DNA of 64,000 bases from Aliiroseovarius pelagivivens (GTDB lineage Bacteria > Pseudomonadota > Alphaproteobacteria > Rhodobacterales > Rhodobacteraceae). Position 1 is the stretch's first letter. Every line of letters begins with the position of its first letter. The translations under genes were made by a program, and so were the position numbers. The stretch lies in contig NZ_OMOI01000001.1 in the NCBI RefSeq assembly GCF_900302485.1, forward strand, positions 1,860,001-1,924,000, read 5' to 3'. The notes beneath the pieces are model-generated. The model made no database searches and had not been told where the DNA came from. It saw only the letters and a program-made list of their open reading frames with translations. Below, one piece after another: positions 1 through 64,000 of this stretch.

Positions 1-490
1 CGGCCGAGGCATATACCACCATCACGATCGACGGCGGGATCAGAATGCCCAACGTACCTGCGTTACAGATAACACCTGCGGCGAAATCCTTGGTGTAGCC
101 CACCTGACGCATCGCCGCGATGACGATTGTCCCGATGGCAACAACGGTTGCAGGGGATGAGCCCGAAAGTGCGGCAAACAGCATACAGGCAAAGACGCCT
201 GCAATCGCCAGACCGCCCCGGAAGTGCCCCACACAGGCGATCGAGAAGCGGATGATCCGTGCCGCCACGCCGCCCGTCGACATGAACGACGACGCCAGAA
301 TGAAGAACGGGATCGCAAGCAGTGTGTAGTGCCCGGCCTGCGCCTGATAGAAACTCTGCGCGACCGAGGCCAGCGACGTTTCCGAGAAGAGCAGAAGAAA
401 GGTGATCGAGCTCATGCCTAGCGCAACCGCGATCGGCACGCCGATCATCAGAAGGCCAATGACCATGGCAAATAGGAATACGACGTCCAT
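1..490 (-). CDS. dctM: TRAP transporter large permease DctM (partial, C-terminus beyond the left edge)
   Basis: Membrane permease subunit of a tripartite ATP-independent periplasmic (TRAP) transporter; this subunit carries the ion-coupled translocation path in the inner membrane. Translated from the ATG at 488-490 it begins MDVVFLFAMVIGLLMIGVPI and stays open to the window edge for about 163 residues. It contains several hydrophobic segments and the typical DctM stretches LLAIPFFILASSFM, LSGSSPATVVAIGT and GTLGILIPPSIVMVVY. The start lies 3 nt after the dctQ stop. It is the last gene of a dctB-dctD-dctP-dctQ-dctM cassette on this strand. The family is certain. The substrate is probably a C4-dicarboxylate or a related organic acid, which cannot be read from the sequence. 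Confidence 0.93.
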   Translation of the reverse strand, partial: MDVVFLFAMVIGLLMIGVPIAVALGMSSITFLLLFSETSLASVAQSFYQAQAGHYTLLAIPFFILASSFMSTGGVAARIIRFSIACVGHFRGGLAIAGVFACMLFAALSGSSPATVVAIGTIVIAAMRQVGYTKDFAAGVICNAGTLGILIPPSIVMVVYASA

Positions 491-493
491 GGG

Positions 494-1153
494 TTACTCC
501 TCCCACTGATGGTCTTTGAGCTGGTCGATCTCGTCCTCGACCTCGTGGCTTACGATCAGGGCGTCCTGCTGGCCGCGCCAGATGCGCATTGTGGCTTGCA
601 GGAACCTGAACAGAAGCAACCCGACCCCGACGGGCAGAATGGTATAGGGGACGACGCGGGGCAGCTTGTCATAGGTCTCGCCCTGATTGATCAACCCCTC
701 CAGAAAGCGCAGGATTTCAGGCATCGGCACCTGATCGGTGATGTACCACGCCTGATCGCGGGTCTTTTCGAAGCCGGTGGGGAACCAACGGCCCGACGTC
801 CGGTCAAGGGCGGCATAGGGTGCCCAATAATCCCAAGCGCCTTTCATCAGCAGGAATGCATACACGATGCAGACTGCGGCAGCGATCAGCGCGACAATCC
901 TACGGGTGCGCGACGGCAGCATGTTGGTCAATGCGTCCACTCCAAGGTGGGCCGTGACCTTTACGCCGTAGCTCACACCGAACAGCACTAGCCAAGCGAA
1001 CAGGATCAGAGTGACTTCAAGCCCCCAGATGATCGCGCTGTTAAAGACATAGCGCAGGACGACGTTTACGAAAGTGATCATCACCATCAGGCCAAGAAGC
1101 AGCGAGATGACCGTTTCCTCGAAGCCTTTGGTGTTATGTGTTGTGGAACTCAT
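494..1153 (-). CDS. dctQ: TRAP transporter small permease DctQ
   Basis: Four-helix small membrane subunit (219 aa) of the TRAP transporter, which bridges the DctP binding protein and DctM. Hydrophobic segments lie near residues 14-38, 42-62, 86-107 and 165-185. The start is placed at the ATG beginning MSSTTHN (1151-1153), because GAGAGGAACC stands just upstream; a longer reading from 1201 would lack a ribosome site and add a basic, non-conserved leader. It is larger than the minimal DctQ (about 160-180 aa) because of an insert between helices 3 and 4 (around residues 108-160), also seen in some roseobacter paralogs. It lies between dctP and dctM. Confidence 0.9.
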   Translation of the reverse strand: MSSTTHNTKGFEETVISLLLGLMVMITFVNVVLRYVFNSAIIWGLEVTLILFAWLVLFGVSYGVKVTAHLGVDALTNMLPSRTRRIVALIAAAVCIVYAFLLMKGAWDYWAPYAALDRTSGRWFPTGFEKTRDQAWYITDQVPMPEILRFLEGLINQGETYDKLPRVVPYTILPVGVGLLLFRFLQATMRIWRGQQDALIVSHEVEDEIDQLKDHQWEE

Positions 1154-1230
1154 GGTGGTTCCTCTCCATGAGGTTGGGCCGCGCAGCGCAGAACGGATCA
1201 CGTCTGGCCGGGCCGGGGATAAGTGGTGTC

Positions 1231-1252
1231 GGGGCAGACCAAAGCCTGCCCC
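1231..1252 (-). repeat. Stem-loop between dctP and dctQ
   Basis: GGGGCAG (1231-1237) and CTGCCCC (1246-1252) form a 7-bp stem with an 8-nt loop in the 110-nt gap after dctP. No T-run follows on the minus strand, so it looks more like a 3'-end stabiliser of the binding-protein mRNA than a terminator. The second dct cassette has a stronger stem-loop at the same place (31293-31319). Confidence 0.5.
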
Positions 1253-1263
1253 AACCGAAAAGC

Positions 1264-2265
1264 TTAGTGCATTCCGTTGATTTTCTGAGCTTCTGCGATG
1301 TTCTCGGCGCCTACATCAGCTTCAAACTGAGCCCATACCGGCTTCATTGCTTCCAGCCACGCTGCGCGCTGCTCGTCGGTCAGCTGGCGCACGACGCCGC
1401 CGGCGTCAATAACGGCTTGTTTCGAGGCTTCGTTCACGGCGAAAGCTTCGCTGTTACGGAAGGCTGTGACCTCATCCACGATGGTGGCCAACTGGTCACG
1501 CACGTCTGCGGGCAGACCGTCCCACCAGTCAACATTGGTCACGACCATATAGTCCAGCAGACCGTGGTTGGTTTCGGTCACACCGTCCTGAACTTCGAAG
1601 AACTTCTTGCCGTAGATGTTCGACCAGGTGTTTTCCTGACCGTCCACAACTTTCTGCTGCAGCGCACCGTAGACTTCCGAGAAGGCCATCGGCTGCGGCG
1701 ATGCACCCAGCGCTTCCATCTGGGCAACCAGCACGTCCGACGTCTGAACGCGGAACTTCAGGCCAGCAGCATCGGTCGGCAGCTCAAGCGGTTTGTTGGC
1801 CGAGAACTGCTTCAGGCCGTTGTGCCAGAAACCCAGACCCAAAAGGCCACGGCGGGTCATCGACTCTTTCATCGCCTGACCGGTTTCCGACTGTTGGAAT
1901 GCATCCACAGCGTCCATGTTCTTGAACATGAAGGGCAGATCGAAGATGCGGAACTGTTTGGTGAAGGCTTCGAACTTCGACAGCGACGGCGCAGCCAACT
2001 GAACGTCGCCTTGCAGCATCGCTTCCAGAACCTGATTGTCGTTATACAGGGTCGAGTTCGGGTAAACCTCCATACAGGCTTTGCCGTTCATTTCGTCATT
2101 CACACGCTGTTCCAGCAGCGACGCGGCAATCCCTTTGGGGTGCTTGTCAGTGTTGGTAACGTGGCTGAACTTGATGACAATCTCGCCATCGTCACAGGCA
2201 GCTTGAGCGGTGGTGACAGACGCAGCGATGGCAATGGCCGAGGCCGCAATGGTCAGGAATTTCAT
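1264..2265 (-). CDS. dctP: TRAP transporter solute-binding protein DctP
   Basis: Periplasmic substrate-binding subunit, 333 aa. The N-terminus MKFLTIAASAIAIAASVTTA followed by QAAC is a clear Sec signal peptide, cleaved near residue 22-23. The mature part has DctP-family landmarks: KFSHVTNTDKHPKG, the lobe-2 stretch GLKFRVQTSDVLVAQMEALG with the conserved ligand-carboxylate arginine (KFRVQ), and the hinge motif EVYGALQQKVVDGQEN. GGGAGG lies just upstream of the start. It is the first transporter gene after dctBD, separated by a 232-nt gap that holds the palindrome at 2479-2496. It probably binds a C4-dicarboxylate or related acid. Confidence 0.92.
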   Translation of the reverse strand: MKFLTIAASAIAIAASVTTAQAACDDGEIVIKFSHVTNTDKHPKGIAASLLEQRVNDEMNGKACMEVYPNSTLYNDNQVLEAMLQGDVQLAAPSLSKFEAFTKQFRIFDLPFMFKNMDAVDAFQQSETGQAMKESMTRRGLLGLGFWHNGLKQFSANKPLELPTDAAGLKFRVQTSDVLVAQMEALGASPQPMAFSEVYGALQQKVVDGQENTWSNIYGKKFFEVQDGVTETNHGLLDYMVVTNVDWWDGLPADVRDQLATIVDEVTAFRNSEAFAVNEASKQAVIDAGGVVRQLTDEQRAAWLEAMKPVWAQFEADVGAENIAEAQKINGMH

Positions 2266-2478
2266 TTGGTGTCCTCCCAGACAGATAGAAAGCGCCCCAA
2301 ATCGGGCGACTGCCTTATTGGGTCACGGCTTTGTAACGTCGCCAAGGGGAACAGGGAAGATCACAGGAATTGTGAGTTTTATCGTTTATTTACAAAATAT
2401 TGGCATTTTTCTTGCTGACAACATAGCCGCATTGCAACCGCGGCATGGGCGAAAAATCACACAGCAGACCACGGGGTT

Positions 2479-2496
2479 TGTGCGGAAATCCGCACA
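2479..2496. promoter_or_regulatory. Palindrome between dctD and dctP, candidate DctD operator
   Basis: TGTGCGGAAATCCGCACA is a perfect dyad with 8-bp arms and a 2-nt centre. It sits 1 nt past the dctD stop codon and about 210 nt upstream of dctP. Read in the direction of transcription, its core TGCGGATTTCCGCA is identical to the core at 30161-30182 in the second dct cassette. The 2-nt centre argues against an RNA hairpin and for a dimer-binding DNA site. Confidence 0.6.
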
Positions 2497-2497
2497 G

Positions 2498-3739
2498 TCA
2501 GCCGCGAAACGCCTCGGGCCGAATCCCGTGTCGCGCCAACTTGTCGTAGAATGTTTTTCGGGGCAGCTTCAGTTCCTTTGCCGCCGCGCTTGCACCACCG
2601 CCATGGCGCTTCAGGGCATCCATCAGAAGCGACCGCTCGACCTGCGCCAGTTGCTCGGCCAACCCCAGCCCTGCGTCATCTTGAGGGCTGTCCATCTGTC
2701 CCAGACCAAGCCCCATAGAAAAGCGCATGGCAGCATTCATCAAGGCACGCGCATTGCCCGGCCAGTCCTGCGCCATAAGCTGTGCGATCGCATCTTGGCC
2801 GATCTCGGGTGGGGTCAGTGCCGCTTGTTCGGATGAGATCGAAACATAGTGCCGGAACAAGAGTGGGATATCCTCTTTCCGTTCGCGCAGCGCCGGAATG
2901 CGGATTCGCAACAGGTCCAGTTTATAAAAGAGATCCGCATTGAAACGGTCGGCTTGATGCTCGACTTCGAGGTCCCGATAGCTGCCTGCGACCATGCGCC
3001 AGTTACCCGGCTGATCCAACAAATCCAGCAGCCTGTATTGCACGCCAGCCTCCAGCGCGCCGACCTCGTCCAAAAACAAGGTGCCGCCCTCGGCTCGGTC
3101 CACGCCAGCCAGAAGATCTTCCGCGCCAAGTCCCGCCGCAGCCAGTTTAACAAAGGGCCGCGTCGCATCGCCGGACAGAAGGTGCAGAACTTCGGCAATC
3201 TTAGACGTTCCCGAGCCCGGCTCACCGCAAATCAAGACCTCGGCATTGGTGGCAGCGGCAGCCCGAACCTGCGCGCGCAGCTCTTCCGCCAGCCCACTTT
3301 CCCCGATTAAAAGTCGCGCTGCTGCGTCTCCGGTTTGTGCTTTGGCCCGAAGGGCACGGTTTTCAAGCACAAGGGCTCTGGTTTGAAGCGCCCGCCCCAC
3401 CACCGACAGCAATGTATTGGGATCGCAGGGCTTCTCTAGAAAATCAAACGCGCCTTCGGTCATCCCGCGCACAGCCGTCGGGATGTCCCCCTCTCCGGTC
3501 AACAGTATGACGGGCAAATCCGGGTCGACAGCTTGCGCCTGCTGCAGCAGCGCAAAGCCGTCCTTGCCGGGCATACGAATATCCGACAACACCACCCCCG
3601 GAAATCCCGCGAGAAGATGATCCTTCGCCTCGACATAGCTGCCCGCAGCAATCACGGTCAGGCCGTCCAGCTCAAGCGTTTGGCCCAATGCCTCGCGCAC
3701 CATCATGTCGTCATCGACCAACAAAACGGTCCGGGTCAT
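2498..3739 (-). CDS. dctD: DctD-like response regulator with degenerate AAA+ domain and no GAFTGA loop
   Basis: Cytoplasmic response regulator (413 aa) paired with the upstream kinase. The receiver domain (about 1-120) has VDDD, phospho-acceptor Asp in VVLSDIRMPG and Lys in FDFLEKP. The AAA+ part (about 140-365) has Walker B GGTLFLDEV near residue 217, but Walker A reads GEPGSGTSK, lacking the usual GKE lysine, and the segment between Walker A and B is about 16 residues short with no GAFTGA. A Fis-type helix-turn-helix ends the protein (AAKELKLPRKTFYDKLARHG). The start MTRTVLLVDDD overlaps the kinase stop by ATGA and has GGAGGG upstream. It probably activates or represses dctPQM by simple DNA binding rather than through sigma-54. 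Confidence 0.9.
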   Translation of the reverse strand: MTRTVLLVDDDMMVREALGQTLELDGLTVIAAGSYVEAKDHLLAGFPGVVLSDIRMPGKDGFALLQQAQAVDPDLPVILLTGEGDIPTAVRGMTEGAFDFLEKPCDPNTLLSVVGRALQTRALVLENRALRAKAQTGDAAARLLIGESGLAEELRAQVRAAAATNAEVLICGEPGSGTSKIAEVLHLLSGDATRPFVKLAAAGLGAEDLLAGVDRAEGGTLFLDEVGALEAGVQYRLLDLLDQPGNWRMVAGSYRDLEVEHQADRFNADLFYKLDLLRIRIPALRERKEDIPLLFRHYVSISSEQAALTPPEIGQDAIAQLMAQDWPGNARALMNAAMRFSMGLGLGQMDSPQDDAGLGLAEQLAQVERSLLMDALKRHGGGASAAAKELKLPRKTFYDKLARHGIRPEAFRG

Positions 3740-5478
3740 TCCGTATCCCTCCAGTATGGCAGTTCGACAGTAAACATCGCCCCGTTTTCGCAATTTCGGC
3801 CGCGTATGTCGCCCCCGAAGCTTTGCACAAGCCCATACGAGATTGACAGTCCCAGCCCCATGCCCTCCTCGCCCACTTGCTTGGTCGAGAAGAACGGCTC
3901 AAAGATCCGGTCTGCGTCTTCAATGCCCGGCCCGGTATCGCGTACGGTCACCGACAGTGTTTTTCCATCGTTGATCACGATCCGAATATGGCGATCATCC
4001 TGTTCCATCATCGCGTCTGCAGCGTTGTTGATCAGGTTTACAAAGACCTGAGACAATCGCACCTCGCCCGCCTTGGCAAAAACCGGTTCGGACGGCGGCG
4101 TCCAGTCCAGCGTGATCCGATCTGCCTTCAACCGAGGCTCCGTCAACTCTACGGCTGTCGACACCACATGCCCCAGATCGACCTTGCCCATCGGTTCGTT
4201 TTCGTTGCGCGCAAAGGCGCGCAGGTTCTTGATGATCCGCCCCATGCGATGGGCCAGCTCGGAAATTCGCGTCAGGTTCTGCCCGGCCTGCTCCCCCTGC
4301 CCGCGTTCCAGAAACAGCGTGGCATTCTCGGAAAAGCTGCGGATAGCCATCAGCGGCTGATTTAGCTCGTGACTGATGCCTGCCGACATTTGACCAAGCG
4401 CCGACAGCTTGCCCGCCTGCACCAAGTCATCCTGCGCTTTCTTCAACGCCGCCTCAGCTTCGCGCCGTTCCCGGTTTTCGCGCAGCAGGTCAACGTTTGC
4501 TTCTGAAAGCGCCTGAGTGCGTTCCGCCACACGTGCTTCAAGCCGGGCATTGGCCGCAGCTTCGATACGCAACCTTTCGTTCAAGGCGCGACGGCGTTCG
4601 CCCACCGCCAGAAGAAGCCCGCCAATCCCCAAACAAATCGCACCGGCAATGGCCGCCAACAGGGCCGCACTTCGTTCCGCCGGAGCGGTGTCCAACAGGA
4701 TCTCGCCGCTCAGCCCAACGGTGGACAGATCTCGGGTTAGATGCAGCGCGCGATCGGGAAGATAGGGCCCGGCCTCAACGGACCAAACCTCGTGCCCTGT
4801 CCAGTGGCTGGCGCTGCTGTTCAAGAACCGCTCGGCCGGACGGGCGACGCTGACCAAATCCAGCCGGTTCGATACAAAGACCCGTTCGCCATTCAGGGTG
4901 AAGAACAGCGCTGATGCGGTCGAGGGCCAGTTCTCTTCAAAATCCAAAAGGTTCGTGCGTGCGATGACCGCACCCTGCTGCTGTTCTCCCTCGCCCAACA
5001 CGGGCGCCGCAAAGGAAAACACACGGCGCAGGTTTCCGTTGCCCGCGGACTGAAACTCGGCTTCAGATCCCAAAGCGCCTGTGAGCGCGCGATGGATCAT
5101 CGGGCTTGCCGGGTCCAACTGCTGCCGGGTCTGATGGGACGCTGCCAGAACGCGCCCTGTGTGATTTACCAGTAAAAGCTGATGCGCGCCGGTCATGTCT
5201 GCCATCGCCCGAAGCAAATCATCCGCCGCCTGCGTGTTCTCGACCTCACCGCTCAACTGCGCCTGTAAAACAGGATGGCGCGCCAGTATGACGGCCAGTT
5301 CACGGTAGCGAAATAGGTGGCGCGTCAATTGGTCCGAGGCCAGCTCCAACTCGGACGAGGCTTGTTCGGACAGCGGTGTTAACGCCGCGCGCCACGCCAC
5401 CGCCCAGACCCCGGCACTGATAACCAGTGTCCCGAGAAGAAAGGGAAATATCCATTTCGTATGCAAAAACCGCAACAT
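3736..5478 (-). CDS. dctB: DctB-like sensor histidine kinase
   Basis: Inner-membrane sensor kinase (580 aa) for the adjacent DctD. A first membrane helix (about 9-30) is followed by a periplasmic sensing region of roughly 240 residues (double-Cache type expected in DctB), a second helix near 271-292, and a coiled coil (ERLRIEAAANARLEARVAER onward). The H-box is GISHELNQPLMAIRSF with His about 370, the N-box VFVNLINNAADAM, and the G-boxes RDTGPGIED and GMGLGLSISYGLVQ. It is the first gene of the minus-strand dct cassette. Its start is 58 bp from the divergent P450 gene. The ligand is presumably the transported acid. Confidence 0.9.
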   Translation of the reverse strand: MLRFLHTKWIFPFLLGTLVISAGVWAVAWRAALTPLSEQASSELELASDQLTRHLFRYRELAVILARHPVLQAQLSGEVENTQAADDLLRAMADMTGAHQLLLVNHTGRVLAASHQTRQQLDPASPMIHRALTGALGSEAEFQSAGNGNLRRVFSFAAPVLGEGEQQQGAVIARTNLLDFEENWPSTASALFFTLNGERVFVSNRLDLVSVARPAERFLNSSASHWTGHEVWSVEAGPYLPDRALHLTRDLSTVGLSGEILLDTAPAERSAALLAAIAGAICLGIGGLLLAVGERRRALNERLRIEAAANARLEARVAERTQALSEANVDLLRENRERREAEAALKKAQDDLVQAGKLSALGQMSAGISHELNQPLMAIRSFSENATLFLERGQGEQAGQNLTRISELAHRMGRIIKNLRAFARNENEPMGKVDLGHVVSTAVELTEPRLKADRITLDWTPPSEPVFAKAGEVRLSQVFVNLINNAADAMMEQDDRHIRIVINDGKTLSVTVRDTGPGIEDADRIFEPFFSTKQVGEEGMGLGLSISYGLVQSFGGDIRGRNCENGAMFTVELPYWRDTE

Positions 5479-5536
5479 GACGGCAGCATAAGAAGCAGCT
5501 CTTGCATTGACCAGTCGCTTTAAGGAACATGCGCGT

Positions 5537-6712
5537 ATGAAGCGATTGCACCAGTCCCCGACGGATCCCGAGTTTATCCAGAACCCCTATGCCTTTTATG
5601 ACCGCGCCCGCGCGGAAGGCGACTTGTTCTTCTGGGAAGATTACGCCCTGCCCATGGCGGTCAGCTTTCGCGCCGTCAACGCGTTGCTCAGGGATCGCCG
5701 GTTCGGGCGCGAGCCCGTCAAACCACGGCAATTCCCCGACCATCTGGCCCCGTTCTATGCCGTCGAGGCGCACTCGATGCTGGAACTGGAAGCCCCCCGC
5801 CACACGCGCCTGCGCAAGCTGGTTCTACGCGCCTTCACCTCGCGCCGGATCGCCGCGCTTGGACCCGAAATCGAGGCCCTGACGCATGAACTGATAGACG
5901 CCTTTCCGGACAGCGAGTTTGACCTTCTGCCCGCCTTCGCCACCCGTATTCCAGTGATCATCATCTGCCGCCTTCTGGGCGTACCCGAGGATCGCGCCGA
6001 TGACCTGTTGCGCTGGTCCAACGCCATGGTTTCGATGTATCAAGCCCGCCGCACTCGCGCGATCGAGGACGACGCGATTGCCGCAACCGAGGCCTTCGTC
6101 GCCTTCATGCGCGACTATGTGGACGAGCGGCGCGGAGACCCGCGCGACGACCTGATCACCGAATTGATTCAAGCCGAAGAAGAAGGTGAAAAGCTATCCG
6201 CGGACGAGCTGATTTCGACCTGTATCCTGCTTTTGAATGCAGGGCACGAAGCCACCGTGCACGCCATGGCCATCGCGGTGAAAACCCTGCTGGAACAAGA
6301 GGTTCCAACAGAAGCCCTGTCACCCGACGCCATTGATGCGACGATCGAGGAAACCCTGCGCTTCGACCCGCCGCTGCATATGTTCACGCGCCATGTTTAT
6401 GAAGATACAACGCTTTACGGGCACGAGTTCAAGCGCGGGGACGAGATCGGATTGCTTCTGGGTGCGGCCAACCGCGACCCGGACATGTGGGACGATCCAA
6501 ACGCGTTCGATTCAGCCCGACGGATCAAGCCAAACACCGCCTTCGGAGCTGGTGCGCACTTCTGCATCGGCGCGCCGCTGGCCCGGCTGGAACTGAAATA
6601 CGCCCTACCAATTCTGTTTGATCGCTGCCCGAACCTGAGCATTTCCGAGCCACCAAAATACGGAAATGTCTATCATTTCCACGGGTTAGAACGATTGATC
6701 GTTCGCGTGTGA
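5537..6712 (+). CDS. Cytochrome P450
   Basis: Soluble class I bacterial P450 monooxygenase (391 aa). The heme-thiolate loop is FGAGAHFCIGAPLARLELK with Cys about 343; the K-helix ExxR is EETLR. The I-helix reads LLNAGHEATVHAMA, where Ala takes the place of the usual oxygen-activating Thr, as in P450eryF-type enzymes. The start is the ATG at 5537 (MKRLHQSPTDPEF) because TAAGGAA lies 9 nt upstream; the earlier ATG at 5507 would overlap the promoter shared with dctB. No ferredoxin or reductase gene is adjacent, so its electron partner and substrate are unknown. It ends directly against the convergent Lrp-type gene. Confidence 0.92.
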   Translation: MKRLHQSPTDPEFIQNPYAFYDRARAEGDLFFWEDYALPMAVSFRAVNALLRDRRFGREPVKPRQFPDHLAPFYAVEAHSMLELEAPRHTRLRKLVLRAFTSRRIAALGPEIEALTHELIDAFPDSEFDLLPAFATRIPVIIICRLLGVPEDRADDLLRWSNAMVSMYQARRTRAIEDDAIAATEAFVAFMRDYVDERRGDPRDDLITELIQAEEEGEKLSADELISTCILLLNAGHEATVHAMAIAVKTLLEQEVPTEALSPDAIDATIEETLRFDPPLHMFTRHVYEDTTLYGHEFKRGDEIGLLLGAANRDPDMWDDPNAFDSARRIKPNTAFGAGAHFCIGAPLARLELKYALPILFDRCPNLSISEPPKYGNVYHFHGLERLIVRV

Positions 6713-7174
6713 TCAGATCGGCAATTCGGTCGAGAACTTGATTTCTTCCATCGACAAAAGCGCAGTGACGTTGAAAATGCGTACTTCAGAAATCAACGCT
6801 TGATAGAACACGTCATAGGCGCGCGCGTTTTCCACGCGGACCTTCAGGATATAGTCGATCTCGCCTGCAAGGCGGTGGGCCTCCATCACCTCGGGACGTG
6901 CGCGAAGGGCCGCCAGGAATTTGTCCTGCCAATCGGCCTCGTGCTCGGAGGTGCGGATCAGAACGAAGAAACAGGCCTCAAAACCAAGGCTTTCGGCATC
7001 CATCACCATGGTGTTCTGCCCGATCACCCCGTTTTCGCGCATTTTGCGAATCCGGTTCCAGACCGGGGTCTTTGACGACCCCACTTTCTTGGCAATCACA
7101 TCCAAGGACTGCCCCGCATCGCGCTGAAGCTCACGCAGGATTTTCCGGTCGATCTCATCCAGCCGAACAGACAT
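6713..7174 (-). CDS. Lrp/AsnC-family transcriptional regulator
   Basis: DNA-binding regulator of 153 aa with an N-terminal helix-turn-helix (LDEIDRKILRELQRDAGQSL through SKTPVWNRIRKMRENGVI) and a C-terminal RAM/AsnC ligand-binding and oligomerisation domain (RPEVMEAHRLAGEIDYILKV). The start MSVRLDEID was chosen because it matches the usual Lrp N-terminus; the reading from 7234 adds a charged, atypical extension. It is divergent from the sulfite/APS reduction operon. Its position suggests control of sulfur assimilation, possibly in response to an amino acid such as cysteine; this is inferred from neighbourhood only. Confidence 0.88.
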   Translation of the reverse strand: MSVRLDEIDRKILRELQRDAGQSLDVIAKKVGSSKTPVWNRIRKMRENGVIGQNTMVMDAESLGFEACFFVLIRTSEHEADWQDKFLAALRARPEVMEAHRLAGEIDYILKVRVENARAYDVFYQALISEVRIFNVTALLSMEEIKFSTELPI

Positions 7175-7241
7175 TCCGCTTTTTCCCTTCTTCTGGTCCG
7201 AGCGTTCCAATTGGCGCACAAACCGAAACAACATTCCTTAT

Positions 7242-7262
7242 TTCCCGCGACACCTCGCGGAA
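7242..7262. promoter_or_regulatory. Inverted repeat in the lrp / cys-operon intergenic region
   Basis: TTCCCGCGA (7242-7250) and TCGCGGAA (7255-7262) form an imperfect dyad between the divergent Lrp-type regulator and the DUF2849-cysI operon. It is a candidate binding site for that regulator. The match is short, so this is tentative. Confidence 0.35.
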
Positions 7263-7314
7263 TAGTGGGAAAATGTCCTATATAGAGCCAGAACGCAACC
7301 GGAAAGGACATACC

Positions 7315-7641
7315 ATGCCCCGCCCATTCACACCCAAAGTCGTAACCGCTAACGATCTGATCGAAGGCGACGTAATCTATATGGCCCGCAATGGGTCATG
7401 GGTGCGCGATATGTGTATGGCCTGGTTGATCGAGGACGAGGCCGAGGCCGGCACCCAACTGGCACGCGCCACAACCGAACCCGGCGTGGCCGTTGGGCCC
7501 TATCTGGCAGATGCCGCCGCAGGCCCGATCGGCCCGATCCCCACCCATTTCCGCGAAACGTTCCGTGCCACCGGCCCGTCGAACCGCTTCCACGGCAAAC
7601 AGACAGAGCAATCGGCATCGGAGGCCGTGGTCAATGTATGA
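7315..7641 (+). CDS. DUF2849 family protein, first gene of the cys operon
   Basis: Small soluble protein (108 aa) beginning MPRPFTPKVVTANDLIEGDV, characteristic of the DUF2849 family. That family is found in alphaproteobacteria next to assimilatory sulfite reductase and has no established function. GGAAAGGA lies 6 nt upstream of the start. The last 8 nt overlap the cysI start, implying translational coupling. The C-terminal 25 residues are polar and probably disordered. Related organisms often have a siroheme synthase gene (cysG) just upstream; it is absent here. A role in assembling or delivering siroheme or electrons to CysI is a guess from context. Confidence 0.85.
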   Translation: MPRPFTPKVVTANDLIEGDVIYMARNGSWVRDMCMAWLIEDEAEAGTQLARATTEPGVAVGPYLADAAAGPIGPIPTHFRETFRATGPSNRFHGKQTEQSASEAVVNV

Positions 7642-9304
7642 CTATAACCATTTCGACGAAAGCTTCGTCCGCAACCGCGTCGCCCAGTTTCGCGAACAAG
7701 TCGGCCGCCGCATCTCGGGTGCGCTGACCGAAGACGAATTCAAGCCTCTGCGCCTGATGAATGGCGTCTATCTGCAACTGCACGCTTATATGCTGCGGGT
7801 CGCGATCCCCTATGGCTCGCTCAACCCCAACCAGATGCGCCAGCTGGCGATGATCGGCGAACGCTGGGACAAGGGCTATGGCCACTGGACCACGCGCCAG
7901 AATATTCAGTACAACTGGCCGCGCCTGTCAGACATCCCTGATATGTTGGACGCGCTGGCCGATGTGGGCATGCACGCGATCCAGACCTCGGGCAACACGA
8001 TCCGCAACGTGACGGCTGATCACTTCGCCGGTGCCGCTGCGGACGAGGTCGAAGACCCGCGCCCCACGGCTGAGCTTCTGCGTCAGTGGTCCACCGACCA
8101 CCCGGAATTCCAGTTCCTGCCGCGCAAGTTTAAGCTGGCGGTAACCGGGTCGAAGGCGGATCGCGCCGTGACCAAAGCCCATGACATCGGCATCCGCATC
8201 GTGAAGAACGAGGCCGGAGACGTTGGCTATCAAATCCTCGTCGGGGGTGGCCTTGGCCGTACGCCTGTTGTCGGTCAGGTCCTGAAAGATTTCCTGCCGC
8301 GCGAAGATCTGCTGCCCTATGTCGAGGCCGTCGTCAGCGTCTACAACACGCTGGGGCGCCGCGATAACAAGTATAAAGCGCGTATCAAGATCACCACGAT
8401 GGAGAACGGGATCGACACGATCCATGATCTGGTCGAGGCCCGTTTTGCGCAACTGCGCCCGCTGTTCTCGGGTGTGGATCAAGAGCATTTCGCGAATATC
8501 GCCGCTGACTTCACCGCACCCGACTACAAGACGGCCGACCTTGCTGGCTATCACGCTGCACGTGACGCCGACCCGATCTTCCGGTCGTGGAGCGACACCA
8601 ACGTGGATGACCACCGCGCGGACGGCTACGGGATCGTCACGATCTCGATGAAAGCGCATGGTGCGACGCCGGGGGATGCCAACTCTGATCAGATGCGCGT
8701 GTTGGCCGATTTGGCGGAACAGTTTGGCCACAGCGACATTCGCATCAGCCACGAGCAGAACGTGATCTTCCCGCATGTCCACCGTTCGGACCTGCCGGCG
8801 ATCTTCGCCACCTTGCGGGCGCATGGCATGGCGACGGCGAATGCCGGTCTGATTTCGGACATCATCGCTTGCCCCGGCATGGATTACTGCGCACTGGCAA
8901 CGGCGCGTTCGATCCCAGTCGCGCAAGAGATTGCCGAACGTTTCGACGAACTGAAAATCGAGCATGACATCGGCCATCTGCAGATCAAGATCTCGGGCTG
9001 CATCAACGCCTGTGGGCACCACCATCTGGGCCATATCGGCATTCTGGGTCTGGATCGTGCGGGCGTCGAAAACTATCAGATCACCTTGGGTGGTGACGCC
9101 GGCCCGGACACCGTGATCGGTAAGCGCGCGGGTCCGGGCTTTGCCTATGATCAGATCGTGCCGGCCATCGAACGTCTTGTGCACGCCTATCTGGAACTGC
9201 GCCAGGACGAGAGCGAGACCTTCATCGACGCCTTCCGCCGTTTGGGCGAAGCGCCGTTCAAGGCGGCGCTCTATCCGGAAGAGGACAAAAGCAATGCCGC
9301 TTGA
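7634..9304 (+). CDS. cysI: Nitrite/sulfite reductase, assimilatory sulfite reductase hemoprotein (CysI-type)
   Basis: Siroheme/[4Fe-4S] enzyme (556 aa) that reduces sulfite to sulfide in six electrons in the cytoplasm. The N-terminal half-domain carries TTRQNIQYNWPRLSDIPDML and TSGNTIRNVTADHFAG, typical for siroheme binding. The cluster cysteines lie in ACPGMDYC (about 413-419) and SGCINACGHHHLGH (about 455-459). The start MYDYNHFDESFVRNRV at 7634 overlaps the DUF2849 gene; an earlier in-frame start at 7493 would lie wholly inside that gene. No CysJ flavoprotein is present, so electrons probably come from ferredoxin through the Fpr encoded four genes on. Sulfite is preferred over nitrite as substrate because of cysH next door. 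Confidence 0.93.
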   Translation: MYDYNHFDESFVRNRVAQFREQVGRRISGALTEDEFKPLRLMNGVYLQLHAYMLRVAIPYGSLNPNQMRQLAMIGERWDKGYGHWTTRQNIQYNWPRLSDIPDMLDALADVGMHAIQTSGNTIRNVTADHFAGAAADEVEDPRPTAELLRQWSTDHPEFQFLPRKFKLAVTGSKADRAVTKAHDIGIRIVKNEAGDVGYQILVGGGLGRTPVVGQVLKDFLPREDLLPYVEAVVSVYNTLGRRDNKYKARIKITTMENGIDTIHDLVEARFAQLRPLFSGVDQEHFANIAADFTAPDYKTADLAGYHAARDADPIFRSWSDTNVDDHRADGYGIVTISMKAHGATPGDANSDQMRVLADLAEQFGHSDIRISHEQNVIFPHVHRSDLPAIFATLRAHGMATANAGLISDIIACPGMDYCALATARSIPVAQEIAERFDELKIEHDIGHLQIKISGCINACGHHHLGHIGILGLDRAGVENYQITLGGDAGPDTVIGKRAGPGFAYDQIVPAIERLVHAYLELRQDESETFIDAFRRLGEAPFKAALYPEEDKSNAA

Positions 9305-10034
9305 AATCCCCCTCCCCCCCGCAGACGAACGCGCGGCTGATCTGAACGAACGCTACAAGCACCATTCCGCGACCTCGGTCGTTGAACGGGCACTGTCGGA
9401 CAGCACCATTGGCTCGCTTGCGTTGGTGTCCAGCTTTGGCGCGGAAAGCGTCGCGCTGTTGCATCTTGTGGCCAAGGTCGACCGCACAGTTCCGGTGATC
9501 TTTCTGGACACGCAGATGCTGTTTCAGGAAACGCTCGATTATCAGGTCGAGGTAGCCGAGAAGCTGGGCCTGACAGATGTGCGTGTCCTGCATCCGGACC
9601 CGGAAGAGCTGTTTGCCCGCGACCCGGACAACATTCTGCATCTGGCCGACACCGATGCCTGCTGCGCTGTCCGTAAGGTTGAACCGCTGGACCGTGCACT
9701 TGATGGGTTTGATGGCTGGATCACCGGGCGCAAACGCTTTCAGGGCGGCAAACGCGTTGATCTGGAGTTTTTCGAGGCTGAAGACGGTCTTCTTAAGGTG
9801 AACCCGCTGGCCCATTGGGCGGCATCAGATGTGCAGGATTACCTGATCAACAACCGCCTACCCAAGCATCCGCTGGTCAGCCGCGGCTTCCCGTCGATCG
9901 GCTGTGCGCCGTGTACATCGGCAGTGAAACCCGGTGAGGACCCGCGCGCCGGACGTTGGCGCGGGGCCGAGAAGACAGAATGCGGCATCCATTTCGTGGA
10001 TGGCAAAATGGTACGTGTAGGAGCAGGAGCATGA
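9294..10034 (+). CDS. cysH: Phosphoadenylyl/adenylyl-sulfate reductase, iron-sulfur type
   Basis: Reduces activated sulfate to sulfite with thioredoxin (246 aa). The PP-loop-like nucleotide site SSFGAESVALLHLVAKVD is near residues 43-60. Two cysteine pairs, CC in DACCAVRKV (about 122-123) and CxxC in GCAPCTSAV (about 204-207), are the [4Fe-4S] ligands of APS reductases and are missing in E. coli-type PAPS reductase. APS is therefore the likely substrate although the gene is usually named cysH. The start MPLEIPLPPADER overlaps the end of cysI by 11 nt, and the stop overlaps the DUF934 gene by ATGA. Confidence 0.92.
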   Translation: MPLEIPLPPADERAADLNERYKHHSATSVVERALSDSTIGSLALVSSFGAESVALLHLVAKVDRTVPVIFLDTQMLFQETLDYQVEVAEKLGLTDVRVLHPDPEELFARDPDNILHLADTDACCAVRKVEPLDRALDGFDGWITGRKRFQGGKRVDLEFFEAEDGLLKVNPLAHWAASDVQDYLINNRLPKHPLVSRGFPSIGCAPCTSAVKPGEDPRAGRWRGAEKTECGIHFVDGKMVRVGAGA

Positions 10035-10441
10035 GCGTGATTGTAACCGATAGTGGCTTTGCCCGTGACGATTGGGCCGATGGGTTCGCAACGCTGGACG
10101 AGCGTGCCGCCAATGATACACGTGGCCTGCATTTGGCATCGGACACCGACCCGGCGGCGCTGGCCGATCTGATGGTGGGCGTACCTGCCATTCGCATCGA
10201 CTTCCCGTCTTTCGCAGATGGCCGCGGCTTCACGCTGGGCCGTCAGCTGCGCCTTCTGGGCTTTGAGGGTCGACTGCGTGCGCATGGCCACGTGATCTCG
10301 GACCAGTACGCGATGGCGCGTCGCTCGGGCTTTGACGAAGTCGAGATCTCGGACGAGCTGGCCCAGCGCCAGCCGCAAGGTGAATGGCAGTACCGGGCGG
10401 ACTGGAAAGCCTATGACTATAGGTCGCGGATGACCGGCTAG
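10031..10441 (+). CDS. DUF934 family protein
   Basis: Soluble 136-aa protein of the DUF934 family, recognised by PAIRIDFPSFADGRGFTLGRQLRLLGFEGRLRAHGH and the DQYAMARRSGFDEVEI tail. It is almost always encoded beside cysH/cysI in proteobacteria, but its biochemical role is not established. AGGAGC precedes the ATG, which overlaps the cysH stop (ATGA). The conserved SFADGRGFT and RRSGFDEVE segments recall a small TIM-barrel-like or regulatory partner; no catalytic motif is evident. Co-translation with cysH suggests an accessory role in sulfate or sulfite reduction. Confidence 0.87.
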   Translation: MSVIVTDSGFARDDWADGFATLDERAANDTRGLHLASDTDPAALADLMVGVPAIRIDFPSFADGRGFTLGRQLRLLGFEGRLRAHGHVISDQYAMARRSGFDEVEISDELAQRQPQGEWQYRADWKAYDYRSRMTG

Positions 10442-10492
10442 ACCAGCCTTCGCAACCTCCCTATACACACAGACAAGAAAGGGCGAGGCACC

Positions 10493-11365
10493 GTGCCTCG
10501 CTTTACGCTGATGAATGAAGTGACGCCCGTTATGGATGCTGAAACCAAAGTAAAACCGGTCCCGACCCTGCCCGACGCGCAGACGGTGACCGAAGTAGAA
10601 CATTACACCGACCGCCTGTTTAGGTTCCGCTGCACGCGCCCTGCCAGTCTGCGCTTCCGCTCGGGCGAATTTGTGATGATCGGCCTGATGGGAGATCCGC
10701 ACCCGGAAACCGGCAAGCAAAAACCGCTTCTGCGTGCCTATTCGATTGCCTCGCCCAGCTGGGATGAAGAGCTGGAGTTCTATTCGATCAAGGTACCGGA
10801 TGGGCCGCTGACCTCGAAACTGCAGCACTTGGAAGTGGGCGACGAGATCATCTTGCGTCCGAAACCCGTTGGCACCTTGGTGCACGACGCGCTGATCCCC
10901 GGCAAACGCATCTGGTTCTTCGCTACTGGCACCGGCTTTGCGCCCTTCGCCTCGCTTCTGCGCGAACCGCAGACCTACGAGGACTATGACGAGGTCATCA
11001 TCACCCACACCTGCCGTGAAGCGGGCGAGTTGACCTATGGTGCGAACCTGATCGAAAGCCTGAAAGAAGACGAGCTGCTGAACGAAGTGATCGGCGAAGG
11101 CTTCTGGAAGAAGATCAAGTATTACCCGACCACCACCCGCGAAGAGAGCCCCAAGATGGGCCGCATCACCGACCTGATGCGCTCGGGCGAGGCGTTCAAG
11201 GATCTGGGCGTCGAACCCCTGTGTCCCGAACATGACCGCGCGATGATCTGCGGCAATCTGGCCTTTAACCTGGAACTGAAAGAAATGTTCGAGGAATACG
11301 GGCTTGAGGAAGGTGCGAACTCGAAACCCGCGCAATACGTGGTCGAGAAAGCGTTCCTGGACTGA
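10493..11365 (+). CDS. fpr: Ferredoxin--NADP(+) reductase
   Basis: FAD-dependent electron carrier (290 aa with the GTG start, 284 from the ATG at 10511). The FAD site is LLRAYSIASP and the NAD(P)H site FATGTGFAPFASLLREP; the C-terminal end VEKAFLD is typical of bacterial Fpr. The GTG at 10493 has AAAGGGCGAGG upstream, while the ATG at 10511 has no ribosome site. The gene follows DUF934 by 51 nt and closes the cys operon, so it likely feeds electrons from NADPH to the ferredoxin used by CysI. A rho-independent terminator follows. Confidence 0.9.
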   Translation: MPRFTLMNEVTPVMDAETKVKPVPTLPDAQTVTEVEHYTDRLFRFRCTRPASLRFRSGEFVMIGLMGDPHPETGKQKPLLRAYSIASPSWDEELEFYSIKVPDGPLTSKLQHLEVGDEIILRPKPVGTLVHDALIPGKRIWFFATGTGFAPFASLLREPQTYEDYDEVIITHTCREAGELTYGANLIESLKEDELLNEVIGEGFWKKIKYYPTTTREESPKMGRITDLMRSGEAFKDLGVEPLCPEHDRAMICGNLAFNLELKEMFEEYGLEEGANSKPAQYVVEKAFLD

Positions 11366-11396
11366 TCCACAGGTCACCAGACCTACCTACACCTTA

Positions 11397-11435
11397 CCCG
11401 CCCGCTGCACCCCGTGCCGCGGGCGGCTTTGTTCT
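11397..11435 (+). terminator. Rho-independent terminator after fpr
   Basis: CCGCCCGC (11398-11405) pairs with GCGGGCGG (11419-11426), leaving a 13-nt loop, followed by the T-rich CTTTGTTCTT. It ends the cys operon and runs into the SOS box of the next operon. Confidence 0.75.
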
Positions 11436-11445
11436 TCGTATGTTC
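11431..11445 (+). promoter_or_regulatory. LexA (SOS) box upstream of imuA-imuB-dnaE2
   Basis: GTTC (11431-11434), seven bases, then GTTC (11442-11445) exactly fits the alphaproteobacterial LexA site GTTC-N7-GTTC. It lies 30 nt before the preferred imuA start and is immediately upstream of a cassette known in other alphaproteobacteria to be SOS-induced. DNA damage control of the operon is therefore likely. Confidence 0.85.
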
Positions 11446-11475
11446 CTTTTAGCGACGCGATGCTATTCTGCCTCT

Positions 11476-12042
11476 ATGCAGATTCTCGACCCGCCTCATT
11501 TCCCACCTGCCAAGACCCGCACACACGAGGTCTATGGCCCCGGCGCATCGGTCTTCGCCTTTGCGTTGGCTGCGCGGTTGGGTGGCCCGTGCCTTTGGGT
11601 GCGCGGCGGATGGGATACGGCCCAGATCAACCCCAACGGCTTTGCCCCTTTCATCGACCCGGCGGACTTTGCCCTGTGCAACACCAAGGACCAGATGCAA
11701 TCGCTGGCCGTCGCAGAAGAAGCCCTGCGCGACGGGGCCGTGCCGCTTGTCGTGATGGCTCTGCACAAACCCATTGGTCTGACCGAGGGTCGGCGTCTGC
11801 AACTGGCCGCCCGCGATGGGAAGTCCACCGGCTTGGCGCTGATTTCCGAAGACATGGGCAGCAATGCCGCCGAGACACGCTGGTACTGCGCACCCGTTTT
11901 TGATCCGAATGTGGGGGGTGAAGACTCGACTCTGCATCGGTGGGAGCTTAAAAAGAACAAATCAGGAACATTGGGTGTTTGGTATGTTCGATGGGATCGG
12001 GCGTCGCGTCGTATCGTTGTGGTTCCCCCGGTTAGCAAGTGA
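11476..12042 (+). CDS. imuA: ImuA-type mutagenesis accessory protein
   Basis: First gene of the damage-inducible translesion synthesis cassette (188 aa). It is a RecA/SulA-like fold protein related to ImuA, with RTHEVYGPGASVFAFALAARLGGPCLWVRG near the N-terminus and RRLQLAARDGKSTGLALISEDMGSNAAETRW in the middle. The family interacts with RecA and ImuB. The start at 11476 (MQILDPPHF) is preferred since an ATG at 11440 overlaps the SOS box; neither has a strong ribosome site. It overlaps imuB by 59 nt. Family divergence is high, so the identity rests partly on the imuB-dnaE2 context. Confidence 0.85.
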   Translation: MQILDPPHFPPAKTRTHEVYGPGASVFAFALAARLGGPCLWVRGGWDTAQINPNGFAPFIDPADFALCNTKDQMQSLAVAEEALRDGAVPLVVMALHKPIGLTEGRRLQLAARDGKSTGLALISEDMGSNAAETRWYCAPVFDPNVGGEDSTLHRWELKKNKSGTLGVWYVRWDRASRRIVVVPPVSK

Positions 12043-13477
12043 CCGGGTTCTGCGCCGCTGCCCGCTGGATGGCCCCTTTGCCCTAACCCAGAAAATCAGC
12101 AACACGGATCGGCTGTATTGCCTGAACCGCCAAGCGCTGAAACAGGGGCTGCACGTGGGCATGCCCTATTCCGACGCCCGTGCCTTTTGCCCTGATCTGC
12201 AAACGACCCCGGTGGACCTGCCGCAGGACGGGCGGTTTTTGCATCTTCTGCGCCGCTGGGCCACGCGCTATTGCCCATGGGTCGGGCTTGAGGGGCGGGA
12301 TGGGCTGGTCTTAGACGTCACCGGAGCCACCCACCTGTTTGGCGGCGAAGACCGGATGCTTTCTGACATGCGGATGCGTCTGATGCGCGCGGGGCTGTCG
12401 GTGCAGATTGGGCTGGCGGACACGCGGGGGGCGTCTTGGGCCTTGGCCCATTTTGGCGAAGGCGTGGCCCCTGTGGGCGATCCCTTACCCGTGCTTCAAA
12501 CGCTTCCCGTGGCGGCGCTGCGGCTGGGGGACAAGACCACCACCGCGTTGGAACGGCTGGGCCTGCGCAAGATCGGCGATCTGGCCAGCACTGCCCGCGC
12601 GCCCCTTGCGCGGCGCTTTGGGACGGATGTGCTGATGCGGCTGGACCAAGCCCTTGGCCATCAGCCCGAGGACATCACCCCGCTGGCTGATCCCCCCCAT
12701 TTCGGCGTGCGCATGACCCTGCCCGAGCCCATCGGCCTGATCGGGGATGTGATGGCGGGGGTCTCGCGCCTGTTGGATCAGCTTTGCACCAAACTGCAAA
12801 CACACGAGATGGGTGCGCGGGTGCTGACGGTTACCGTGCGCCGGGTGGATCAGGACAGTCAGGACGTAGAGCTACGGCTGGCCCGCGCCCTGCATGACCC
12901 CCAACGCATCCTGCCGCTTTTCGAACGTGGCCTGGCCGAGGTCGACGCAGGCTTTGGCATTGATCAGCTCAGGCTTCAGGCCACCCATGTTGAACCTCTG
13001 CGCGCCCAGCAGATCACCCATGCCTCGACCACGCAAAACGGCACCTCTGGGCAGCTTGAGGATCTGGTCACCCGGATCGGCGCGCGGATCGGGCTTGAGA
13101 ACATCCAGCGTTTCCTACCCGCCGACAGCCACATCCCCGAACGCAGCTTCCTGATCGCCCCCGTCGCCTATTCCGAAGCCACGCGCGGCGGTACATGGGC
13201 CTGCTCGCAACCCCGCCCCCTGTCCCTCTTCCCGCCCGAACCCATTTCCGCCCACGGGCCCCAGCCGCCCAAACGCTTTCGCTGGCGGCGCATGTTCCTG
13301 ACCACCGGGCGCGCCACGGGGCCGGAACGCATCGCGCCGGAATGGTGGCTTCCCGATGAAAACTGGCGATCTGGCCTGCGCGATTACTGGCGCGTCGAGA
13401 CCACGCAAGGAAGGCGGCTTTGGCTGTTCCATACGCCGCAAAACCCCGGCTGGTTCGTACAGGGGGAGTTCGCATGA
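11984..13477 (+). CDS. imuB: ImuB, Y-family DNA polymerase homolog without polymerase activity
   Basis: 497-aa Y-family polymerase-like protein (DinB-related) that serves as the hub of the ImuA-ImuB-DnaE2 mutasome. The N-terminus RRVVSLWFPRLASDRVLRR and the palm-like LEGRDGLVLDVTGATHLFGGE are typical; members lack the acidic catalytic residues of true Y-family polymerases. A helix-hairpin-helix-like stretch (LGDKTTTALERLGLRKIGDL) lies near residue 180. The start MFDGIGRRVVSLW at 11984 is inside imuA. The stop overlaps dnaE2 by ATGA with GGGGGAG before it, so translation is coupled. Confidence 0.92.
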   Translation: MFDGIGRRVVSLWFPRLASDRVLRRCPLDGPFALTQKISNTDRLYCLNRQALKQGLHVGMPYSDARAFCPDLQTTPVDLPQDGRFLHLLRRWATRYCPWVGLEGRDGLVLDVTGATHLFGGEDRMLSDMRMRLMRAGLSVQIGLADTRGASWALAHFGEGVAPVGDPLPVLQTLPVAALRLGDKTTTALERLGLRKIGDLASTARAPLARRFGTDVLMRLDQALGHQPEDITPLADPPHFGVRMTLPEPIGLIGDVMAGVSRLLDQLCTKLQTHEMGARVLTVTVRRVDQDSQDVELRLARALHDPQRILPLFERGLAEVDAGFGIDQLRLQATHVEPLRAQQITHASTTQNGTSGQLEDLVTRIGARIGLENIQRFLPADSHIPERSFLIAPVAYSEATRGGTWACSQPRPLSLFPPEPISAHGPQPPKRFRWRRMFLTTGRATGPERIAPEWWLPDENWRSGLRDYWRVETTQGRRLWLFHTPQNPGWFVQGEFA

Positions 13478-16400
13478 CCCCGCCCAACACGTCACATCTG
13501 CGCAGCTTGCACACGCAGGGCAATTCCTATGCCGAGCTGTGCATCACCACGAACTTCACCTTCCTGACCGGCGCCTCGCATCCGGAAGAGCTGATCGTAC
13601 GTGCCGCCGAGCTTGGATTGTCCGCCATTGCTATCACAGATCACAATTCACTGGCCGGGGTCGTGCGCGCGTGGTCTGCCTTGAAGCAACTCAGGCAAGA
13701 GGCCGACGAGGCGGTGAAGATCCAGTCACAGCAGCGGGTGGATTCTTCTTCGCGACAGAAAACCGGTCCTGAGACGCCGATTGCCAAACCAGATGCCCTC
13801 CAGCTTCCAAAGCTGATTGCCGGATGCCGCTTGATCTTGCAGGACAGTTCGGTGGACTGGGTCGCCCTGCCTCGCGACCGCCCTGCCTATCAACGTCTGA
13901 CCCGCCTTCTGACTTTGGGCAAACGCCGGGCCGAGAAAGGCCAGTGCATCCTTTACACCAAAGACATGCTTGCAGCCTGCAAGGGCATGATCCTGATCGC
14001 CCTGCCCCAGAAAGGGATGCGGCAGGCCGTGTCCGAGATCCAGCAGATGCGCCGCCGCTTTCCCGATCACGTCTTTCTGGGGGCAGCACCCCGTTATGAC
14101 GGAAGCGATCAGGCCTATCTGACAGCCTGTACCGAGCTGGCGCACCGGGCCTCGGCGCCGATGGTTGCCGTGGGGGATGTGCTGATGCATCACGCCAGCC
14201 GCCGGCAACTGGCCGATGTGCTGACCTGTATGCGGGACCATATCACCATCGACCAGATCGGCACCCGCGCGCTTCCCAACGCCGAGCGTCGCATCAAGCC
14301 CGCCCGCGACATGATCCGCCTGTTTCGCAACCACCCCGGCGCGATCCGCCGCACGTTGGAAATCGCCGACCGATGCAGCTTTGATCTGGGCGAACTATCC
14401 TATGAATACCCGCATGAAGAGGACGAGAGCGAGACCCCGTTCGCCCGGCTGAAACGGCTGGCGTATGAGGGGCTGGAACGGCGCTATCCCGACGGTGTGC
14501 CCGAGCGCGCAACACAGTTAATGACTAAAGAGCTGGCGGTGGTAAAAGATCTTGATTTCCCAGCCTACTTCCTGACCGTCCATGACATTGTGCAGTTTGC
14601 CAAATCGCAGGGCATCCTGTGTCAGGGGCGCGGGTCCGCCGCCAACTCGATCCTCTGTTATCTTCTGGGCATCACCGATGTCAGCCCCGACATGATCTCG
14701 ATGGTGTTTGAGCGTTTCATCTCAAAATACCGGGGTGAGCCGCCGGATATCGACGTGGATTTCGAACATGAACGCCGCGAAGAGGTGATCCAGTGGATCT
14801 ATCAGAAATACGGCCGCCATCGGGCTGGGCTGTGTGCCACGGTCATCCATTTCCGAAGCCGCGCCGCCATCCGCGAGGTCGGCAAAGTCATGGGCCTGTC
14901 ACAGGACGTGACCTCCAGCCTGTCAGGCCAGATCTGGGGGATGAGCAATGGAGGCGTCGATCCCGACCGTATCCGCGAGGTTGGCCTTGATCCCGAAGAC
15001 CGCCGCCTGATGCAAACCATTCATCTGATCCGCGAGGTCATCGGCTTTCCCCGCCACCTGTCTCAGCATGTGGGCGGGTTTATCATCACCCGCGGGCGGC
15101 TGGACGAGCTGGCCCCGATTGAAAACGCCGCGATGGAGGACCGCACCGTCATCTGTTGGGATAAGGATGACATCGACGCTTTGGGCATCCTGAAGGTGGA
15201 TATTTTGGGGCTGGGGATGCTCAGCTGCCTGCGCAAAAGCTTTGCCCTACTCAGTGAATTTGAAGGGCAAGATCTGGGCATCGCCACCGTCCCACAGGAA
15301 GACCCGACCACCTATGACATGCTCTGCGCTGCCGATGCGGTCGGGGTGTTTCAGGTCGAAAGCCGCGCCCAGATGAATTTCCTGCCCCGGATGAAACCGC
15401 AAACCTTCTATGATCTGGTGATCGAGGTCGCCATCGTCCGCCCCGGCCCCATTCAGGGCGGCATGGTCCAACCTTTTATCAAGCGACGCCAAGGACTTGA
15501 GCAACCCGAGCCCTTCGGCCCCGAACTGGAAGAGGTGACACGCCGCACCCTTGGCGTACCGCTGTTTCAAGAGCAAGCCATGCAGATCGCTGTGGTCGGT
15601 GCAGGCTTCACCGCGGAAGAGGCCGACCACCTGCGCCGCTCGCTGGCCTCGTTCCGGCGGATGGGCACCATTGGCCAGTACCGCGACAAGTTCATCACCG
15701 GGATGCTGAGGAATGGATATAGCACAGACGTCGCAGAACGTTGCTTCGGCCAGATCGAAGGCTTTGCTGATTACGGCTTTCCCGAAAGCCACGCCGCCGC
15801 TTTTGCGATGCTGGCCTATGTCTCGGCCTGGATGAAATGCCACCACCCGGCGGTCTTTGCCTGCGCACTGTTGAACTCGCAACCGATGGGGTTTTACGCC
15901 CCTGCCCAGATCGTCCGGGATGCGCGCGAACATGGGGTCGAAACGCGGCCCATCTGCGTGAACCACTCGGACTGGGACAACCGGCTGGAACGCCGCCCGG
16001 ACGGCTCGCTGGCGTTGCGGCTGGGCTTTCGCCAGATCAAGGGATTTCGCGAAGAGGACGCGGGCTGGATCGTGGCCGCGCGCGGCAATGGCTATCCGGA
16101 CCCACAAGCGCTGTGGCTGCGGGCGGGCTTGATCCCGTCTGCTCTGGAACGTCTGGCCGAGGCCGACGCCTTTGCCGATATGGGGTTAACGCGACGCGAC
16201 GCGCTGTGGCAGGTCAAAGCGATCCAAAGCCCCAAGCCCCTGCCCCTGTTCAACGACCCGATTGACGGTGAAAGCATCAACGAACCCTCCGTCGCCCTGC
16301 CCGCGATGCATCTGGGCGAAGAGGTGGTCGAAGATTACGTCGCCACCCGCCTGACCCTGCGCGCCCACCCGATGGAGCTTTTGCGCCCCAAGATCCCCGG

Positions 16401-16830
16401 CCTGACCCGCCATGACACCCTGCAAGAGGTGCCGCTGGGCCGCCATGCGGTCTGCGGCCTTGTTATCACCCGCCAGCGCCCCGGCACCGCATCCGGCGTC
16501 ATCTTCCTGACACTTGAAGACGAAACCGGCGTCAGCAACGTGGTGGTCTGGCCCAAGGTCTATGAACAACACCGTCGCATCGTCATGGGCGCAAGGCTTC
16601 TTCAGGTGAAGGGCTATCTGCAGCGTGAAGGCATCGTCGTGCACCTGATCGCGCAGGAAATCACCGACCTGTCTTACAAGCTTTATGAACTCGGCCACCC
16701 CATGCCCGAAGCCCTGACCACCGAAGGTGCCCGCACCGACGACACCCCGAAACAGTCCCGCCACCCCGCGCGCGCCATGCACCCACGCGACCAGGCCAAA
16801 CGCCTGTTCCCCAGCCGGGATTTTCATTAA
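13474..16830 (+). CDS. dnaE2: Error-prone DNA polymerase III alpha subunit DnaE2 (ImuC)
   Basis: C-family DNA polymerase of 1118 aa for mutagenic lesion bypass. The N-terminal PHP domain begins YAELCITTNFTFLTGASHPE with AIAITDHNSLAGVVRA; the catalytic palm has GRGSAANSILCYLLGIT and PPDIDVDFEHERREEVIQ with the paired aspartates. The C-terminus carries an OB fold (GVIFLTLEDETGVSNVVVWP) but no clamp-binding or tau-binding tail, as expected for DnaE2 against the longer replicative DnaE1. The start MTPPNTSHLRSLH overlaps the imuB stop. It is the third gene of the SOS-controlled operon. Confidence 0.95.
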   Translation: MTPPNTSHLRSLHTQGNSYAELCITTNFTFLTGASHPEELIVRAAELGLSAIAITDHNSLAGVVRAWSALKQLRQEADEAVKIQSQQRVDSSSRQKTGPETPIAKPDALQLPKLIAGCRLILQDSSVDWVALPRDRPAYQRLTRLLTLGKRRAEKGQCILYTKDMLAACKGMILIALPQKGMRQAVSEIQQMRRRFPDHVFLGAAPRYDGSDQAYLTACTELAHRASAPMVAVGDVLMHHASRRQLADVLTCMRDHITIDQIGTRALPNAERRIKPARDMIRLFRNHPGAIRRTLEIADRCSFDLGELSYEYPHEEDESETPFARLKRLAYEGLERRYPDGVPERATQLMTKELAVVKDLDFPAYFLTVHDIVQFAKSQGILCQGRGSAANSILCYLLGITDVSPDMISMVFERFISKYRGEPPDIDVDFEHERREEVIQWIYQKYGRHRAGLCATVIHFRSRAAIREVGKVMGLSQDVTSSLSGQIWGMSNGGVDPDRIREVGLDPEDRRLMQTIHLIREVIGFPRHLSQHVGGFIITRGRLDELAPIENAAMEDRTVICWDKDDIDALGILKVDILGLGMLSCLRKSFALLSEFEGQDLGIATVPQEDPTTYDMLCAADAVGVFQVESRAQMNFLPRMKPQTFYDLVIEVAIVRPGPIQGGMVQPFIKRRQGLEQPEPFGPELEEVTRRTLGVPLFQEQAMQIAVVGAGFTAEEADHLRRSLASFRRMGTIGQYRDKFITGMLRNGYSTDVAERCFGQIEGFADYGFPESHAAAFAMLAYVSAWMKCHHPAVFACALLNSQPMGFYAPAQIVRDAREHGVETRPICVNHSDWDNRLERRPDGSLALRLGFRQIKGFREEDAGWIVAARGNGYPDPQALWLRAGLIPSALERLAEADAFADMGLTRRDALWQVKAIQSPKPLPLFNDPIDGESINEPSVALPAMHLGEEVVEDYVATRLTLRAHPMELLRPKIPGLTRHDTLQEVPLGRHAVCGLVITRQRPGTASGVIFLTLEDETGVSNVVVWPKVYEQHRRIVMGARLLQVKGYLQREGIVVHLIAQEITDLSYKLYELGHPMPEALTTEGARTDDTPKQSRHPARAMHPRDQAKRLFPSRDFH

Positions 16831-16881
16831 CGGGACAAGGGCGGACACACATGATTAGAACCAGCCGATTTCGAAAAGGTG

Positions 16882-16895
16882 GCACAACATTGTGC
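16882..16895. repeat. Short palindrome after dnaE2
   Basis: GCACAACATTGTGC is a 6-2-6 dyad in the otherwise featureless 230 nt between dnaE2 and the terminator at 17061. Its role is unknown; it may be chance. Confidence 0.3.
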
Positions 16896-17060
16896 GCATG
16901 TGAAAAATGGTGCCCCAATACGTGACAGGCCCAAGAGCGTTCCGCTTTGCCCTATAAACCAACATGTCCGCAGGAAGCCCATTGGCAACTCTATTTAGTG
17001 CCAACTAACCCAAATCAACCGCTGTTTTTAAGGCCGCTGTTGGCTTCCAGTTCATTGGAA

Positions 17061-17100
17061 AGACGTCCCTCGTATCACACAAGGGACGTCTGAGCTTTTT
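17061..17100 (+). terminator. Rho-independent terminator between dnaE2 and the ABC operon
   Basis: AGACGTCCCT (17061-17070) pairs perfectly with AGGGACGTCT (17082-17091) around an 11-nt loop, followed by GAGCTTTTT. The T-run is on the plus strand, so it mainly ends dnaE2 transcription, though the stem could also act on the convergent ABC transporter operon. Confidence 0.75.
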
Positions 17101-17121
17101 CATCTGACTCGATCGATCAAG

Positions 17122-18291
17122 TTAGTTCAGCAGGACGTCCAACGGGACGGGGGTGCTGATCCTCCAGTTCCCAGCCACCCCGGGGGTTCCATCGGTAATC
17201 TCGATGATCTGCATCTCGGCCGAGTTCTGATGGTGGATTTCACCCGAGAAGCTGCGCGGGCCGAATGCCGTCGGTTCGTCGCGCATCTTTTCAAGCTCTG
17301 CGGTGACAGCTGCGCCATCAAGGCTACCAGCACGCTCGACCGCTTTGGCCCACAGGTCGATCAGGATATAGCCGGGATAGGCGTATTGACTGGCAGGGCG
17401 GCTGCCGGTCGCTTTCTCATAGGCGATGTTGAAGGCTTCGACGTCCGCGCGTGGATCATCTCCGTAGATCGAGCCCTGCACGGGCACCACGAAACCTGAC
17501 AGGTTCGGCGTGGCGTTCAGCCAATAGGATCCATCGACCGCCGAGCCGTTCAGGATCAGAGAATTGATCCCGGCAGCGCGGATCTGCCGTACAGCCGAGG
17601 CCGCACCGGGAATGTAGCTGCACAGCATGATCACGTCCGGTTCAGTTTCGAGCGCTTTGATCCGGGTGATCTGGCTGGCAATCGAGGCATCACCGTTCTT
17701 GAAAGTGTCACGCCCAACGATGTCTCCCCCGGCATTGGGGAACATCCAGTCGAAGCCAGTGCAAATCCCTTTGTTGTATTCGATTGTGGTATCCAGCAGC
17801 ACATATCCCGTTTTCGCACCACGCTCGCCCAAGGACCACTCGGCCATGGTTGCGCCTTGGACTGCTGCTAGCACAGAGGCTGAGAAGCTGTTCGGGCCGA
17901 CGCCTTGAATACCCGCCTTGATGTCTTCCGCGCACAGGAAGAACGAATTCAATCCAGCCCCTTCTGCTGCCAAGGCTGCCGGTGCGCCAAAATCATAGTC
18001 GCAGTTGACGATCAACATATCGGCACCTTCGTCAATCAGTTGCAGACCTGCGCTGGCGGACTGGGCCTGATCGGATTTTGTGTCGGCTTCAATCCAGTTG
18101 ATCTGTCGACCAAGCAAGCCACCCGCGGCGTTGATTTCGTCAATTCGAATACGGGCCGCCGTGGTGGCAGGCGTATCATAGGCTTCAAGCCAGCCTGACT
18201 TGGCAATGGCAAAGCCGACGGTAATATCATCTGCCAGGCCTGCACCAGCCGTTGCGAGGCTCATAGCAATCGCAGTCGCTAATCGTTTCAT
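17122..18291 (-). CDS. Branched-chain-type ABC transporter substrate-binding protein
   Basis: Periplasmic type I binding protein (389 aa). The start MKRLATAIAMSLATAGAGLA gives a Sec signal peptide cleaved near residue 20. The mature protein opens ITVGFAIAKSGWLEAYDTPA and has the LivK/urea-binding-like core RIDEINAAGGLLGRQINWI. It is the last gene of a seven-gene operon with hyuB, hyuA, livG, livF, livH and livM homologs. The association with hydantoinase/oxoprolinase subunits suggests a cyclic amide, lactam or amino-acid-like substrate rather than leucine or valine. The longer reading from 18348 adds residues without a signal sequence and was rejected. Confidence 0.9.
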   Translation of the reverse strand: MKRLATAIAMSLATAGAGLADDITVGFAIAKSGWLEAYDTPATTAARIRIDEINAAGGLLGRQINWIEADTKSDQAQSASAGLQLIDEGADMLIVNCDYDFGAPAALAAEGAGLNSFFLCAEDIKAGIQGVGPNSFSASVLAAVQGATMAEWSLGERGAKTGYVLLDTTIEYNKGICTGFDWMFPNAGGDIVGRDTFKNGDASIASQITRIKALETEPDVIMLCSYIPGAASAVRQIRAAGINSLILNGSAVDGSYWLNATPNLSGFVVPVQGSIYGDDPRADVEAFNIAYEKATGSRPASQYAYPGYILIDLWAKAVERAGSLDGAAVTAELEKMRDEPTAFGPRSFSGEIHHQNSAEMQIIEITDGTPGVAGNWRISTPVPLDVLLN

Positions 18292-18302
18292 CAGTTTTCT
18301 CC

Positions 18303-19370
18303 TCAGTTGGTAGATTGTGGTTCTTGTTTGGAATGTCGTACCCGCCACCCAAGTACCGGCAGGCGAAGCTCGCGACCGCCGGTCAAGCCGGACGGACGTA
18401 TGATCAGCACCAGGATCATGATGATGCCGATCAGGATTTCCTGGGCTCCGCTGGGCAAGGCAAAGCTGGCGCCGCCGATATCGACCCCGCGCTCGAAGCG
18501 AACGAGGCCTTCGATCAGCACCGACAGGACCAAGACGCCAATCACGGCGCCCGATAGGCTGCCAATGCCGCCGACGACCAGCATCGCGAGGGTGATAAAG
18601 GTGATGCCAAGGTAGAAGCTGTTGGGATTAAGGACGCCCAAGGAATGGCCCAGCAGAACCCCCGATACGCCGGTGAAAAAGCCCGAGATCACCAGTGACA
18701 AAAGCCGGTGGCGATACATGTTCACGCCGGATGCTGCTGCGGCGACCTCATCTTCACGGGTTGCACGAAGCGCCAGACCCGAGGCCGAATTGGCGTGGAG
18801 TGTGGCGACAAATACCGCAACGCTGGCCCAGGCCAGTGTGACCCATTCGTCTGCATAACGATCAAGCCCTACGACCGAGGATGTCGCGCCAGTCACACCT
18901 TCCCAGTTCGAATAGACGGTGTTGACGATGGCGAGAAATGCGAAGGTCGCGATAGAGGCGGCAATGCCCGACAGGCGCAAGATCGCGGCACCCACGAATA
19001 GGGCGATCAGCGCCGCCAGCACACCAGAGACCACCGTCGCAGGCAGGTGTGGCCATTCAGCCGAGGCCAGCCAAGGCGGCAGATCGGGCAGGAACATGCC
19101 CTTCATTTGAGGGCGCAGCGTCAACCAGGCGGAGCAATAGGCCCCGATCGCCATGAACCCGGCATGCCCAAAGCTGACGACACCGGAATTGCCAACGAAG
19201 ATCCACAGTCCGACCACGAAGATAACCCGGATCAGGGTTTGTGCTGCCATTCGCGCCAAGGATTTGTCGCCCGTGGCCGTCACGATCAGGACAAAGATCA
19301 GCAGGATCGCAATGAGGACTACAGGAGTGGTCAATGCGCGAAGTCGGTTCTGTCGATGTGCATCCATCAT
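18303..19370 (-). CDS. Branched-chain-type ABC transporter permease (LivM family)
   Basis: Inner-membrane permease (355 aa) with eight to ten hydrophobic segments. Family landmarks are FVGNSGVVSFGHAGFMAIGAYCSAWL, VISGFFTGVSGVLLGH, and the cytoplasmic loop GIGSLSGAVIGVLVL. GAGGG lies 7 nt before the ATG, which is 2 nt after the livH stop. It forms the channel with the LivH-type subunit encoded upstream. Substrate is unknown (see the binding protein). Confidence 0.9.
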   Translation of the reverse strand: MMDAHRQNRLRALTTPVVLIAILLIFVLIVTATGDKSLARMAAQTLIRVIFVVGLWIFVGNSGVVSFGHAGFMAIGAYCSAWLTLRPQMKGMFLPDLPPWLASAEWPHLPATVVSGVLAALIALFVGAAILRLSGIAASIATFAFLAIVNTVYSNWEGVTGATSSVVGLDRYADEWVTLAWASVAVFVATLHANSASGLALRATREDEVAAAASGVNMYRHRLLSLVISGFFTGVSGVLLGHSLGVLNPNSFYLGITFITLAMLVVGGIGSLSGAVIGVLVLSVLIEGLVRFERGVDIGGASFALPSGAQEILIGIIMILVLIIRPSGLTGGRELRLPVLGWRVRHSKQEPQSTN

Positions 19371-19372
19371 GA

Positions 19373-20287
19373 TTAAACCCTCGGTTTGGCTGAGGCGGAT
19401 GCGAACAGGCCTTGCGGGCGGACCAGCAAGATGACGACCACCAGCGTGTAAAGGAAAGCGTCGCGAAATGGCCGCGCCTCAAGCGGTAAAGCGGCCTGCA
19501 ATACGACTGAAATGGCCCCGATCAGAAAACCCGCCGCAACCGCGCCGGGCAGCGACCCCAGCCCGCCGACCACCGTAGCGATGAAGGCCACAAGCATGAT
19601 CTGTCCGCCCATGCGGACATCCGCGACACCGGTCTGAGTGACCATGATCATCGCCACGGCCGCGGCCAAGGCGCCAGATAGGGCAAAGGCCCCAGTGATC
19701 ACGACGTTTGCACGCACCCCTAAAAGCCGTGCCATTGTGAAGTTCTCGGCGGCGGCCCGCATTTCAAGGCCTACGCGGGTTTTCTTCAGCAAAAGTGCCA
19801 GCGCGCTGACCACCAAAAGCGTGGTGATGATGACAATCAGCTGCAACAGCGGGACCGAGGCTCCGGCCACCGAGACCGGGGTGTTGAGGTCAGGCCACAG
19901 GCTGATCGCTTTGGGCCGGCTGCCATAGACAGCCAACAAAGTATTCTGGATGACGAAGCCAAGGGCAAAGGACGAGATCATCATCGCGACCGGATTGGCG
20001 TTACGCAATTGTCGGAAGACGACATACTCTGATGCCACCGCGATCAGCGCCCCAAGCGCCAACAGGACAGGAATAAGCAGGATTGCGGGCGCCTTGCCCA
20101 AGAACATGACGGCCACCGCATCCGACGACGGCACGATCAACGCAAAGACGCAAAAGGCGATGTATTCACCGTGGGCAAAATTCACCAAGTTCATCACGCC
20201 AAAGATCAGTGCGATGCCCAGTGCCGCCATGGCATAGATCCCACCCAGCGAGGCCGCATCGAAGAACAGCTGAGGTACAGCATTCAT
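19373..20287 (-). CDS. Branched-chain-type ABC transporter permease (LivH family)
   Basis: Inner-membrane permease (304 aa). It has the LivH N-terminus LGGIYAMAALGIALIFGVMNLVNFAHGE and the EAA-like loop GGLGSLPGAVAAGFLIGAISV. About eight membrane helices are visible. Its start codon overlaps the stop of the livF-type ATPase gene (ATGA). It works with the LivM-type subunit as the membrane pore of the importer. Confidence 0.9.
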   Translation of the reverse strand: MNAVPQLFFDAASLGGIYAMAALGIALIFGVMNLVNFAHGEYIAFCVFALIVPSSDAVAVMFLGKAPAILLIPVLLALGALIAVASEYVVFRQLRNANPVAMMISSFALGFVIQNTLLAVYGSRPKAISLWPDLNTPVSVAGASVPLLQLIVIITTLLVVSALALLLKKTRVGLEMRAAAENFTMARLLGVRANVVITGAFALSGALAAAVAMIMVTQTGVADVRMGGQIMLVAFIATVVGGLGSLPGAVAAGFLIGAISVVLQAALPLEARPFRDAFLYTLVVVILLVRPQGLFASASAKPRV

Positions 20288-21030
20288 TGGACTTGCTCCG
20301 TAGATTTGGATTGATCGGCTTGACCGAAATAGGCCTCTTTCAGAAGATCGCGTTCGGCGAACTCGGACGCGTCACCGTCACCCACAACCTGACCCCCACG
20401 CAGAAGCACCATGCGCCCGCCTACCCGAGCGGCCCGGGCCGAGCTTTGTTCAACGATCAACAGCGTCAGACCGCGTTCCTTTTGCAGTGCGACAAGCGTG
20501 TCATAGACTTGGTCGACGATGTTCGGCGCAAGGCCCAGCGAAGGCTCGTCCACCATCATGAGCTTCGGGTTGGTCATCAGCCCACGCCCGATGGCCAGCA
20601 TCTGTTGTTGCCCGCCCGACAGCGCCCCGGCATTGGCATGGCGGCGCTCACCCAAGATGGGAAAGGCGTCGTAAATTTCGGCGATGTCGCCCTCAATGGC
20701 CTGTTTGTCGGCGCGGATGCCGGTACCGACGCGAAGGTTTTCCTCGACGGTCAGGGTGCTGAAGATATCGCGCCCTTCAGGCACCATCGACAGGCCGTAT
20801 CGCGCAATCGCCTCGGCGCTTTTTCCGGTGATGATGTCGCCGTCCAGTTCAACCCGCCCGTGACTGCTGGACACCGCGCCCGCGATGGCCTTGAGCAGCG
20901 AGGACTTGCCAGCGCCATTGGGGCCCGACACGAACAGACGCTCGCCTTCCTGCAAATGCAGGGTAACGCCGCCAAGCGCCGGGACTTTGCCGTAGCGCAC
21001 CTCAAGGTCAAATACTCCAAGCTTGGTCAT
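20284..21030 (-). CDS. ABC transporter ATP-binding protein (LivF family)
   Basis: ATPase subunit of 248 aa. Walker A is SGPNGAGKSSLLKAIAG, the signature motif LSGGQQQMLAIGRGLM, and Walker B KLMMVDEPSLGLAP; an H-loop analogue follows. The start ATG (21028-21030) is embedded in TGATG with the livG-type stop; a GTG one codon earlier is possible. It pairs with the neighbouring LivG-type ATPase to drive import. Confidence 0.92.
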   Translation of the reverse strand: MTKLGVFDLEVRYGKVPALGGVTLHLQEGERLFVSGPNGAGKSSLLKAIAGAVSSSHGRVELDGDIITGKSAEAIARYGLSMVPEGRDIFSTLTVEENLRVGTGIRADKQAIEGDIAEIYDAFPILGERRHANAGALSGGQQQMLAIGRGLMTNPKLMMVDEPSLGLAPNIVDQVYDTLVALQKERGLTLLIVEQSSARAARVGGRMVLLRGGQVVGDGDASEFAERDLLKEAYFGQADQSKSTEQVQ

Positions 21031-21779
21031 CACGCGGCCTCGCTATCAGCGCCAAGATAGGCATCGCGCACTTTACGGCTGGCCAGAATAAGCGCGCGGT
21101 CGCCTTCCTCGATCACCTGTCCGGCGTCGAGCACATAGACGTGGTGTGAGACAGCAAGAACCAACCCAACATTGTGCTCGATCAGCAGAACACCGATGTT
21201 CAATTCCTCGGCGACGCGTTTGATCAGCGCGGCCAGATCGGCAGCCTCGGCTTCAGACATGCCCGCTGCCGGTTCGTCCAACAGAAGGAAGTCAGGGGTA
21301 AACATCAGCGCTCGGGCAATACCGACGCGGCGCTCATCCGTATAGGGAAGCCCTGCCGCAGGTTGCTCGGCCAAATGGGACACACCCATCCAGTCAAGCA
21401 GCCGCAGCGCCTCGGCTTCTGAAGCCGCGCGAGAATGCCCCAGCCCAACGCCGGTGACGGCAAGGTTGTCCAGAACATCCAGGCCGGTGAACAACCGACC
21501 AGCCTGGAAAGTGCGGGCCACTCCGGCCCGACGCAATTGGTGCGGCGGCAAAGTGCCGACATTCCTGCCCCCAAGCGTCACAGTGCCCGTGGTCGGCGCT
21601 TGGAACCCGGTCAACGTATTGACCATGGTAGTCTTACCGGCCCCGTTTGGACCGATCAGCCCGTGAACTGCGCCCGGGGTGATCTTCAGTGTGACATCGG
21701 TTAGGGCTTTGAACCCCCCGAAGGCCACCGTCACCCCGGACGCCGCCAGGGAGGAACTCGTTTTTTTCCGCCGCGCCAT
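21030..21779 (-). CDS. ABC transporter ATP-binding protein (LivG family)
   Basis: ATPase subunit of 249 aa. Walker A is IGPNGAGKTTMVNTLTG, Walker B DFLLLDEPAAGMSEAE, the switch region IGVLLIEHNVGLV. The signature region reads LPYTDERRVGIARALM, the degenerate form usual for LivG proteins. It starts 2 nt after the hyuA-type stop, so the importer and the hydrolase are probably on one message. Confidence 0.92.
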   Translation of the reverse strand: MARRKKTSSSLAASGVTVAFGGFKALTDVTLKITPGAVHGLIGPNGAGKTTMVNTLTGFQAPTTGTVTLGGRNVGTLPPHQLRRAGVARTFQAGRLFTGLDVLDNLAVTGVGLGHSRAASEAEALRLLDWMGVSHLAEQPAAGLPYTDERRVGIARALMFTPDFLLLDEPAAGMSEAEAADLAALIKRVAEELNIGVLLIEHNVGLVLAVSHHVYVLDAGQVIEEGDRALILASRKVRDAYLGADSEAA

Positions 21780-21781
21780 CT

Positions 21782-23908
21782 TCAGACCTCGGCCAGTTCT
21801 TTGTGCTGAACGCTCTGGCCTTGCTCGGCAGCAGCATCGGCGGTCACCACATAGACACCCGTGTCGTGCAGACTGACGGTCCAGCCCGGTTCAACCACGA
21901 TGGTGGTCGTGACCTCTTCGATCACAGCGGGGCCGTGAAGCGTGTCCCCTGCGCCCATGGCGGACCCGTCATAGACCGGCGTATCCTGTGCAATGCCATC
22001 GGCGCTGAACACCATCGGGCGGGTGCCCTTTAGGGTTTCATGGGCACCTGTGCCTGCGGCAATGGTCATGCGATCTGGCTTATCAACGTGGCCAGCAATG
22101 GTGCTTTCTACGTTGACGATCTCGACCGCGTTATGCGGTTCGTCATAGGTGTAGAGCTCTTTGTGGCGGGCGTGGAATGCGGCCTTGATGTCTTCAATCG
22201 TGGCTTCTGTAACCTCGAACGGGTCAATCTCAACCGTGCATTCATGCACCTGACCGACATAGCGCATATCAAGCGACCGACGGATCGAGATGCGGTCCTC
22301 GGCGAACCCATCGCCAGCCAGATCAACCCTGCCGCGCGCTTCAAGCGAGGTGAACAGGTCATCCAGTTTCTTTGCGGCTGCCCCCCCTTCCAGACGGATC
22401 GGTGCGGGCGCCATGTAGTTGTATTTGACGTCCGAAATGATCTGCCCATAGGCGCACAGCCCAGAGGCCAGTTTCGAGATCAGCACCTTCGAGATACCCA
22501 TCTCGCGCGCCAGTGCCGTGATATGTGCACCAGTGGCGCCACCGGCACCCATCAGCACGAAATCACGCGGGTCATAGCCCCGTTCGACCGATACGCGGCG
22601 GATCGCATTGACCATGTTGTTGTTGACGATGGTGAACATGCCATAGGCGGCTTTCTCGATGGAAATGCCCAGCGGGTCGGCAAGGTTGGCTTTAATCGCC
22701 GCACGCGCCTTGTCGACGTCCAGCGGAAGACGCCCACCGACCAAGCCATCGGCGTTCAGATAGCCCAGTACAAGATTGGCGTCGGTCGTCGTCGGATTCT
22801 CACCGCCCTGGCCATAGCAGGCCGGTCCGGGTTCCGATCCAGCCGATTGCGGCCCCATCTGCATCAGGCCCATCGAGTCGATCCAACCGATCGACCCCCC
22901 GCCGGCGCCCAGTGTTTCCACCTGGATCATCGGGATGCCAATGCGATAGCGCAGGAAGTCGATGTTCTTGTTGACGTTGGCCTGCCCGTCCTTGGTCAGG
23001 GTGATGTCGAACGAGGTGCCGCCCATGTCACAGGTGATGATGTTCTTGTCACCCCATGGTTCGGCCACATCCAAGGCCGCCTGTGGTGCCGAAGCCGGGC
23101 CGGAGTTGATCGCATAGACCGACTGATCGCTGACCACCTTACCCAGCGCCAGACCGCCGTTGGACTGGAAGTAGCGCACTGGATGCTGGCTGCCCAGCTC
23201 GCGGAAATATGCATCGATGGCTTCGACATAGCGTTGCAGGATCGGTGCCAGATAGGCGTTCACGATGGCGGTCGAAGTGCGGGTGTATTCGCGGACTTGG
23301 GGATACAGCTGGTTGCCGACGGTCAAACGCACGTCGGGCATCATCTCGCGCACAATCTCGGCGGCACGATTTTCGTGATCGGGGTGCAGCACTGACCAGA
23401 CAAAGCTGATCGCAACCGATTCAACGCCTTCGGCGATGAAATAGCGGCAGGCCTCGCGCACGTCTTCCTCGTTGATCGGCGTCTTGACCGACCCGTCCGA
23501 GATCACCCGCTCGCTGACCCCTTTGCGCAAGTGACGCGGCACCAGCATGGTCGCAGGGGGATAGTCCGGATCATAACGATAGCCGTCCTCTTTGTGGCCC
23601 AAGCGGATTTCGATGGAATCCTCGTGCCCCTTGGTGGCAATCAGCCCGGTTTTGGCCCCTGTATGGGTGATCAGCGCATTCAGCCCGACCGTGGTTCCGT
23701 TGATGCACAGGTCCGAGTTCGAGACGACTTCCTGCGCCGTCAGCCCGGTTTCCTCGGTGATCAAAGCAAGCCCGTTCTTGATGGCCTTGGTCGGTTCGGT
23801 TGGTGTGGACAGCACCTTGAAGATCTGCGTGCTGCCTTTTTTGTCAGCGAGGATGAAGTCGGTAAATGTGCCACCGGCATCAATGCCCAGACGATATTGG
23901 GTACGCAT
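21782..23908 (-). CDS. Hydantoinase/oxoprolinase family protein, subunit A
   Basis: ATP-dependent cyclic amide hydrolase or carboxylase subunit (708 aa). The N-terminal hydantoinase-A domain starts RLGIDAGGTFTDFILAD (phosphate-binding loop of the ASKHA fold); the second ATP loop is ITCDMGGTSFDITL; GGGSIGWIDSMGLMQMGPQSAG lies in the centre and RVSVERGYDPRDFVLMGAGG toward the C-terminal part. The start MRTQYRLGID has GAAAGGAAA upstream. It acts with subunit B (24 nt upstream). Possible activities in this superfamily include 5-oxoprolinase, N-methylhydantoinase, caprolactamase, and acetone or acetophenone carboxylase; the sequence alone does not decide. Confidence 0.9.
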   Translation of the reverse strand: MRTQYRLGIDAGGTFTDFILADKKGSTQIFKVLSTPTEPTKAIKNGLALITEETGLTAQEVVSNSDLCINGTTVGLNALITHTGAKTGLIATKGHEDSIEIRLGHKEDGYRYDPDYPPATMLVPRHLRKGVSERVISDGSVKTPINEEDVREACRYFIAEGVESVAISFVWSVLHPDHENRAAEIVREMMPDVRLTVGNQLYPQVREYTRTSTAIVNAYLAPILQRYVEAIDAYFRELGSQHPVRYFQSNGGLALGKVVSDQSVYAINSGPASAPQAALDVAEPWGDKNIITCDMGGTSFDITLTKDGQANVNKNIDFLRYRIGIPMIQVETLGAGGGSIGWIDSMGLMQMGPQSAGSEPGPACYGQGGENPTTTDANLVLGYLNADGLVGGRLPLDVDKARAAIKANLADPLGISIEKAAYGMFTIVNNNMVNAIRRVSVERGYDPRDFVLMGAGGATGAHITALAREMGISKVLISKLASGLCAYGQIISDVKYNYMAPAPIRLEGGAAAKKLDDLFTSLEARGRVDLAGDGFAEDRISIRRSLDMRYVGQVHECTVEIDPFEVTEATIEDIKAAFHARHKELYTYDEPHNAVEIVNVESTIAGHVDKPDRMTIAAGTGAHETLKGTRPMVFSADGIAQDTPVYDGSAMGAGDTLHGPAVIEEVTTTIVVEPGWTVSLHDTGVYVVTADAAAEQGQSVQHKELAEV

Positions 23909-23932
23909 GGTATTTCCTTTCAAATCAGGGGA

Positions 23933-25684
23933 TCAAGCAGCCGCGCGGGCGGCAACCGTGGCGGCTTCGTCGATGGAAAGCGTGTCGGCGTCGGCAATCA
24001 CCACGCCGTAATCCAACCGCGCGCCTTCGATCGAGACGAGGCCGTTGCGCACATCTTCGACCACCTTCAGCGGGTCGCGTTCGAACGGGTTGCCGAACCC
24101 ACCACCACCGGGGTTGAGGTTGGCGGCAATCTCGCCGGGTTTGATGGTTTCAATCACGTTGTCGGTGATGATCTGGGTTTCGCCGCCCCGTGTGATTTCA
24201 AGGCGGCCGACCTTCTTGTGCACCATTTCGGATTTCGCTCCAGCAGCGCCCATAGCCGGGATGCGGCGGCCTTCGCCAAAGGTGACCAGCGTCATGTCGG
24301 TATCAAGCGGCTCGACGGCCCAGCGCGTGCCGGATCCCCCACGGAACTTGCCCGCGCCGCCGCTGTCTTCCATCAGCCCGTATTCGTGGATGATGATTGG
24401 ATAGGAATGCTCAAGCATCTCGATATCACCCGAGGTAAGTGCCCCAAAGCAGCACTCAGGTCCGCAGGCGTGCCAGCCATCCTGAGAGGCGGTCGCACCT
24501 GCCCCCGAGATGATCGAGGCCAGCACCATGGTGACGTATTCCTCGTCATGGCGACTGTCCCACCCGGCAATGTTGCAGCCATTGGCGTGTCCCCAGCTGG
24601 CAGACACCTTGTCGGGCGCGGCCTGTTCAAAGGCCAGACGCACCGCGTCGGTCAGCGTTTCCATCGGCGTGGTGGTGCAGTTCATATGCGGCGCGGGCGA
24701 CTGCGCGTTGCACAATGTGCCCTTCTTGCCCATGTCGACCGTCACGTTGCGATACAGCCCTTCGTTATAGGGCGGCGGCAGCTGGGCGAACATCATCAGG
24801 CCCAAGTAAACACCGGAATAGCTGTTCCCCTCGTAGGAGTTGATGAAATACGGAATCTGCGGTGGGCTTTCGATCTCGATGTGACAGCTGGCACCTTTGA
24901 TGGTGACAGTCGCCGTAATGTCGAAATCACCAAAGCCGTGACCTGCATCTTCCAGAATGGCGGTCCCCGAATAGGTTCCGTCAGGCACCTGACTGATCAG
25001 GCCGTTCATGTGGGCATTCGCCATTTCCAGCAGTTCGGCAATGCATTCCTGCACCACGTCCTTCCCGTATTTGTCCATCAATGCGGTCAGGTTACGGGCG
25101 CCTACTTGGCAAGCTCCGATCAGCGCGTTGAAGTCGCCCTCCTGATCGCGGCGCGCGCGCATATTGGTCAGCAGCATGTTCATGATGTCATCGCGCGGAA
25201 CGCCCTTGTCCCACAGCTTGATCGGCGGAATGCGCAGACCTTCGGCAAAGATCTCTTTGGCCTCGGGGTTATAGCCCGCAGGCACCGGCCCGCCGATGTC
25301 CGTTAGGTGACCCTTGCAGACGGTCCAAAAGACCAGCTCGCCTTCATAGAACACTGGGTAGTACATGCAGGTATCAATGATGTGGCTGCCGCCATAGGCA
25401 GGGTCATTGTGTAAGATCAGATCGCCTTCATGGATGTCGCCCTCGAAGAAATTTGCGACCGATTTCATCGCCGGAATCAGCGAGCCGAGGTGGATCGGAA
25501 TATCCTGACCTTGCAGGATCATCTCGGGCGTGTGGTTGAAAAGCGCCGTTGAATAATCATGCGCCAAGTTGAAAACCGAGCTACGTGCGGTCTTTTCCAG
25601 GGCCAGCGTCATTTCGCGCTGTGTGGTTTCCAATACACCGCGCACCACGGAAAGCGTGATGGGGTCAACTTGTCTATTAGCCAT
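23933..25684 (-). CDS. Hydantoinase B/oxoprolinase family protein, subunit B
   Basis: Partner subunit (583 aa) of the hydantoinase A protein. Family landmarks are DPITLSVVRGVLETTQREMT, ARSSVFNLAHDYSTALFN, the metal-site region GDLILHNDPAYGGSHIIDTCMY, and AGKFRGGSGTRWAVEPLD. The start MANRQVDPI has AAAGGAC upstream; a longer reading from 25768 would extend into the promoter. It is the first gene of the seven-gene operon and is divergent from the AraC-type gene, with 22-bp repeats in between. Confidence 0.9.
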   Translation of the reverse strand: MANRQVDPITLSVVRGVLETTQREMTLALEKTARSSVFNLAHDYSTALFNHTPEMILQGQDIPIHLGSLIPAMKSVANFFEGDIHEGDLILHNDPAYGGSHIIDTCMYYPVFYEGELVFWTVCKGHLTDIGGPVPAGYNPEAKEIFAEGLRIPPIKLWDKGVPRDDIMNMLLTNMRARRDQEGDFNALIGACQVGARNLTALMDKYGKDVVQECIAELLEMANAHMNGLISQVPDGTYSGTAILEDAGHGFGDFDITATVTIKGASCHIEIESPPQIPYFINSYEGNSYSGVYLGLMMFAQLPPPYNEGLYRNVTVDMGKKGTLCNAQSPAPHMNCTTTPMETLTDAVRLAFEQAAPDKVSASWGHANGCNIAGWDSRHDEEYVTMVLASIISGAGATASQDGWHACGPECCFGALTSGDIEMLEHSYPIIIHEYGLMEDSGGAGKFRGGSGTRWAVEPLDTDMTLVTFGEGRRIPAMGAAGAKSEMVHKKVGRLEITRGGETQIITDNVIETIKPGEIAANLNPGGGGFGNPFERDPLKVVEDVRNGLVSIEGARLDYGVVIADADTLSIDEAATVAARAAA

Positions 25685-25822
25685 TCGTTCTGGTCCTTTG
25701 CATGGGCGCAAAGGGGCCGCCTGATGAGAGCGATTTTCCTCCCGATCCGGCGTGCTCCTCCTGCACATCGAACTTGTGATCCCAGCTTGTCGTGGCTTGT
25801 CGGGATGGTCTTGGCGCTGAGT

Positions 25823-25895
25823 GCAGAAGCGTTTGCAGCTTTGCGCAGAACAATTTGCCGTTCAGCGCAGAACTGTTTGCAGCAGAGTGCAGAAC
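25823..25895. promoter_or_regulatory. Tandem 22-bp repeats, candidate operator of the AraC-type regulator
   Basis: GCAGAA occurs at 25823, 25845, 25867 and 25889, exactly 22 bp apart, and TTTGC at 25832, 25854 and 25876, also 22 bp apart. There are thus three full units of GCAGAA-N3-TTTGC-N8 plus a final GCAGAAC half. A degenerate copy may precede them at 25801. The repeat lies in the divergent hyuB / araC-type gap. The two-helical-turn period fits paired direct half-sites bound by AraC-family dimers. Confidence 0.75.
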
Positions 25896-25956
25896 ACCCA
25901 AATTCCTTTGTTTTATTAGGAGTCTTGGCTATGGTCAGGCCTGGGAGGAGATGCAT

Positions 25957-26910
25957 ATGACCGCCGGGTTCACTTTCTCGACGGCCACGACAGAGCCGCA
26001 GCACCGCTCCAGTAAATGGAACGCGGTGGTGAACGAGTCGTATTTTCCACTGGAACTTCAGTTCCGTGATCCGATTCACTTCAATGGGCAACTCAGTCGC
26101 ATGTCGATGGGGCATGTCGGCATGTCACGGCTGACTTCGGATCCGCTCAGCTATGAGCGGCGGCGCGCACATATTCGCGAGGCGCGGGAAGAGGAATATC
26201 TGATCACCCTGCCACGGGCGACATCGGTCGAGTTCCGCCAGTTGGGGCGCGAAGTGCGTTGTGATCCGGGCGGCTTCATCCTTGAACGCGGCGACGAGCC
26301 TTATCGGTTCCTCTATGAAAACCCCAATGATCTGTTCGTCCTGAAGGTTGGACGCAAAGCCTTGGAAGAACGCGTGCGCCAACCCGACCGTTTTTGCGCG
26401 AAGGTGTTCAATGCCACGTCTGGCACGGCAGGGTTGTTCGCCTCGATGGTGGATCAGGCTCAGTCGAAATGTGCGGATTTCGGGGCCGCGGCGGGTGAAA
26501 CCGTAGGGCGCCAGCTATTGGAACTGCTCGGGCTTGCTCTTGATGAAACGGTTGACGCGAGCTCAAGCAATCTTTCAGCAGTTCGGACTGCACATATTTC
26601 CCGGGTCGAGAAATTCATCCGCGAAAACTTGAAAAACTCAAACTTGTCCCCCGACCTGATCGCCGAAAGCTGCGGGATTTCGAAACGCTACCTGCATGAC
26701 CTGTTCAAGGATGTGAATGGCACGGTCAGCCAGCAGATACGCGATCAGCGCCTGATCGCAGCGCGGGATCGTCTGGCCACGGCGCCGGGTCTTCCGATCT
26801 CGGAAGTCTCGTATCGTTTTGGGTTTTCGGATCAGGCGCAGTTCTCTCGCCTGTTCAAGAACAAGTTTGGTATTACGCCATCTGCCTACAAGGCAGAGAT
26901 CAGCGGATAA
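25957..26910 (+). CDS. AraC-family transcriptional regulator
   Basis: Regulator of 317 aa. The N-terminal part (about 1-200) resembles the AraC-binding-like domain with RREEYLITLPRATSVEFRQLGREV reading as a cupin-like sensor; the C-terminal AraC HTH pair includes NLSPDLIAESCGISKRYLHDLF and PISEVSYRFGFSDQAQFSRLF, ending KNKFGITPSAYKAE. GGGAGGAG sits 6 nt before the ATG at 25957; the ATG at 25951 is too close to it. It is divergent from the hydantoinase/ABC operon and is probably its regulator. Confidence 0.9.
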   Translation: MTAGFTFSTATTEPQHRSSKWNAVVNESYFPLELQFRDPIHFNGQLSRMSMGHVGMSRLTSDPLSYERRRAHIREAREEEYLITLPRATSVEFRQLGREVRCDPGGFILERGDEPYRFLYENPNDLFVLKVGRKALEERVRQPDRFCAKVFNATSGTAGLFASMVDQAQSKCADFGAAAGETVGRQLLELLGLALDETVDASSSNLSAVRTAHISRVEKFIRENLKNSNLSPDLIAESCGISKRYLHDLFKDVNGTVSQQIRDQRLIAARDRLATAPGLPISEVSYRFGFSDQAQFSRLFKNKFGITPSAYKAEISG

Positions 26911-27037
26911 CCTTCCTTAGATCTTTCCGTCGTCGACCGCCAACCAACCTGTTTGCGCAACGTCTTCGAAACCGGACATTTAGATGTGCCGTCCAAAGCT
27001 GACAGATTGCTGTAGCTCCTGTCTGTCGGGGCGTGTC

Positions 27038-27055
27038 AGCAAGTAATCACTTGCT
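27038..27055 (+). repeat. Stem-loop between the araC-type gene and the second dctB
   Basis: AGCAAGT and ACTTGCT pair around AATC, followed by TTCTC. It could be a weak terminator of the AraC-type gene or an operator for the kinase gene; the T-run is too poor to decide. Confidence 0.35.
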
Positions 27056-27085
27056 TTCTCGGTTGATTCCGGACAATCGATTTAT

Positions 27086-28813
27086 ATGCGTTTGCGATCG
27101 CTTATCATTCCAATCATCGCGACTGTCGCCGTTGCGCTCATCCTGTTCAGGATGTCATACGGCTATTTTCAATCCGAGGAGCTGACGAAAGCGACGGGGC
27201 GGCTTTCGCTTTACCAGAGCTCGGTTTCGGGCGAGTTGGAGCGGTTCTCCCACCTGACCTATGTGCTAGCGCGAGATCCGTTTGTGATTGAGACAGCCAA
27301 AGGGGGGACGACAGATCAGTTGAACTCTAGGATCAAGGATTTCGCGGCGCGGGCGGGGTTGGATGCGATCTATTTGATTGATCCTGATGGGCTGACCATC
27401 GCGGCTTCGAATTATCAGGACCCAAGCAGTTTCGTCGGGCAGAACTATGCGTTCCGACCCTATTTCCAAGACGCGCTGTCTGGGGTGCAGGGGCGGTTCT
27501 ATGCGATCGGGGCGACCACTGGATTGCCGGGATATTTTATCGCGGATGCGGTGCATGACCCATCGGGTCAACTGCTTGGCGTGCTGGCGATCAAGATTAA
27601 CCTGACGGGGCTTGAGGCCAACTGGATCGGCTCGGGCGAGCGAGTGTTTCTGGCCAATAAGGACGGGGTGGTTTTGTTGGCATCGGACCCTTCGTGGCGC
27701 TATCGCATTCTCTCGCGGCTTCCCGCCGAGCGACGGCAGGAAATCGTTGATGCGCGGCAGTTCTCTGGGCAGGATTTGGCGCTTCTGAATTGGTCCGTTC
27801 TTGCAGATCAACGGGCGCGTATCGGGGGATCTGAACACCTGCATCTGGTGGCGGATGACTTGCCGCACGGGTGGCAGCTGCATTTCTTTGCAAGCGACGA
27901 TCAGGCGCGCACGCGGGCTTGGCTGGTGACCGCGATTGCGGTGATCCTGGCAGCGGTCGCATTTATCCTCTTTCAAATCCAACGCGCACGCCGTGTGGAC
28001 GCCGAGCTTCGTCGGTCTGAACGGGAAGAGGCCGAGTTGCGACAGGCAAACGAACGACTGGCCACCGAGGTCACCGAACGCCTGACCGCCGAGCGCCGTC
28101 TGAAGCGGACCCAGAACGAACTGGAAAGCGCCAGCCGGTTGGCGGCTCTTGGTCGGTTGGCTGCATCTGTGACGCATGAGCTGGGGCAGCCGATTGCGGC
28201 CATGCGCAACCACATTGTTGCGGCGGAAATCGGCGCGGGGGGTGGAAGCAAGCTGACAACCGATATTGGCGGCTTGGTGGATCGGATGGAGGGCATCACG
28301 CGGCAGTTGAAGTTCTTCGCCAGCTCGGAGGCCGAAGCGTTTAAGGAGCTGGACCTGCGCGACGCAATCCGCATGTCGCTGGAGCTTGTAGCGCCGAACA
28401 TTCAACAGATCGGGGCCGAGGTGCAGTTGGATCTGCCCGCGCACCCGGTCCCTATTCGCGGCATTCGATTGCGGGTTGAGCAGGTCATGACCAACCTTCT
28501 GCGCAACGCCTTGGATGCGAGCGAAGACCGGGATGCTCCGAAGCTGATCGTGCGCGCGGGTGTGGATAGTCCCGATGCGTGGGTCGAAATCGAGGACAAT
28601 GGACACGGCATCGGATCGGCCACGTTGGAAGACCTGAAAGAACCCTTTGTCACCACGCGCGAAAGCGGGCGCGGGATGGGGTTGGGTCTGGCGATCTCTG
28701 CCAGTATCGTCAAAGATCACGACGGCGAAATGACTGCGCGAAATGTCGACCCAGAAGGGGCGGTTTTTCGTGTAACCTTTCCCCATACTCCCCTTGAAGA
28801 GGATCACGTTTGA
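27086..28813 (+). CDS. dctB: DctB-like sensor histidine kinase (second copy)
   Basis: Inner-membrane sensor kinase (575 aa). The first membrane helix is LIIPIIATVAVALILFRM (about 5-22). The periplasmic part (about 25-270) includes GLDAIYLIDPDGLTIAASN and GQNYAFRPYFQDALSG, typical of Cache-fold DctB sensors. The second helix WLVTAIAVILAAVAFILFQI is near 275-295, then a coiled coil. The H-box is SVTHELGQPIAAMRNH with His about 364; catalytic boxes are MTNLLRNALDAS, EDNGHGIG and GMGLGLAISASIV. The stop overlaps the dctD start (TGATG). It heads the plus-strand dct cassette, a paralog of 1-5478. Confidence 0.9.
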   Translation: MRLRSLIIPIIATVAVALILFRMSYGYFQSEELTKATGRLSLYQSSVSGELERFSHLTYVLARDPFVIETAKGGTTDQLNSRIKDFAARAGLDAIYLIDPDGLTIAASNYQDPSSFVGQNYAFRPYFQDALSGVQGRFYAIGATTGLPGYFIADAVHDPSGQLLGVLAIKINLTGLEANWIGSGERVFLANKDGVVLLASDPSWRYRILSRLPAERRQEIVDARQFSGQDLALLNWSVLADQRARIGGSEHLHLVADDLPHGWQLHFFASDDQARTRAWLVTAIAVILAAVAFILFQIQRARRVDAELRRSEREEAELRQANERLATEVTERLTAERRLKRTQNELESASRLAALGRLAASVTHELGQPIAAMRNHIVAAEIGAGGGSKLTTDIGGLVDRMEGITRQLKFFASSEAEAFKELDLRDAIRMSLELVAPNIQQIGAEVQLDLPAHPVPIRGIRLRVEQVMTNLLRNALDASEDRDAPKLIVRAGVDSPDAWVEIEDNGHGIGSATLEDLKEPFVTTRESGRGMGLGLAISASIVKDHDGEMTARNVDPEGAVFRVTFPHTPLEEDHV

Positions 28814-30153
28814 TGGCCGATACGCGCCCCTTTAGCGTTTTGATTGTCGATGACGACAAAGCCATGCGCCAATCCCTTGTGGATCTACTGACCGCTGCGG
28901 GGTGGAGGGCGGAAGCAACGTCGCGCGCGGCCCAAGTGTCGTCAAAACTGGCCGACGTGCCTTGGGATGTGATCCTATCGGATGTTCAGATGCCCGGCAT
29001 GACGGGGTTGGAGCTTTTGAACTCTTTGGATCTGGAAACCGCCCCGCCACTGGTGCTGATCTCGGCGCATGGGGATATCCCGATGGCGGTTCAGGCGATG
29101 CAGGACGGGGCGTACAGCTTTGTTGAAAAGCCTTACGAACCACGCCGTCTGTTGCGCATCCTGACCCACGCGGCCGAGCAAAGCCGGATGCGGCGCGACA
29201 ATGCCCGTCTGAAAGATCGCTTGATGCGGCTGTCCGGTCTGGACCGCGTGTTGTTGGGGCAAACGGACGAGGTTGCGACGCTACGCCAAGATGTGATGGC
29301 GCTGGCCGATATTGGGGCGAGCGTGTTGATCACTGGGGACACCGGGACCGGGAAGGAACTTGTCGCCCAAGCGCTGCATGATCTGGGCGGAGACGGACAG
29401 GCGCCCTTCCTGGCGCTGAACTGTGCGGCCCTGTCCCCCGACACGTTCGAGGCCGAAATGTTCGGGGTCGCTGGTGAACGCGAGGGGCGGTTGACCGCCG
29501 CGTCAGGCGGGACACTGTTTCTGGACGAGGTCTGCGCCTGCCCCCTTGCCGTGCAGGCCAAACTGTTGCGCGTGCTGGAAGATAAACAGGTGCTGCCGGT
29601 TGGGGCGACACAGGCGGTTACGACAGAGTTTCGCGTCATTTCAGCGACCAGTGAAGACGTTTCTGTGGCGGTCAAGGATGGACGGCTGCGGCAAGATTTC
29701 CTGTTCCGCATCAACACAGTTGTGTTGACTGTTCCGTCTCTGCGGCAGCGACGAGACGACATAGCCCTATTGGCGCGTCATTTTCTGGACGACTACGCCA
29801 AGATCTATGAACTGGCCGTTCCCTCCCTGACCCAAGACGACTTGGCAGCCCTTCTGGCCCATGACTGGCCCGGCAATGTGCGCGAGCTGCGCAATGTGTG
29901 CGAACGCCGTGTGTTGGCCGCGCGGCGTGGTGGCGGCTCGATGACCCAAGCCATCGAGGCGGATCAGCATCTGGATGACATCCCCGGCACCCTGCGTGAA
30001 GCCGTGGCCGCTTTTGAGCGCGAACTGATCGGGAAGGCCATTCAAGCCCATGAAGGCCGTATGGACGCCGCCGCCGAGGCGCTTGGGATCGGACGTCGGA
30101 CGCTGAACGAAAAGATCGTGAAACTGGGTCTCGATAAAGACGCTTTGCTGTGA
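28813..30153 (+). CDS. dctD: DctD-like response regulator without GAFTGA loop (second copy)
   Basis: Response regulator of 446 aa. The receiver has VDDDKAMRQ, phospho-acceptor in DVILSDVQMPG and Lys in SFVEKPYEP. The AAA+ domain keeps an intact Walker A (GDTGTGKELVAQ, about 174) and Walker B (GGTLFLDEV, about 232). Between them, where sigma-54 activators have FGHEKGAFTGA, this protein reads AEMFGVAGEREGRLTAASGG, so the GAFTGA loop is deleted. The C-terminal Fis-type HTH is AAEALGIGRRTLNEKIVKLG. The ATG overlaps the kinase stop; an in-frame TTG one codon earlier is less likely. It probably controls dctPQM without sigma-54. Confidence 0.9.
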   Translation: MADTRPFSVLIVDDDKAMRQSLVDLLTAAGWRAEATSRAAQVSSKLADVPWDVILSDVQMPGMTGLELLNSLDLETAPPLVLISAHGDIPMAVQAMQDGAYSFVEKPYEPRRLLRILTHAAEQSRMRRDNARLKDRLMRLSGLDRVLLGQTDEVATLRQDVMALADIGASVLITGDTGTGKELVAQALHDLGGDGQAPFLALNCAALSPDTFEAEMFGVAGEREGRLTAASGGTLFLDEVCACPLAVQAKLLRVLEDKQVLPVGATQAVTTEFRVISATSEDVSVAVKDGRLRQDFLFRINTVVLTVPSLRQRRDDIALLARHFLDDYAKIYELAVPSLTQDDLAALLAHDWPGNVRELRNVCERRVLAARRGGGSMTQAIEADQHLDDIPGTLREAVAAFERELIGKAIQAHEGRMDAAAEALGIGRRTLNEKIVKLGLDKDALL

Positions 30154-30160
30154 CCGATTT

Positions 30161-30182
30161 GCCCTGCGGATTTCCGCAGGGC
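30161..30182. promoter_or_regulatory. Palindrome between dctD and dctP (second cassette), candidate DctD operator
   Basis: Two perfect 10-bp arms, GCCCTGCGGA (30161-30170) and TCCGCAGGGC (30173-30182), flank TT. The core TGCGGATTTCCGCA is identical, in the same orientation and at the same place after dctD, to the palindrome at 2479-2496. It lies 93 nt before the dctP start. Confidence 0.65.
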
Positions 30183-30275
30183 TGGTCTGGAAGTGCAGGC
30201 GGTTTCCCTCATAGTCAGACAGGATCGCGCCGCAGATACTGTGCCCACAATTTCGCGATTTCTGGGAGGAATACC

Positions 30276-31286
30276 ATGCGATCGACATTCAAAGGCGCTG
30301 CCATTGCAGCGTTGTCTCTGACTATTGCCAGCGAAGCCTTCGCTACAGATTGGAACGTATCCCTGTGGGGCAAACGTCGCGCCTTCACCGAGCACGTTGA
30401 GAAACTGGCCGAACTGGTAAGCGAGAAGACCAATGGCGAATTCACCCTAAGCATCAGCTACGGTGGGCTGTCCAAGAACCGGGAAAACCTGGACGGGATC
30501 TCGATCGAAGCGTTCGAGATGGCGCAATTCTGCGCGGGCTATCACCGCGACAAGAACCCCTCGATCACCGTGCTGGAGCTGCCGTTTCTGGGTGTGACCT
30601 CGCTTGAGCAAGAGATCGCACTTTCGATGGCGGTCTATAACCACCCAGCCACGCAAGCTGACTTGGCGCGCTGGAACGCGACGCTGCTGATGCCATCGCC
30701 CTTGCCGCAGTATAACATCGCCGGTGCCGGTGATGCGCCCGCGACTCTGGCCGACTTCAAAGGCCTGACTGTACGGGCCACCGGCGGGATCGGTCAAGCG
30801 ATGGAGACCATCGGCGCGGTTCCGACCTCGATGTCTGCATCTGAAGTGCGTCAGGCCATGGACAGCGGCGTGGTCAAGGCCGTCAGCTTTGCCCCCCACG
30901 CGCATATGTCCTTTGGCACGATCGAAAATGCCACTTGGTGGACCACCAACCTGAACCCCGGCACCGTGAACTGCCCGGTTGTTGTGAACTCGGACGCGCT
31001 GGCCAACCTGTCGGACGAACACCGCGACGCATTGTTGGGATCTGTTGACGAGGCGCTGGCCCACTATGTCGACAACTACAACAACAAGACCATGGTCGCT
31101 TGGGGCCCTGCGTTGGACGAAAAAGGCATCCAACAGGTGACCTTCTCGGACGATGAGATCGCGGCCTTCCGCGACGCGGCAGCCGCCCCGGCCGCCGAGG
31201 CTTGGATCGCCGACAACACTGCCCGTGGCCTGCCCGCACAAGAGCTTTACGACCTTGTCACCGGCATGATTGCCAACGGCAGCTAA
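30276..31286 (+). CDS. dctP: TRAP transporter solute-binding protein DctP (second copy)
   Basis: Periplasmic binding subunit of 336 aa. The N-terminus MRSTFKGAAIAALSLTIASE followed by AFA is a Sec signal peptide (cleavage near 22). The mature part has the lobe-2 motif ADFKGLTVRATGGIGQAMETIG with the conserved Arg, and MSASEVRQAMDSGVVKAVSF. GGGAGGA precedes the ATG at 30276. It resembles the DctP-type proteins with an N-terminal WNVSLWGKRRAFTEHV rather than the canonical C4-dicarboxylate binders, so it likely takes a different substrate from the first cassette. Confidence 0.9.
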   Translation: MRSTFKGAAIAALSLTIASEAFATDWNVSLWGKRRAFTEHVEKLAELVSEKTNGEFTLSISYGGLSKNRENLDGISIEAFEMAQFCAGYHRDKNPSITVLELPFLGVTSLEQEIALSMAVYNHPATQADLARWNATLLMPSPLPQYNIAGAGDAPATLADFKGLTVRATGGIGQAMETIGAVPTSMSASEVRQAMDSGVVKAVSFAPHAHMSFGTIENATWWTTNLNPGTVNCPVVVNSDALANLSDEHRDALLGSVDEALAHYVDNYNNKTMVAWGPALDEKGIQQVTFSDDEIAAFRDAAAAPAAEAWIADNTARGLPAQELYDLVTGMIANGS

Positions 31287-31292
31287 ACCCGC

Positions 31293-31319
31293 AGCCCTGC
31301 GCCCCAACGGCGCAGGGCT
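31293..31319 (+). repeat. Strong stem-loop between dctP and dctQ (second cassette)
   Basis: AGCCCTGCGCC pairs perfectly with GGCGCAGGGCT (11 bp) around the loop CCAAC, followed by TCCATTTTA. It lies 6 nt after the dctP stop. It could partly terminate or protect the dctP message so that binding protein is made in excess over the permeases. Confidence 0.65.
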
Positions 31320-31343
31320 TCCATTTTAGAACGGAGTGGTGCC

Positions 31344-31976
31344 ATGGCCGGGTCTTCCCTTGTCCTGACTGACGACAGCGTCCTAAGCCGCATCGACCAA
31401 AAGCTCTATCGCGTTGAAGGCGTATTGGCATTGGTCAGCGGACTTGCAGTGTTTTCCCTGATGATATTGGCGGTCGTGTCCGTCAGCGGGCGCAACTTCG
31501 CCAACCAGCCTTTGCCGGGCTATATCGATTGGATCGAACAAGCCATGCCGCTGATCGCGTTCATGGGAATTGCGTTCACACAACGCGATGGCGGGCATAT
31601 CCGCATGGATATGCTGGTCGGCGCGCTTCGCGGACGCAGCCTCTATCTGGTCGAACTGATCACGACGCTGTTCGTTCTTGCCCTGATGCTGCTTCTGGTC
31701 TGGGGAAGCTGGGCGCATTTCGACAGAAGCTTTGATTTCGCCGCACCCTTGTGGAGCCGCGACAGCTCGGTCGATATATCGCTACCGCTTTGGCCAGCGA
31801 AGCTGTTGGTACCCGTGGCATTTTCCGTCCTGTGCCTGCGCCTTCTGCTGCAAGTCTGGGCCTATACACACGCGCTGGTCACCGGGGTGAAATCCCCAAT
31901 TGCTGTTCCGCTGATTGCAGATGCCGCCAAGCAGGCAGCGATGGAAGCCGAGCACGTCTCGGGCAACGACGCTTAA
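31344..31976 (+). CDS. dctQ: TRAP transporter small permease DctQ (second copy)
   Basis: Small membrane subunit of 210 aa with four hydrophobic segments, near residues 27-46, 60-78, 95-118 and 148-168. ISGR-type and EQAMPLIAFMGIAFTQRDGGHIRMD in the second loop are typical of DctQ. ACGGAG lies 8 nt before the start. It ends 10 nt before the dctM start. Confidence 0.88.
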   Translation: MAGSSLVLTDDSVLSRIDQKLYRVEGVLALVSGLAVFSLMILAVVSVSGRNFANQPLPGYIDWIEQAMPLIAFMGIAFTQRDGGHIRMDMLVGALRGRSLYLVELITTLFVLALMLLLVWGSWAHFDRSFDFAAPLWSRDSSVDISLPLWPAKLLVPVAFSVLCLRLLLQVWAYTHALVTGVKSPIAVPLIADAAKQAAMEAEHVSGNDA

Positions 31977-31986
31977 GGATACTGGT

Positions 31987-33387
31987 ATGGAACCGATTGA
32001 AATTGGCCTCGTCGTCTCGGGCGGCCTTCTTGTTCTTGTCATTCTGGGAATGCGTGTGGCCTTTGCCGCCGCCACCGCCGGGATGATCGGCTTGATCTGG
32101 ATTTTCTGGGCCAAGTTTGGCTATGACCCAGCCCGTTTTGGCAAGGCCATGACCATCGCGGTCAAAACCGCTGGTCAGGTGCCGCATTCCAAGATCTCAA
32201 GCCAAGCGCTGAGCCTGATCCCGACGTTCATCCTGATCGGCTATTTGGCTTACTACGCCGGGCTGACCAAGGCCCTGTTCGAGGCTGCAAAACGCTGGCT
32301 GGCATGGGTGCCGGGCGGGTTGGCCGTATCGACCGTCTTCGCGACCGCTGGATTTGCGGCTGTGTCGGGCGCGTCCGTGGCGACCTCGGCGGTCTTCGCC
32401 CGGATCGCCATCCCGGAAATGCTAAAAATCGGATACAATAAACAGTTTGCGGCAGGCGTCGTGGCGGCAGGCGGCACGCTGGCCTCACTGATCCCGCCCT
32501 CGGCCATTCTGGTGATCTATGCGATCATCGTGGAACAGGACGTGGGTAAGCTTTTGCTGGCGGGTTTTATCCCCGGCGCGTTCTCGGCCGTCATCTATGG
32601 CGCGCTGATTATTGGCATGGCTGTCGTGATCAAAGACTTCGGACCGCCCGTCAAAGGCTTCACTTGGAAAGAGCGGTTCGTCTCGCTTCCCCCTGCCCTG
32701 CCGATCCTTGTCGTGGTCCTGACAATCATCCTTTTCGTCTACAATCCGTTTGGCGGCGAGGCGTGGGGCACACCCACCGAAGGCGGCGCAATCGGAGCCT
32801 TCGTGGTTTTCCTGATGGCGCTCTATCGTGGGATGCGTTGGGCGCAGCTGAAAGACGCGCTGCTTGAGACCGCGAAGCTCAGCGTGATGATCTTCACCAT
32901 CATCTGGGGCGTGCTGATCTATGTCCGCTTCCTTGGCTTTGCCGAGCTTCCAGCCGCATTCTCGGCGTGGATCACATCATTGACCATGTCGCCCATGCTG
33001 ATCCTTGTCTGCATCCTGCTGGCCTATGCGGTCTTGGGGATGTTCATGGACGCCATCGGCATGCTGCTGCTGACCCTGCCCGTGGTCTATCCCGCCGTCA
33101 TGGCCCTGAACGGGGGCGAGTTCGTGTCCGCCGCAGACAGCACCTTTGGGATGTCCGGCCCGATGTGCGCGATCTGGTTCGGGATCTTGGTGGTGAAGAT
33201 GGCCGAGTTCTGCTTGATCACGCCCCCCATCGGGCTGAACTGCTTCGTCGTGGCCGGCGTGCGCGATGATCTGAGCGTGCAGGATGTGTTCAAAGGCGTC
33301 ACGCCGTTCTTCATCGCGGACGCGATCACCATCGCGCTTCTGGTCGCATTTCCAGCAATCGTACTGTGGCTGCCAGGGCAGGTTTGA
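31987..33387 (+). CDS. dctM: TRAP transporter large permease DctM (second copy)
   Basis: Large permease of 466 aa with about 12-13 hydrophobic segments. The start MEPIEIGLVVSGGLLVLVIL gives the usual N-terminal helix. Family motifs include SGASVATSAVFARIAIPEML, AAGGTLASLIPPSAILVIYA and MFMDAIGMLLLTLPVVYP. The earlier in-frame start at 31915 is inside dctQ and was rejected. It is the last gene of the plus-strand dctBDPQM cassette. Confidence 0.92.
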   Translation: MEPIEIGLVVSGGLLVLVILGMRVAFAAATAGMIGLIWIFWAKFGYDPARFGKAMTIAVKTAGQVPHSKISSQALSLIPTFILIGYLAYYAGLTKALFEAAKRWLAWVPGGLAVSTVFATAGFAAVSGASVATSAVFARIAIPEMLKIGYNKQFAAGVVAAGGTLASLIPPSAILVIYAIIVEQDVGKLLLAGFIPGAFSAVIYGALIIGMAVVIKDFGPPVKGFTWKERFVSLPPALPILVVVLTIILFVYNPFGGEAWGTPTEGGAIGAFVVFLMALYRGMRWAQLKDALLETAKLSVMIFTIIWGVLIYVRFLGFAELPAAFSAWITSLTMSPMLILVCILLAYAVLGMFMDAIGMLLLTLPVVYPAVMALNGGEFVSAADSTFGMSGPMCAIWFGILVVKMAEFCLITPPIGLNCFVVAGVRDDLSVQDVFKGVTPFFIADAITIALLVAFPAIVLWLPGQV

Positions 33388-33782
33388 GCGTGCGTGGATA
33401 TCACTTCAATGTTGCTCATTCCCTTTAAGCGGTAGAAACAATGCGTGATCGACCCAATTGTCGATCACGCTACATTCGTAAAATCGGGCTCCACGCCGAC
33501 TTACGGTGACGCCGCATCCGTCTAGATCGTTCCGGTAAGAGCCGGCGTAGCGCCCGGCCCTTCCCGGACGCTCGGCACCAACGCTGGGTGCTGCGATCGC
33601 AGCCCGCATTGCTGACACTAGCTGCCCAAACTAAATCGCCAGATGCTCGAATTCACAGTCTGCAAACCGAGCCGTCATCTTGAGGTTCCGTGCGGACCAT
33701 ACAAAACGGCGTCAGTGCCCTCTCAAAAAACGCTCCGCAATATGGTATATTGGCAAGCTCACATTACGCGGGGGAGAGCATC
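33388..33782. other. Gene-free stretch between dctM and the PLP decarboxylase
   Basis: No supported gene in these 395 nt. It holds the perfect 11-bp inverted repeat at 33443-33470 and, near its right end, the promoter region and GGGGGAG ribosome site of the decarboxylase. A 70-codon open frame on the minus strand (33406-33618) resembles no family I know. Confidence 0.6.
33443..33470. repeat. Perfect 11-bp inverted repeat
   Basis: GCGTGATCGAC (33443-33453) and GTCGATCACGC (33460-33470) flank CCAATT. No T-run follows on either strand, so it is not a classic terminator. It may still end dctM transcription or be a protein site or the remains of a mobile-element end. Confidence 0.6.
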
Positions 33783-35204
33783 ATGACCAAAGAAGTCTCA
33801 ACGGCGCGCGGTCTCACCGACACGCAGGCACGGGCAATCGAAGGCGCGGCACAGGCCGCACGCGTCTACCGCGAGGAACTTCCGCAAATGCCCGCACGAC
33901 CGACACTGGATCTCGATGAGGCAGCCGGACGCTTCCTTGGCCCTCTGCCCGAAGCCGGAATGCCCGAAGATGACGTGATCGCGCAGATCGTGCGGGATGC
34001 CAGCGGTGGTCTGCACAGCATGGCGAACCCAACCTTCTTCGGTTACGTCCTCGGCGCCTCCCATCCTGTAGGCGTCGCCGCAGATATGCTCGTCTCGGCC
34101 TGGGGTCAGAACGCTGGCTCGTCGTTTGAAACCCCGGCCGTGACCGGTATGGAACGCGCCGTTTGCGATTGGGTGATAAGTCTGTTGTCACTACCGCCCG
34201 ACAGCGGCGCTGGACTGGTGACCGGGGGCACGGTTGCAAACATGGTCGGAGTAATGGCGGCACGTAACAAGCTTTTGTCCGCGCAGGGTTGGGATGTCGA
34301 GGCCGACGGCCTTTTCGGCGCACCTGAGATCCCGGTGCTGATCGGACAGGACGCACATTCCGCGCCGTTCGCGGCCTTGCGGTATGCCGGCCTGGGCGCC
34401 GCGCGCGTTCAAGTGGTCGAAACCGACGGCGAAGGCCGGATCATGCCGGACGCCTTCCGCAAAGCCCTGGAACAGATCGACGCGCCGCCACTCGTCGTCC
34501 TTCAGGCCGGCCAGATCAACACAGGCGCGTTCGATCCCTTCACCGACCTGATCCCGATGGTGCACGAACGAAAAGGCTGGGTTCATGTCGATGGTGCCTT
34601 TGGGCTGTGGTTGGCTGCCGTGCCAGAGTTGGAGCACAGGTTGGCTGACGTCCAGAAAGCAGACAGCTGGGCTGTCGATTTGCACAAATGGCTCAATGCA
34701 CCATTCGACGCCGGCATGGTGATCGTGCGTGACCGCGCGCCTCTGGTTGCCTCAATGTCGGCACGTGGCGCCTACCTTCCCGAGACGACCGTTCACTGGG
34801 AGCCAACGGATTCCACCCCCGAATTGTCGCGCCGCGCCCGCGGCATTCCGAGCTACGCAATACTGCGGCATCTCGGCGTCACAGGGGTACGTGAGTTGGT
34901 AGCTCGCCATTGCCGCCTCGCAGAGCGGATTGCAGCCACGGTTTCGGCAGAATCCGGGTTGGCCGTATTGAATGAGATCCACAGCAACCAGGTGGCCATC
35001 GCCTGTGGCGACGACGGCCTGACGATGCGAGTCCTGAAGCGCGTTCAGGAACGCGGCAAGGTCTATCCTACTCACGGCGAATGGGCGGGGCGACAGATCA
35101 TCCGGGCATCGGTGATCGGGTACGCAATGACTGAGATTGATGCCGACCTCTTATCTGCCGAGGTCATCAATGCCTACCGCTGGTGTGCCTCCAACCCTGA
35201 ATGA
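33783..35204 (+). CDS. Pyridoxal-phosphate-dependent group II decarboxylase family protein
   Basis: PLP enzyme of 473 aa in the aromatic-L-amino-acid/glutamate decarboxylase family. The PLP-binding lysine lies in WAVDLHKWLNAPFDAGM (Lys about 302). Other landmarks are NPTFFGYVLGASHPVGVAADM, TGGTVANMVGVMAARNKLL and the cofactor Asp region HVDGAFGLWL. The ATG at 33783 follows GGGGGAG; an earlier in-frame start at 33690 has none. It stands alone between two gene-poor stretches. Substrate is unknown: tryptophan, DOPA, aspartate and glutamate-type decarboxylases, and the related aldehyde synthases, all share this fold. Confidence 0.88.
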   Translation: MTKEVSTARGLTDTQARAIEGAAQAARVYREELPQMPARPTLDLDEAAGRFLGPLPEAGMPEDDVIAQIVRDASGGLHSMANPTFFGYVLGASHPVGVAADMLVSAWGQNAGSSFETPAVTGMERAVCDWVISLLSLPPDSGAGLVTGGTVANMVGVMAARNKLLSAQGWDVEADGLFGAPEIPVLIGQDAHSAPFAALRYAGLGAARVQVVETDGEGRIMPDAFRKALEQIDAPPLVVLQAGQINTGAFDPFTDLIPMVHERKGWVHVDGAFGLWLAAVPELEHRLADVQKADSWAVDLHKWLNAPFDAGMVIVRDRAPLVASMSARGAYLPETTVHWEPTDSTPELSRRARGIPSYAILRHLGVTGVRELVARHCRLAERIAATVSAESGLAVLNEIHSNQVAIACGDDGLTMRVLKRVQERGKVYPTHGEWAGRQIIRASVIGYAMTEIDADLLSAEVINAYRWCASNPE

Positions 35205-35632
35205 TAAAAAGTGGCGAGCGGCGCTTTGCCTCTTCACGGTCATCCGGGAGGGGTATCACAGCATCACTGCATCACGCCGAAAGGACCACAATCAAAGGCG
35301 GCCCATAGCGGACCTTGATGCATTGTGCAGCGTAGACCCGGTTTGAGCCCCAAAAGTACTTATGCTGCAAAGTGCACGAACTACTGCTCCCTTAGTCGGC
35401 ATCGCACACTTGATGTCACACCTATCCAGCCATTCTCTGAATGGTGGTAGTCTCATTTGGTTTCGGAAGCGGAATGGTCGGACGCGAGGTCAGCGTCACA
35501 TTTTGCCAATGCGCAACAGCCCCAACAAGACCGCGGAAAGTAAATGAGCGTCAAAACCAGCAGGCTTTGGCGCTTCAGTCATGAGGTATACTGCCGAATG
35601 GGGCAATTTGCCTAAAGCAACGCGTCACGTCC
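35205..35632. other. Gene-free, lower-GC stretch before puuD
   Basis: About 430 nt without a supported gene, visibly less GC-rich than its surroundings (around 35340-35480 especially). No terminator, tRNA or recognisable insertion-sequence end is evident. It looks like decayed sequence between the decarboxylase and the purine genes. Confidence 0.5.
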
Positions 35633-36865
35633 TTAGTTGGACGTGGCGTCTTGGTACCATGCCACGATGTAGTCGCGGCCTTCCTGATCCATCTCGATCG
35701 CATTGGGCGGAGGCATCGCGTGGGACGCACCCGCGTGCAGATAGACCTGCTTGGCGTGGCGCGCGACATCTGCTTCGGTTTCCAGAACCACCCCTTTGGG
35801 CGCCCAGTACATTCCATCCCACGACGGCTCTCGGGCGTGGCACATCGAGCAGTTCCCGACCACAGCAAAATATGCGTCTTCGAACCCATCGGCCGAGGCA
35901 AAGGTTTGCTCATAAGGGGTCAATGCGCGTGCCTCGGATTCTTCGTATGTTTCCCCGGCGCGCATCGTCGATAGCCATGCGATCAAAATCATTAGCAGTA
36001 CGGTCACCAACCACGTCCAATTCGGCCCTTTGCCGGTCTTGTGCATGGTGTTGAAGTAGTGACGGATGGTGACGCCGGTCAGGAAAATCAGGCCGGCAAT
36101 GATCCAGGAATACTGGGTGCCAAATGCCAATGGATAGTGGTTCGCCAGCATCAGGAACACGACCGGCAAGGTCAGATAGTTGTTATGGGTCGAGCGCACC
36201 TTGGCGATCTTGCCGTATTTCGAATCCGGCGTCCGCCCGGCCTTCAGGTCCGCCACAACGATGCGCTGGTTGGGCATGATCTGGAAGAACACGTTTGCCG
36301 TCATGATTGTTGCCGTGAACGCGCCCAGATGCAGAAGGGCTGCGCGACCGGTGAAAATCTGGTTATAGCCCCAAGACATCACAACAAGGATGACGAACAA
36401 GAGCAGCATCAGAAGCGTTGGGTTCTCGCTCAACTTCGATTTGCACATCTGATCATAGAGCAACCAACCAATGGTCAGCGATCCGCCCGAGATCAGGATA
36501 CCCTGCCACAACGTCAGATCCGCCTTGGTCGGGTCCAGAAGGAACAGCTCGCCCCCGACCCAATAGATGATCATCAGCAACGCCGCGCCCGACAGCCATG
36601 TCGTGTAGCTTTGCCATTTGTGCCATGTCAGATGCTCTGGCATTTCCGAAGGGGCCACAAGGAATTTGACCGTATGGTAGAACCCGCCGCCGTGCACTTC
36701 CCATTCCTCGCCATAGGCGCCATCGGGAAGGTTGGGATTGGGTTTCAGCATTAGATCAAGCGCGATGAAATAGAATGACGCACCAATCCACGCCATTGCC
36801 GTGATGACGTGAAGCCACCGCACAGAAAACGCGATCCAGTCCCATAAAATTGCCAGGTCATACAT
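35633..36865 (-). CDS. puuD: Membrane-bound urate hydroxylase (cytochrome c-type uricase) PuuD
   Basis: Oxidises urate to 5-hydroxyisourate at the inner membrane (410 aa). The N-terminal part has about eight membrane helices beginning WIAFSVRWLHVITAMAWIGASFYFI; the C-terminal domain is a mono-heme cytochrome c with CSMCH (about 339-343) and a likely axial Met in SHAMPPPN. Electrons therefore go to the respiratory chain and no peroxide is made, unlike soluble uricase. It is divergent from a LysR-type regulator with a 98-nt gap. It begins the purine-breakdown region. Confidence 0.92.
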   Translation of the reverse strand: MYDLAILWDWIAFSVRWLHVITAMAWIGASFYFIALDLMLKPNPNLPDGAYGEEWEVHGGGFYHTVKFLVAPSEMPEHLTWHKWQSYTTWLSGAALLMIIYWVGGELFLLDPTKADLTLWQGILISGGSLTIGWLLYDQMCKSKLSENPTLLMLLLFVILVVMSWGYNQIFTGRAALLHLGAFTATIMTANVFFQIMPNQRIVVADLKAGRTPDSKYGKIAKVRSTHNNYLTLPVVFLMLANHYPLAFGTQYSWIIAGLIFLTGVTIRHYFNTMHKTGKGPNWTWLVTVLLMILIAWLSTMRAGETYEESEARALTPYEQTFASADGFEDAYFAVVGNCSMCHAREPSWDGMYWAPKGVVLETEADVARHAKQVYLHAGASHAMPPPNAIEMDQEGRDYIVAWYQDATSN

Positions 36866-36918
36866 GGCATACCTCCCATATTCGTCTTAGCGACACACTA
36901 TGCTAACCATATTTATTC

Positions 36919-36939
36919 TGGTATTGCTGCCAAATACCA
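36919..36939. promoter_or_regulatory. Inverted repeat in puuD / lysR gap, candidate LysR-type box
   Basis: TGGTATT (36919-36925) and AATACCA (36933-36939) are perfect 7-bp arms around a 7-nt centre, in the region shared by divergent puuD and the LysR-type gene. The T-N-A dyad spacing fits a LysR-family recognition site. Confidence 0.55.
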
Positions 36940-36963
36940 AGCAGCATCAAAAAAAACAAAACA

Positions 36964-37881
36964 ATGTCCTATCTTGCCAACATCCGAACCTTCGTCCGCG
37001 TCTATGAGCTTGGCAGCATGTCGGCTGCGGGGCGCGACCTTCGGGTGTCGCCGGCGGTAACCTCCTCGCGGATCTCGCAGCTGGAAGACTATTTGGGCGT
37101 TCGGCTGTTCCAGCGCACCACGCGTAGCTTGGCCCCCACCGAACAGGGCGAAAGGTTCTATCGCGGCGCGACCGAAATCCTTGAAGCGGTAGAAAACGCA
37201 GAAGCGCAAATCGTTGATATTACAGACAATCCCCGCGGGCCGCTTTATGTCGCGGCCCCTTTGGGTGTGGGGCGACGTTTGATTGCGCCTTTGGTTCCGG
37301 ATTTTTTAGAGAAGTACCCGGAAGTCAGCGTGCGCCTTCGTCTGACCGACCGCAAAGTGGACCTGACCACCGAAGGGCTTGATTTGGCGTTTTTCCTTGG
37401 CCAACCGGAAGACAGCAATCTCAAAATTCGCAAGATTGCGGACGTCGAGCGCGTGCTCTGCGCGGCACCTGCATACATCAAACAGCGCGGCATGCCTGCA
37501 AATGGCACCGATCTTATCAACGGCGCGCATGAATGCCTAAGCCTTCGCTTCCCCGGCGCGACCGAGTTCCAGTGGCTGTTGACCACGAAGGACGGCCCAA
37601 AACGCTTTCGCGTGACGGGGCGATATGAATCCGACGATGGGGATGTGCTGACGGACTGGGCGCTGGATGGAAACGGCATCGCGATGAAGCCGGTTTTCGA
37701 GATTTCAGAGCACTTGAAATCAGGACGGCTAATTCCGGTCGCGACCGAAACGCCGCCCGAGCCGATCCAGATGGCTTGCTTGTTCACCCACCGTCGCGGG
37801 CAGGACCCCAAGTCGAGACTGTTCATGGAATTTGTGATCGACCGGATCGCCACCCGCATTCGCAGCACGGATCGGGGCTAG
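36964..37881 (+). CDS. LysR-family regulator, probable purine-degradation regulator
   Basis: Transcription factor of 305 aa. The N-terminal winged HTH is MSYLANIRTFVRVYELGSMS through VSPAVTSSRISQLEDYLGVRLFQRTTRSL. The C-terminal part is a LysR substrate-binding domain. It is clearly paralogous to the LysR-type protein at 49761 (same RTTRS-L-PTE hinge, RRLIAPLVPDF and TDRKVDL stretches). It is divergent from puuD and convergent with uraH, so it probably controls urate oxidation genes. The inducer is unknown. Confidence 0.9.
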   Translation: MSYLANIRTFVRVYELGSMSAAGRDLRVSPAVTSSRISQLEDYLGVRLFQRTTRSLAPTEQGERFYRGATEILEAVENAEAQIVDITDNPRGPLYVAAPLGVGRRLIAPLVPDFLEKYPEVSVRLRLTDRKVDLTTEGLDLAFFLGQPEDSNLKIRKIADVERVLCAAPAYIKQRGMPANGTDLINGAHECLSLRFPGATEFQWLLTTKDGPKRFRVTGRYESDDGDVLTDWALDGNGIAMKPVFEISEHLKSGRLIPVATETPPEPIQMACLFTHRRGQDPKSRLFMEFVIDRIATRIRSTDRG

Positions 37882-37883
37882 GC

Positions 37884-38237
37884 TCAGCTGCCGCGGTAAG
37901 TGGAGTAGCCGAAGGGCGATAGAAGCAGTGGCACGTGATAGTGCGATGCCTCGGACATGCCGAACCGCAGCGGGATAACGTCTAGAAACCGGGGCGCTTC
38001 GGGCGGGACACCGATGCTGTCCAGATAACCCCCTGCATAAAATACAAGCTCGTATTCCCCTGTTTCAAACTTTTCGGCGGGCAGGATCTGCTCATCGGTC
38101 CGACCATCGTCGTTGGTCACCAGCGTTTTGAGCAAGCTGCGCTGATCGCCATCAATCCGAAACAGCTCGATTTTCAATCCCTCTGCGGGACACCCGCGGG
38201 CAGTATCAAGCACGTGCGTGGTCAGGTAGCCTGTCAT
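37884..38237 (-). CDS. uraH: 5-hydroxyisourate hydrolase (transthyretin-like)
   Basis: Hydrolyses 5-hydroxyisourate to OHCU (117 aa). It keeps the N-terminal [12 protein letters not shown] with catalytic His, the arginine-containing middle, the [19 protein letters not shown] end with His, and the C-terminal YRGS signature that marks HIU hydrolase rather than transthyretin. There is no signal peptide, so it is cytoplasmic. It is convergent with the LysR gene and divergent from the puuE-uraD fusion. Confidence 0.95.
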
Positions 38238-38401
38238 CTTCGGTGTCTCCTGTGGTGAGCTTCAATTCAGCAATCCCTTCTTAATCTGGAAGCTCAGACA
38301 CACACAGGGCCAGACTGCCGAACAATCCTTCTTGATAATTTTGAAAGTGCGCCAGGATTTTCGCCTTAGAGTGATGCCTGAGATAAACAGAGGGAAACCA
38401 C

Positions 38402-39814
38402 GTGACACGATACCCACGCGACATGACCGGATACGGCACGAAGCCACCAGTCGTCAGATGGCCCGGCGACGCGAAGATCGCCGTTCAGATCGTCCTGAAC
38501 TATGAAGAGGGCGGCGAGAACTGTGTCTTGCATGGGGACGCGGCATCAGAAGCATTCCTGTCCGAGATCACCGGAGCACAGCCATGGCCGGGGCAGCGCC
38601 ATTGGAACATGGAATCCATCTATGAATACGGATCGCGCGCCGGGTTCTGGCGCGTGCATCGTCTTCTTCAGGACCTGCCTGTCACGGTCTATGGCGTGGC
38701 CACGGCTTTGGCCCGCGCGCCGGAGCAGCTTAAGGCGATGAAGGCCTCAAACTGGGAGATCGCGAGCCACGGTCTGAAATGGGTCGAACATAAGGATATG
38801 TCGGCAGACGAAGAACGGGCACAGATCCGCGAAGCGATCCGCCTGCACACCGAAGTCACTGGCACGGCCCCGCGTGGCTGGTACACCGGTCGCTGTTCAA
38901 TGAACACGATGGACTTGGCCGCCGAAGAAGGTGATTTCGCCTATATCGCAGACAGTTACGCAGATGACCTGCCCTATTGGATCCATGCCGGCGGCAAGGA
39001 TCAACTGGTAGTTCCCTACACGATGGACTGCAACGATATGCGCTTTGCGATCCAGGCAGGATACACCAATGGCGATCAGTTCGAGAGCTACCTGAAAGAC
39101 AGTTTCGACATGCTCTATGCGGAAGGGGAAGCAGGCGCGCCCAAGATCCTCTCGATCGGCTTGCATTGCCGCCTGATCGGACGTCCGGGCCGGGCAGCCG
39201 CCCTTAAGCGCGTCATCGATCACTTCAAATCACACGACGGTGTCTGGTTCGCCACCCGCGAACAAATTGCCGATCACTGGGCCAAGGAGCACCCCCCAAT
39301 GCAGGGTTTGAAACCGTCTGAAATGGACCAAGAGACGTTTATTGCAGAGTTCGGAGGCGTGTTTGAACACAGCCCGTGGATTGCCGAGGGCGCATTTGGT
39401 CTGGAGCTGGGGCCAACCCATGACACGGCCGCAGGCGTGCACAACGCCCTTGCCCGCGTGTTCCGCAGCGCCAGTGAAGAGGCCCGCCTGGGCGTGCTGG
39501 TGGCGCACCCGGATCTAGCCGGGAAACTGGCCGCCGCTGGACGGTTGACCGCAGAAAGCACATCCGAACAGGCTGGTGCCGGTCTGGACATGTTGACCGA
39601 CGACGAACGCGCCGCGTTTACCGCGCTGAACGAAAGCTACACGAACAAGCATGGCTTCCCCTTCATCATCGCGGTGAAGGACAACACCAAGCCCAGCATT
39701 CTGGAAGCGTTCAACCGCCGGATCGACAATGACCGCGATACCGAATTTGCCGAGGCTTGTCGGCAGGTCGAACGGATCGCCGAGCTTCGCCTTGAAGAGA
39801 AGTTCGCCGCATGA
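38402..39814 (+). CDS. puuE: Bifunctional allantoinase (PuuE) / OHCU decarboxylase (UraD) fusion
   Basis: Fusion protein of 470 aa. Residues 1-300 are a polysaccharide-deacetylase-like allantoinase (PuuE): VQIVLNYEEGGENCVLHGD, WEIASHGLKWVEH, GWYTGRCSMNTMDL, and ILSIGLHCRLIGRPGRAAAL. Residues about 305-470 are the OHCU decarboxylase: EFGGVFEHSPWIAEGAF, LGVLVAHPDLAGKL and KHGFPFIIAV. It makes allantoin and then opens it to allantoate, channelling being plausible. The start is GTG at 38402 with GAGGGA upstream; an ATG at 38423 is the alternative. The stop overlaps allA (ATGA). Confidence 0.93.
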   Translation: MTRYPRDMTGYGTKPPVVRWPGDAKIAVQIVLNYEEGGENCVLHGDAASEAFLSEITGAQPWPGQRHWNMESIYEYGSRAGFWRVHRLLQDLPVTVYGVATALARAPEQLKAMKASNWEIASHGLKWVEHKDMSADEERAQIREAIRLHTEVTGTAPRGWYTGRCSMNTMDLAAEEGDFAYIADSYADDLPYWIHAGGKDQLVVPYTMDCNDMRFAIQAGYTNGDQFESYLKDSFDMLYAEGEAGAPKILSIGLHCRLIGRPGRAAALKRVIDHFKSHDGVWFATREQIADHWAKEHPPMQGLKPSEMDQETFIAEFGGVFEHSPWIAEGAFGLELGPTHDTAAGVHNALARVFRSASEEARLGVLVAHPDLAGKLAAAGRLTAESTSEQAGAGLDMLTDDERAAFTALNESYTNKHGFPFIIAVKDNTKPSILEAFNRRIDNDRDTEFAEACRQVERIAELRLEEKFAA

Positions 39815-40299
39815 CTTTGTCGATCATCCCCACCACTCTGACGCCCGAGGCCTTTGCGCCCTTTGGCGACGTGCTCGACACTGCGGGCGCGCCTGACAAG
39901 ATGATCAATCAGGGGCTTTGCGGGCGGTATCATGATCGCGCGACGCTTGATTTCTCCGACGGGCACGCTGGGATCAGCATCTTTGACGCCGAAGCACGCA
40001 GCCTGCCGATGGTGCTGGACATGGTGGAACGCCACCCGGACGGCAGCCAAGCGTACATACCGATCAGCCGCGACCCCTACCTTGTCGTCGTCGCTCCGGA
40101 TAACGGCGACAGGCCGGGAACGCCCGTGGCCTTCATCGCCGCCCCCGGACAGGGCGTGAATTACCATCGCAACACATGGCACGGTGTCTGTGCACCCCTG
40201 ACAGAACAGGGACAGTTTGCGGTGATCGACAGGATCGGCACGGGGCCGAACCTACAAGAACACTGGTTCAAGGAGGAAATCAGAATCGAGAAGCCATAA
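39811..40299 (+). CDS. allA: Ureidoglycolate lyase
   Basis: Cupin-like enzyme of 162 aa that splits ureidoglycolate into glyoxylate and urea. Landmarks are LTPEAFAPFGDVLDTAG, MVERHPDGSQAYIPISRDPYLVVVAP, and GQGVNYHRNTWHGVCAPL with the conserved His residues. Its ATG overlaps the puuE-uraD stop. It produces the glyoxylate that the bhc genes 10 kb away can assimilate. Confidence 0.93.
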   Translation: MTLSIIPTTLTPEAFAPFGDVLDTAGAPDKMINQGLCGRYHDRATLDFSDGHAGISIFDAEARSLPMVLDMVERHPDGSQAYIPISRDPYLVVVAPDNGDRPGTPVAFIAAPGQGVNYHRNTWHGVCAPLTEQGQFAVIDRIGTGPNLQEHWFKEEIRIEKP

Positions 40300-40347
40300 A
40301 GCCAGATCGAAGGAGGAAGCGATCCGGCACCATAGGGAGGAATAATA

Positions 40348-41772
40348 ATGGCTAACACATCCATCGGGACGCCAGAGCAGCTGCGCGATCCCAATTACAC
40401 ACCACCACTTTCCAAGGCTGTGCCCTTGGGTATCCAGCACGTGCTGGCAATGTTCGTATCAAACGTCACCCCGGCGATCATCATCTGCGGGGCAGCCGGG
40501 TTCGGGTTCGGCTCGAACAGCCCGGACTTTCCACAGATGATCTATATGATCCAGATGTCGATGTTCTTTGCTGGCGTCGCGACCCTGATCCAAACCATCG
40601 GTCTGGGCCCGGCCGGTGCCCGCCTGCCGATCGTGCAGGGGACATCCTTTGCATTCATCCCAATCATGATCCCGCTGGTTGCGGGCAAAGGGGTTGATGC
40701 GATGGCCGTGCTGATGGGCGGGGTCATTGTGGGCGGATTGTTCCACACGATCCTAGGCCTATTCATCGGCAGGATAAGGTTCGCCCTACCACCTCTTGTG
40801 ACGGGCCTCGTGGTGACCATGATCGGTCTTGCACTGGTTAAGGTCGGCATCCAATACGCCGCTGGCGGCGTACCTGCGATTGGCAAGCCCGAGTATGGCT
40901 CGCTGATTAACTGGACGATGGCGTTGATCGTGATCTTTGTCACGCTTGGCCTTAAGTTCTATGCCCGTGGCATGCTGTCGGTATCCGCGGTCCTGATCGG
41001 CCTGATCGTGGGCTATATCTTTGCCTTCGTCATCGGCGAGGTGAACCTGGGCAACGTAGGTCGCGCAGCACCCTTCGCGCTTCCGAACCCGCTTCACTTC
41101 GGCGTCGAGTTCTCGGTCGCGGCAATCATCGGGTTCTGTCTGATGTCGTTCGTATCCGCGGTGGAAACCGTTGGTGACGTATCGGGGATCACAAAAGGTG
41201 GTGCAGGACGTGAAGCGACTGATAAGGAAATTGAAGGCGCAACCTATGCCGACGGTATCGGTACTGCCATCTCTGGCCTGTTCGGCGCCCTGCCCAACAC
41301 ATCGTTCAGCCAAAACGTGGGTCTGATTGCCATGACCGGCGTGATGAGCCGCCACGTGGTGACCATCGGTGCGATCTTCTTGATCCTTGCCGGGCTTATC
41401 CCCAAGATTGGGGCGATCATCTCGTCGATCCCGATCGAAGTCCTGGGCGGCGGTGTGATCGTGATGTTCGGCATGGTGGCCTCGGCTGGTATTTCGATGC
41501 TGTCGGATGTCGACTGGAACCGTCGCAACATGGTGATCTTTGCCATCTCGCTGTCGCTGGGGCTTGGCCTTCAGCTGGAGCCGGGCGCGCTGCAGCATCT
41601 GCCGTCCACGATCAAGGTTCTGGCAACATCGGGCATTCTGCCTGCTGCTGCGATCGCGATTGTGCTGAACCTAATTCTTCCCGAGGAACTGTCGGACGAA
41701 GCAACCGAGGAAGTCTCGGGTGGGATGGCCGGTCACGGTAAGGGATCCCTACAGAAAGACGACCACGTCTAA
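40348..41772 (+). CDS. NCS2-family purine/xanthine/urate permease
   Basis: Nucleobase:cation symporter-2 family permease, 474 aa, about 12-14 membrane helices. The family signature is seen in PLGIQHVLAMFVSNVTPAIII and GNTSF-like LPNTSFSQNVGLIAMTGVMSR with the conserved Q region. AGGGAGG precedes the start. It follows allA by 48 nt on the same strand. Urate or xanthine uptake is the likely role by context. A strong terminator lies 24 nt past its stop. Confidence 0.9.
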   Translation: MANTSIGTPEQLRDPNYTPPLSKAVPLGIQHVLAMFVSNVTPAIIICGAAGFGFGSNSPDFPQMIYMIQMSMFFAGVATLIQTIGLGPAGARLPIVQGTSFAFIPIMIPLVAGKGVDAMAVLMGGVIVGGLFHTILGLFIGRIRFALPPLVTGLVVTMIGLALVKVGIQYAAGGVPAIGKPEYGSLINWTMALIVIFVTLGLKFYARGMLSVSAVLIGLIVGYIFAFVIGEVNLGNVGRAAPFALPNPLHFGVEFSVAAIIGFCLMSFVSAVETVGDVSGITKGGAGREATDKEIEGATYADGIGTAISGLFGALPNTSFSQNVGLIAMTGVMSRHVVTIGAIFLILAGLIPKIGAIISSIPIEVLGGGVIVMFGMVASAGISMLSDVDWNRRNMVIFAISLSLGLGLQLEPGALQHLPSTIKVLATSGILPAAAIAIVLNLILPEELSDEATEEVSGGMAGHGKGSLQKDDHV

Positions 41773-41795
41773 GGTCCGAGCTTTCAAACAAAACG

Positions 41796-41827
41796 AAAAG
41801 CGGCGTGAACCTCACGCCGCTTTTTTG
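41796..41827. terminator. Bidirectional terminator between the NCS2 permease and guaD
   Basis: AAAAGCGGCGTGA (41796-41808) pairs with TCACGCCGCTTTT (41812-41824) across a 3-nt loop, flanked by A-run on one side and T-run on the other. It can stop transcription from both converging operons. Confidence 0.9.
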
Positions 41828-41844
41828 TTGGAACCGTACTGAGC

Positions 41845-43197
41845 TTACGCCGCAACCGGTTCTGTCACATCCTCAAGGCCTGCGCTGCAACGCCCGGTCT
41901 TGGCAGCCTCGCCCGCCACATAGGTTTGCTCAACGGCGCGGTCATCCCCGAGTATCTGCAGAATGAACAGCTCTTCGGACAGGGTCTCGGCGCGTTGCAT
42001 TCGAAGGTCCATCGCATGCGTGGATCTGGCGTTCAGAACGACGATGTCGGCATCCGACCCCTCGGTTAAGGACCCAATCTTGTCAGACAGACCCAGCACG
42101 TCCGCATTGCCACGCGTGATCCAATCGAACGCGGCAAGCGGGTGCAGTTTCTGGTTCTGAAGCTGCAGGATCTTGTAGCCGTCATTCAGGGTCTGCAGCA
42201 TCGAATAGCTGGTCCCTGCCCCGACATCGGTCGCAATTCCGTTCTGAATGCCCCGCGCGCTGAGGCCCGCATCGTCAAACAGCCCGCTGCCCAAGAACAA
42301 GTTTGAGGTCGGGCAGAAGATGGGCTTGGAACGTGTGTCGGCAAGAACTTCAATCTCGCGCGGTGTCAGGTGAATGGCATGACCCAACAGGGTCTTTTGC
42401 CCCAGCAATCCATAGCGCTCATAGACGCCCAGATAGTCGGGGGCGTCAGGATACAGCTCGGCCGTAAAGGCGATCTCGTCATGGTTTTCGCTCAGGTGCG
42501 TTTGGACAAAGCAATCGGGATGTTCTGCGACCAATGCCCCTGCCATATCCAACTGTTCGGGTGTCGAGGTGATCGCAAATCGTGGCGTGATCGCATACTG
42601 CGCGCGCCCCACCCCGTGCCATTTCTCGATCAGCGCCTTGCTATCATCATAGCCGGCCTGCGGCGTGTCCCGCAGCCCATCGGGCGCGTTGCGATCCATC
42701 ATGACCTTGCCGCTGATCATGCACATATTGCGCTTTGCGGCTTCAGTGAAAAGCGCCTCGACGGATCCTGAATGGACCGAGCCAAAAGCGACTGCCGTAG
42801 TGGTACCGTGGCCGGTCAGAAGGTCACAGAAATGCGTGGCCATTGCGGCTGCGTGAGCCTCTTCTGCAAAGCGTGTCTCTTCAGGGAATGTATAGGTGTT
42901 CAGCCAGTCCAGAAGCTGCGCGCCCCACGAGGCAATCACCTGCACCTGAGGGAAATGGACATGCATATCGATGAACCCGGGCATCAACAGATGTGGGCGG
43001 TGATCGATCACCGTCGCGTCTGGAGCACGGGCTGAAAGCTGATCATAGGGGCCGGTTGCTTCAATCTTGCCATTCGCAATCAGGATCGCGCCATCGGCCT
43101 GATAGTTGTACGCCTCGGTGTCGTTCTCATCCAAAGGCTTCCTGTTGAAGTCGAGCGTCCGCCCCCGCAGGAGCGTCCGCGGCTGTGAGTTTGTCAT
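41845..43197 (-). CDS. guaD: Guanine deaminase
   Basis: Amidohydrolase of 450 aa converting guanine to xanthine. The metal-binding HxH is MPGFIDMHVHFPQVQ, followed by the guanine-deaminase hallmark WLNTYTFPEE; QTHLSENHDEI carries the next His and Glu, and GIATDVGAGTSYSML holds the metal Asp. It is the last gene of the minus-strand xdhA-xdhB-xdhC-permease-guaD operon, after an 87-nt gap that contains a stem-loop. Confidence 0.94.
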   Translation of the reverse strand: MTNSQPRTLLRGRTLDFNRKPLDENDTEAYNYQADGAILIANGKIEATGPYDQLSARAPDATVIDHRPHLLMPGFIDMHVHFPQVQVIASWGAQLLDWLNTYTFPEETRFAEEAHAAAMATHFCDLLTGHGTTTAVAFGSVHSGSVEALFTEAAKRNMCMISGKVMMDRNAPDGLRDTPQAGYDDSKALIEKWHGVGRAQYAITPRFAITSTPEQLDMAGALVAEHPDCFVQTHLSENHDEIAFTAELYPDAPDYLGVYERYGLLGQKTLLGHAIHLTPREIEVLADTRSKPIFCPTSNLFLGSGLFDDAGLSARGIQNGIATDVGAGTSYSMLQTLNDGYKILQLQNQKLHPLAAFDWITRGNADVLGLSDKIGSLTEGSDADIVVLNARSTHAMDLRMQRAETLSEELFILQILGDDRAVEQTYVAGEAAKTGRCSAGLEDVTEPVAA

Positions 43198-43237
43198 CTG
43201 TAAATCCGGTTCTTTTGCTGTGAGTAAGCGGAAGAGG

Positions 43238-43270
43238 GTGTGGGCCGACAGACCGCGCCGCGGCCCACAC
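43238..43270 (-). repeat. Stem-loop between the permease gene and guaD
   Basis: GTGTGGGCC (43238-43246) pairs with GGCCCACAC (43262-43270) around a 15-nt loop. No T-run follows on the minus strand. It probably affects mRNA stability or the relative output of guaD. Confidence 0.5.
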
Positions 43271-43284
43271 CAGAGGTAAGGGCG

Positions 43285-44868
43285 TTATTCCGCCGGAGTA
43301 GTGGGCGCTTCCTCGACCACGACATTCTCGTTCACCAACTCGTCTTCCTTGTGGAAAAGCGGATAGATGTAGAGGAACGCGGCTGAGATCAGGTAACCCG
43401 CGGACACGCCGCTTAGCTCAGGCCAATGCAGGCTGGCACCGTGGATGATCCCGAAGGCAGACATAATTGCTGCCGCCAAGGCAAAGCCGCCGGCATTTCG
43501 GAAGTTTCCGTCGATGACGCTTGCCACAATAGCTCCCCAGATTAGACCGGTCAGGATCGCACCTTGGGACAGGGCCAAATGACCCTCGAAATGGGCGCCT
43601 TGCTGCAGAAGGGCAGCCGTCAGCGCCTCGTCGCCAAGTTGCGGCAGTCCAGCCACGCCAACAGCACCAAGGGCACCGATGAGCGATCCCCATTTGACCA
43701 TCAGGAAGGCTGATACATGCGGCATCATCGCAAAGGTCACGGCGGCCATATGGTCGGTTTTGACCGAATGTGCGGTATTGGTGATCAGGCTGAGCGCCAC
43801 AAAGACCAGAACCGGTGCGGCAGCCGCCACAGGGATCAGGTTGTTCAGGAACGCCAGCAGACCCAAGAACGCGGCCACAGGGATCACAACCCCCACGCCA
43901 ATGATATATCCAGCATGCGCGCCCATGCGCTTATAGGCCGGATGGCCGATATAGGCGGTGGTCGGGAACGGCGAGCCGAAGACCGCGCCAATCATCGTGC
44001 CTACACCATCGGTGATCTGGCACGTTGCTACCGGGTAGTGGTCTCCCGCAGCCTCAGCGCTTTCTACGTTATTCATCGTTTCGATGAAGTTGTAGATCTG
44101 CACCGGCACCAGAACCAGGAACAGTTCCGGGTTGGCGAACAAGTGCTGAATACCTGCAATCAGGTCACCGATATAGGGCATTGGCGGGTAGAAGCCGACG
44201 CCATCCGTGCTGATCTTGGCTTCGCCAATGGCAAAGGCCACAATCGTCCCGACGATCAGCGCAAGCAGACCGGCCGGAATGTTAAACGGCAGGCGGAATC
44301 GTCCGACCAGCCCCCACAGGATGATGATCATCGAGGCAAAGCCGATGAATGGGTTCTCGAACACGGTGGCCAGCGGCACAGTACCGATGAACACAAGCGC
44401 GATCCCGCACAGCGTGCCCAGCATACCCGCGCGCGGCGTGACCCGTTTCAGCCACGGACCGATGAGTGCGCCCATGGCGGCAACGATACCCCCCATGAAG
44501 CCTGCGCCGATCCCAACCTGCCAGGCCAGAAGCGGGTCATTTGTCGACCAGTAGATCGGCCCGATCACGCCAAACAGATAGACAAACATCACCGGCGTCG
44601 AAATGCCGTAGGGCATTGCCGTCACGTCCCGCCCATGTTCTGCAGCAGCGCGTTTGGCCAAGCCCACATAGACCGCGATCCCGGCAAGGATGGCGATGGC
44701 TGCCCCCGGTACGATGCGCCCATAGACGATGTCTGCCGGCATTTGAAAGACGAACTGACAGATGCCCGCCAGAACCATCAAGTTGATCAGGTTATCGGTG
44801 AACAGCGCCCAGAACGCGCTGAAATCGCTGCGGTGAAACAGCTTGTAAGTGTAACTCCCATCCCTCAT
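43285..44868 (-). CDS. NCS2-type purine permease
   Basis: Membrane transporter of 527 aa with about 12 hydrophobic segments. It begins SYTYKLFHRSDFSAFWALFTDNLINLMVLAG and includes VTAMPYGISTPVMFVYLFGV and GAVFGSPFPTTAYIGHPAYKRMGA, typical of the longer NCS2-like permeases found beside xanthine dehydrogenase genes. AAGGAGGTCC, an almost ideal ribosome site, fixes the start at 44868. Hypoxanthine, xanthine or guanine are likely substrates from context. Confidence 0.85.
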   Translation of the reverse strand: MRDGSYTYKLFHRSDFSAFWALFTDNLINLMVLAGICQFVFQMPADIVYGRIVPGAAIAILAGIAVYVGLAKRAAAEHGRDVTAMPYGISTPVMFVYLFGVIGPIYWSTNDPLLAWQVGIGAGFMGGIVAAMGALIGPWLKRVTPRAGMLGTLCGIALVFIGTVPLATVFENPFIGFASMIIILWGLVGRFRLPFNIPAGLLALIVGTIVAFAIGEAKISTDGVGFYPPMPYIGDLIAGIQHLFANPELFLVLVPVQIYNFIETMNNVESAEAAGDHYPVATCQITDGVGTMIGAVFGSPFPTTAYIGHPAYKRMGAHAGYIIGVGVVIPVAAFLGLLAFLNNLIPVAAAAPVLVFVALSLITNTAHSVKTDHMAAVTFAMMPHVSAFLMVKWGSLIGALGAVGVAGLPQLGDEALTAALLQQGAHFEGHLALSQGAILTGLIWGAIVASVIDGNFRNAGGFALAAAIMSAFGIIHGASLHWPELSGVSAGYLISAAFLYIYPLFHKEDELVNENVVVEEAPTTPAE

Positions 44869-44936
44869 GGGGACCTCCTTCAATCAAACCGAGTTCACGC
44901 CGGATCCTCCACGATCCATAGCCAACCCGTGTTGTT

Positions 44937-45788
44937 TCACTGCGCCGCGATATGCGAGACAGCGCCCCAGTCAGGGGATTTTGCGGCAGTTTCAGAGGTC
45001 AATGCCGTGATCACTTCGGCCACCACGACGGCGGCGATCACGGCGGGCCGCTTGTCGCGGCTACCGCCTACCCCAATGGGGCAGATCAAGGGTGCGACGG
45101 ACAGACCGTCACAATGCTTTCGGGCCCAGCTTGCGAGTTTTGCCCGCTTTGTGGCTGAACCAATCATTCCAACATAGGCAGCGTCACCGCGTTCAAGCGC
45201 GGCTGAGGCCAGCAAAAAGTCCAACCCGTGGTCATGGGTCAGCACGATGAAGGCACTGCCTTGTGGTGCATTCATCACGTCAATTTCGGGGACCACGCTC
45301 AGCCGTTTTTCCACAGTGGCGTGCGACAGGGCCAGCTCGTCTTCGCGCTGATCTACCAGAACGCAGTGGACCGGAAGGTACTGAAGAAGATCCGCCAGTG
45401 CGCGACCGACATGCCCAGCGCCCAGAACATAGACCGCTGGCTGCTGGGCCTCTTCCAACTGCACGGTTTCCATGGCGATGTCTTTGTCTGTCGCGCTCAT
45501 ACGCGAGACACTGATTTCGACACGCCCGCCACAGCATTGGCCGATCTCTGGCCCAAGCGGGACATCCAGATGTTGCGACAGATCGCCATTCGCCAGCAAA
45601 GACCGCGCGGCCTCGATCGCCAGATACTCTAGCTGACCACCGCCGATTGTGCCCCACAATCCATCAGTTTTCACATACATTTCGGTCCCGGCCATGCGGG
45701 GGGAGGAACCACGCACTTTGGTCAGCCGCACACTCGCGACTGGGCCGGGACCGTTGAGGAACTGAAGAAGGGATTGGGCGGAATACAT
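44937..45788 (-). CDS. xdhC: Xanthine dehydrogenase accessory protein XdhC
   Basis: Molybdenum-cofactor handling protein of 283 aa that inserts sulfurated cofactor into XdhB. The N-terminal XdhC/CoxI domain has RLTKVRGSSPRMAGTEMYV and GGGQLEYLAIEAARSLL with the conserved cysteine in EIGQCCGGRVEI; the C-terminal XdhC Rossmann domain has VYVLGAGHVGRALADLL and ends with the family motif CPIGVGGSRDKRPAVIAAVVVAE. It begins 4 nt after the xdhB stop. Confidence 0.94.
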   Translation of the reverse strand: MYSAQSLLQFLNGPGPVASVRLTKVRGSSPRMAGTEMYVKTDGLWGTIGGGQLEYLAIEAARSLLANGDLSQHLDVPLGPEIGQCCGGRVEISVSRMSATDKDIAMETVQLEEAQQPAVYVLGAGHVGRALADLLQYLPVHCVLVDQREDELALSHATVEKRLSVVPEIDVMNAPQGSAFIVLTHDHGLDFLLASAALERGDAAYVGMIGSATKRAKLASWARKHCDGLSVAPLICPIGVGGSRDKRPAVIAAVVVAEVITALTSETAAKSPDWGAVSHIAAQ

Positions 45789-45792
45789 CGGA

Positions 45793-48117
45793 TCACCCCT
45801 GTGTGCGCAGGCGTTCGACCGCCATCAAAACGCGCTCGGGTGTGGCGGGTGCTTCAAGACGCGGGCAGGTGCGATAGTCATTCACCGAGGCCACCGCCAT
45901 AGACAGCGCTTCCAGCACGGATACGCCCAGTACGAACGGGGGTTCGCCCACCGCTTTCGACCGCTTGATCGTCATTTCGCGGTTCTCGGACCAGTCCGCA
46001 AGGTCCACGTTGAACACGCGCGGACGGTCACTGGCGAGCGGGATTTTATAGGTCGACGGCGCATGGGTACGCAGACGTCCGGCGTCGTCCCACCACAGTT
46101 CTTCCGTGGTCAGCCAGCCCATGCCCTGCACAAAGGCGCCTTCCACCTGCCCCTTGTCCAAGATCGGGTTCAGCGATCGGCCCACATCATGCAAAATGTC
46201 CGTCCGCTCGATCCGGTATTCCCCGGTCAGCGTGTCGATGGCGACCTCGGAGCATGAGGCCCCATAGGCGTAGTAATAAAACGGCCGCCCGGTGCCCGAA
46301 GCACGATCCCAGTGGATTTTCGGGGTCTTGTAGAACCCCGCAGCCGACAGCTGCACGCGCGCCATATAGGCTTCTTTGATGAAGGTATCGAAGGCGATGG
46401 TTTCATCCCCGATCCGCAAATGGTTGGGGCGGAACTCTACCGCATCTTCCGTCACGCCACGGCTTTCCACCGCGAAGGCCACCAGCCGCGCCTTGATCTG
46501 CTCGACTGCATCCAGCGCCGCCAGTCCGTTCAGGTCAGCCCCGGACGAGGCCGCGGTCGCTGACGTGTTCGGCACTTTCTCGGTCGTGGTCTTGGTGATC
46601 TTGATCCGATCGAAATCGACCTGAAAGGCCTCGGCCACAACCTGCGCAATCTTGGTGTTCAACCCCTGCCCCATTTCGGTCCCGCCATGGTTCAGGTGGA
46701 TCGAGCCGTCATTGTAGACATGGACCAAAGCACCCGCCTGATTGAACCAAGTGGCGGTAAAAGAAATGCCGAACTTCACCGGGGTCAGCGCGATGCCGCG
46801 ACGGATCACGCCGCCTTTGGCATTGTGTTCAAGGATCGCTTTGCGGCGCGCCTGATAGTCGGCGCTGTCTTCCAGCTCGTCAACGATCCGGCCGATAACG
46901 TTGTCTTCGACCGTCTGATGATAGGGCGTCACATTGCGCCCGTCCGTTTCATCGCCATAGAAGTTGGCCTTGCGGATCTCCAACGGGTCTTTACCCAGCG
47001 CAAAGGCGATCTCTTCGATCATCCGCTCGGCGGCCACGGCGCCCTGCGGCCCACCGAACCCACGAAACGCGGTGTTCGAGACCGTGTTGGTCTTCTGCGG
47101 GCGCGAGGTCAGGCGCACATTGGGATAGTAATAGGCGTTGTCCGCGTGAAACAGCGCGCGGTCGGTGACCGGGCCAGACAGGTCCGAGGAATACCCGCAC
47201 CGGGCTGCAAACTTGCTGTCCACCACCTGAATGCGGCCGTCTTCGTCAAACCCCAGATCATAGTCGATCACGAAATCATGCCGTTTGCCGGTTGCCGTCA
47301 TATCCTGATCGCGATCCGGGCGGATCTTGACGGGGCGGTTCAGCTTCTTGGCACCCAGCGCGGCAACAGCGCAGAACAGGTTCATCTGGCTTTCCTTGCC
47401 GCCAAACCCACCGCCCATACGGCGTACATTGACCACGACCGCATTATTTGGAACGCCCAAAACATGGGCCACCATATGCTGCGCCTCGCTTGGATGCTGG
47501 GTCGAACAATGGACGATCACGTCGTCATCTTCGCCAGGAATGGCAAAGGCGATATGGCCCTCCAGATACATGTGATCCTGACCACCGACTGTCATCTGCC
47601 CCGAGATACGGTGCGTGGCAGCGGCAAACCCAGCTTCAACATCACCGCGCTCCAACTTCAGGGGATCGGTGACAAGGGGCATGCCTGCCTTCTCAGCACC
47701 CACCGGGTCCAGCACATGAGGCAGAACCTCATAGTCCACATCTGCAAGCTCTGCCGCCCGACGCGCTGCATCACGGGTATCGGCGATTACTGCAAACATG
47801 GGCTGGCCGTGGAACTCCACCTTCTCGGTCGGAAACACCGGTTCATCATGACGCCCTGTGGGGCTGACATCATTCACGCCCGGCACGTCTTCGGCGGTCA
47901 GCACGGTGACCACACCGGGGGCCTGACGTACACGCGATAGATCCATCGACAGGATTTTGCCGTGGGTCACGTTCGAGACCCCAAGATAGGCATGCAGCGT
48001 TCCGATCGGCTCGGCGATGTCATCAGTATAATCCGCACGCCCCTGCACCTGTTTGACGGCACTGTCATGTTTCAGGTTCTGATGCGCGGCACCTTTAACG
48101 GCTTGAATATCTTTCAT
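45793..48117 (-). CDS. xdhB: Xanthine dehydrogenase molybdenum-binding subunit
   Basis: Large molybdopterin subunit (774 aa) of the cytoplasmic xanthine dehydrogenase, oxidising hypoxanthine and xanthine to urate. Landmarks are the cofactor loop VRRMGGGFGGKESQ, AFRGFGGPQGAVAAERMIEE with the substrate-site Arg, and GEPPFVLGVSVLEAL with the catalytic Glu near the C-terminus. The start is ATG 48117 after AGGGG; a GTG one codon earlier is possible. It follows xdhA by 11 nt. Confidence 0.95.
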   Translation of the reverse strand: MKDIQAVKGAAHQNLKHDSAVKQVQGRADYTDDIAEPIGTLHAYLGVSNVTHGKILSMDLSRVRQAPGVVTVLTAEDVPGVNDVSPTGRHDEPVFPTEKVEFHGQPMFAVIADTRDAARRAAELADVDYEVLPHVLDPVGAEKAGMPLVTDPLKLERGDVEAGFAAATHRISGQMTVGGQDHMYLEGHIAFAIPGEDDDVIVHCSTQHPSEAQHMVAHVLGVPNNAVVVNVRRMGGGFGGKESQMNLFCAVAALGAKKLNRPVKIRPDRDQDMTATGKRHDFVIDYDLGFDEDGRIQVVDSKFAARCGYSSDLSGPVTDRALFHADNAYYYPNVRLTSRPQKTNTVSNTAFRGFGGPQGAVAAERMIEEIAFALGKDPLEIRKANFYGDETDGRNVTPYHQTVEDNVIGRIVDELEDSADYQARRKAILEHNAKGGVIRRGIALTPVKFGISFTATWFNQAGALVHVYNDGSIHLNHGGTEMGQGLNTKIAQVVAEAFQVDFDRIKITKTTTEKVPNTSATAASSGADLNGLAALDAVEQIKARLVAFAVESRGVTEDAVEFRPNHLRIGDETIAFDTFIKEAYMARVQLSAAGFYKTPKIHWDRASGTGRPFYYYAYGASCSEVAIDTLTGEYRIERTDILHDVGRSLNPILDKGQVEGAFVQGMGWLTTEELWWDDAGRLRTHAPSTYKIPLASDRPRVFNVDLADWSENREMTIKRSKAVGEPPFVLGVSVLEALSMAVASVNDYRTCPRLEAPATPERVLMAVERLRTQG

Positions 48118-48128
48118 CACATCGCCCC

Positions 48129-49592
48129 TTATGCAGTCGCCAAACGTGCGGGCACGTCACTGGCAGTGTCATGTTCAAGGTGGAAGCGGCGCAGCAAGTT
48201 CCCCGCCACAAGCAGCCGGTATTCTGCAGACGCGCGCCAATCCGAGAGTGGTGAGAAGTCTTGCGCCAGTGACTTGGCAGCTGCATCGAAAACCTCTGCG
48301 CTCCACGGTTGTCCGACCAGTGCAGCCTCGGCACCAGCGGCACGTTTCGGGGTGGCGGCCATGCCGCCGAAGGCGATACGGGCGTTGGTGATGATCCCAT
48401 CTTCGACCGATATGCTTAACCCGGCAGCAACCGACGAGATATCCTCGTCCCGACGTTTTGAGATCTTATAGGCAGCGTCAATCTGCGACGCAGACGCGCG
48501 GGGAATACGGATGCTGGCGACAAACTCGCCCTCATCACGGTCCTGTTTGCCATAGTCGACAAAGAAATCCTCCAGCGGTAACGCGCGGTCTCCTTTGGTG
48601 CTGTGCAACGTCACCTCGGCGCCCAGCGCGATCAGAACCGGCGGCGTGTCCCCGATGGGCGAGCCATTAGCGATATTACCCCCGATCGTGCCCATGTTGC
48701 GCACCTGCCAGCCGGCAATCCGGTCCCAGTATTCGCCCAGATGGGGGAAGGCCTGACGGATCGCAGACTGGCTTTCGCTGTAGGTCACACCCGCGCCGAT
48801 GGTCAGCGCGTCGTCGGTCATCTTGATGGATTTCAGTTCATCCAGATGGGTGATGAATACGACCGGAGAGATGGGTCGCATGAACTTTGTCACCCACAGC
48901 CCCACATCCGTCGATCCCGCGACGATGGTCGCCTTGGGGTTCTCGGCCAAGACAGTGGCAAAGTCGGCAACATCAAGCGGCAGAATGGCACGGTCGTCTT
49001 CCGGCCCGATCTCAATGCGCGCGGTCTGAGCCAGCTCGGACAGTTGCGCGGTCACCGTCGCACGCTCGGTGTTCAAAAAATCATTTGCCGGGGTGCCATA
49101 TTGGTTTACCGCCAGCGCCGCCTTCACGATGGGTTCGTAGCCAGTGCAACGGCACAGGTTCCCTTGAATGGCGGTTTCAACCTCATGAGCCGCCGGCTGC
49201 GGGTTCTCCATCCACAGCGCGTAAAGCGACATGACGAAGCCGGGGGTGCAGAACCCACACTGGCTGCCATGGAAATCCACCATTGCCTGCTGCACCGGAT
49301 GCAAGCGCCCATTGGGGCCGGCAAGGTGTTCAATCGTGACGATGTGGCAGCCGTTCAAGGACGCCAGAAACCGAATACAAGCATTCACGGTCTCATAGTG
49401 CAGCACACCATTTTGAAGCCGCCCGACCATTACCGTACAAGCCCCGCAATCGCCTTCCGCACAACCTTCTTTGGTGCCGGTCAGACGCTCTTCAATCCGC
49501 AGATAGTCCAGAAGCGTCAGCGTGGCTTTCACTCCAGAGACGGTCTTTTCCTGTCCGTTCAGAAGAAAGCGAATGTTGCTCTGATTAGTCAT
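48129..49592 (-). CDS. xdhA: Xanthine dehydrogenase small (2Fe-2S/FAD) subunit
   Basis: Electron-transfer subunit of 487 aa. The N-terminal plant-type [2Fe-2S] domain has EGCAEGDCGACTVMVG, the second [2Fe-2S] domain CGFCTPGF and CRCTGYEPI. The FAD domain includes ATIVAGSTDVGLWV and NMGTIGGNIANGSPIGD. GGGAGG precedes the ATG at 49592; the four residues upstream in frame are not conserved. It heads the xdhABC-permease-guaD operon and is divergent from a LysR-type gene. Confidence 0.95.
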   Translation of the reverse strand: MTNQSNIRFLLNGQEKTVSGVKATLTLLDYLRIEERLTGTKEGCAEGDCGACTVMVGRLQNGVLHYETVNACIRFLASLNGCHIVTIEHLAGPNGRLHPVQQAMVDFHGSQCGFCTPGFVMSLYALWMENPQPAAHEVETAIQGNLCRCTGYEPIVKAALAVNQYGTPANDFLNTERATVTAQLSELAQTARIEIGPEDDRAILPLDVADFATVLAENPKATIVAGSTDVGLWVTKFMRPISPVVFITHLDELKSIKMTDDALTIGAGVTYSESQSAIRQAFPHLGEYWDRIAGWQVRNMGTIGGNIANGSPIGDTPPVLIALGAEVTLHSTKGDRALPLEDFFVDYGKQDRDEGEFVASIRIPRASASQIDAAYKISKRRDEDISSVAAGLSISVEDGIITNARIAFGGMAATPKRAAGAEAALVGQPWSAEVFDAAAKSLAQDFSPLSDWRASAEYRLLVAGNLLRRFHLEHDTASDVPARLATA

Positions 49593-49686
49593 AAGGCCTC
49601 CCAAAACCTATCCCGCGCGTGCGGGTATAAAGGTGATGTTACGGCGAGTGACTGCTTGGAAAAACGATGGCTTTTGGGAAATACTT

Positions 49687-49701
49687 TCAACAGATCGTTG
49701 A
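49687..49701. promoter_or_regulatory. Inverted repeat in xdhA / lysR gap, candidate LysR-type box
   Basis: TCAAC-AGATC-GTTGA (5-bp arms, 5-nt centre) lies between the divergent xdhA and LysR-type genes, 60 nt from the LysR start. It is a plausible operator for that regulator. Confidence 0.5.
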
Positions 49702-49760
49702 TAATGTCTATGATGGGCGAAAGCGGCACTAAGGTGCTTTGAGAAAAGTAAGGAAGCCCA

Positions 49761-50681
49761 ATGGCCTATATGGAAAGCTTGCGAGTCTTTTGCCGCGTGG
49801 TCGAGCTTGGCAGCATCACGTCTGGCGGACGCGACCTGCGTCTAACGCCTGCTGTGGCAAGCAAACGGATCAAGGAACTTGAGAAGCATCTGGGGGTTCG
49901 GCTGTTCAATCGTACGACTCGGTCGCTGACCCCCACAGAGGTGGGACAGCAGTTCTACACTGAGGCGTTGCGCATTCTGGAAACGGTGGACGAGGCCGAA
50001 AGCATCGTTGCGCGCTTCTCGGACGCGCCACGCGGCACGGTTCGGGTGACGGCCCCGATGGCCGCCGGGCGGCGGATCATTGCCCCCTTGGTGCCCGAGT
50101 TTGTGGACCAGAACCCGAACATCGACGTGCGGATGCGGATGTCTGACCGCAAGGTCGACATTCTTGCAGACGGACTGGACGTGGCCTTCTTTGTCGGAAC
50201 CCCGCATGACAGCAGCCTGAAACTGCGCAAGATTGCCGATTGCGAACGTGTGCTTTGCGCGGCCCCTGAATACCTCGCACAGGCCGGCACACCCGAGCAC
50301 CCTGACGACCTGCTTCAAGGCCATAACTGCCTCTTGCTGCGGTATCCCCGGTCACCCGAATACTATTGGACGCTCAACACCGAGGCCGGGTATCGCAAGT
50401 TCGAGGTGTCTGGAAAATACGACGCGGATGACAGCGATGTTCTGTTGAACTGGGCGCTGGACGCGCGCGGGATCGTCAACAAACCGCTCTTTGAGGTGGC
50501 GGAACATCTTCAATTGGGACGGTTGGTGGAAATCCTGCCCGATGCCCGGCCTATGCCGTCGATGTTCGGATGCCTTTACCCTCACAAGAAACTGCAGGAC
50601 CCAAAGATCCGCCTTTTGGTGGACTTCGTTGCGCGCCGTGGGTTGGAGACGCTCAAGGCAAGCAGCACTCTGACAACGTAA
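49761..50681 (+). CDS. LysR-family regulator divergent from xdhA
   Basis: Transcription factor of 306 aa. The winged HTH includes VVELGSITSGGRDLRLTPAVASKRIKELEKHLGVRLFNRTTRSLTP; the remainder is a LysR ligand-binding domain. It is paralogous to the regulator at 36964, suggesting duplication and use at the two ends of the purine pathway. AAGGAAG is upstream of the start. It ends 51 nt before the convergent bhcD stop. Confidence 0.9.
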   Translation: MAYMESLRVFCRVVELGSITSGGRDLRLTPAVASKRIKELEKHLGVRLFNRTTRSLTPTEVGQQFYTEALRILETVDEAESIVARFSDAPRGTVRVTAPMAAGRRIIAPLVPEFVDQNPNIDVRMRMSDRKVDILADGLDVAFFVGTPHDSSLKLRKIADCERVLCAAPEYLAQAGTPEHPDDLLQGHNCLLLRYPRSPEYYWTLNTEAGYRKFEVSGKYDADDSDVLLNWALDARGIVNKPLFEVAEHLQLGRLVEILPDARPMPSMFGCLYPHKKLQDPKIRLLVDFVARRGLETLKASSTLTT

Positions 50682-50706
50682 AACGCCCGCCACGGAGAAC
50701 CGGGCG
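50680..50706 (-). terminator. Rho-independent terminator of the bhc operon
   Basis: On the minus strand CGCCCG pairs with CGGGCG around an 11-nt loop and is followed by TTTTACGTT. The T-run overlaps the stop codon of the convergent LysR gene. It closes bhcABCD. Confidence 0.7.
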
Positions 50707-50732
50707 AGCGCTGTCTGGGTTTGTGTGTCCGA

Positions 50733-51698
50733 TCAGAAATCGACTTCGATGGCGATGCCTTTCTCGATCGCAAGATCCACGACCGACGCAGCCACGGCAA
50801 GGTCCTGAAGCCCGACGCCGGTTCCGTCAAAGAGCGTGATCTGATCGTCAGATGTCCGCCCTTGATGAGTGCCGTTGATCACCGCGCCGATCTGCGCCAC
50901 GTCACTTTCCTGGATCAGCCCTTGCCCTACAGCGTGCTGCGCTTCGCCGATGGTGATGGACTGCGCAACTTCGTCGGTGAAAACATCCGCCTTGACCAGA
51001 AGCTGAGGATCGACCTCTTGCTTGCCTTTGGTGTCGGTGCCCATGCAGGCGACATGCGTGCCGGGGCTGACTTGGCCTGCACCAAGGATCGCGTCGAATG
51101 ACGAGGTGATCGAGATGATCATGTCTGCCTCGGTCATGCCATCCAGTTCGACTGCCTCAAAGGGCAGTCCAGCTTCGGCGGCAACCTTCGCAAGGTTGGG
51201 CAGCATCTCGGGATGCAGGTTCCAGCCAATCACCTTCTCAAATGATCGCTGCTCAAGTGCGGCGCGAAGCTGGAACGTCGCCTGATGGCCCGCACCAATC
51301 ATGCCGATCACCTTCGCATCCTCACGTGCAAGATGCTTGATCGACACGGACGACGCAGCGGCGGTACGCAGGGCAGTCAACAGGTTCCCCCCCACCATCG
51401 CCTTGGCCTTGCCGGTGTCCGGGTCAAACAGGAATACGGTTGACTGGTGATTGATGATCCCGCGCTTTTCCAGATTGTTGGGCCAATAGCCCCCAGCCTT
51501 CAGCCCCAAGGTCAGCCCGGCCTGATCAAACCCACCTTTGAAGCCATAAAGCGCATCTTCGTGGCCGATCGCCTCGCGGATCACCGGGAAATTATAGGCA
51601 TCCCCTGACGCCATCGCCGCAAATACTTGTTCCACCGCGCTGAAGGCGGCCTCGCGGGTCATGAGGCCCGCAATCTCCCGTTCAGGAACGATATACAT
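50733..51698 (-). CDS. bhcD: Iminosuccinate reductase BhcD (ornithine cyclodeaminase family)
   Basis: Last enzyme of the beta-hydroxyaspartate cycle (321 aa), reducing iminosuccinate to L-aspartate with NADH. It belongs to the ornithine cyclodeaminase/mu-crystallin fold, with GLTLGLKAGGYWPNNLEKRG and the Rossmann loop GMIGAGHQATFQLRAAL. By annotation pipelines alone it could be called ornithine cyclodeaminase; the order bhcA-bhcB-bhcC-bhcD decides. AAAGGA precedes the start, directly after a terminator-like hairpin in the 94-nt gap from bhcC. Confidence 0.9.
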   Translation of the reverse strand: MYIVPEREIAGLMTREAAFSAVEQVFAAMASGDAYNFPVIREAIGHEDALYGFKGGFDQAGLTLGLKAGGYWPNNLEKRGIINHQSTVFLFDPDTGKAKAMVGGNLLTALRTAAASSVSIKHLAREDAKVIGMIGAGHQATFQLRAALEQRSFEKVIGWNLHPEMLPNLAKVAAEAGLPFEAVELDGMTEADMIISITSSFDAILGAGQVSPGTHVACMGTDTKGKQEVDPQLLVKADVFTDEVAQSITIGEAQHAVGQGLIQESDVAQIGAVINGTHQGRTSDDQITLFDGTGVGLQDLAVAASVVDLAIEKGIAIEVDF

Positions 51699-51711
51699 GT
51701 CTGTGTCCTTT

Positions 51712-51746
51712 GAAAAAGCGGGTGGAGCGTGACTGACACTCCACCC
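51712..51746 (-). terminator. Terminator-like hairpin between bhcC and bhcD
   Basis: On the minus strand GGGTGGAG pairs with CTCCACCC (8 bp, 11-nt loop) and is followed at once by GCTTTTTC, then the bhcD ribosome site. It has the form of an intrinsic terminator inside the operon and could lower bhcD expression or regulate it. Confidence 0.65.
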
Positions 51747-51792
51747 AGTTCAGGAGCGCTCGACCCATCTTCAGGTCAACCGCAGAGGTTCT

Positions 51793-52956
51793 TTAAAACG
51801 CTTTGCCGCGGGCCGAGACCGGCCAGAGGGTTTCCACTTTGCCGTTCCGCACCCCGACATACCAATCATGCACGTTGGCGGTCGGATCACAGTGGCCCGG
51901 TACAAGGCGCAGCTTGTCATTGACCTTCAAGGCACCGTCCGGATCAGAGACCACGCCATGTTCGTCCGAGCATTTGATGTATTCGACATCATCACGCCCA
52001 AAGACCACGGGCAGACCGCTGTCGATTGACTGCGCCTTCAGGCCCGCGTCAACGATGGCCTTGTCGGCCTTGGTATGGCTCATCACCGAGGTCAGGATGA
52101 AAAACGCATTCTCCCATTCGCCTTGGTCGATCCGCTTGCCGTCCTTGTCGAGGATACGGCCATAGTCGGCATCCATGAACGCATAAGACCCGCACTGCAG
52201 CTCGTTATACACGCCCGAGTTCGACTCGAAGTAATAGGATCCGGTGCCCCCGCCCGAGACAAGCTCGCACGCGATACCTTCGGCTTTTAATCCGTCAACG
52301 GCGGCCTTCACCATGCCGATGGCGACATCCAGCTTTTCCTTGCGCGCCTCATAGGTGTCAAGGTGCTGCATCGCGCCCTGATAGGCCTGGATGCCCGAGA
52401 ATTTCAGGTTGTCAGCGGCATTGATTGCCTTGGCGATCTCGATCACATCCGCGGTCGAATTCACCCCGCAGCGCCCTGCCCCGCAGTCGATCTCGATGAA
52501 GGTTTCCAGCTCGGTGCCGTGTTTCTGCGCGGCCGCCGACAGGTCGGCCACGTTGGCCAAATCATCGACACAGACGATGATCCGGCTGCCCAGTTTCGGC
52601 AGCTGCGCCAGACGGTCGATTTTCAGCGGGTCACGCACTTGGTTCGACACCAGCACGTCTTTGATCCCGCCACGCACGAACACCTCGGCCTCGGACACTT
52701 TCTGGCAGCAGACGCCGACCGCGCCGCCTAGATCTTCCTGCAGCTTCGCCACATCCACGGACTTGTGCATTTTCCCATGCACCCGGTGACGCATCCCATG
52801 CGCCTTGGCATAGTCGCCCATCTTCTTGATATTGCGCTCTAGCGCGTCCAGATCCAGCACAAGCGCTGGGGTCTGGATGTCTGCCTCGTCCATGCCCGGC
52901 AGGGCCGGAACGTCAAAGCCAACGACGAGGTTTTCAAAATTGGTCACAGCGTTCAT
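51793..52956 (-). CDS. bhcC: beta-hydroxyaspartate aldolase BhcC
   Basis: PLP- and metal-dependent aldolase of 387 aa that joins glycine and glyoxylate into 3-hydroxyaspartate. It has the D-threonine-aldolase/alanine-racemase fold: PLP Lys in HRVHGKMHKSVDV, GIQAYQGAMQHLD, SGGGTGSYYFESNSGVYNE, and the C-terminal metal site CSDEHGVV with GHCDPTANVHDWYVG. The N-terminal VPALPGMDEADIQTPALVLDLDALERN matches the BhcC type as I know it from Paracoccus. Twelve nt separate it from bhcB. Confidence 0.93.
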   Translation of the reverse strand: MNAVTNFENLVVGFDVPALPGMDEADIQTPALVLDLDALERNIKKMGDYAKAHGMRHRVHGKMHKSVDVAKLQEDLGGAVGVCCQKVSEAEVFVRGGIKDVLVSNQVRDPLKIDRLAQLPKLGSRIIVCVDDLANVADLSAAAQKHGTELETFIEIDCGAGRCGVNSTADVIEIAKAINAADNLKFSGIQAYQGAMQHLDTYEARKEKLDVAIGMVKAAVDGLKAEGIACELVSGGGTGSYYFESNSGVYNELQCGSYAFMDADYGRILDKDGKRIDQGEWENAFFILTSVMSHTKADKAIVDAGLKAQSIDSGLPVVFGRDDVEYIKCSDEHGVVSDPDGALKVNDKLRLVPGHCDPTANVHDWYVGVRNGKVETLWPVSARGKAF

Positions 52957-52968
52957 TGTCTGTCTCCT

Positions 52969-53934
52969 TCACAGGGTCCACGGCAGGCGGTCGAGATCGA
53001 CATTGCCGCCGGTAATGATGAGGCCCACGCGCTTGCCCTTAAACGCGTCGGGATTTTTCAGGATGGTAGCAAGCGGCACCGCGCTCGAGGGTTCCATGAC
53101 CACCCGCAGGTGCTTCCAGATCAGTTTCATCGCGTCGATGATTTCGGGATCCGAGGCGGTGTAGATCTCGCTTACGTGGTTCGACACAAAGTGCCAGGTC
53201 AGATCCTTCAGCGGCACCAGCAGCCCATCCGCGATGGTCTTGGGCGCGTCATCTGCAATGATGTACCCTGCCTTGAAGCTGCGGTAGGCGTCGTCGGCCT
53301 GCTCGGGCTCGGCTGCGATCACTTGCGTATCCGGGGCAAGCGTCGACAGCGTCAGACAGGTGCCCGAGATCATGCCTCCCCCCCCGATCGGCGCGACAAC
53401 GGCGTCCAGACCATCGGTTTGTTCGATGAACTCGCGTGCACAGGTCCCCTGCCCGGCGATCACGCGATGATCGTTATAGGGGTGCACGAAATCACCGCCG
53501 GTTTCAGCTTGCACACGGGCAAAGGTTTCTTCCCGCGAAGACGTGGACGGTTCGCATTCCGTGATCTTGCCCCCGTATCGACGCACCGTGTCTTTCTTGG
53601 CCTGCGGCGCGGTGCGCGGCATGACCACGTTGCAGGGAATGCCCCGCTTCATGGCCGCATATGACAGGCACGAGGCATGGTTGCCCGACGAATGGGTGGC
53701 CACGCCCTTGGCCGCCTGTTCCTCGTCCAGCCCGAACACCGCGTTCGAGGCACCGCGTACCTTGAAAGCCCCCGGCTCTTGAAAGTTCTCACATTTGAAA
53801 AACAGCTCGGCCCCGGTCAGCTCGTTCAGGTAATCCGACGTCCGAACCGGTGTGCGGCGGATGTAAGGCTGGATGCGCGCATGCGCCTCCAGCATGTCTT
53901 CAAAGGTGGGGATATACATCGGCGTATCCTTCAT
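52969..53934 (-). CDS. bhcB: beta-hydroxyaspartate dehydratase BhcB (threonine dehydratase fold)
   Basis: PLP lyase (321 aa) that removes water from 3-hydroxyaspartate to give iminosuccinate. Landmarks: FKCENFQEPGAFKVRGASNA with the PLP Lys, ATHSSGNHASCLSYAA, PIGGGGMISG phosphate loop, and TGGNVDLDRLPW near the end. The ATG at 53934 overlaps the bhcA stop (ATGA) with AAGAGG upstream. The ATG at 53919 (MYIPTFEDM), with AAGGAT upstream, is a good alternative and begins where the conserved sequence begins. Confidence 0.92.
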   Translation of the reverse strand: MKDTPMYIPTFEDMLEAHARIQPYIRRTPVRTSDYLNELTGAELFFKCENFQEPGAFKVRGASNAVFGLDEEQAAKGVATHSSGNHASCLSYAAMKRGIPCNVVMPRTAPQAKKDTVRRYGGKITECEPSTSSREETFARVQAETGGDFVHPYNDHRVIAGQGTCAREFIEQTDGLDAVVAPIGGGGMISGTCLTLSTLAPDTQVIAAEPEQADDAYRSFKAGYIIADDAPKTIADGLLVPLKDLTWHFVSNHVSEIYTASDPEIIDAMKLIWKHLRVVMEPSSAVPLATILKNPDAFKGKRVGLIITGGNVDLDRLPWTL

Positions 53935-55124
53935 TCCGCAGCCTCTTGCTGGGTCATGGCGGCGCTTCCGCGATAGTATTCCTGCGCCGTCGCAACTCCG
54001 AGGCCCAGCGTGATGTCTAGGCCAAGATCGACCATGCACATCTCAGCCGTCGCGATGCCCGACAGGGCCATGACGTCGGTCATGCTGCCCAGGTGTCCAA
54101 TACGGAACACCTTGCCCGCGACCTCGCCCAACCCAACACCAAAGGCGACGCCGTATTTTTCGGCCGCAAGGGTCACGATGTCGGTGGCGTTGAAATGCGC
54201 AGGCGTGCGGATTGCACTGACCGTGTCGGAATAGACATCCGGGGACGCGGCACAGAGCTCTAGCCCCCACGCCCCCACGGCGGCGCGTACACCTTCCGCA
54301 ATGCGGTTGTGGCGGACAAAGACCTTCTCTAGCCCCTCATCCAGCAGCATTTTGCAGGGCTCGTTCAGGCCATTCATCAACCCAACAGCGGGTGTGTAGG
54401 GATAGGCGTTGTTGGCATAGCCCTTCGCCATGTCGTGCACATCGAAGAACGTGCGCGGCAGCGTGCCTATCTTGGTCGCCTCCATCGCCTTGGGGCTGAA
54501 GCCAACGATGGCCAGACCGGCGGGCAGCATGAACCCTTTCTGAGACCCGGTCACAGCAACATCAACGCCCCATTCGTCAAAGCGGAAATCCATCGACGCG
54601 ATCGAGCTTACGCCATCGACGAACAAAAGCGCGGGGTGACCGGCCGCATCCAGCGCACGGCGCACCGCGGCGATGTCCGATTTAACGCCGGTGGCGGTTT
54701 CGTTGTGCGTGGCCAAGACCGCCTTGATCTCGTGACCTTTGTCCGCGGTCAGGATCTCTTCATAGCGATCTGCGGGAATGCCTTCGCCCCACGGGGTTTC
54801 CACGATGGTGACACCCAAGCCGTGGCGCTGGCACATGTCGATCCAACGATGCGAGAACATGCCGTTGCGCGCGGCAAGGATTTTGTCGCCGGCAGACAGG
54901 GTGTTGGTCAGGGCTGTTTCCCAGCCGCCCGTGCCGCTCGATGGGAAGATGAAGACTTCGGCGGTGTTGCTCTTCAGGATCTTCTTCACGCCCTCGCGGG
55001 CCGGATGCAGGATCTGGCCGAAAAGCGGCGAGCGATGGTCAATCGTCGGCATATCAGATGCCTTGCGCAGACTTTCAGGGATGTTGGTCGGGCCCGGAAT
55101 GAAAACGGGATTCTGAAAACTCAT
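53931..55124 (-). CDS. bhcA: Aspartate--glyoxylate aminotransferase BhcA
   Basis: Class V aminotransferase of 397 aa; transfers the amino group of aspartate to glyoxylate, giving oxaloacetate and glycine. Landmarks are NPVFIPGPTNIPESLRKAS, PSSGTGGWETALTN, DGVSSIASMDFRFDEWGVD and the PLP Lys in VTGSQKGFMLPAGL. GAAGGAGAA fixes the start at 55124. It shares its family with serine-glyoxylate and (S)-ureidoglycine-glyoxylate transaminases (PucG), so a side activity on ureidoglycine is conceivable given the purine genes nearby. It is the first gene of bhcABCD. Confidence 0.92.
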   Translation of the reverse strand: MSFQNPVFIPGPTNIPESLRKASDMPTIDHRSPLFGQILHPAREGVKKILKSNTAEVFIFPSSGTGGWETALTNTLSAGDKILAARNGMFSHRWIDMCQRHGLGVTIVETPWGEGIPADRYEEILTADKGHEIKAVLATHNETATGVKSDIAAVRRALDAAGHPALLFVDGVSSIASMDFRFDEWGVDVAVTGSQKGFMLPAGLAIVGFSPKAMEATKIGTLPRTFFDVHDMAKGYANNAYPYTPAVGLMNGLNEPCKMLLDEGLEKVFVRHNRIAEGVRAAVGAWGLELCAASPDVYSDTVSAIRTPAHFNATDIVTLAAEKYGVAFGVGLGEVAGKVFRIGHLGSMTDVMALSGIATAEMCMVDLGLDITLGLGVATAQEYYRGSAAMTQQEAAE

Positions 55125-55192
55125 TGGGTTCTCCTTCGTCATTGAAGCCACCTTATCCGGCCCAAAATCCGAGGGATATTTTTTTGAATTAC

Positions 55193-55278
55193 TTTTTCAT
55201 ATTCACGCCATACACATTATTTCGTTATTTTTCAATCTATTGACTTTTTCATATTGTGAATTTATTTTTCACTGAAAA
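55193..55278. promoter_or_regulatory. Repeat-rich bhcA / bhcR operator region
   Basis: TTTTTCA occurs four times on the plus strand (55193, 55228, 55245, 55265). Two copies are part of a 13-bp direct repeat ACTTTTTCATATT (55191-55203 and 55243-55255), 52 bp apart, and the last is half of the palindrome TTTTCA-C-TGAAAA (55266-55278). Very AT-rich against the genome. It probably binds BhcR, the IclR-type regulator known to control bhc genes. Confidence 0.65.
55240..55268 (+). promoter_or_regulatory. Sigma-70-type promoter of bhcR
   Basis: TTGACT (55240-55245), 17 bp, TATTTT (55263-55268). It lies 24 nt before the preferred bhcR start and overlaps two TTTTTCA motifs, which suggests autoregulation. 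Confidence 0.55.
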
Positions 55279-55291
55279 TGCGAGAGTTTTT

Positions 55292-56137
55292 ATGGAATTT
55301 CAAAAAGACGGCACATCCCCCACCCGCAAGGCCCGGGGGCGCCCCCGCGACTGGCACGACAAGACCGCTCAGAACACGATCAAATCGCTTGATCGCGCGA
55401 TGGAGGTTTTCGAACACCTAAGCGAAGCGCAGGGTAAGCCCTTGTCCGTGATCGCCGAGGAGATGGGGCAATCGCCAGCAACCGTTTATAGGGTCCTGGT
55501 GACGCTTGAAACGCGTGGGCTGGTTGAGTTCGATAACGTCGAGCAAGTCTGGTTTATCGGCGCACGTGCTTTCGTCATCGGTGCACGTTTCCTGCGGCGC
55601 ACCAGCCTTGTCGACCGGGCCCGTCCAATTCTACGCAAACTGATGGAAGCCACCGGCGAGACTGCGAACCTTGGCATCGAGAAAGAAGGGGAAGTGCTGT
55701 TCCTGAGTCAGGTCGAGACACATGCCAACATCCGTGCCTTCTTCCCCCCCGGCTCGTTGTCACCGATGCATTCTTCTGGAATTGGCAAGGCCGTGTTGGC
55801 GTATATGGACGACGACCGGCTAAACCGGGTTCTCGAAACTTCGGCATTCGAAGCCTTCACCGAGCACACGATCACGACAGCGGAAGACCTTCGGGACGAT
55901 CTGAAGCACATACGCGCCCGGGGGTTTTCAATCGACAATGAAGAGAAGAACGCCGGGATGCGGTGCATCGCGGCGCCAGTGTTTGACATGAATGGCGAGG
56001 TCGCCGCCGGGATTTCGGTATCCGGCCCCATTAGCCGCGTTGGACATGACGAGACAGATCGGCTAAGCCGGGCAGTCATTGACGCGTCACGACACCTCAC
56101 CCAAGCCATCGGCGGGATCGCCCCCCGGCCGTCCTGA
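55292..56137 (+). CDS. bhcR: IclR-family regulator BhcR
   Basis: Regulator of 281 aa divergent from bhcA. The N-terminal winged HTH includes NTIKSLDRAMEVFEHLSEAQ and EMGQSPATVYRVLVTLETRGLVE; the C-terminal IclR effector domain includes GKAVLAYMDDDRLNRVLE, GFSIDNEEKNAGMRCIAAPVFD and GEVAAGISVSGP. The start MEFQKDGTSPTRKARGRPR at 55292 is preferred over a GTG at 55256, since that GTG lies inside the promoter and repeats. In Paracoccus the homologous BhcR activates bhcABCD and responds to glyoxylate. Confidence 0.9.
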   Translation: MEFQKDGTSPTRKARGRPRDWHDKTAQNTIKSLDRAMEVFEHLSEAQGKPLSVIAEEMGQSPATVYRVLVTLETRGLVEFDNVEQVWFIGARAFVIGARFLRRTSLVDRARPILRKLMEATGETANLGIEKEGEVLFLSQVETHANIRAFFPPGSLSPMHSSGIGKAVLAYMDDDRLNRVLETSAFEAFTEHTITTAEDLRDDLKHIRARGFSIDNEEKNAGMRCIAAPVFDMNGEVAAGISVSGPISRVGHDETDRLSRAVIDASRHLTQAIGGIAPRPS

Positions 56138-56141
56138 CGCC

Positions 56142-56975
56142 TTAACGGCCGCCACCAAGCCGCAACGGCATGTGGCGGTTCACATCCTTGTACAGAAGGT
56201 ACCGGAAACGTCCCGGTCCACCTGCGTAACAGGCCTGCGGACAGAACGCCCGCAGCCACATGAAATCACCGGCCTCGACCTCGACCCAATCCTGATTCAA
56301 GCGATAGGCTGCCTTGCCTTCCAACACGTATAGTCCGTGCTCCATGACATGGGTTTCTAGGAACGGGATGATTCCGCCCGGCTCAAAGGTCACGACCGTC
56401 ACATGCATATCGTGCCGAAGGTCAGCAGGATCCACAAACCGCGTCGTGGCCCATTTGCCATCCGTGTCAGGCATCGGCGTGGGTGCGATGTCGTTTTCGT
56501 TCAGGATCAGAACATCCGGTGCATCCAATCCCTCGACCCGCTGATAGGCCTTGCGGATCCAATGGAACCGAAGCACTTCGTCGCTGTTGTTGTGCAACGT
56601 CCAGTTTTCAGAGGGCGGCAGATACGCATAACCGCCGGGCGTCAGCTCATGGATGCTGCCTGCAACTTCCAACGTCGCCGTGCCCTCGACCACGAACAAC
56701 ACGGCTTGCGCCTCGGGATCGTCCTCGGGTCGATCGGACCCACCACCCGGCTGAACCTCCATAATGTACTGCGAGAATGTCTCGGCAAATCCACTCAGCG
56801 GGCGGGACAAAACCCAAAGCCGTGTTCCGGTCCAGAAAGGCAAGAAGCTGGTCACAATATCCTGCATAACCCCCTTCGGGATCACGGCATACGCATCCGT
56901 AAATACGGCCCGGTCGGTCAAAAGCTGGGTCTGGGCGGGAAGTCCCCCGTGCGGCGCATAATATTGTGTGCTCAT
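56142..56975 (-). CDS. allE: (S)-ureidoglycine aminohydrolase
   Basis: Bicupin enzyme of 277 aa (YlbA/AllE family) converting ureidoglycine to ureidoglycolate with release of ammonia. It begins YYAPHGGLPAQTQLLTDRA, has the first cupin at EVQPGGGSDRPEDDPEAQAVLFVVEG and the second at GGIIPFLETHVMEHGLYVLEGKAAYRL, where His and Glu ligate Mn, and the MWLRAFCPQACYAGG end. It is convergent with bhcR with a 4-nt gap. It supplies the step just before AllA. Confidence 0.93.
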   Translation of the reverse strand: MSTQYYAPHGGLPAQTQLLTDRAVFTDAYAVIPKGVMQDIVTSFLPFWTGTRLWVLSRPLSGFAETFSQYIMEVQPGGGSDRPEDDPEAQAVLFVVEGTATLEVAGSIHELTPGGYAYLPPSENWTLHNNSDEVLRFHWIRKAYQRVEGLDAPDVLILNENDIAPTPMPDTDGKWATTRFVDPADLRHDMHVTVVTFEPGGIIPFLETHVMEHGLYVLEGKAAYRLNQDWVEVEAGDFMWLRAFCPQACYAGGPGRFRYLLYKDVNRHMPLRLGGGR

Positions 56976-57297
56976 GAGTGCTCCAAATCAGAGTGTCGTT
57001 TTTAGAACTATGCGTAGGGATTCGTGAACTCACCACCCTCAATTCGGCAACAGCACTTTAGGGAAACATTTGAAAAAGACGGTAGTGCTTCAAGAAATGC
57101 GGTTGAAACAGAACAAGGGTGTTCGTCTGCTCTGGGAGTTGCGAACTAAAGACCAAGCTCCGCAGCACTGACAGACCGACTCGAACGGCGATGGCTAATC
57201 GTCTCTGCAACATTGTAGTGAGGTGGGTCGCACAACCGGGCCAATCCCAAGGCTAAAGAGCCAAAACGTCACTGTAAATGCTAATATTCAGGTGAAA
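56976..57297. other. Intergenic stretch between allE and tRNA-Thr
   Basis: About 320 nt with no supported gene. The part near 56976 should hold the allE promoter (minus strand); no clear -35/-10 pair, operator or integrase-type repeat stands out. Confidence 0.5.
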
Positions 57298-57373
57298 TGG
57301 TGCCCCCACACGGACTCGAACCGCGGACCTACTGATTACAAATCAGTTGCTCTACCAGCTGAGCTATAGGGGC
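57298..57373 (-). tRNA. tRNA-Thr (anticodon UGU)
   Basis: Read on the minus strand, a full cloverleaf: acceptor GCCCCTA/TGGGGGC, D arm GCTCAGCTGGTAGAGC, anticodon stem ACTGA/TCAGT with loop TTTGTAA (anticodon TGT), T arm CGCGG-TTCGAGT-CCGTG, discriminator A and encoded CCA. The anticodon reads ACA, threonine. Confidence 0.97.
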
Positions 57374-57384
57374 ACTCGGGCACG

Positions 57385-57412
57385 ATCTAATTGCTTCTTT
57401 CGGAAGGTGCAA
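57385..57412 (-). promoter_or_regulatory. Promoter of tRNA-Thr
   Basis: On the minus strand TTGCAC, 16 bp, TTAGAT, placed 11 nt before the tRNA 5' end. It also lies just past the stop of the iron-type permease gene. Confidence 0.55.
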
Positions 57413-57420
57413 GAAAAAGT

Positions 57421-59082
57421 TCAGCGGCGGCTGGCGCGGGCCATCAGGGCGACGGCGCAGAGGCCGACGGCGATCACCATCAGTGCTGGCGGGGCCGCTT
57501 GTCCCAGTTGTTCAAGCGAGGCCTGTTCATAGACACGCGTGGCCAGGGTGCCATAGTTGAAGGGGCGTAGAAGCAAGGTCGCGGGCAGCTCTTTCACGCT
57601 GTCCACAAAGACCAATAGAAGCGCCGTACCGACTGAGCCGCGAATCAGAGGGAAGTAGACTTCGGCCAAAGCGCCTCGTGCCGAACGTCCGAGTGAACGG
57701 GCCGCCATCGGTATGTTGGGCGAGACACGCTCGATCGCGGCATCGGTGGCGCCTTGCGCGATAGCAAAGAACCGCACGCAATAGGCATAGATCACAGCAA
57801 AGGCGGTCCCCGTCATAACCAGTCCGGGATCCCAGCCCGTCACGGCAAGAACTCCGTCTGCCATCGCGTTGTCGGCTGCTGCCATTGGAATCAGAATCCC
57901 GATCCCCAACACAGCCCCCGGCGCCGCATAGCCGATTGTCGTGACCGGCATCAACTTGCGGGCCAGTGTGCTGCCGGAAAGGCGCACCCCATACACCAGA
58001 AACAGCGCGCCCAGTACGGTCACAAGCGCCGCGACGGACCCAACGGTCAACGTATGCAGCAAAGCCGAAAACAGCCCATTTGACAGCCAGTATTCCGGCT
58101 TGGCCAACGCATGCGAGAACAGCACCGCGACGGGCAGTACGAAGCCGATGATGAAGGGGACTGCACAAAGCACCAACGCCGCCAAGCTGCCCAATCGCCC
58201 CAATTCGCGTGGCTCGACCGGACGGCTTTGACGCGACATGCGATAGAACCGGCTGCGCGAGCGTCCGAGCTTTTCAAGTGCAGCCAGCAGAAATACGAAA
58301 CCGAGAATAACCAAGGCAATCTGGGCCGCGCCCCCGGCGTTATGGCCCTCGAGCCAGACTGTGAAAATGCCCGTGGTCAGGGTTTGCACCGCGAAATAAT
58401 CCACGACGCCGAAGTCCGACACGGTCTCCATCATCACGATGGCAACACCTGCCGCAATCGCGGGGCGCGCCAACGGAAGGCCGACGCGCCAGAAACGCGC
58501 AATCGGCCCTGCCCCCAACGCGCGGGCGACCTCATAGGCATCGGCGGATTGCTCACGAAATGCGGCGCGGGCCAAAAGGAAGACATACGGGTTCAGCGCT
58601 GCTGCCAGTACGACGATGGCCGCCCAACGCGAGCGGATCTCAGGGAACCAATAGTCGCGCGCGCTTTCCCAGCCGAACATAGACCTCAGACCGGTTTGAA
58701 GCGGTCCGGCATATTCCAGAAAATCAACCAGCGCGTAGGCGCCCACATAGGCTGGGATCGCCAGAGGGGTCAGCAAAAGCCACTCCAGCCAACGCGCTCC
58801 GGGGAACCGGTACATAGTGATCAACCAAGCAGACCCCGTCCCCACAGCGGCGGACAAAAAACCGACAGACAGAGAAATGATCGCCGTGTTGGTCACATAG
58901 CGCGGCAAGGTCGTTGCCATCAAATGCGGCCACGCATTCTCTTCTGGCGTAAGAGCCAACCAAAGGATTGAAAGGATAGGCAACACGACCAGCGCGGCAA
59001 TCACAATTGCCCCGATAGACCATATGCTTAGACGATATCGGGCGCGCGCCGTCGTCTCTATCCGAGTCTTTTGCTCAACCAT
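57421..59082 (-). CDS. fbpB: Iron(III)-type ABC transporter permease (FbpB family, fused double permease)
   Basis: Inner-membrane permease of 553 aa with two tandem binding-protein-dependent transport domains (about 12 helices). Domain 1 is around ITMYRFPGARWLEWLLLTPLAIPAYVGAYAL with its EAA loop in EVARALGAGPIARFWRVGLPLARPAI; domain 2 is around IPMAARSLGRSARGALAEVYFPLIRGSVG. This layout is that of ferric-iron FbpB/SfuB proteins. No binding protein or ATPase gene is adjacent, so it works with subunits encoded elsewhere or is an orphan. Thiamine or putrescine-like substrates are less likely. Confidence 0.88.
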   Translation of the reverse strand: MVEQKTRIETTARARYRLSIWSIGAIVIAALVVLPILSILWLALTPEENAWPHLMATTLPRYVTNTAIISLSVGFLSAAVGTGSAWLITMYRFPGARWLEWLLLTPLAIPAYVGAYALVDFLEYAGPLQTGLRSMFGWESARDYWFPEIRSRWAAIVVLAAALNPYVFLLARAAFREQSADAYEVARALGAGPIARFWRVGLPLARPAIAAGVAIVMMETVSDFGVVDYFAVQTLTTGIFTVWLEGHNAGGAAQIALVILGFVFLLAALEKLGRSRSRFYRMSRQSRPVEPRELGRLGSLAALVLCAVPFIIGFVLPVAVLFSHALAKPEYWLSNGLFSALLHTLTVGSVAALVTVLGALFLVYGVRLSGSTLARKLMPVTTIGYAAPGAVLGIGILIPMAAADNAMADGVLAVTGWDPGLVMTGTAFAVIYAYCVRFFAIAQGATDAAIERVSPNIPMAARSLGRSARGALAEVYFPLIRGSVGTALLLVFVDSVKELPATLLLRPFNYGTLATRVYEQASLEQLGQAAPPALMVIAVGLCAVALMARASRR

Positions 59083-59169
59083 GTAACGGCTTTAACCTGA
59101 AATTTGTTTAACTGTCCAGAAATCCCCAGTATGTTTCACTTCGGCAGGGCATAAGAACACAGGCGGCAG

Positions 59170-60048
59170 ATGAAAATCGCAATCCATATCGGCGCACATT
59201 GCACGGACGAGGACCTACTGACGAAATCGCTTCTGAAGAACGCCAATCAACTATTCACGGAAGGGGTCGCCGTCCCCGGCCCCACGCGATACCGGGGACT
59301 GCTGGGCCAGATCATGGTCAAACTGAAGGGCAGCGTCGCCAGCACTGACACTCAGGACATGCTGATTGACGAGCTTATCGATACTCGGGAAGCCAAACGG
59401 ATTGTACTTGGGCATGAACATTCACTTGGTGTTCATCACCGCGCGATCGAAAATGGGCAGCTTTACCCCTTGGCCGCGCGCAATACGTCTTGGATGCGCA
59501 ATCTTTTCCCAGAACATGATGTCAGCTTCTTCATCGGGATCAGCAACATTGCCAATTTCATGCCGGACCTCGCATCCCGATTGGACGACGAGAAAAGAGA
59601 GCTCATGCTGGGGTCGGTGGATCCTCGTGACCTGTTTTGGACAGACGTGATCGAGAATATTCGCAGCGCCAACCCTGACACTCCGATCACCGTCTGGTGC
59701 AACGAAGATACTCCATTGATATGGCCTGATGTCATGCAGGCGATCTCGGGGATGGACAGCTCCACCACGCTTGAACGCGGCAGTTTGGATATTCTTGAAC
59801 GGATCACCAAAGCGGATGGCATGACCCGGCTGCGAACGTATCTGCGCGAAAACCCGTTCCAGACCGAGATTCACCGCCGCCGAATCCTTGCTGCCTTCTT
59901 GGACAAGTTTGCAAAAGATGGCGCGGTTGAACACGAGATCAACCTTCCAGGGTGGACGCAAGATCTGGTCGATGAACTGACGGAAAACTACGAAAGCGAT
60001 CTAAACGACATCGCCAACATCCCAGGCGTCACAGTCCTGAGCGCATAA
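59170..60048 (+). CDS. Conserved hypothetical protein with sulfotransferase-like N-terminus
   Basis: 292-aa soluble protein of unknown function. It opens MKIAIHIGAHCTDEDLLTKS and continues LLKNANQLFTEGVAVPGPTRYR, a layout like that of bacterial sulfotransferase-fold proteins (LHIGxHKTGTT... followed by LxxNxxxLxxxGVxYP), but the KTGTT nucleotide loop is replaced by CTDED. The middle has HEHSLGVHH and FPEHDVSFFIGISNIANF; the C-terminus is acidic. No signal peptide or membrane helix. AGGCGG precedes the start. Divergent from fbpB and convergent with gapR. Activity as a sulfotransferase seems doubtful. Confidence 0.75.
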   Translation: MKIAIHIGAHCTDEDLLTKSLLKNANQLFTEGVAVPGPTRYRGLLGQIMVKLKGSVASTDTQDMLIDELIDTREAKRIVLGHEHSLGVHHRAIENGQLYPLAARNTSWMRNLFPEHDVSFFIGISNIANFMPDLASRLDDEKRELMLGSVDPRDLFWTDVIENIRSANPDTPITVWCNEDTPLIWPDVMQAISGMDSSTTLERGSLDILERITKADGMTRLRTYLRENPFQTEIHRRRILAAFLDKFAKDGAVEHEINLPGWTQDLVDELTENYESDLNDIANIPGVTVLSA

Positions 60049-60050
60049 AA

Positions 60051-60072
60051 AAAGGGCCCCAAAGGGCCCTTT
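60051..60072. terminator. Bidirectional terminator between the hypothetical gene and gapR
   Basis: AAAGGGCCC (60051-60059) pairs with GGGCCCTTT (60064-60072) around a 4-nt loop; an A-run precedes it and T-rich sequence follows. It serves both converging genes. Confidence 0.8.
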
Positions 60073-60094
60073 CAAAATCCAACACTTGGCGGGC

Positions 60095-60352
60095 TCACAT
60101 GCCCAGCGCTTCTTTGTACATATCCAGTACCGCCTCTTCTTCGGCGATGTCGTTGGCATCACGCTTGCGAAGGGCAATTACCTTGCGCATGACCTTGGTG
60201 TCATAGCCGCGGCCTTTCGCTTCGGCCATGACCTCTTTTTGCTGATCCGCAATGTCCTTTTTCTCCATGTCCAAACGCTCGATGCGTTCGATGAACTGGC
60301 GAAGCTCGTTTGCGGTGACGCGATAGCTGCTGTCGGTCTGTTGATCGTCCAT
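60095..60352 (-). CDS. gapR: GapR-family nucleoid-associated protein (DUF2312)
   Basis: Small DNA-binding protein of 85 aa. It is mostly helical, with the family core VTANELRQFIERIERLDMEKKDIADQQKEVMAEAKGRGYDTKVMRKVIALRK. In Caulobacter GapR forms a clamp on overtwisted DNA ahead of replication and transcription and helps topoisomerases. The full length and core are conserved here. It is a single-gene unit. Confidence 0.93.
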   Translation of the reverse strand: MDDQQTDSSYRVTANELRQFIERIERLDMEKKDIADQQKEVMAEAKGRGYDTKVMRKVIALRKRDANDIAEEEAVLDMYKEALGM

Positions 60353-60500
60353 GGGGCCCTCTTACCTGTGATGATTGCCCGCGTGACAGGCGATGTTGAA
60401 ACCCGATTTAGCCCGACAACAGATCACCTTCAAGACCTCACAGGGCTTGCACAGCGGCATCTCGCGCGGTAGGCGCTGAGAAACCGTAAAGGAGACCGCC

Positions 60501-60716
60501 ATGGACTGGCTGATCATTGTTGGAGCAATCATGTCTGTTATCGGCCTTGTCGGGCTGGTGGCCAGCGCGCTGAAGGTCATGAAGGCCAAACGCGAAAAGC
60601 TGGAAGATGCCGAACTGCGCGCGCGCGTTCAGAAAGCGATGGCCCTGAATATGGGTGCGCTTGGCCTGTCGGTACTGGGCTTGATGTGTGTCATCCTCGG
60701 CGTTTCGCTGAGCTGA
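60501..60716 (+). CDS. Small membrane protein, unknown function
   Basis: 71-aa protein with two hydrophobic helices, WLIIVGAIMSVIGLVGLVA (about 3-21) and ALGLSVLGLMCVILGVSL (about 52-70), joined by a charged, helical loop (KAKREKLEDAELRARVQKA). AAAGGAG lies 6 nt before the ATG. I do not know its family; related small proteins occur widely in Rhodobacterales. It sits alone and is followed by a stem-loop. Confidence 0.75.
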   Translation: MDWLIIVGAIMSVIGLVGLVASALKVMKAKREKLEDAELRARVQKAMALNMGALGLSVLGLMCVILGVSLS

Positions 60717-60722
60717 TGTGCC

Positions 60723-60746
60723 GATGGGGCCTGACACGGCCCCATC
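60723..60746. terminator. Stem-loop between the small membrane protein gene and fadJ
   Basis: GATGGGGCC (60723-60731) pairs with GGCCCCATC (60738-60746) around TGACAC. It lies between converging genes. No T-run on either side, so its strength as a terminator is uncertain. Confidence 0.55.
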
Positions 60747-60767
60747 AAGCGATCTTGTTGATCGGGC

Positions 60768-62852
60768 TTACAAATCCCCGAATTTTTTTCCGTTCTTGAT
60801 CAGCTCGTCAAATAAAGGCGACGGTGCCCAGAAACGCGGTTCTTCCACCTGCCAGTTGGTCAACGCGTTTTTCACTGTCAGCAGACCGGCCTGATCGGCG
60901 GCCATCATCGGGCCACCACGATGGCGCGGGAACCCATAGCCATACAGCAGCACCACATCCACATCCGATGGGCGCAGCGCGACGCCCTCTGACACCAGAC
61001 GTGCGCCTTCATTCGCCATGGCAAACAGGCAGCGTTCCTGAATTTCCTGTTCCGAGAAGCTGCGCGGCGCAATTCCTTGGAGGCGACGTTCTTCTTCGAC
61101 GATGGCCAACACGTCAGGGTTCTCGACCGGCCCGCCATCCTGATCATGGATATAGTAGCCCCGGCCGGCTTTCTGGCCGAACCAGCCTTGCTCGCAAATC
61201 TTGTCCCCGATGGCGACATAGCGATCTTCCGGGGCGCGCGTGGCCGCCAGACGCTTGCGCCGTGCCCACGAGATATCAAGCCCCGCCATATCCAGAACCT
61301 GATAGGGACCAATGGGGAAGCCATAGGCACGCATCGCCGCATCGATCTGCGCAGGTGTCGCACCATCTTCCAGCATGAAATCCGCCGCCAGACGATAGGC
61401 CGCCAGCACGCGATTGCCGATGAACCCGTCGGCCACACCAGCGCGCACCGGCACTTTGCGCAGTTTACGGGCAAGCTCGAAGCCAGTGGCAACCACATTT
61501 GAGTCGGTCTTTCCACCAACAACGACCTCAAGCAGCTTCATGATGTGTGCCGGCGAGAAGAAGTGATAGCCAACCACGTCCTGCGGACGCGAGATTGTGG
61601 CCGCCAGCGCATCGATATCCAGATACGAGGTATTTGTCGCAAGGATACCGCCCGGCTTCATCACCGCATCCAACTGGGCGAACACGTTGCGTTTGACTTG
61701 TTCATCTTCGAACACAGCCTCGATGATCAGATCAACCGGGGCCAGATCTTGCATCTTGGTGGTGCCGGTCAGGCGCGACAGGCGCTCTTCACCGGTGGCC
61801 GCGTCAATACGGCCTTTCGCGACCGACTTGTCATAGTTGGCGACAATGCGTTGGATACCACGTTCCAAACCGTCCTGATCGCGTTCAACCAGCACAACCG
61901 GAAATCCTGCATCCAGACAGGCGATCGCAATCCCGGCTCCCATGGTTCCAGCTCCGACCACGCCAATTAATTTGACTTCGCGCAGCGTGGCCCCTTTTAG
62001 CTCGGGCACTTTCACAGCGCGACGTTCGGCAAAAAAGGCGTGACGCATGGCGGTCGCTTCAGGGCCTGTTTCACATTCGTCGAAAGCGGCGCGCTCTTTG
62101 GCGAGACCCGCTTCAAATGGCAAGATTTGCGCAGCTTCGACACAGTTGATGATCTCGGCAACGGACGGCTGCGGATCGTTTTTCTTCTTTTCGCGACGGG
62201 CGGCGATCGCGTTTGCGAAACCAACCGCATCTTGCAGGCCTTCAACGCGCTCGCGCGTCGGTCGTGTCTTGGAACCGTCTGCGATCACATTTCGAGCCAT
62301 AGCCATAGCAGCGTCGGCGACATCCGCCTCTGCCATCTGATCCACCAGACCAAGATCAAGCGCTTTCTGTGCCGAAATCGGTTTGCCTGTCAGCATCAGA
62401 TCCAACGCGGCGGCGGCACCAACGATGCGGGGCACACGTTGTGTTCCACCCCCGCCTGGAAGGACACCCAGCTTCACCTCGGGCAAGCCCAGCTTGGCGC
62501 TACGCAACACGACGCGATAATGACAGGCCAACGCCAGTTCAAAGCCACCACCCAGTGCGTTGCCGTGGACAGCTGCGATGGTGGGTTTGGGACTGCTTTC
62601 CAGCAAGTCACAGACTTGGGAAAGAATCGGGGTTTCACGCGGGCGTCCAAACTCGCGCACGTCTGCCCCTGCCGGGAAAGTGCGACCTTCTGCGGTCAGC
62701 ACAATGGCCTTCACCGCATCATCCGAGATGGCGGACTGAATCTTCTCGGCCAGGCCCGAACGCACTGCGTGGCTTAGGGCATTGACGGGCGGATTCTCGA
62801 TTGAGATGACCGCAACAGTGTTTTCGACGCGCAGGGTGACAGGCTCGGACAT
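60768..62852 (-). CDS. fadJ: 3-hydroxyacyl-CoA dehydrogenase / enoyl-CoA hydratase (FadJ-type)
   Basis: Bifunctional beta-oxidation enzyme of 694 aa. The N-terminal crotonase domain has AEGRTFPAGADVREF, HGNALGGGFELALACHYRV and LGLPEVKLGVLPGGGGTQRVPR (catalytic glutamates kept). The central NAD-binding domain has IGVVGAGTMGAGIAIACLDAG, then EAVFEDEQVKRNVFAQ, NTSYLDIDALA and the catalytic HFFSPAHIMKLLEVV. The C-terminal helical domain repeats follow. GGAGGAACC places the start at 62852. It is monocistronic with no FadI or FadA gene near. Confidence 0.93.
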   Translation of the reverse strand: MSEPVTLRVENTVAVISIENPPVNALSHAVRSGLAEKIQSAISDDAVKAIVLTAEGRTFPAGADVREFGRPRETPILSQVCDLLESSPKPTIAAVHGNALGGGFELALACHYRVVLRSAKLGLPEVKLGVLPGGGGTQRVPRIVGAAAALDLMLTGKPISAQKALDLGLVDQMAEADVADAAMAMARNVIADGSKTRPTRERVEGLQDAVGFANAIAARREKKKNDPQPSVAEIINCVEAAQILPFEAGLAKERAAFDECETGPEATAMRHAFFAERRAVKVPELKGATLREVKLIGVVGAGTMGAGIAIACLDAGFPVVLVERDQDGLERGIQRIVANYDKSVAKGRIDAATGEERLSRLTGTTKMQDLAPVDLIIEAVFEDEQVKRNVFAQLDAVMKPGGILATNTSYLDIDALAATISRPQDVVGYHFFSPAHIMKLLEVVVGGKTDSNVVATGFELARKLRKVPVRAGVADGFIGNRVLAAYRLAADFMLEDGATPAQIDAAMRAYGFPIGPYQVLDMAGLDISWARRKRLAATRAPEDRYVAIGDKICEQGWFGQKAGRGYYIHDQDGGPVENPDVLAIVEEERRLQGIAPRSFSEQEIQERCLFAMANEGARLVSEGVALRPSDVDVVLLYGYGFPRHRGGPMMAADQAGLLTVKNALTNWQVEEPRFWAPSPLFDELIKNGKKFGDL

Positions 62853-62980
62853 GGTTCCTCCGTGATCAGTTACCCTCAAGGGCCAGAACAGGGGCAGCCT
62901 TGTCAATGGCTGATGGTGCCATCAAGCAATCTTTCCCGACCGATTGGTCGGATTTGCCACAAAATGGCATGTGCCCCGGT

Positions 62981-63193
62981 TCAAATAGGCATATTGTCGA
63001 ACAGGTCGTCTGCATCATCCTGTTCAAGTTCATCCTCGAAACGGCGAATATCTTCGGGAACCGGTAAGCCCAACTTGTCCAGCTCCGCGATCTTCTCGCG
63101 CAGTTGTTCTTGCAATACGTGACGGTCTTCGGGCCGTTTCGCAATCTCATCCAAGATCAAACTGATCGAGGCTTTAAGCTCTTCAAACGCCAT
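62981..63193 (-). CDS. Small conserved protein, unknown function
   Basis: 70-aa acidic protein, MAFEELKASISLILDEIAKR onward, probably two helices (coiled-coil-like 1-45) with an acidic tail DELEQDDADDLFDNMP. GGAGAGGA precedes the ATG at 63193; the longer reading from 63328 overlaps the DksA-type gene and lacks a ribosome site. I do not recognise a named family. It is downstream of a DksA/TraR-like gene by 82 nt and may be co-transcribed with it. Confidence 0.75.
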   Translation of the reverse strand: MAFEELKASISLILDEIAKRPEDRHVLQEQLREKIAELDKLGLPVPEDIRRFEDELEQDDADDLFDNMPI

Positions 63194-63275
63194 TGCGTCC
63201 TCTCCTTTATGGCAATCAGATGGGCCGATCCCATCTGAAAATCTTTCGCTGTCCCTCCACTGACGGCGACAGCCC

Positions 63276-63602
63276 TTAAACGTGCTTGGCTGCGCAATCG
63301 CGGCAGAACGGTGTATGCGGCAATACACTCAGCCGCTCGGGCGAGATTTCATTCCCACACTCGACACAATAGCCGAATTCACCCTCATCCATCCGGACAA
63401 ATGCAGCCTTAATCTGGGCGATTTCGGTCTGACCGGAGTTCCCGAGCCCTTCCAAAACCTCATCTTCTTCCCGCTCAACAGCCAATTCTTCCCAGTCTTT
63501 CGATTGGTGGCTGTCCAGTTCGTCTTCAATCTCGTGAAGACGCTTATCCAACTCTTTCATCCGCGCGTTCAGAATGTCGCGATACCTGTTCACATCTACC
63601 AT
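63276..63602 (-). CDS. DksA/TraR-type zinc-finger protein
   Basis: 108-aa protein with an N-terminal helical hairpin (about 1-70, ILNARMKELDKRLHEIEDEL) and a C-terminal C4 zinc finger CVECG ... CRDCA with the GEFGYCVECGNEISPERLSVLPHTPFC motif of TraR/DksA. Such proteins bind the secondary channel of RNA polymerase. It is shorter than E. coli DksA and closer to TraR-like homologs. The ATG at 63602 (MVDVNRYRDIL) is preceded by AAGGAGAATGCT. Confidence 0.9.
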   Translation of the reverse strand: MVDVNRYRDILNARMKELDKRLHEIEDELDSHQSKDWEELAVEREEDEVLEGLGNSGQTEIAQIKAAFVRMDEGEFGYCVECGNEISPERLSVLPHTPFCRDCAAKHV

Positions 63603-63676
63603 AGCATTCTCCTTTGTCGCGATTTTGAGCCGTGACGGGGAGTTCTGCATTGATGCAGGTCAAGCAAATCTAGGCT

Positions 63677-64000
63677 TTAGGGCTCTGGCTTGTTTTCCTG
63701 AACCGGTGACGCCGTCATCGTTTCGGTCGATGCCGTCACAGTTGCCCTGGCAACCTGTTCAGGCAAGACAGGCGCGACAAGGGGATCGGTGGCCGGGCCA
63801 ATACGCAGGGCACGCTGTCCTGACATTCTTCCTAACCGGCAGATCGTCACGATCTCATCATCAGAGTCCAAAAGCTCCACCTGTCCCATCGCTTGAATCG
63901 GTACGGGGATCATCATTCCGACCTCAAACTTCGCCACATCCGTTACAGGGAGATGTACCTGATGCAAAACCGCACGTAGTTCCGCCCGGCAGGTCAACGC
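63677..64000 (-). CDS. FliM/FliN-type SpoA-domain protein (partial, N-terminus beyond the right edge)
   Basis: The visible 107 residues contain a SpoA (surface presentation of antigens) fold: CRAELRAVLHQVHLPVTDVAKFEVGMMIPVPIQAMGQVELLDSDDEIVTICRLGRMSGQRALRI, as in the C-terminal domain of FliM or FliN of the flagellar switch. A Thr/Pro-rich tail ends it. The frame remains open past position 64000, so size and the choice between FliM and FliN cannot be settled; a FliM-like protein with a C-terminal extension is favoured. Confidence 0.7.
   Translation of the reverse strand, partial: ALTCRAELRAVLHQVHLPVTDVAKFEVGMMIPVPIQAMGQVELLDSDDEIVTICRLGRMSGQRALRIGPATDPLVAPVLPEQVARATVTASTETMTASPVQENKPEP

Follow-up and report, generated by a model that had tools for sequence, protein, structure and literature searches.

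The beta-hydroxyaspartate cycle has been presented as the marine route for algal glycolate. Ruegeria pomeroyi DSS-3, following work attributed to Cunliffe in 2016, is said to use xanthine as both carbon and nitrogen source. The study of purine carbon harvesting by SAR11 gives glyoxylate as the carbon compound that purine breakdown yields (PMC11698098), and the general idea of purines and allantoin as glyoxylate sources was already printed beside the cycle (PMC11323563). The latter paper also describes the regulator BhcR as responding to glyoxylate and as sister group to an IclR/AllR clade.

The window analyzed here (the whole stretch of 64,000 nucleotides) harbored the cycle and purine degradation genes side by side. 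The genes named in the preliminary description (guaD, xdhABC, puuD, uraH, puuE-uraD, allE, allA, bhcABCD and bhcR) lay where it had placed them and passed curated cut-offs, narrowly for allA. The full bhc enzyme set was encoded on the minus strand: bhcA (aspartate-glyoxylate aminotransferase, 53931..55151; NF045640, 739 vs. a cut-off of 650), bhcB (beta-hydroxyaspartate dehydratase, 52969..54039; NF045641, 582 vs. 550; the open reading frame exceeds the gene length and the alignment begins at residue 43), bhcC (3-hydroxy-D-aspartate aldolase, 51793..52956; NF045642, 763 vs. 690; nearest solved chain 6QKB) and bhcD (iminosuccinate reductase, 50733..51698; NF045643, 587 vs. 500; nearest solved chain 6RQA), each above its own NCBIfam equivalog cut-off. 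The gene of the IclR-type regulator, bhcR (55256..56137, plus strand; NF045644, 395 vs. 350), was divergent from bhcA. The claim that allE stands directly against bhcR held for adjacency, as 4 bp separated bhcR from allE (56142..56975, minus strand; predicted conversion of allantoate to ureidoglycolate; NF040771, 510 vs. 350; nearest solved chain 1SQ4), but the two genes end tail to tail, at 56137 and 56142, so that a common promoter is impossible.

The set leading from xanthine to allantoate (Xdh, PuuD, UraH, UraD and allantoinase) was complete at the locus. Xdh was encoded on the minus strand by xdhA (small subunit, 48129..49604; TIGR02963), xdhB (molybdopterin subunit, 45793..48120; TIGR02965) and xdhC (accessory protein, 44937..45788; TIGR02964), all passing their cut-offs. 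Also on the minus strand, puuD (35633..36865; PF06181, 431 bits) encoded the membrane part of urate hydroxylase, with a CxxCH motif in its C-terminal part, uraH (37884..38237; TIGR02962, 123 vs. 87) hydroxyisourate hydrolase, and guaD (41845..43197; TIGR02967, 553 vs. 375) guanine deaminase. On the plus strand, the puuE-uraD fusion (38402..39814; TIGR03212, 502 vs. 425; TIGR03164, 204.5 vs. 96) encoded allantoinase and OHCU decarboxylase, and allA (39811..40299) ureidoglycolate lyase, whose products are glyoxylate and urea (NF009932, 162.6 vs. 160; NF002952, 257 vs. 260, slightly below cut-off). The locus held further genes, additional to the earlier list: pbuX (xanthine permease, 40348..41772, plus strand; TIGR03173, 436 vs. 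414), two plus-strand LysR regulator genes divergent from puuD (36964..37881) and from xdhA (49761..50681), neither reaching an NCBIfam LysR cut-off among the 25 matches listed, and a membrane protein gene (43285..44883, minus strand). This membrane protein was without usable Pfam, NCBIfam or PDB match, and a viral-contig search with it gave no match; homologues occurred in 20 of 196 genomes (own genome counted) and adjoined guaD or xdhC in several relatives. It is a candidate purine transporter.

The preliminary description had called the route near-complete, and the window indeed held no dedicated gene (allC or alc) for the allantoate step. A search for allantoicase (PF03561) that detected it in 4 of 196 genomes returned none in the own genome, the control genomes being silent. 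The NF040771 model, which bears the name bifunctional allantoicase/ureidoglycine aminohydrolase, picked out an AllE in 186 of the 196 genomes, and this AllE and allantoicase were mutually exclusive: the 185 genomes with PuuD comprised 181 with AllE and four with allantoicase (Alc), none with both and none with neither. AllE probably replaces allantoicase, thereby filling the apparent gap; because its AllE belongs to NF040771 and takes the place of allantoicase in one genome after another, the route is probably complete rather than near-complete. Many such genomes look incomplete for purine breakdown, a gap that this replacement pattern would close. An AllC-like protein of the own genome, its only strong hydantoinase/carbamoylase match, was a candidate for this step; it scored 686 vs. 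452 on a subfamily model named allantoate amidohydrolase and 210 vs. 598 on the AllC equivalog TIGR03176. Its preT-like, preA and dihydropyrimidinase neighbours make a role in pyrimidine breakdown the more likely one.

Linkage of bhc and purine genes was conserved across Rhodobacterales, and the outcome named beforehand as speaking against a connection, no conservation in related genomes, did not occur. A locus was counted as linked when allE, allA, puuE-uraD, uraH or puuD lay within ~10 kb of bhcA. Outside the window's own genome, 111 bhcA loci in 110 Rhodobacterales genomes were compared, and 57 of these loci were linked (about one expected under a rough null), corresponding to 56 of the 110 genomes; 49 loci had at least two of the five counted genes nearby. 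Among the 80 loci closest to the window by BhcC, 45 were linked. PuuD was missing from 4 of the 111 bhc genomes, which, like the unlinked loci, speaks against a simple reading of the linkage. Linked rows made up 57 of 92 in the window's BhcA lineage vs. 1 of 20 in a second lineage, and all except one of the 57 linked loci fell within the former. All counts excluded 25 BhcA-like matches under the NF045640 cut-off (525-617 bits). These were considered as a second class of bhc cluster and rejected, as bhcB, bhcC and bhcD adjoined none of them (in L199 the contig ends directly past the gene); matches of about 455 bits were left out of this check.

The pairing persisted while gene order varied among loci, which argues against hitch-hiking, i.e., gene sets that move on plasmids or islands and become adjacent without functional selection. 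Mobility would fit the 118 plasmid records with BhcC-like proteins (83 with 80-90% identity), a BhcA tree requiring 26 changes of the linked state, of which starred branches force 11, and the Leisingera locus, where the whole purine and bhc set was contiguous on a 108.7-kb plasmid that also encodes an AmiS/UreI channel and, with modABC, molybdate uptake. PuuD was however near universal (185 of 196 genomes), so accessory status does not apply to the purine genes themselves. In the gammaproteobacterium Motiliproteus, moreover, uraD, a true allantoicase, allA and puuD were followed by bhcABCD, a pairing built from divergent, partly non-homologous enzymes, and we regard hitch-hiking as improbable. 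Motiliproteus was the only one of four gammaproteobacterial bhc loci to show linkage; the three Marinobacterium loci were unlinked, except for a weak puuD-like match ~12 kb from bhcA in one.

The conserved linkage suggests that the cycle supports life on carbon from purines as well as from glycolate. In G282, the genome encoding a BhcD identical to the solved enzyme 6RQA, bhcABCD, pbuX (xanthine permease), an 8-oxoguanine deaminase gene and uraH formed one co-directional run on a single strand, with a gap of 41 bp between bhcD and pbuX and the strongest terminator-like hairpin 3' of uraH; among seven named Paracoccus loci, six had bhcD, a pbuX-like gene, uraH and puuD co-directional. Tentatively, the purine-linked BhcA lineage could be the assimilation arm of purine catabolism, perhaps from the start, with glycolate second, and the Paracoccus BhcR promoter could drive bhcABCD together with xanthine uptake, deamination and UraH as one transcript. 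If true, glyoxylate from either source would induce purine use in the organism where the cycle was defined.

Purine use solely as a nitrogen source would be compatible with the purine genes, and glyoxylate is a reactive compound. The purine genes could serve for nitrogen, with bhc beside them mainly clearing toxic glyoxylate, glycolate being the main carbon substrate and purines no significant one. This would agree with the 54 of 111 bhc loci that had no purine genes within ~10 kb, with the separate operators described below, and with the glycolate-oxidase-like genes of the own genome and G282 (453 and 449 bits on the glcD model, about equal and both below the cut-off of 568), with which the window's organism may also use glycolate. 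At 1e-40, the best glcD-like genes of three genomes reached 433 to 454 bits, under that cut-off, and 9 of 14 control genomes also matched. As a net-assimilation route, bhc is nonetheless dearer for detoxification than simple reduction or transamination, the Paracoccus co-directional run includes a xanthine permease, and the alternative glyoxylate carboligase was absent from all 196 genomes at E 1e-200 (E. coli control positive), which makes a purely nitrogen and detoxification role doubtful.

Two distinguishable operators were conserved. A candidate BhcR box upstream of bhcA (55174..55204, minus strand) scored 32.7 bits, its region being in the training set, and the next best place for this motif in the 64 kb reached -2.5 bits. 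The bhcR-bhcA box reached at least 8 bits in 95% of 102 bhcR-bhcA regions, and a box of the same type scored 21.0 bits in G282. The gap separating uraH from puuE-uraD holds a candidate purine operator (38317..38353, minus strand), the best site of the window for the uraH-puuE motif (25.2 bits), which was trained on 56 uraH-puuE regions including the window's own; it remained the top site after removing the window from training, and was the third best place for the allE motif (12.7 bits). Another, upstream of allE (57052..57082, minus strand), ranked second for the uraH-puuE motif, also with the window untrained, and scored 27.2 bits with the allE motif, the site being part of that training set. 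The BhcR-type box (31-column motif, 8 bits) was found in 0% of 71 allE, 0% of 57 puuD and 0% of 26 xdhA regions, and was nearly absent before uraH-puuE (4% of 56 regions vs. 0.7% in shuffles); with these values for allE and uraH-puuE, there is no common operator. A single shared bhc/purine operator was also rejected by de novo motifs, which yielded two different ones. Regulation of bhc and of purine genes looks separate, with related operators at allE and uraH/puuE and another box at bhcR-bhcA.

The uraH-puuE and bhcR-bhcA motifs showed a likeness of 5.7 (3.73 +/- 0.6 in 100 permutations, maximum 5.43), which is read as a shared half-site. At 10 bits, the palindromic bhcR-bhcA motif was found in 16% of 38 uraH and 14% of 42 puuE regions (at most 0.2% in shuffles) and in none of 40 allE regions, while the uraH palindrome at 8 bits occurred in 27-29% of bhcR/bhcA upstream regions vs. 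5-7% in shuffles. One regulator may act on both the uraH-puuE and bhcR-bhcA operators. On the bhcR side, the purine operator reached 8 bits in 13 of 102 regions vs. 1.7% in shuffles; seven of these sites lay on the bhcR start codon, those of L091, L093, L094 and L107 shared place and strand, and those of L101 and L112 were elsewhere. G282 had a 10.0-bit site directly before bhcR. A purine operator on the bhcR side was rejected; the bhcR-side motif itself and the allE motif showed no match (3.12 vs. 2.92 +/- 0.47).

We consider, with a probability of roughly 0.7, that the locus is a purine-to-oxaloacetate module under series control. Purines would be taken up by PbuX, guanine and xanthine would be converted to urate and on to allantoate by GuaD, Xdh, PuuD, UraH and PuuE-UraD, and an allantoicase-type AllE together with AllA would carry allantoate on to glyoxylate and urea. 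BhcABCD would then convert two glyoxylates to oxaloacetate with no carbon lost; stoichiometrically, two purines give one oxaloacetate. A purine-side regulator, perhaps a LysR protein, would act on the operator before uraH/puuE and allE, and the resulting glyoxylate would turn on bhc through BhcR. The analysis itself showed the gene content, the conserved linkage, the exclusion between AllE and allantoicase, the lack of glyoxylate carboligase at the threshold applied and the two operators; what the enzymes do, the flux through them, which protein regulates the purine operator and how the living cell uses the carbon are inferred. If about half of the bhc-carrying Rhodobacterales genomes also supply the cycle with purine-derived glyoxylate, the dissolved purines of the sea could feed gluconeogenesis too, with glyoxylate carbon retained.

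R. pomeroyi DSS-3, whose BhcA is 86% identical to that of the window, reportedly follows an Xdh-initiated route to glyoxylate, as the window would; unlike in the window, its bhc genes, located on a megaplasmid, had no purine genes within 20 kb by annotation and tblastn. The word "hydroxyaspartate" is absent from the main text of the SAR11 study (PMC11698098). No report of bhc-purine gene linkage was found in the accessible portions of the open-licence literature, and the accessible portion of PMC11323563 does not mention purine neighbours of bhc. The cycle of Paracoccus denitrificans resembles that of the window in having bhcABCD and bhcR with the divergent bhcR-bhcA layout; in print it is tied to glycolate, whereas purine genes are direct neighbours in the window and in the genome with identical BhcD. 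Deletions of bhcABCD and of bhcR in P. denitrificans are reported in PMC11323563. In E. coli, the all-gcl regulon likewise joins ureide breakdown to glyoxylate assimilation, under the IclR-type glyoxylate-sensing AllR (as given in PMC11323563). Unlike in that regulon, BhcR-type boxes are nearly absent upstream of the window's ureide genes, and where E. coli uses the glycerate pathway, with CO2 lost, the window encodes bhc.

The locus of the window held all the genes placed between 35633 and 56975 by the preliminary description, each borne out by curated models, along with four that its list lacked: pbuX (xanthine permease), two LysR regulators and a 532-residue membrane protein. Gene order was puuD (-), lysR1 (+), uraH (-), puuE-uraD, allA and pbuX (+), guaD, the membrane protein and xdhCBA (-), lysR2 (+), bhcDCBA (-), bhcR (+) and allE (-). 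The closeness of bhcR and allE, which lie tail to tail with a 4 bp gap, is therefore no sign of a shared promoter. The membrane protein (43285-44883, - strand, beside guaD and xdhC) was polytopic and conserved, had no usable Pfam, NCBIfam or PDB match, and occurred in 20 of 196 Rhodobacterales genomes (own genome counted); it is a candidate for a new purine transporter family. A tRNA gene (57301-57373, - strand) just upstream of allE marks a possible island boundary, and a second allE of the same type was located on another contig of the 3.33-Mb own genome (G000:C2:224840-225640). BhcC shared 98% identity with its counterpart in Aliiroseovarius sp. S1123, placing the own genome close to Aliiroseovarius.

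The pairing of bhc with purine genes recurred across Rhodobacterales. The BhcA model NF045640, run on 196 evenly drawn genomes, matched over its cut-off in 110 (own genome included). The comparison covered 111 loci in 110 further genomes; 110 of these loci exceeded the cut-off, one was a partial match (635 bits), and one genome contributed two. Purine genes were called by identity limits set gene by gene, over roughly 20 kb around bhcA. The preliminary description had proposed this comparison of neighbourhoods; it returned 57 of 111 loci linked to allE, allA, puuE-uraD, uraH or puuD (56 of 110 genomes), against about one expected for random positions (~1/107 for a target of 40 kb in 4 Mb, under a rough null that takes no account of descent). 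Two or more of these genes were present in 49 loci, and a tblastn recount admitting cut genes gave 57 and 51, respectively. The 57 is a lower bound, as some stretches end at contig ends and linkage more than 10 kb from bhcA is missed (the window's own puuD lies 17 kb away). Of the 80 named loci whose BhcC was closest to that of the window, which were picked by similarity rather than evenly drawn, 45 were linked.

About half of the bhc loci were unlinked. In Ruegeria pomeroyi DSS-3, with bhc on a megaplasmid, neither annotation nor tblastn showed a purine gene within 20 kb of bhc, yet its BhcA was 86% identical to that of the window. Linked purine genes can also serve nitrogen supply only, and glycolate is still a likely substrate of the cycle, since the own genome carries a glcD-like gene scoring equal to that of G282, a Paracoccus-like genome. 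At the other extreme, a 108.7-kb plasmid of Leisingera aquaemixtae carried the complete purine and bhc set in one run: modABC, allE, bhcR, bhcABCD, an AmiS/UreI channel, a nucleobase permease, allA, puuE, uraH, lysR, puuD, a small hypothetical gene, lysR, xdhABC, the family-less membrane protein and guaD. Because it places genes for molybdate uptake next to a molybdenum enzyme, and a urea-type channel next to a pathway that produces urea, this set would form a self-contained module.

The pairing appears to reflect repeated selection rather than a single inherited block. A quick BhcA tree (112 rows) showed a starred split into two lineages, with 57 of 92 rows linked in that of the window (window counted) and 1 of 20 in the other. 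The linked label required 26 changes on the tree against 37.4 in shuffles (shuffles as low: 0 of 500 for linked rows, 1 of 500 for remaining rows), and at least 11 changes were forced by starred branches, so that the pairing was gained or lost many times. Gene order varied from locus to locus. Outside the order, the pairing was found in Roseibium (MAG), Stappia, Nitratireductor (MAG) and the gammaproteobacterium Motiliproteus, where bhcABCD was preceded by uraD, a true allantoicase, allA, puuD, a Tsx-type channel and a RutR-like regulator. The Motiliproteus allA, puuE-uraD piece and puuD were only 42 to 49% identical to those of the window, which, with the different allantoate enzyme, points to repeated selection. 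Three loci of the gammaproteobacterial Marinobacterium were unlinked, although one had a weak puuD-like match at its edge.

A GAPDH-like gene (L112:14260-15267 and its sequence cluster; one member scanned) lay near bhc in 12 of 57 purine-linked loci, 3 of 35 unlinked loci with BhcA at least 64% identical to that of the window, and 0 of 19 others; it could have a role in gluconeogenesis. Rhodobacterales also encoded BhcA-like aminotransferases (L199-L223, 525-617 bits) without bhcBCD. The 31.9-kb plasmid NZ_CP010680 of Phaeobacter gallaeciensis, typed as conjugative, carried bhcB and bhcC, with bhcA and bhcD not among its listed genes, alongside two RidA genes, an FAD oxidoreductase, a TRAP transporter and a mercury resistance set; its bhcB-bhcC resembles a distinct cassette acting on hydroxyaspartate or some related amino acid.

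Neither allC nor alc was present in the window. A search of the own genome with PF03561 (allantoicase, Alc) gave no match; the control genomes were silent too, but the same search detected the family in 4 of 196 genomes. The one strong AllC-like protein of the own genome had preT-like, preA and dihydropyrimidinase genes around it, though it passed a subfamily model named allantoate amidohydrolase and may yet be an AllC. AllE of the window passed NF040771, by name a bifunctional allantoicase/(S)-ureidoglycine aminohydrolase, a name whose underlying experiment was not found in the accessible portion of the literature. Among the 196 genomes, PuuD was present in 185, AllE of this type in 186 and Alc in 4. 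The 185 PuuD genomes comprised 181 with AllE without Alc and 4 with Alc without AllE, none having both or neither; 5 further genomes had AllE without PuuD, and 6 had none of the three. Three of the four Alc genomes belonged to one genus, so the independent replacements number about two. This pattern favours AllE as the enzyme of the allantoate step without proving it. At E 1e-200, none of the 196 genomes gave a match to glyoxylate carboligase (TIGR01504), while the positive control, E. coli, did. The available text of PMC11323563 names two net routes for glyoxylate, and bhc was therefore the only one of them found in the sample.

Operator motifs were derived de novo, one from 71 regions upstream of allE and another, separately, from 56 uraH-puuE regions, and the two agreed (6.62, where permuted columns gave 2.64 ± 0.41 and at most 3.81). 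With percentages that are not independent (many sequences are related, and each motif was also scored on its own training set), the allE motif reached at least 8 bits in 75% of allE, 64% of uraH-puuE, 42% of 57 puuD and 35% of 26 xdhA regions, against about 1% in shuffles, and was absent before pbuX and guaD. The uraH-puuE motif occurred in 54% of allE regions but was rare before puuD (2%) and xdhA (4%); the extension to these two genes therefore comes from the allE motif alone. The bhcR-bhcA motif was found in 95% of 102 bhcR-bhcA, 0% of allE and 4% of uraH-puuE regions. In the window, its box at 55174-55204 stood alone (32.7 bits, next best -2.5). The uraH-puuE motif scored highest at 38317 and 57046; the allE motif scored best at 57052 (27.2), followed by an unrelated place at 26611 (13.3) and by 38323 (12.7), and a palindrome trained without the window ranked 38327 first and 57056 second in 64 kb. 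Two results make the separation less sharp: the uraH-puuE and bhcR-bhcA motifs shared a half-site (5.7 against a permuted maximum of 5.43), and the allE motif scored in 19% of bhcR-bhcA regions (shuffles, 3.5%), seven of 13 such purine-motif hits left of the bhcR-bhcA box sitting on the bhcR start codon. Outside Paracoccus, purine genes and bhc would most likely be controlled apart and in series, a purine signal acting first and a glyoxylate signal second. A second conserved palindrome, TTTTTCATAT.gTGAAAt, lay on the bhcR side of the bhcR-bhcA intergenic regions (101 loci); it differed in layout from the bhcA-side box, and its presence agrees with a published proposal that BhcR has two sites.

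G282, whose genus is probably Paracoccus judging by likeness to named Paracoccus loci, encoded a BhcD identical over 319 residues to PDB 6RQA, presumably from P. denitrificans. On one strand it carried bhcABCD, a xanthine permease 41 bp past bhcD, an 8-oxoguanine deaminase (698 bits, cut-off 532) and, 16 bp further, uraH. The strongest terminator-like hairpin followed uraH, with puuD next on the same strand; it is only suggestive as the end of the run, the scan having returned 8 sites against 5.2 ± 2.6 expected, two weaker ones within pbuX. BhcD was matched in 63 of 101 genomes of this genus. The comparison covered G282 and three others (L088, L092 and L101), which had bhcD, a pbuX-like gene, uraH and puuD in the same direction, like G282. 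Six of seven named Paracoccus loci were likewise co-directional, and P. homiensis had no uraH match at its bhc locus. Purine genes thus lie directly downstream of the bhc operon in the genus where the cycle was defined.

These downstream genes are not mentioned in the available text of PMC11323563 or PMC12214560, and the accessible open-licence literature, to which the search was limited, contained no report of the conserved linkage, of its almost complete confinement to one BhcA lineage, of the run in Paracoccus or of the AllE/Alc replacement. The enzymes themselves all belong to known families, the family-less membrane protein being the exception, and one sentence in the available text of PMC11323563 names purines and allantoin among glyoxylate sources.
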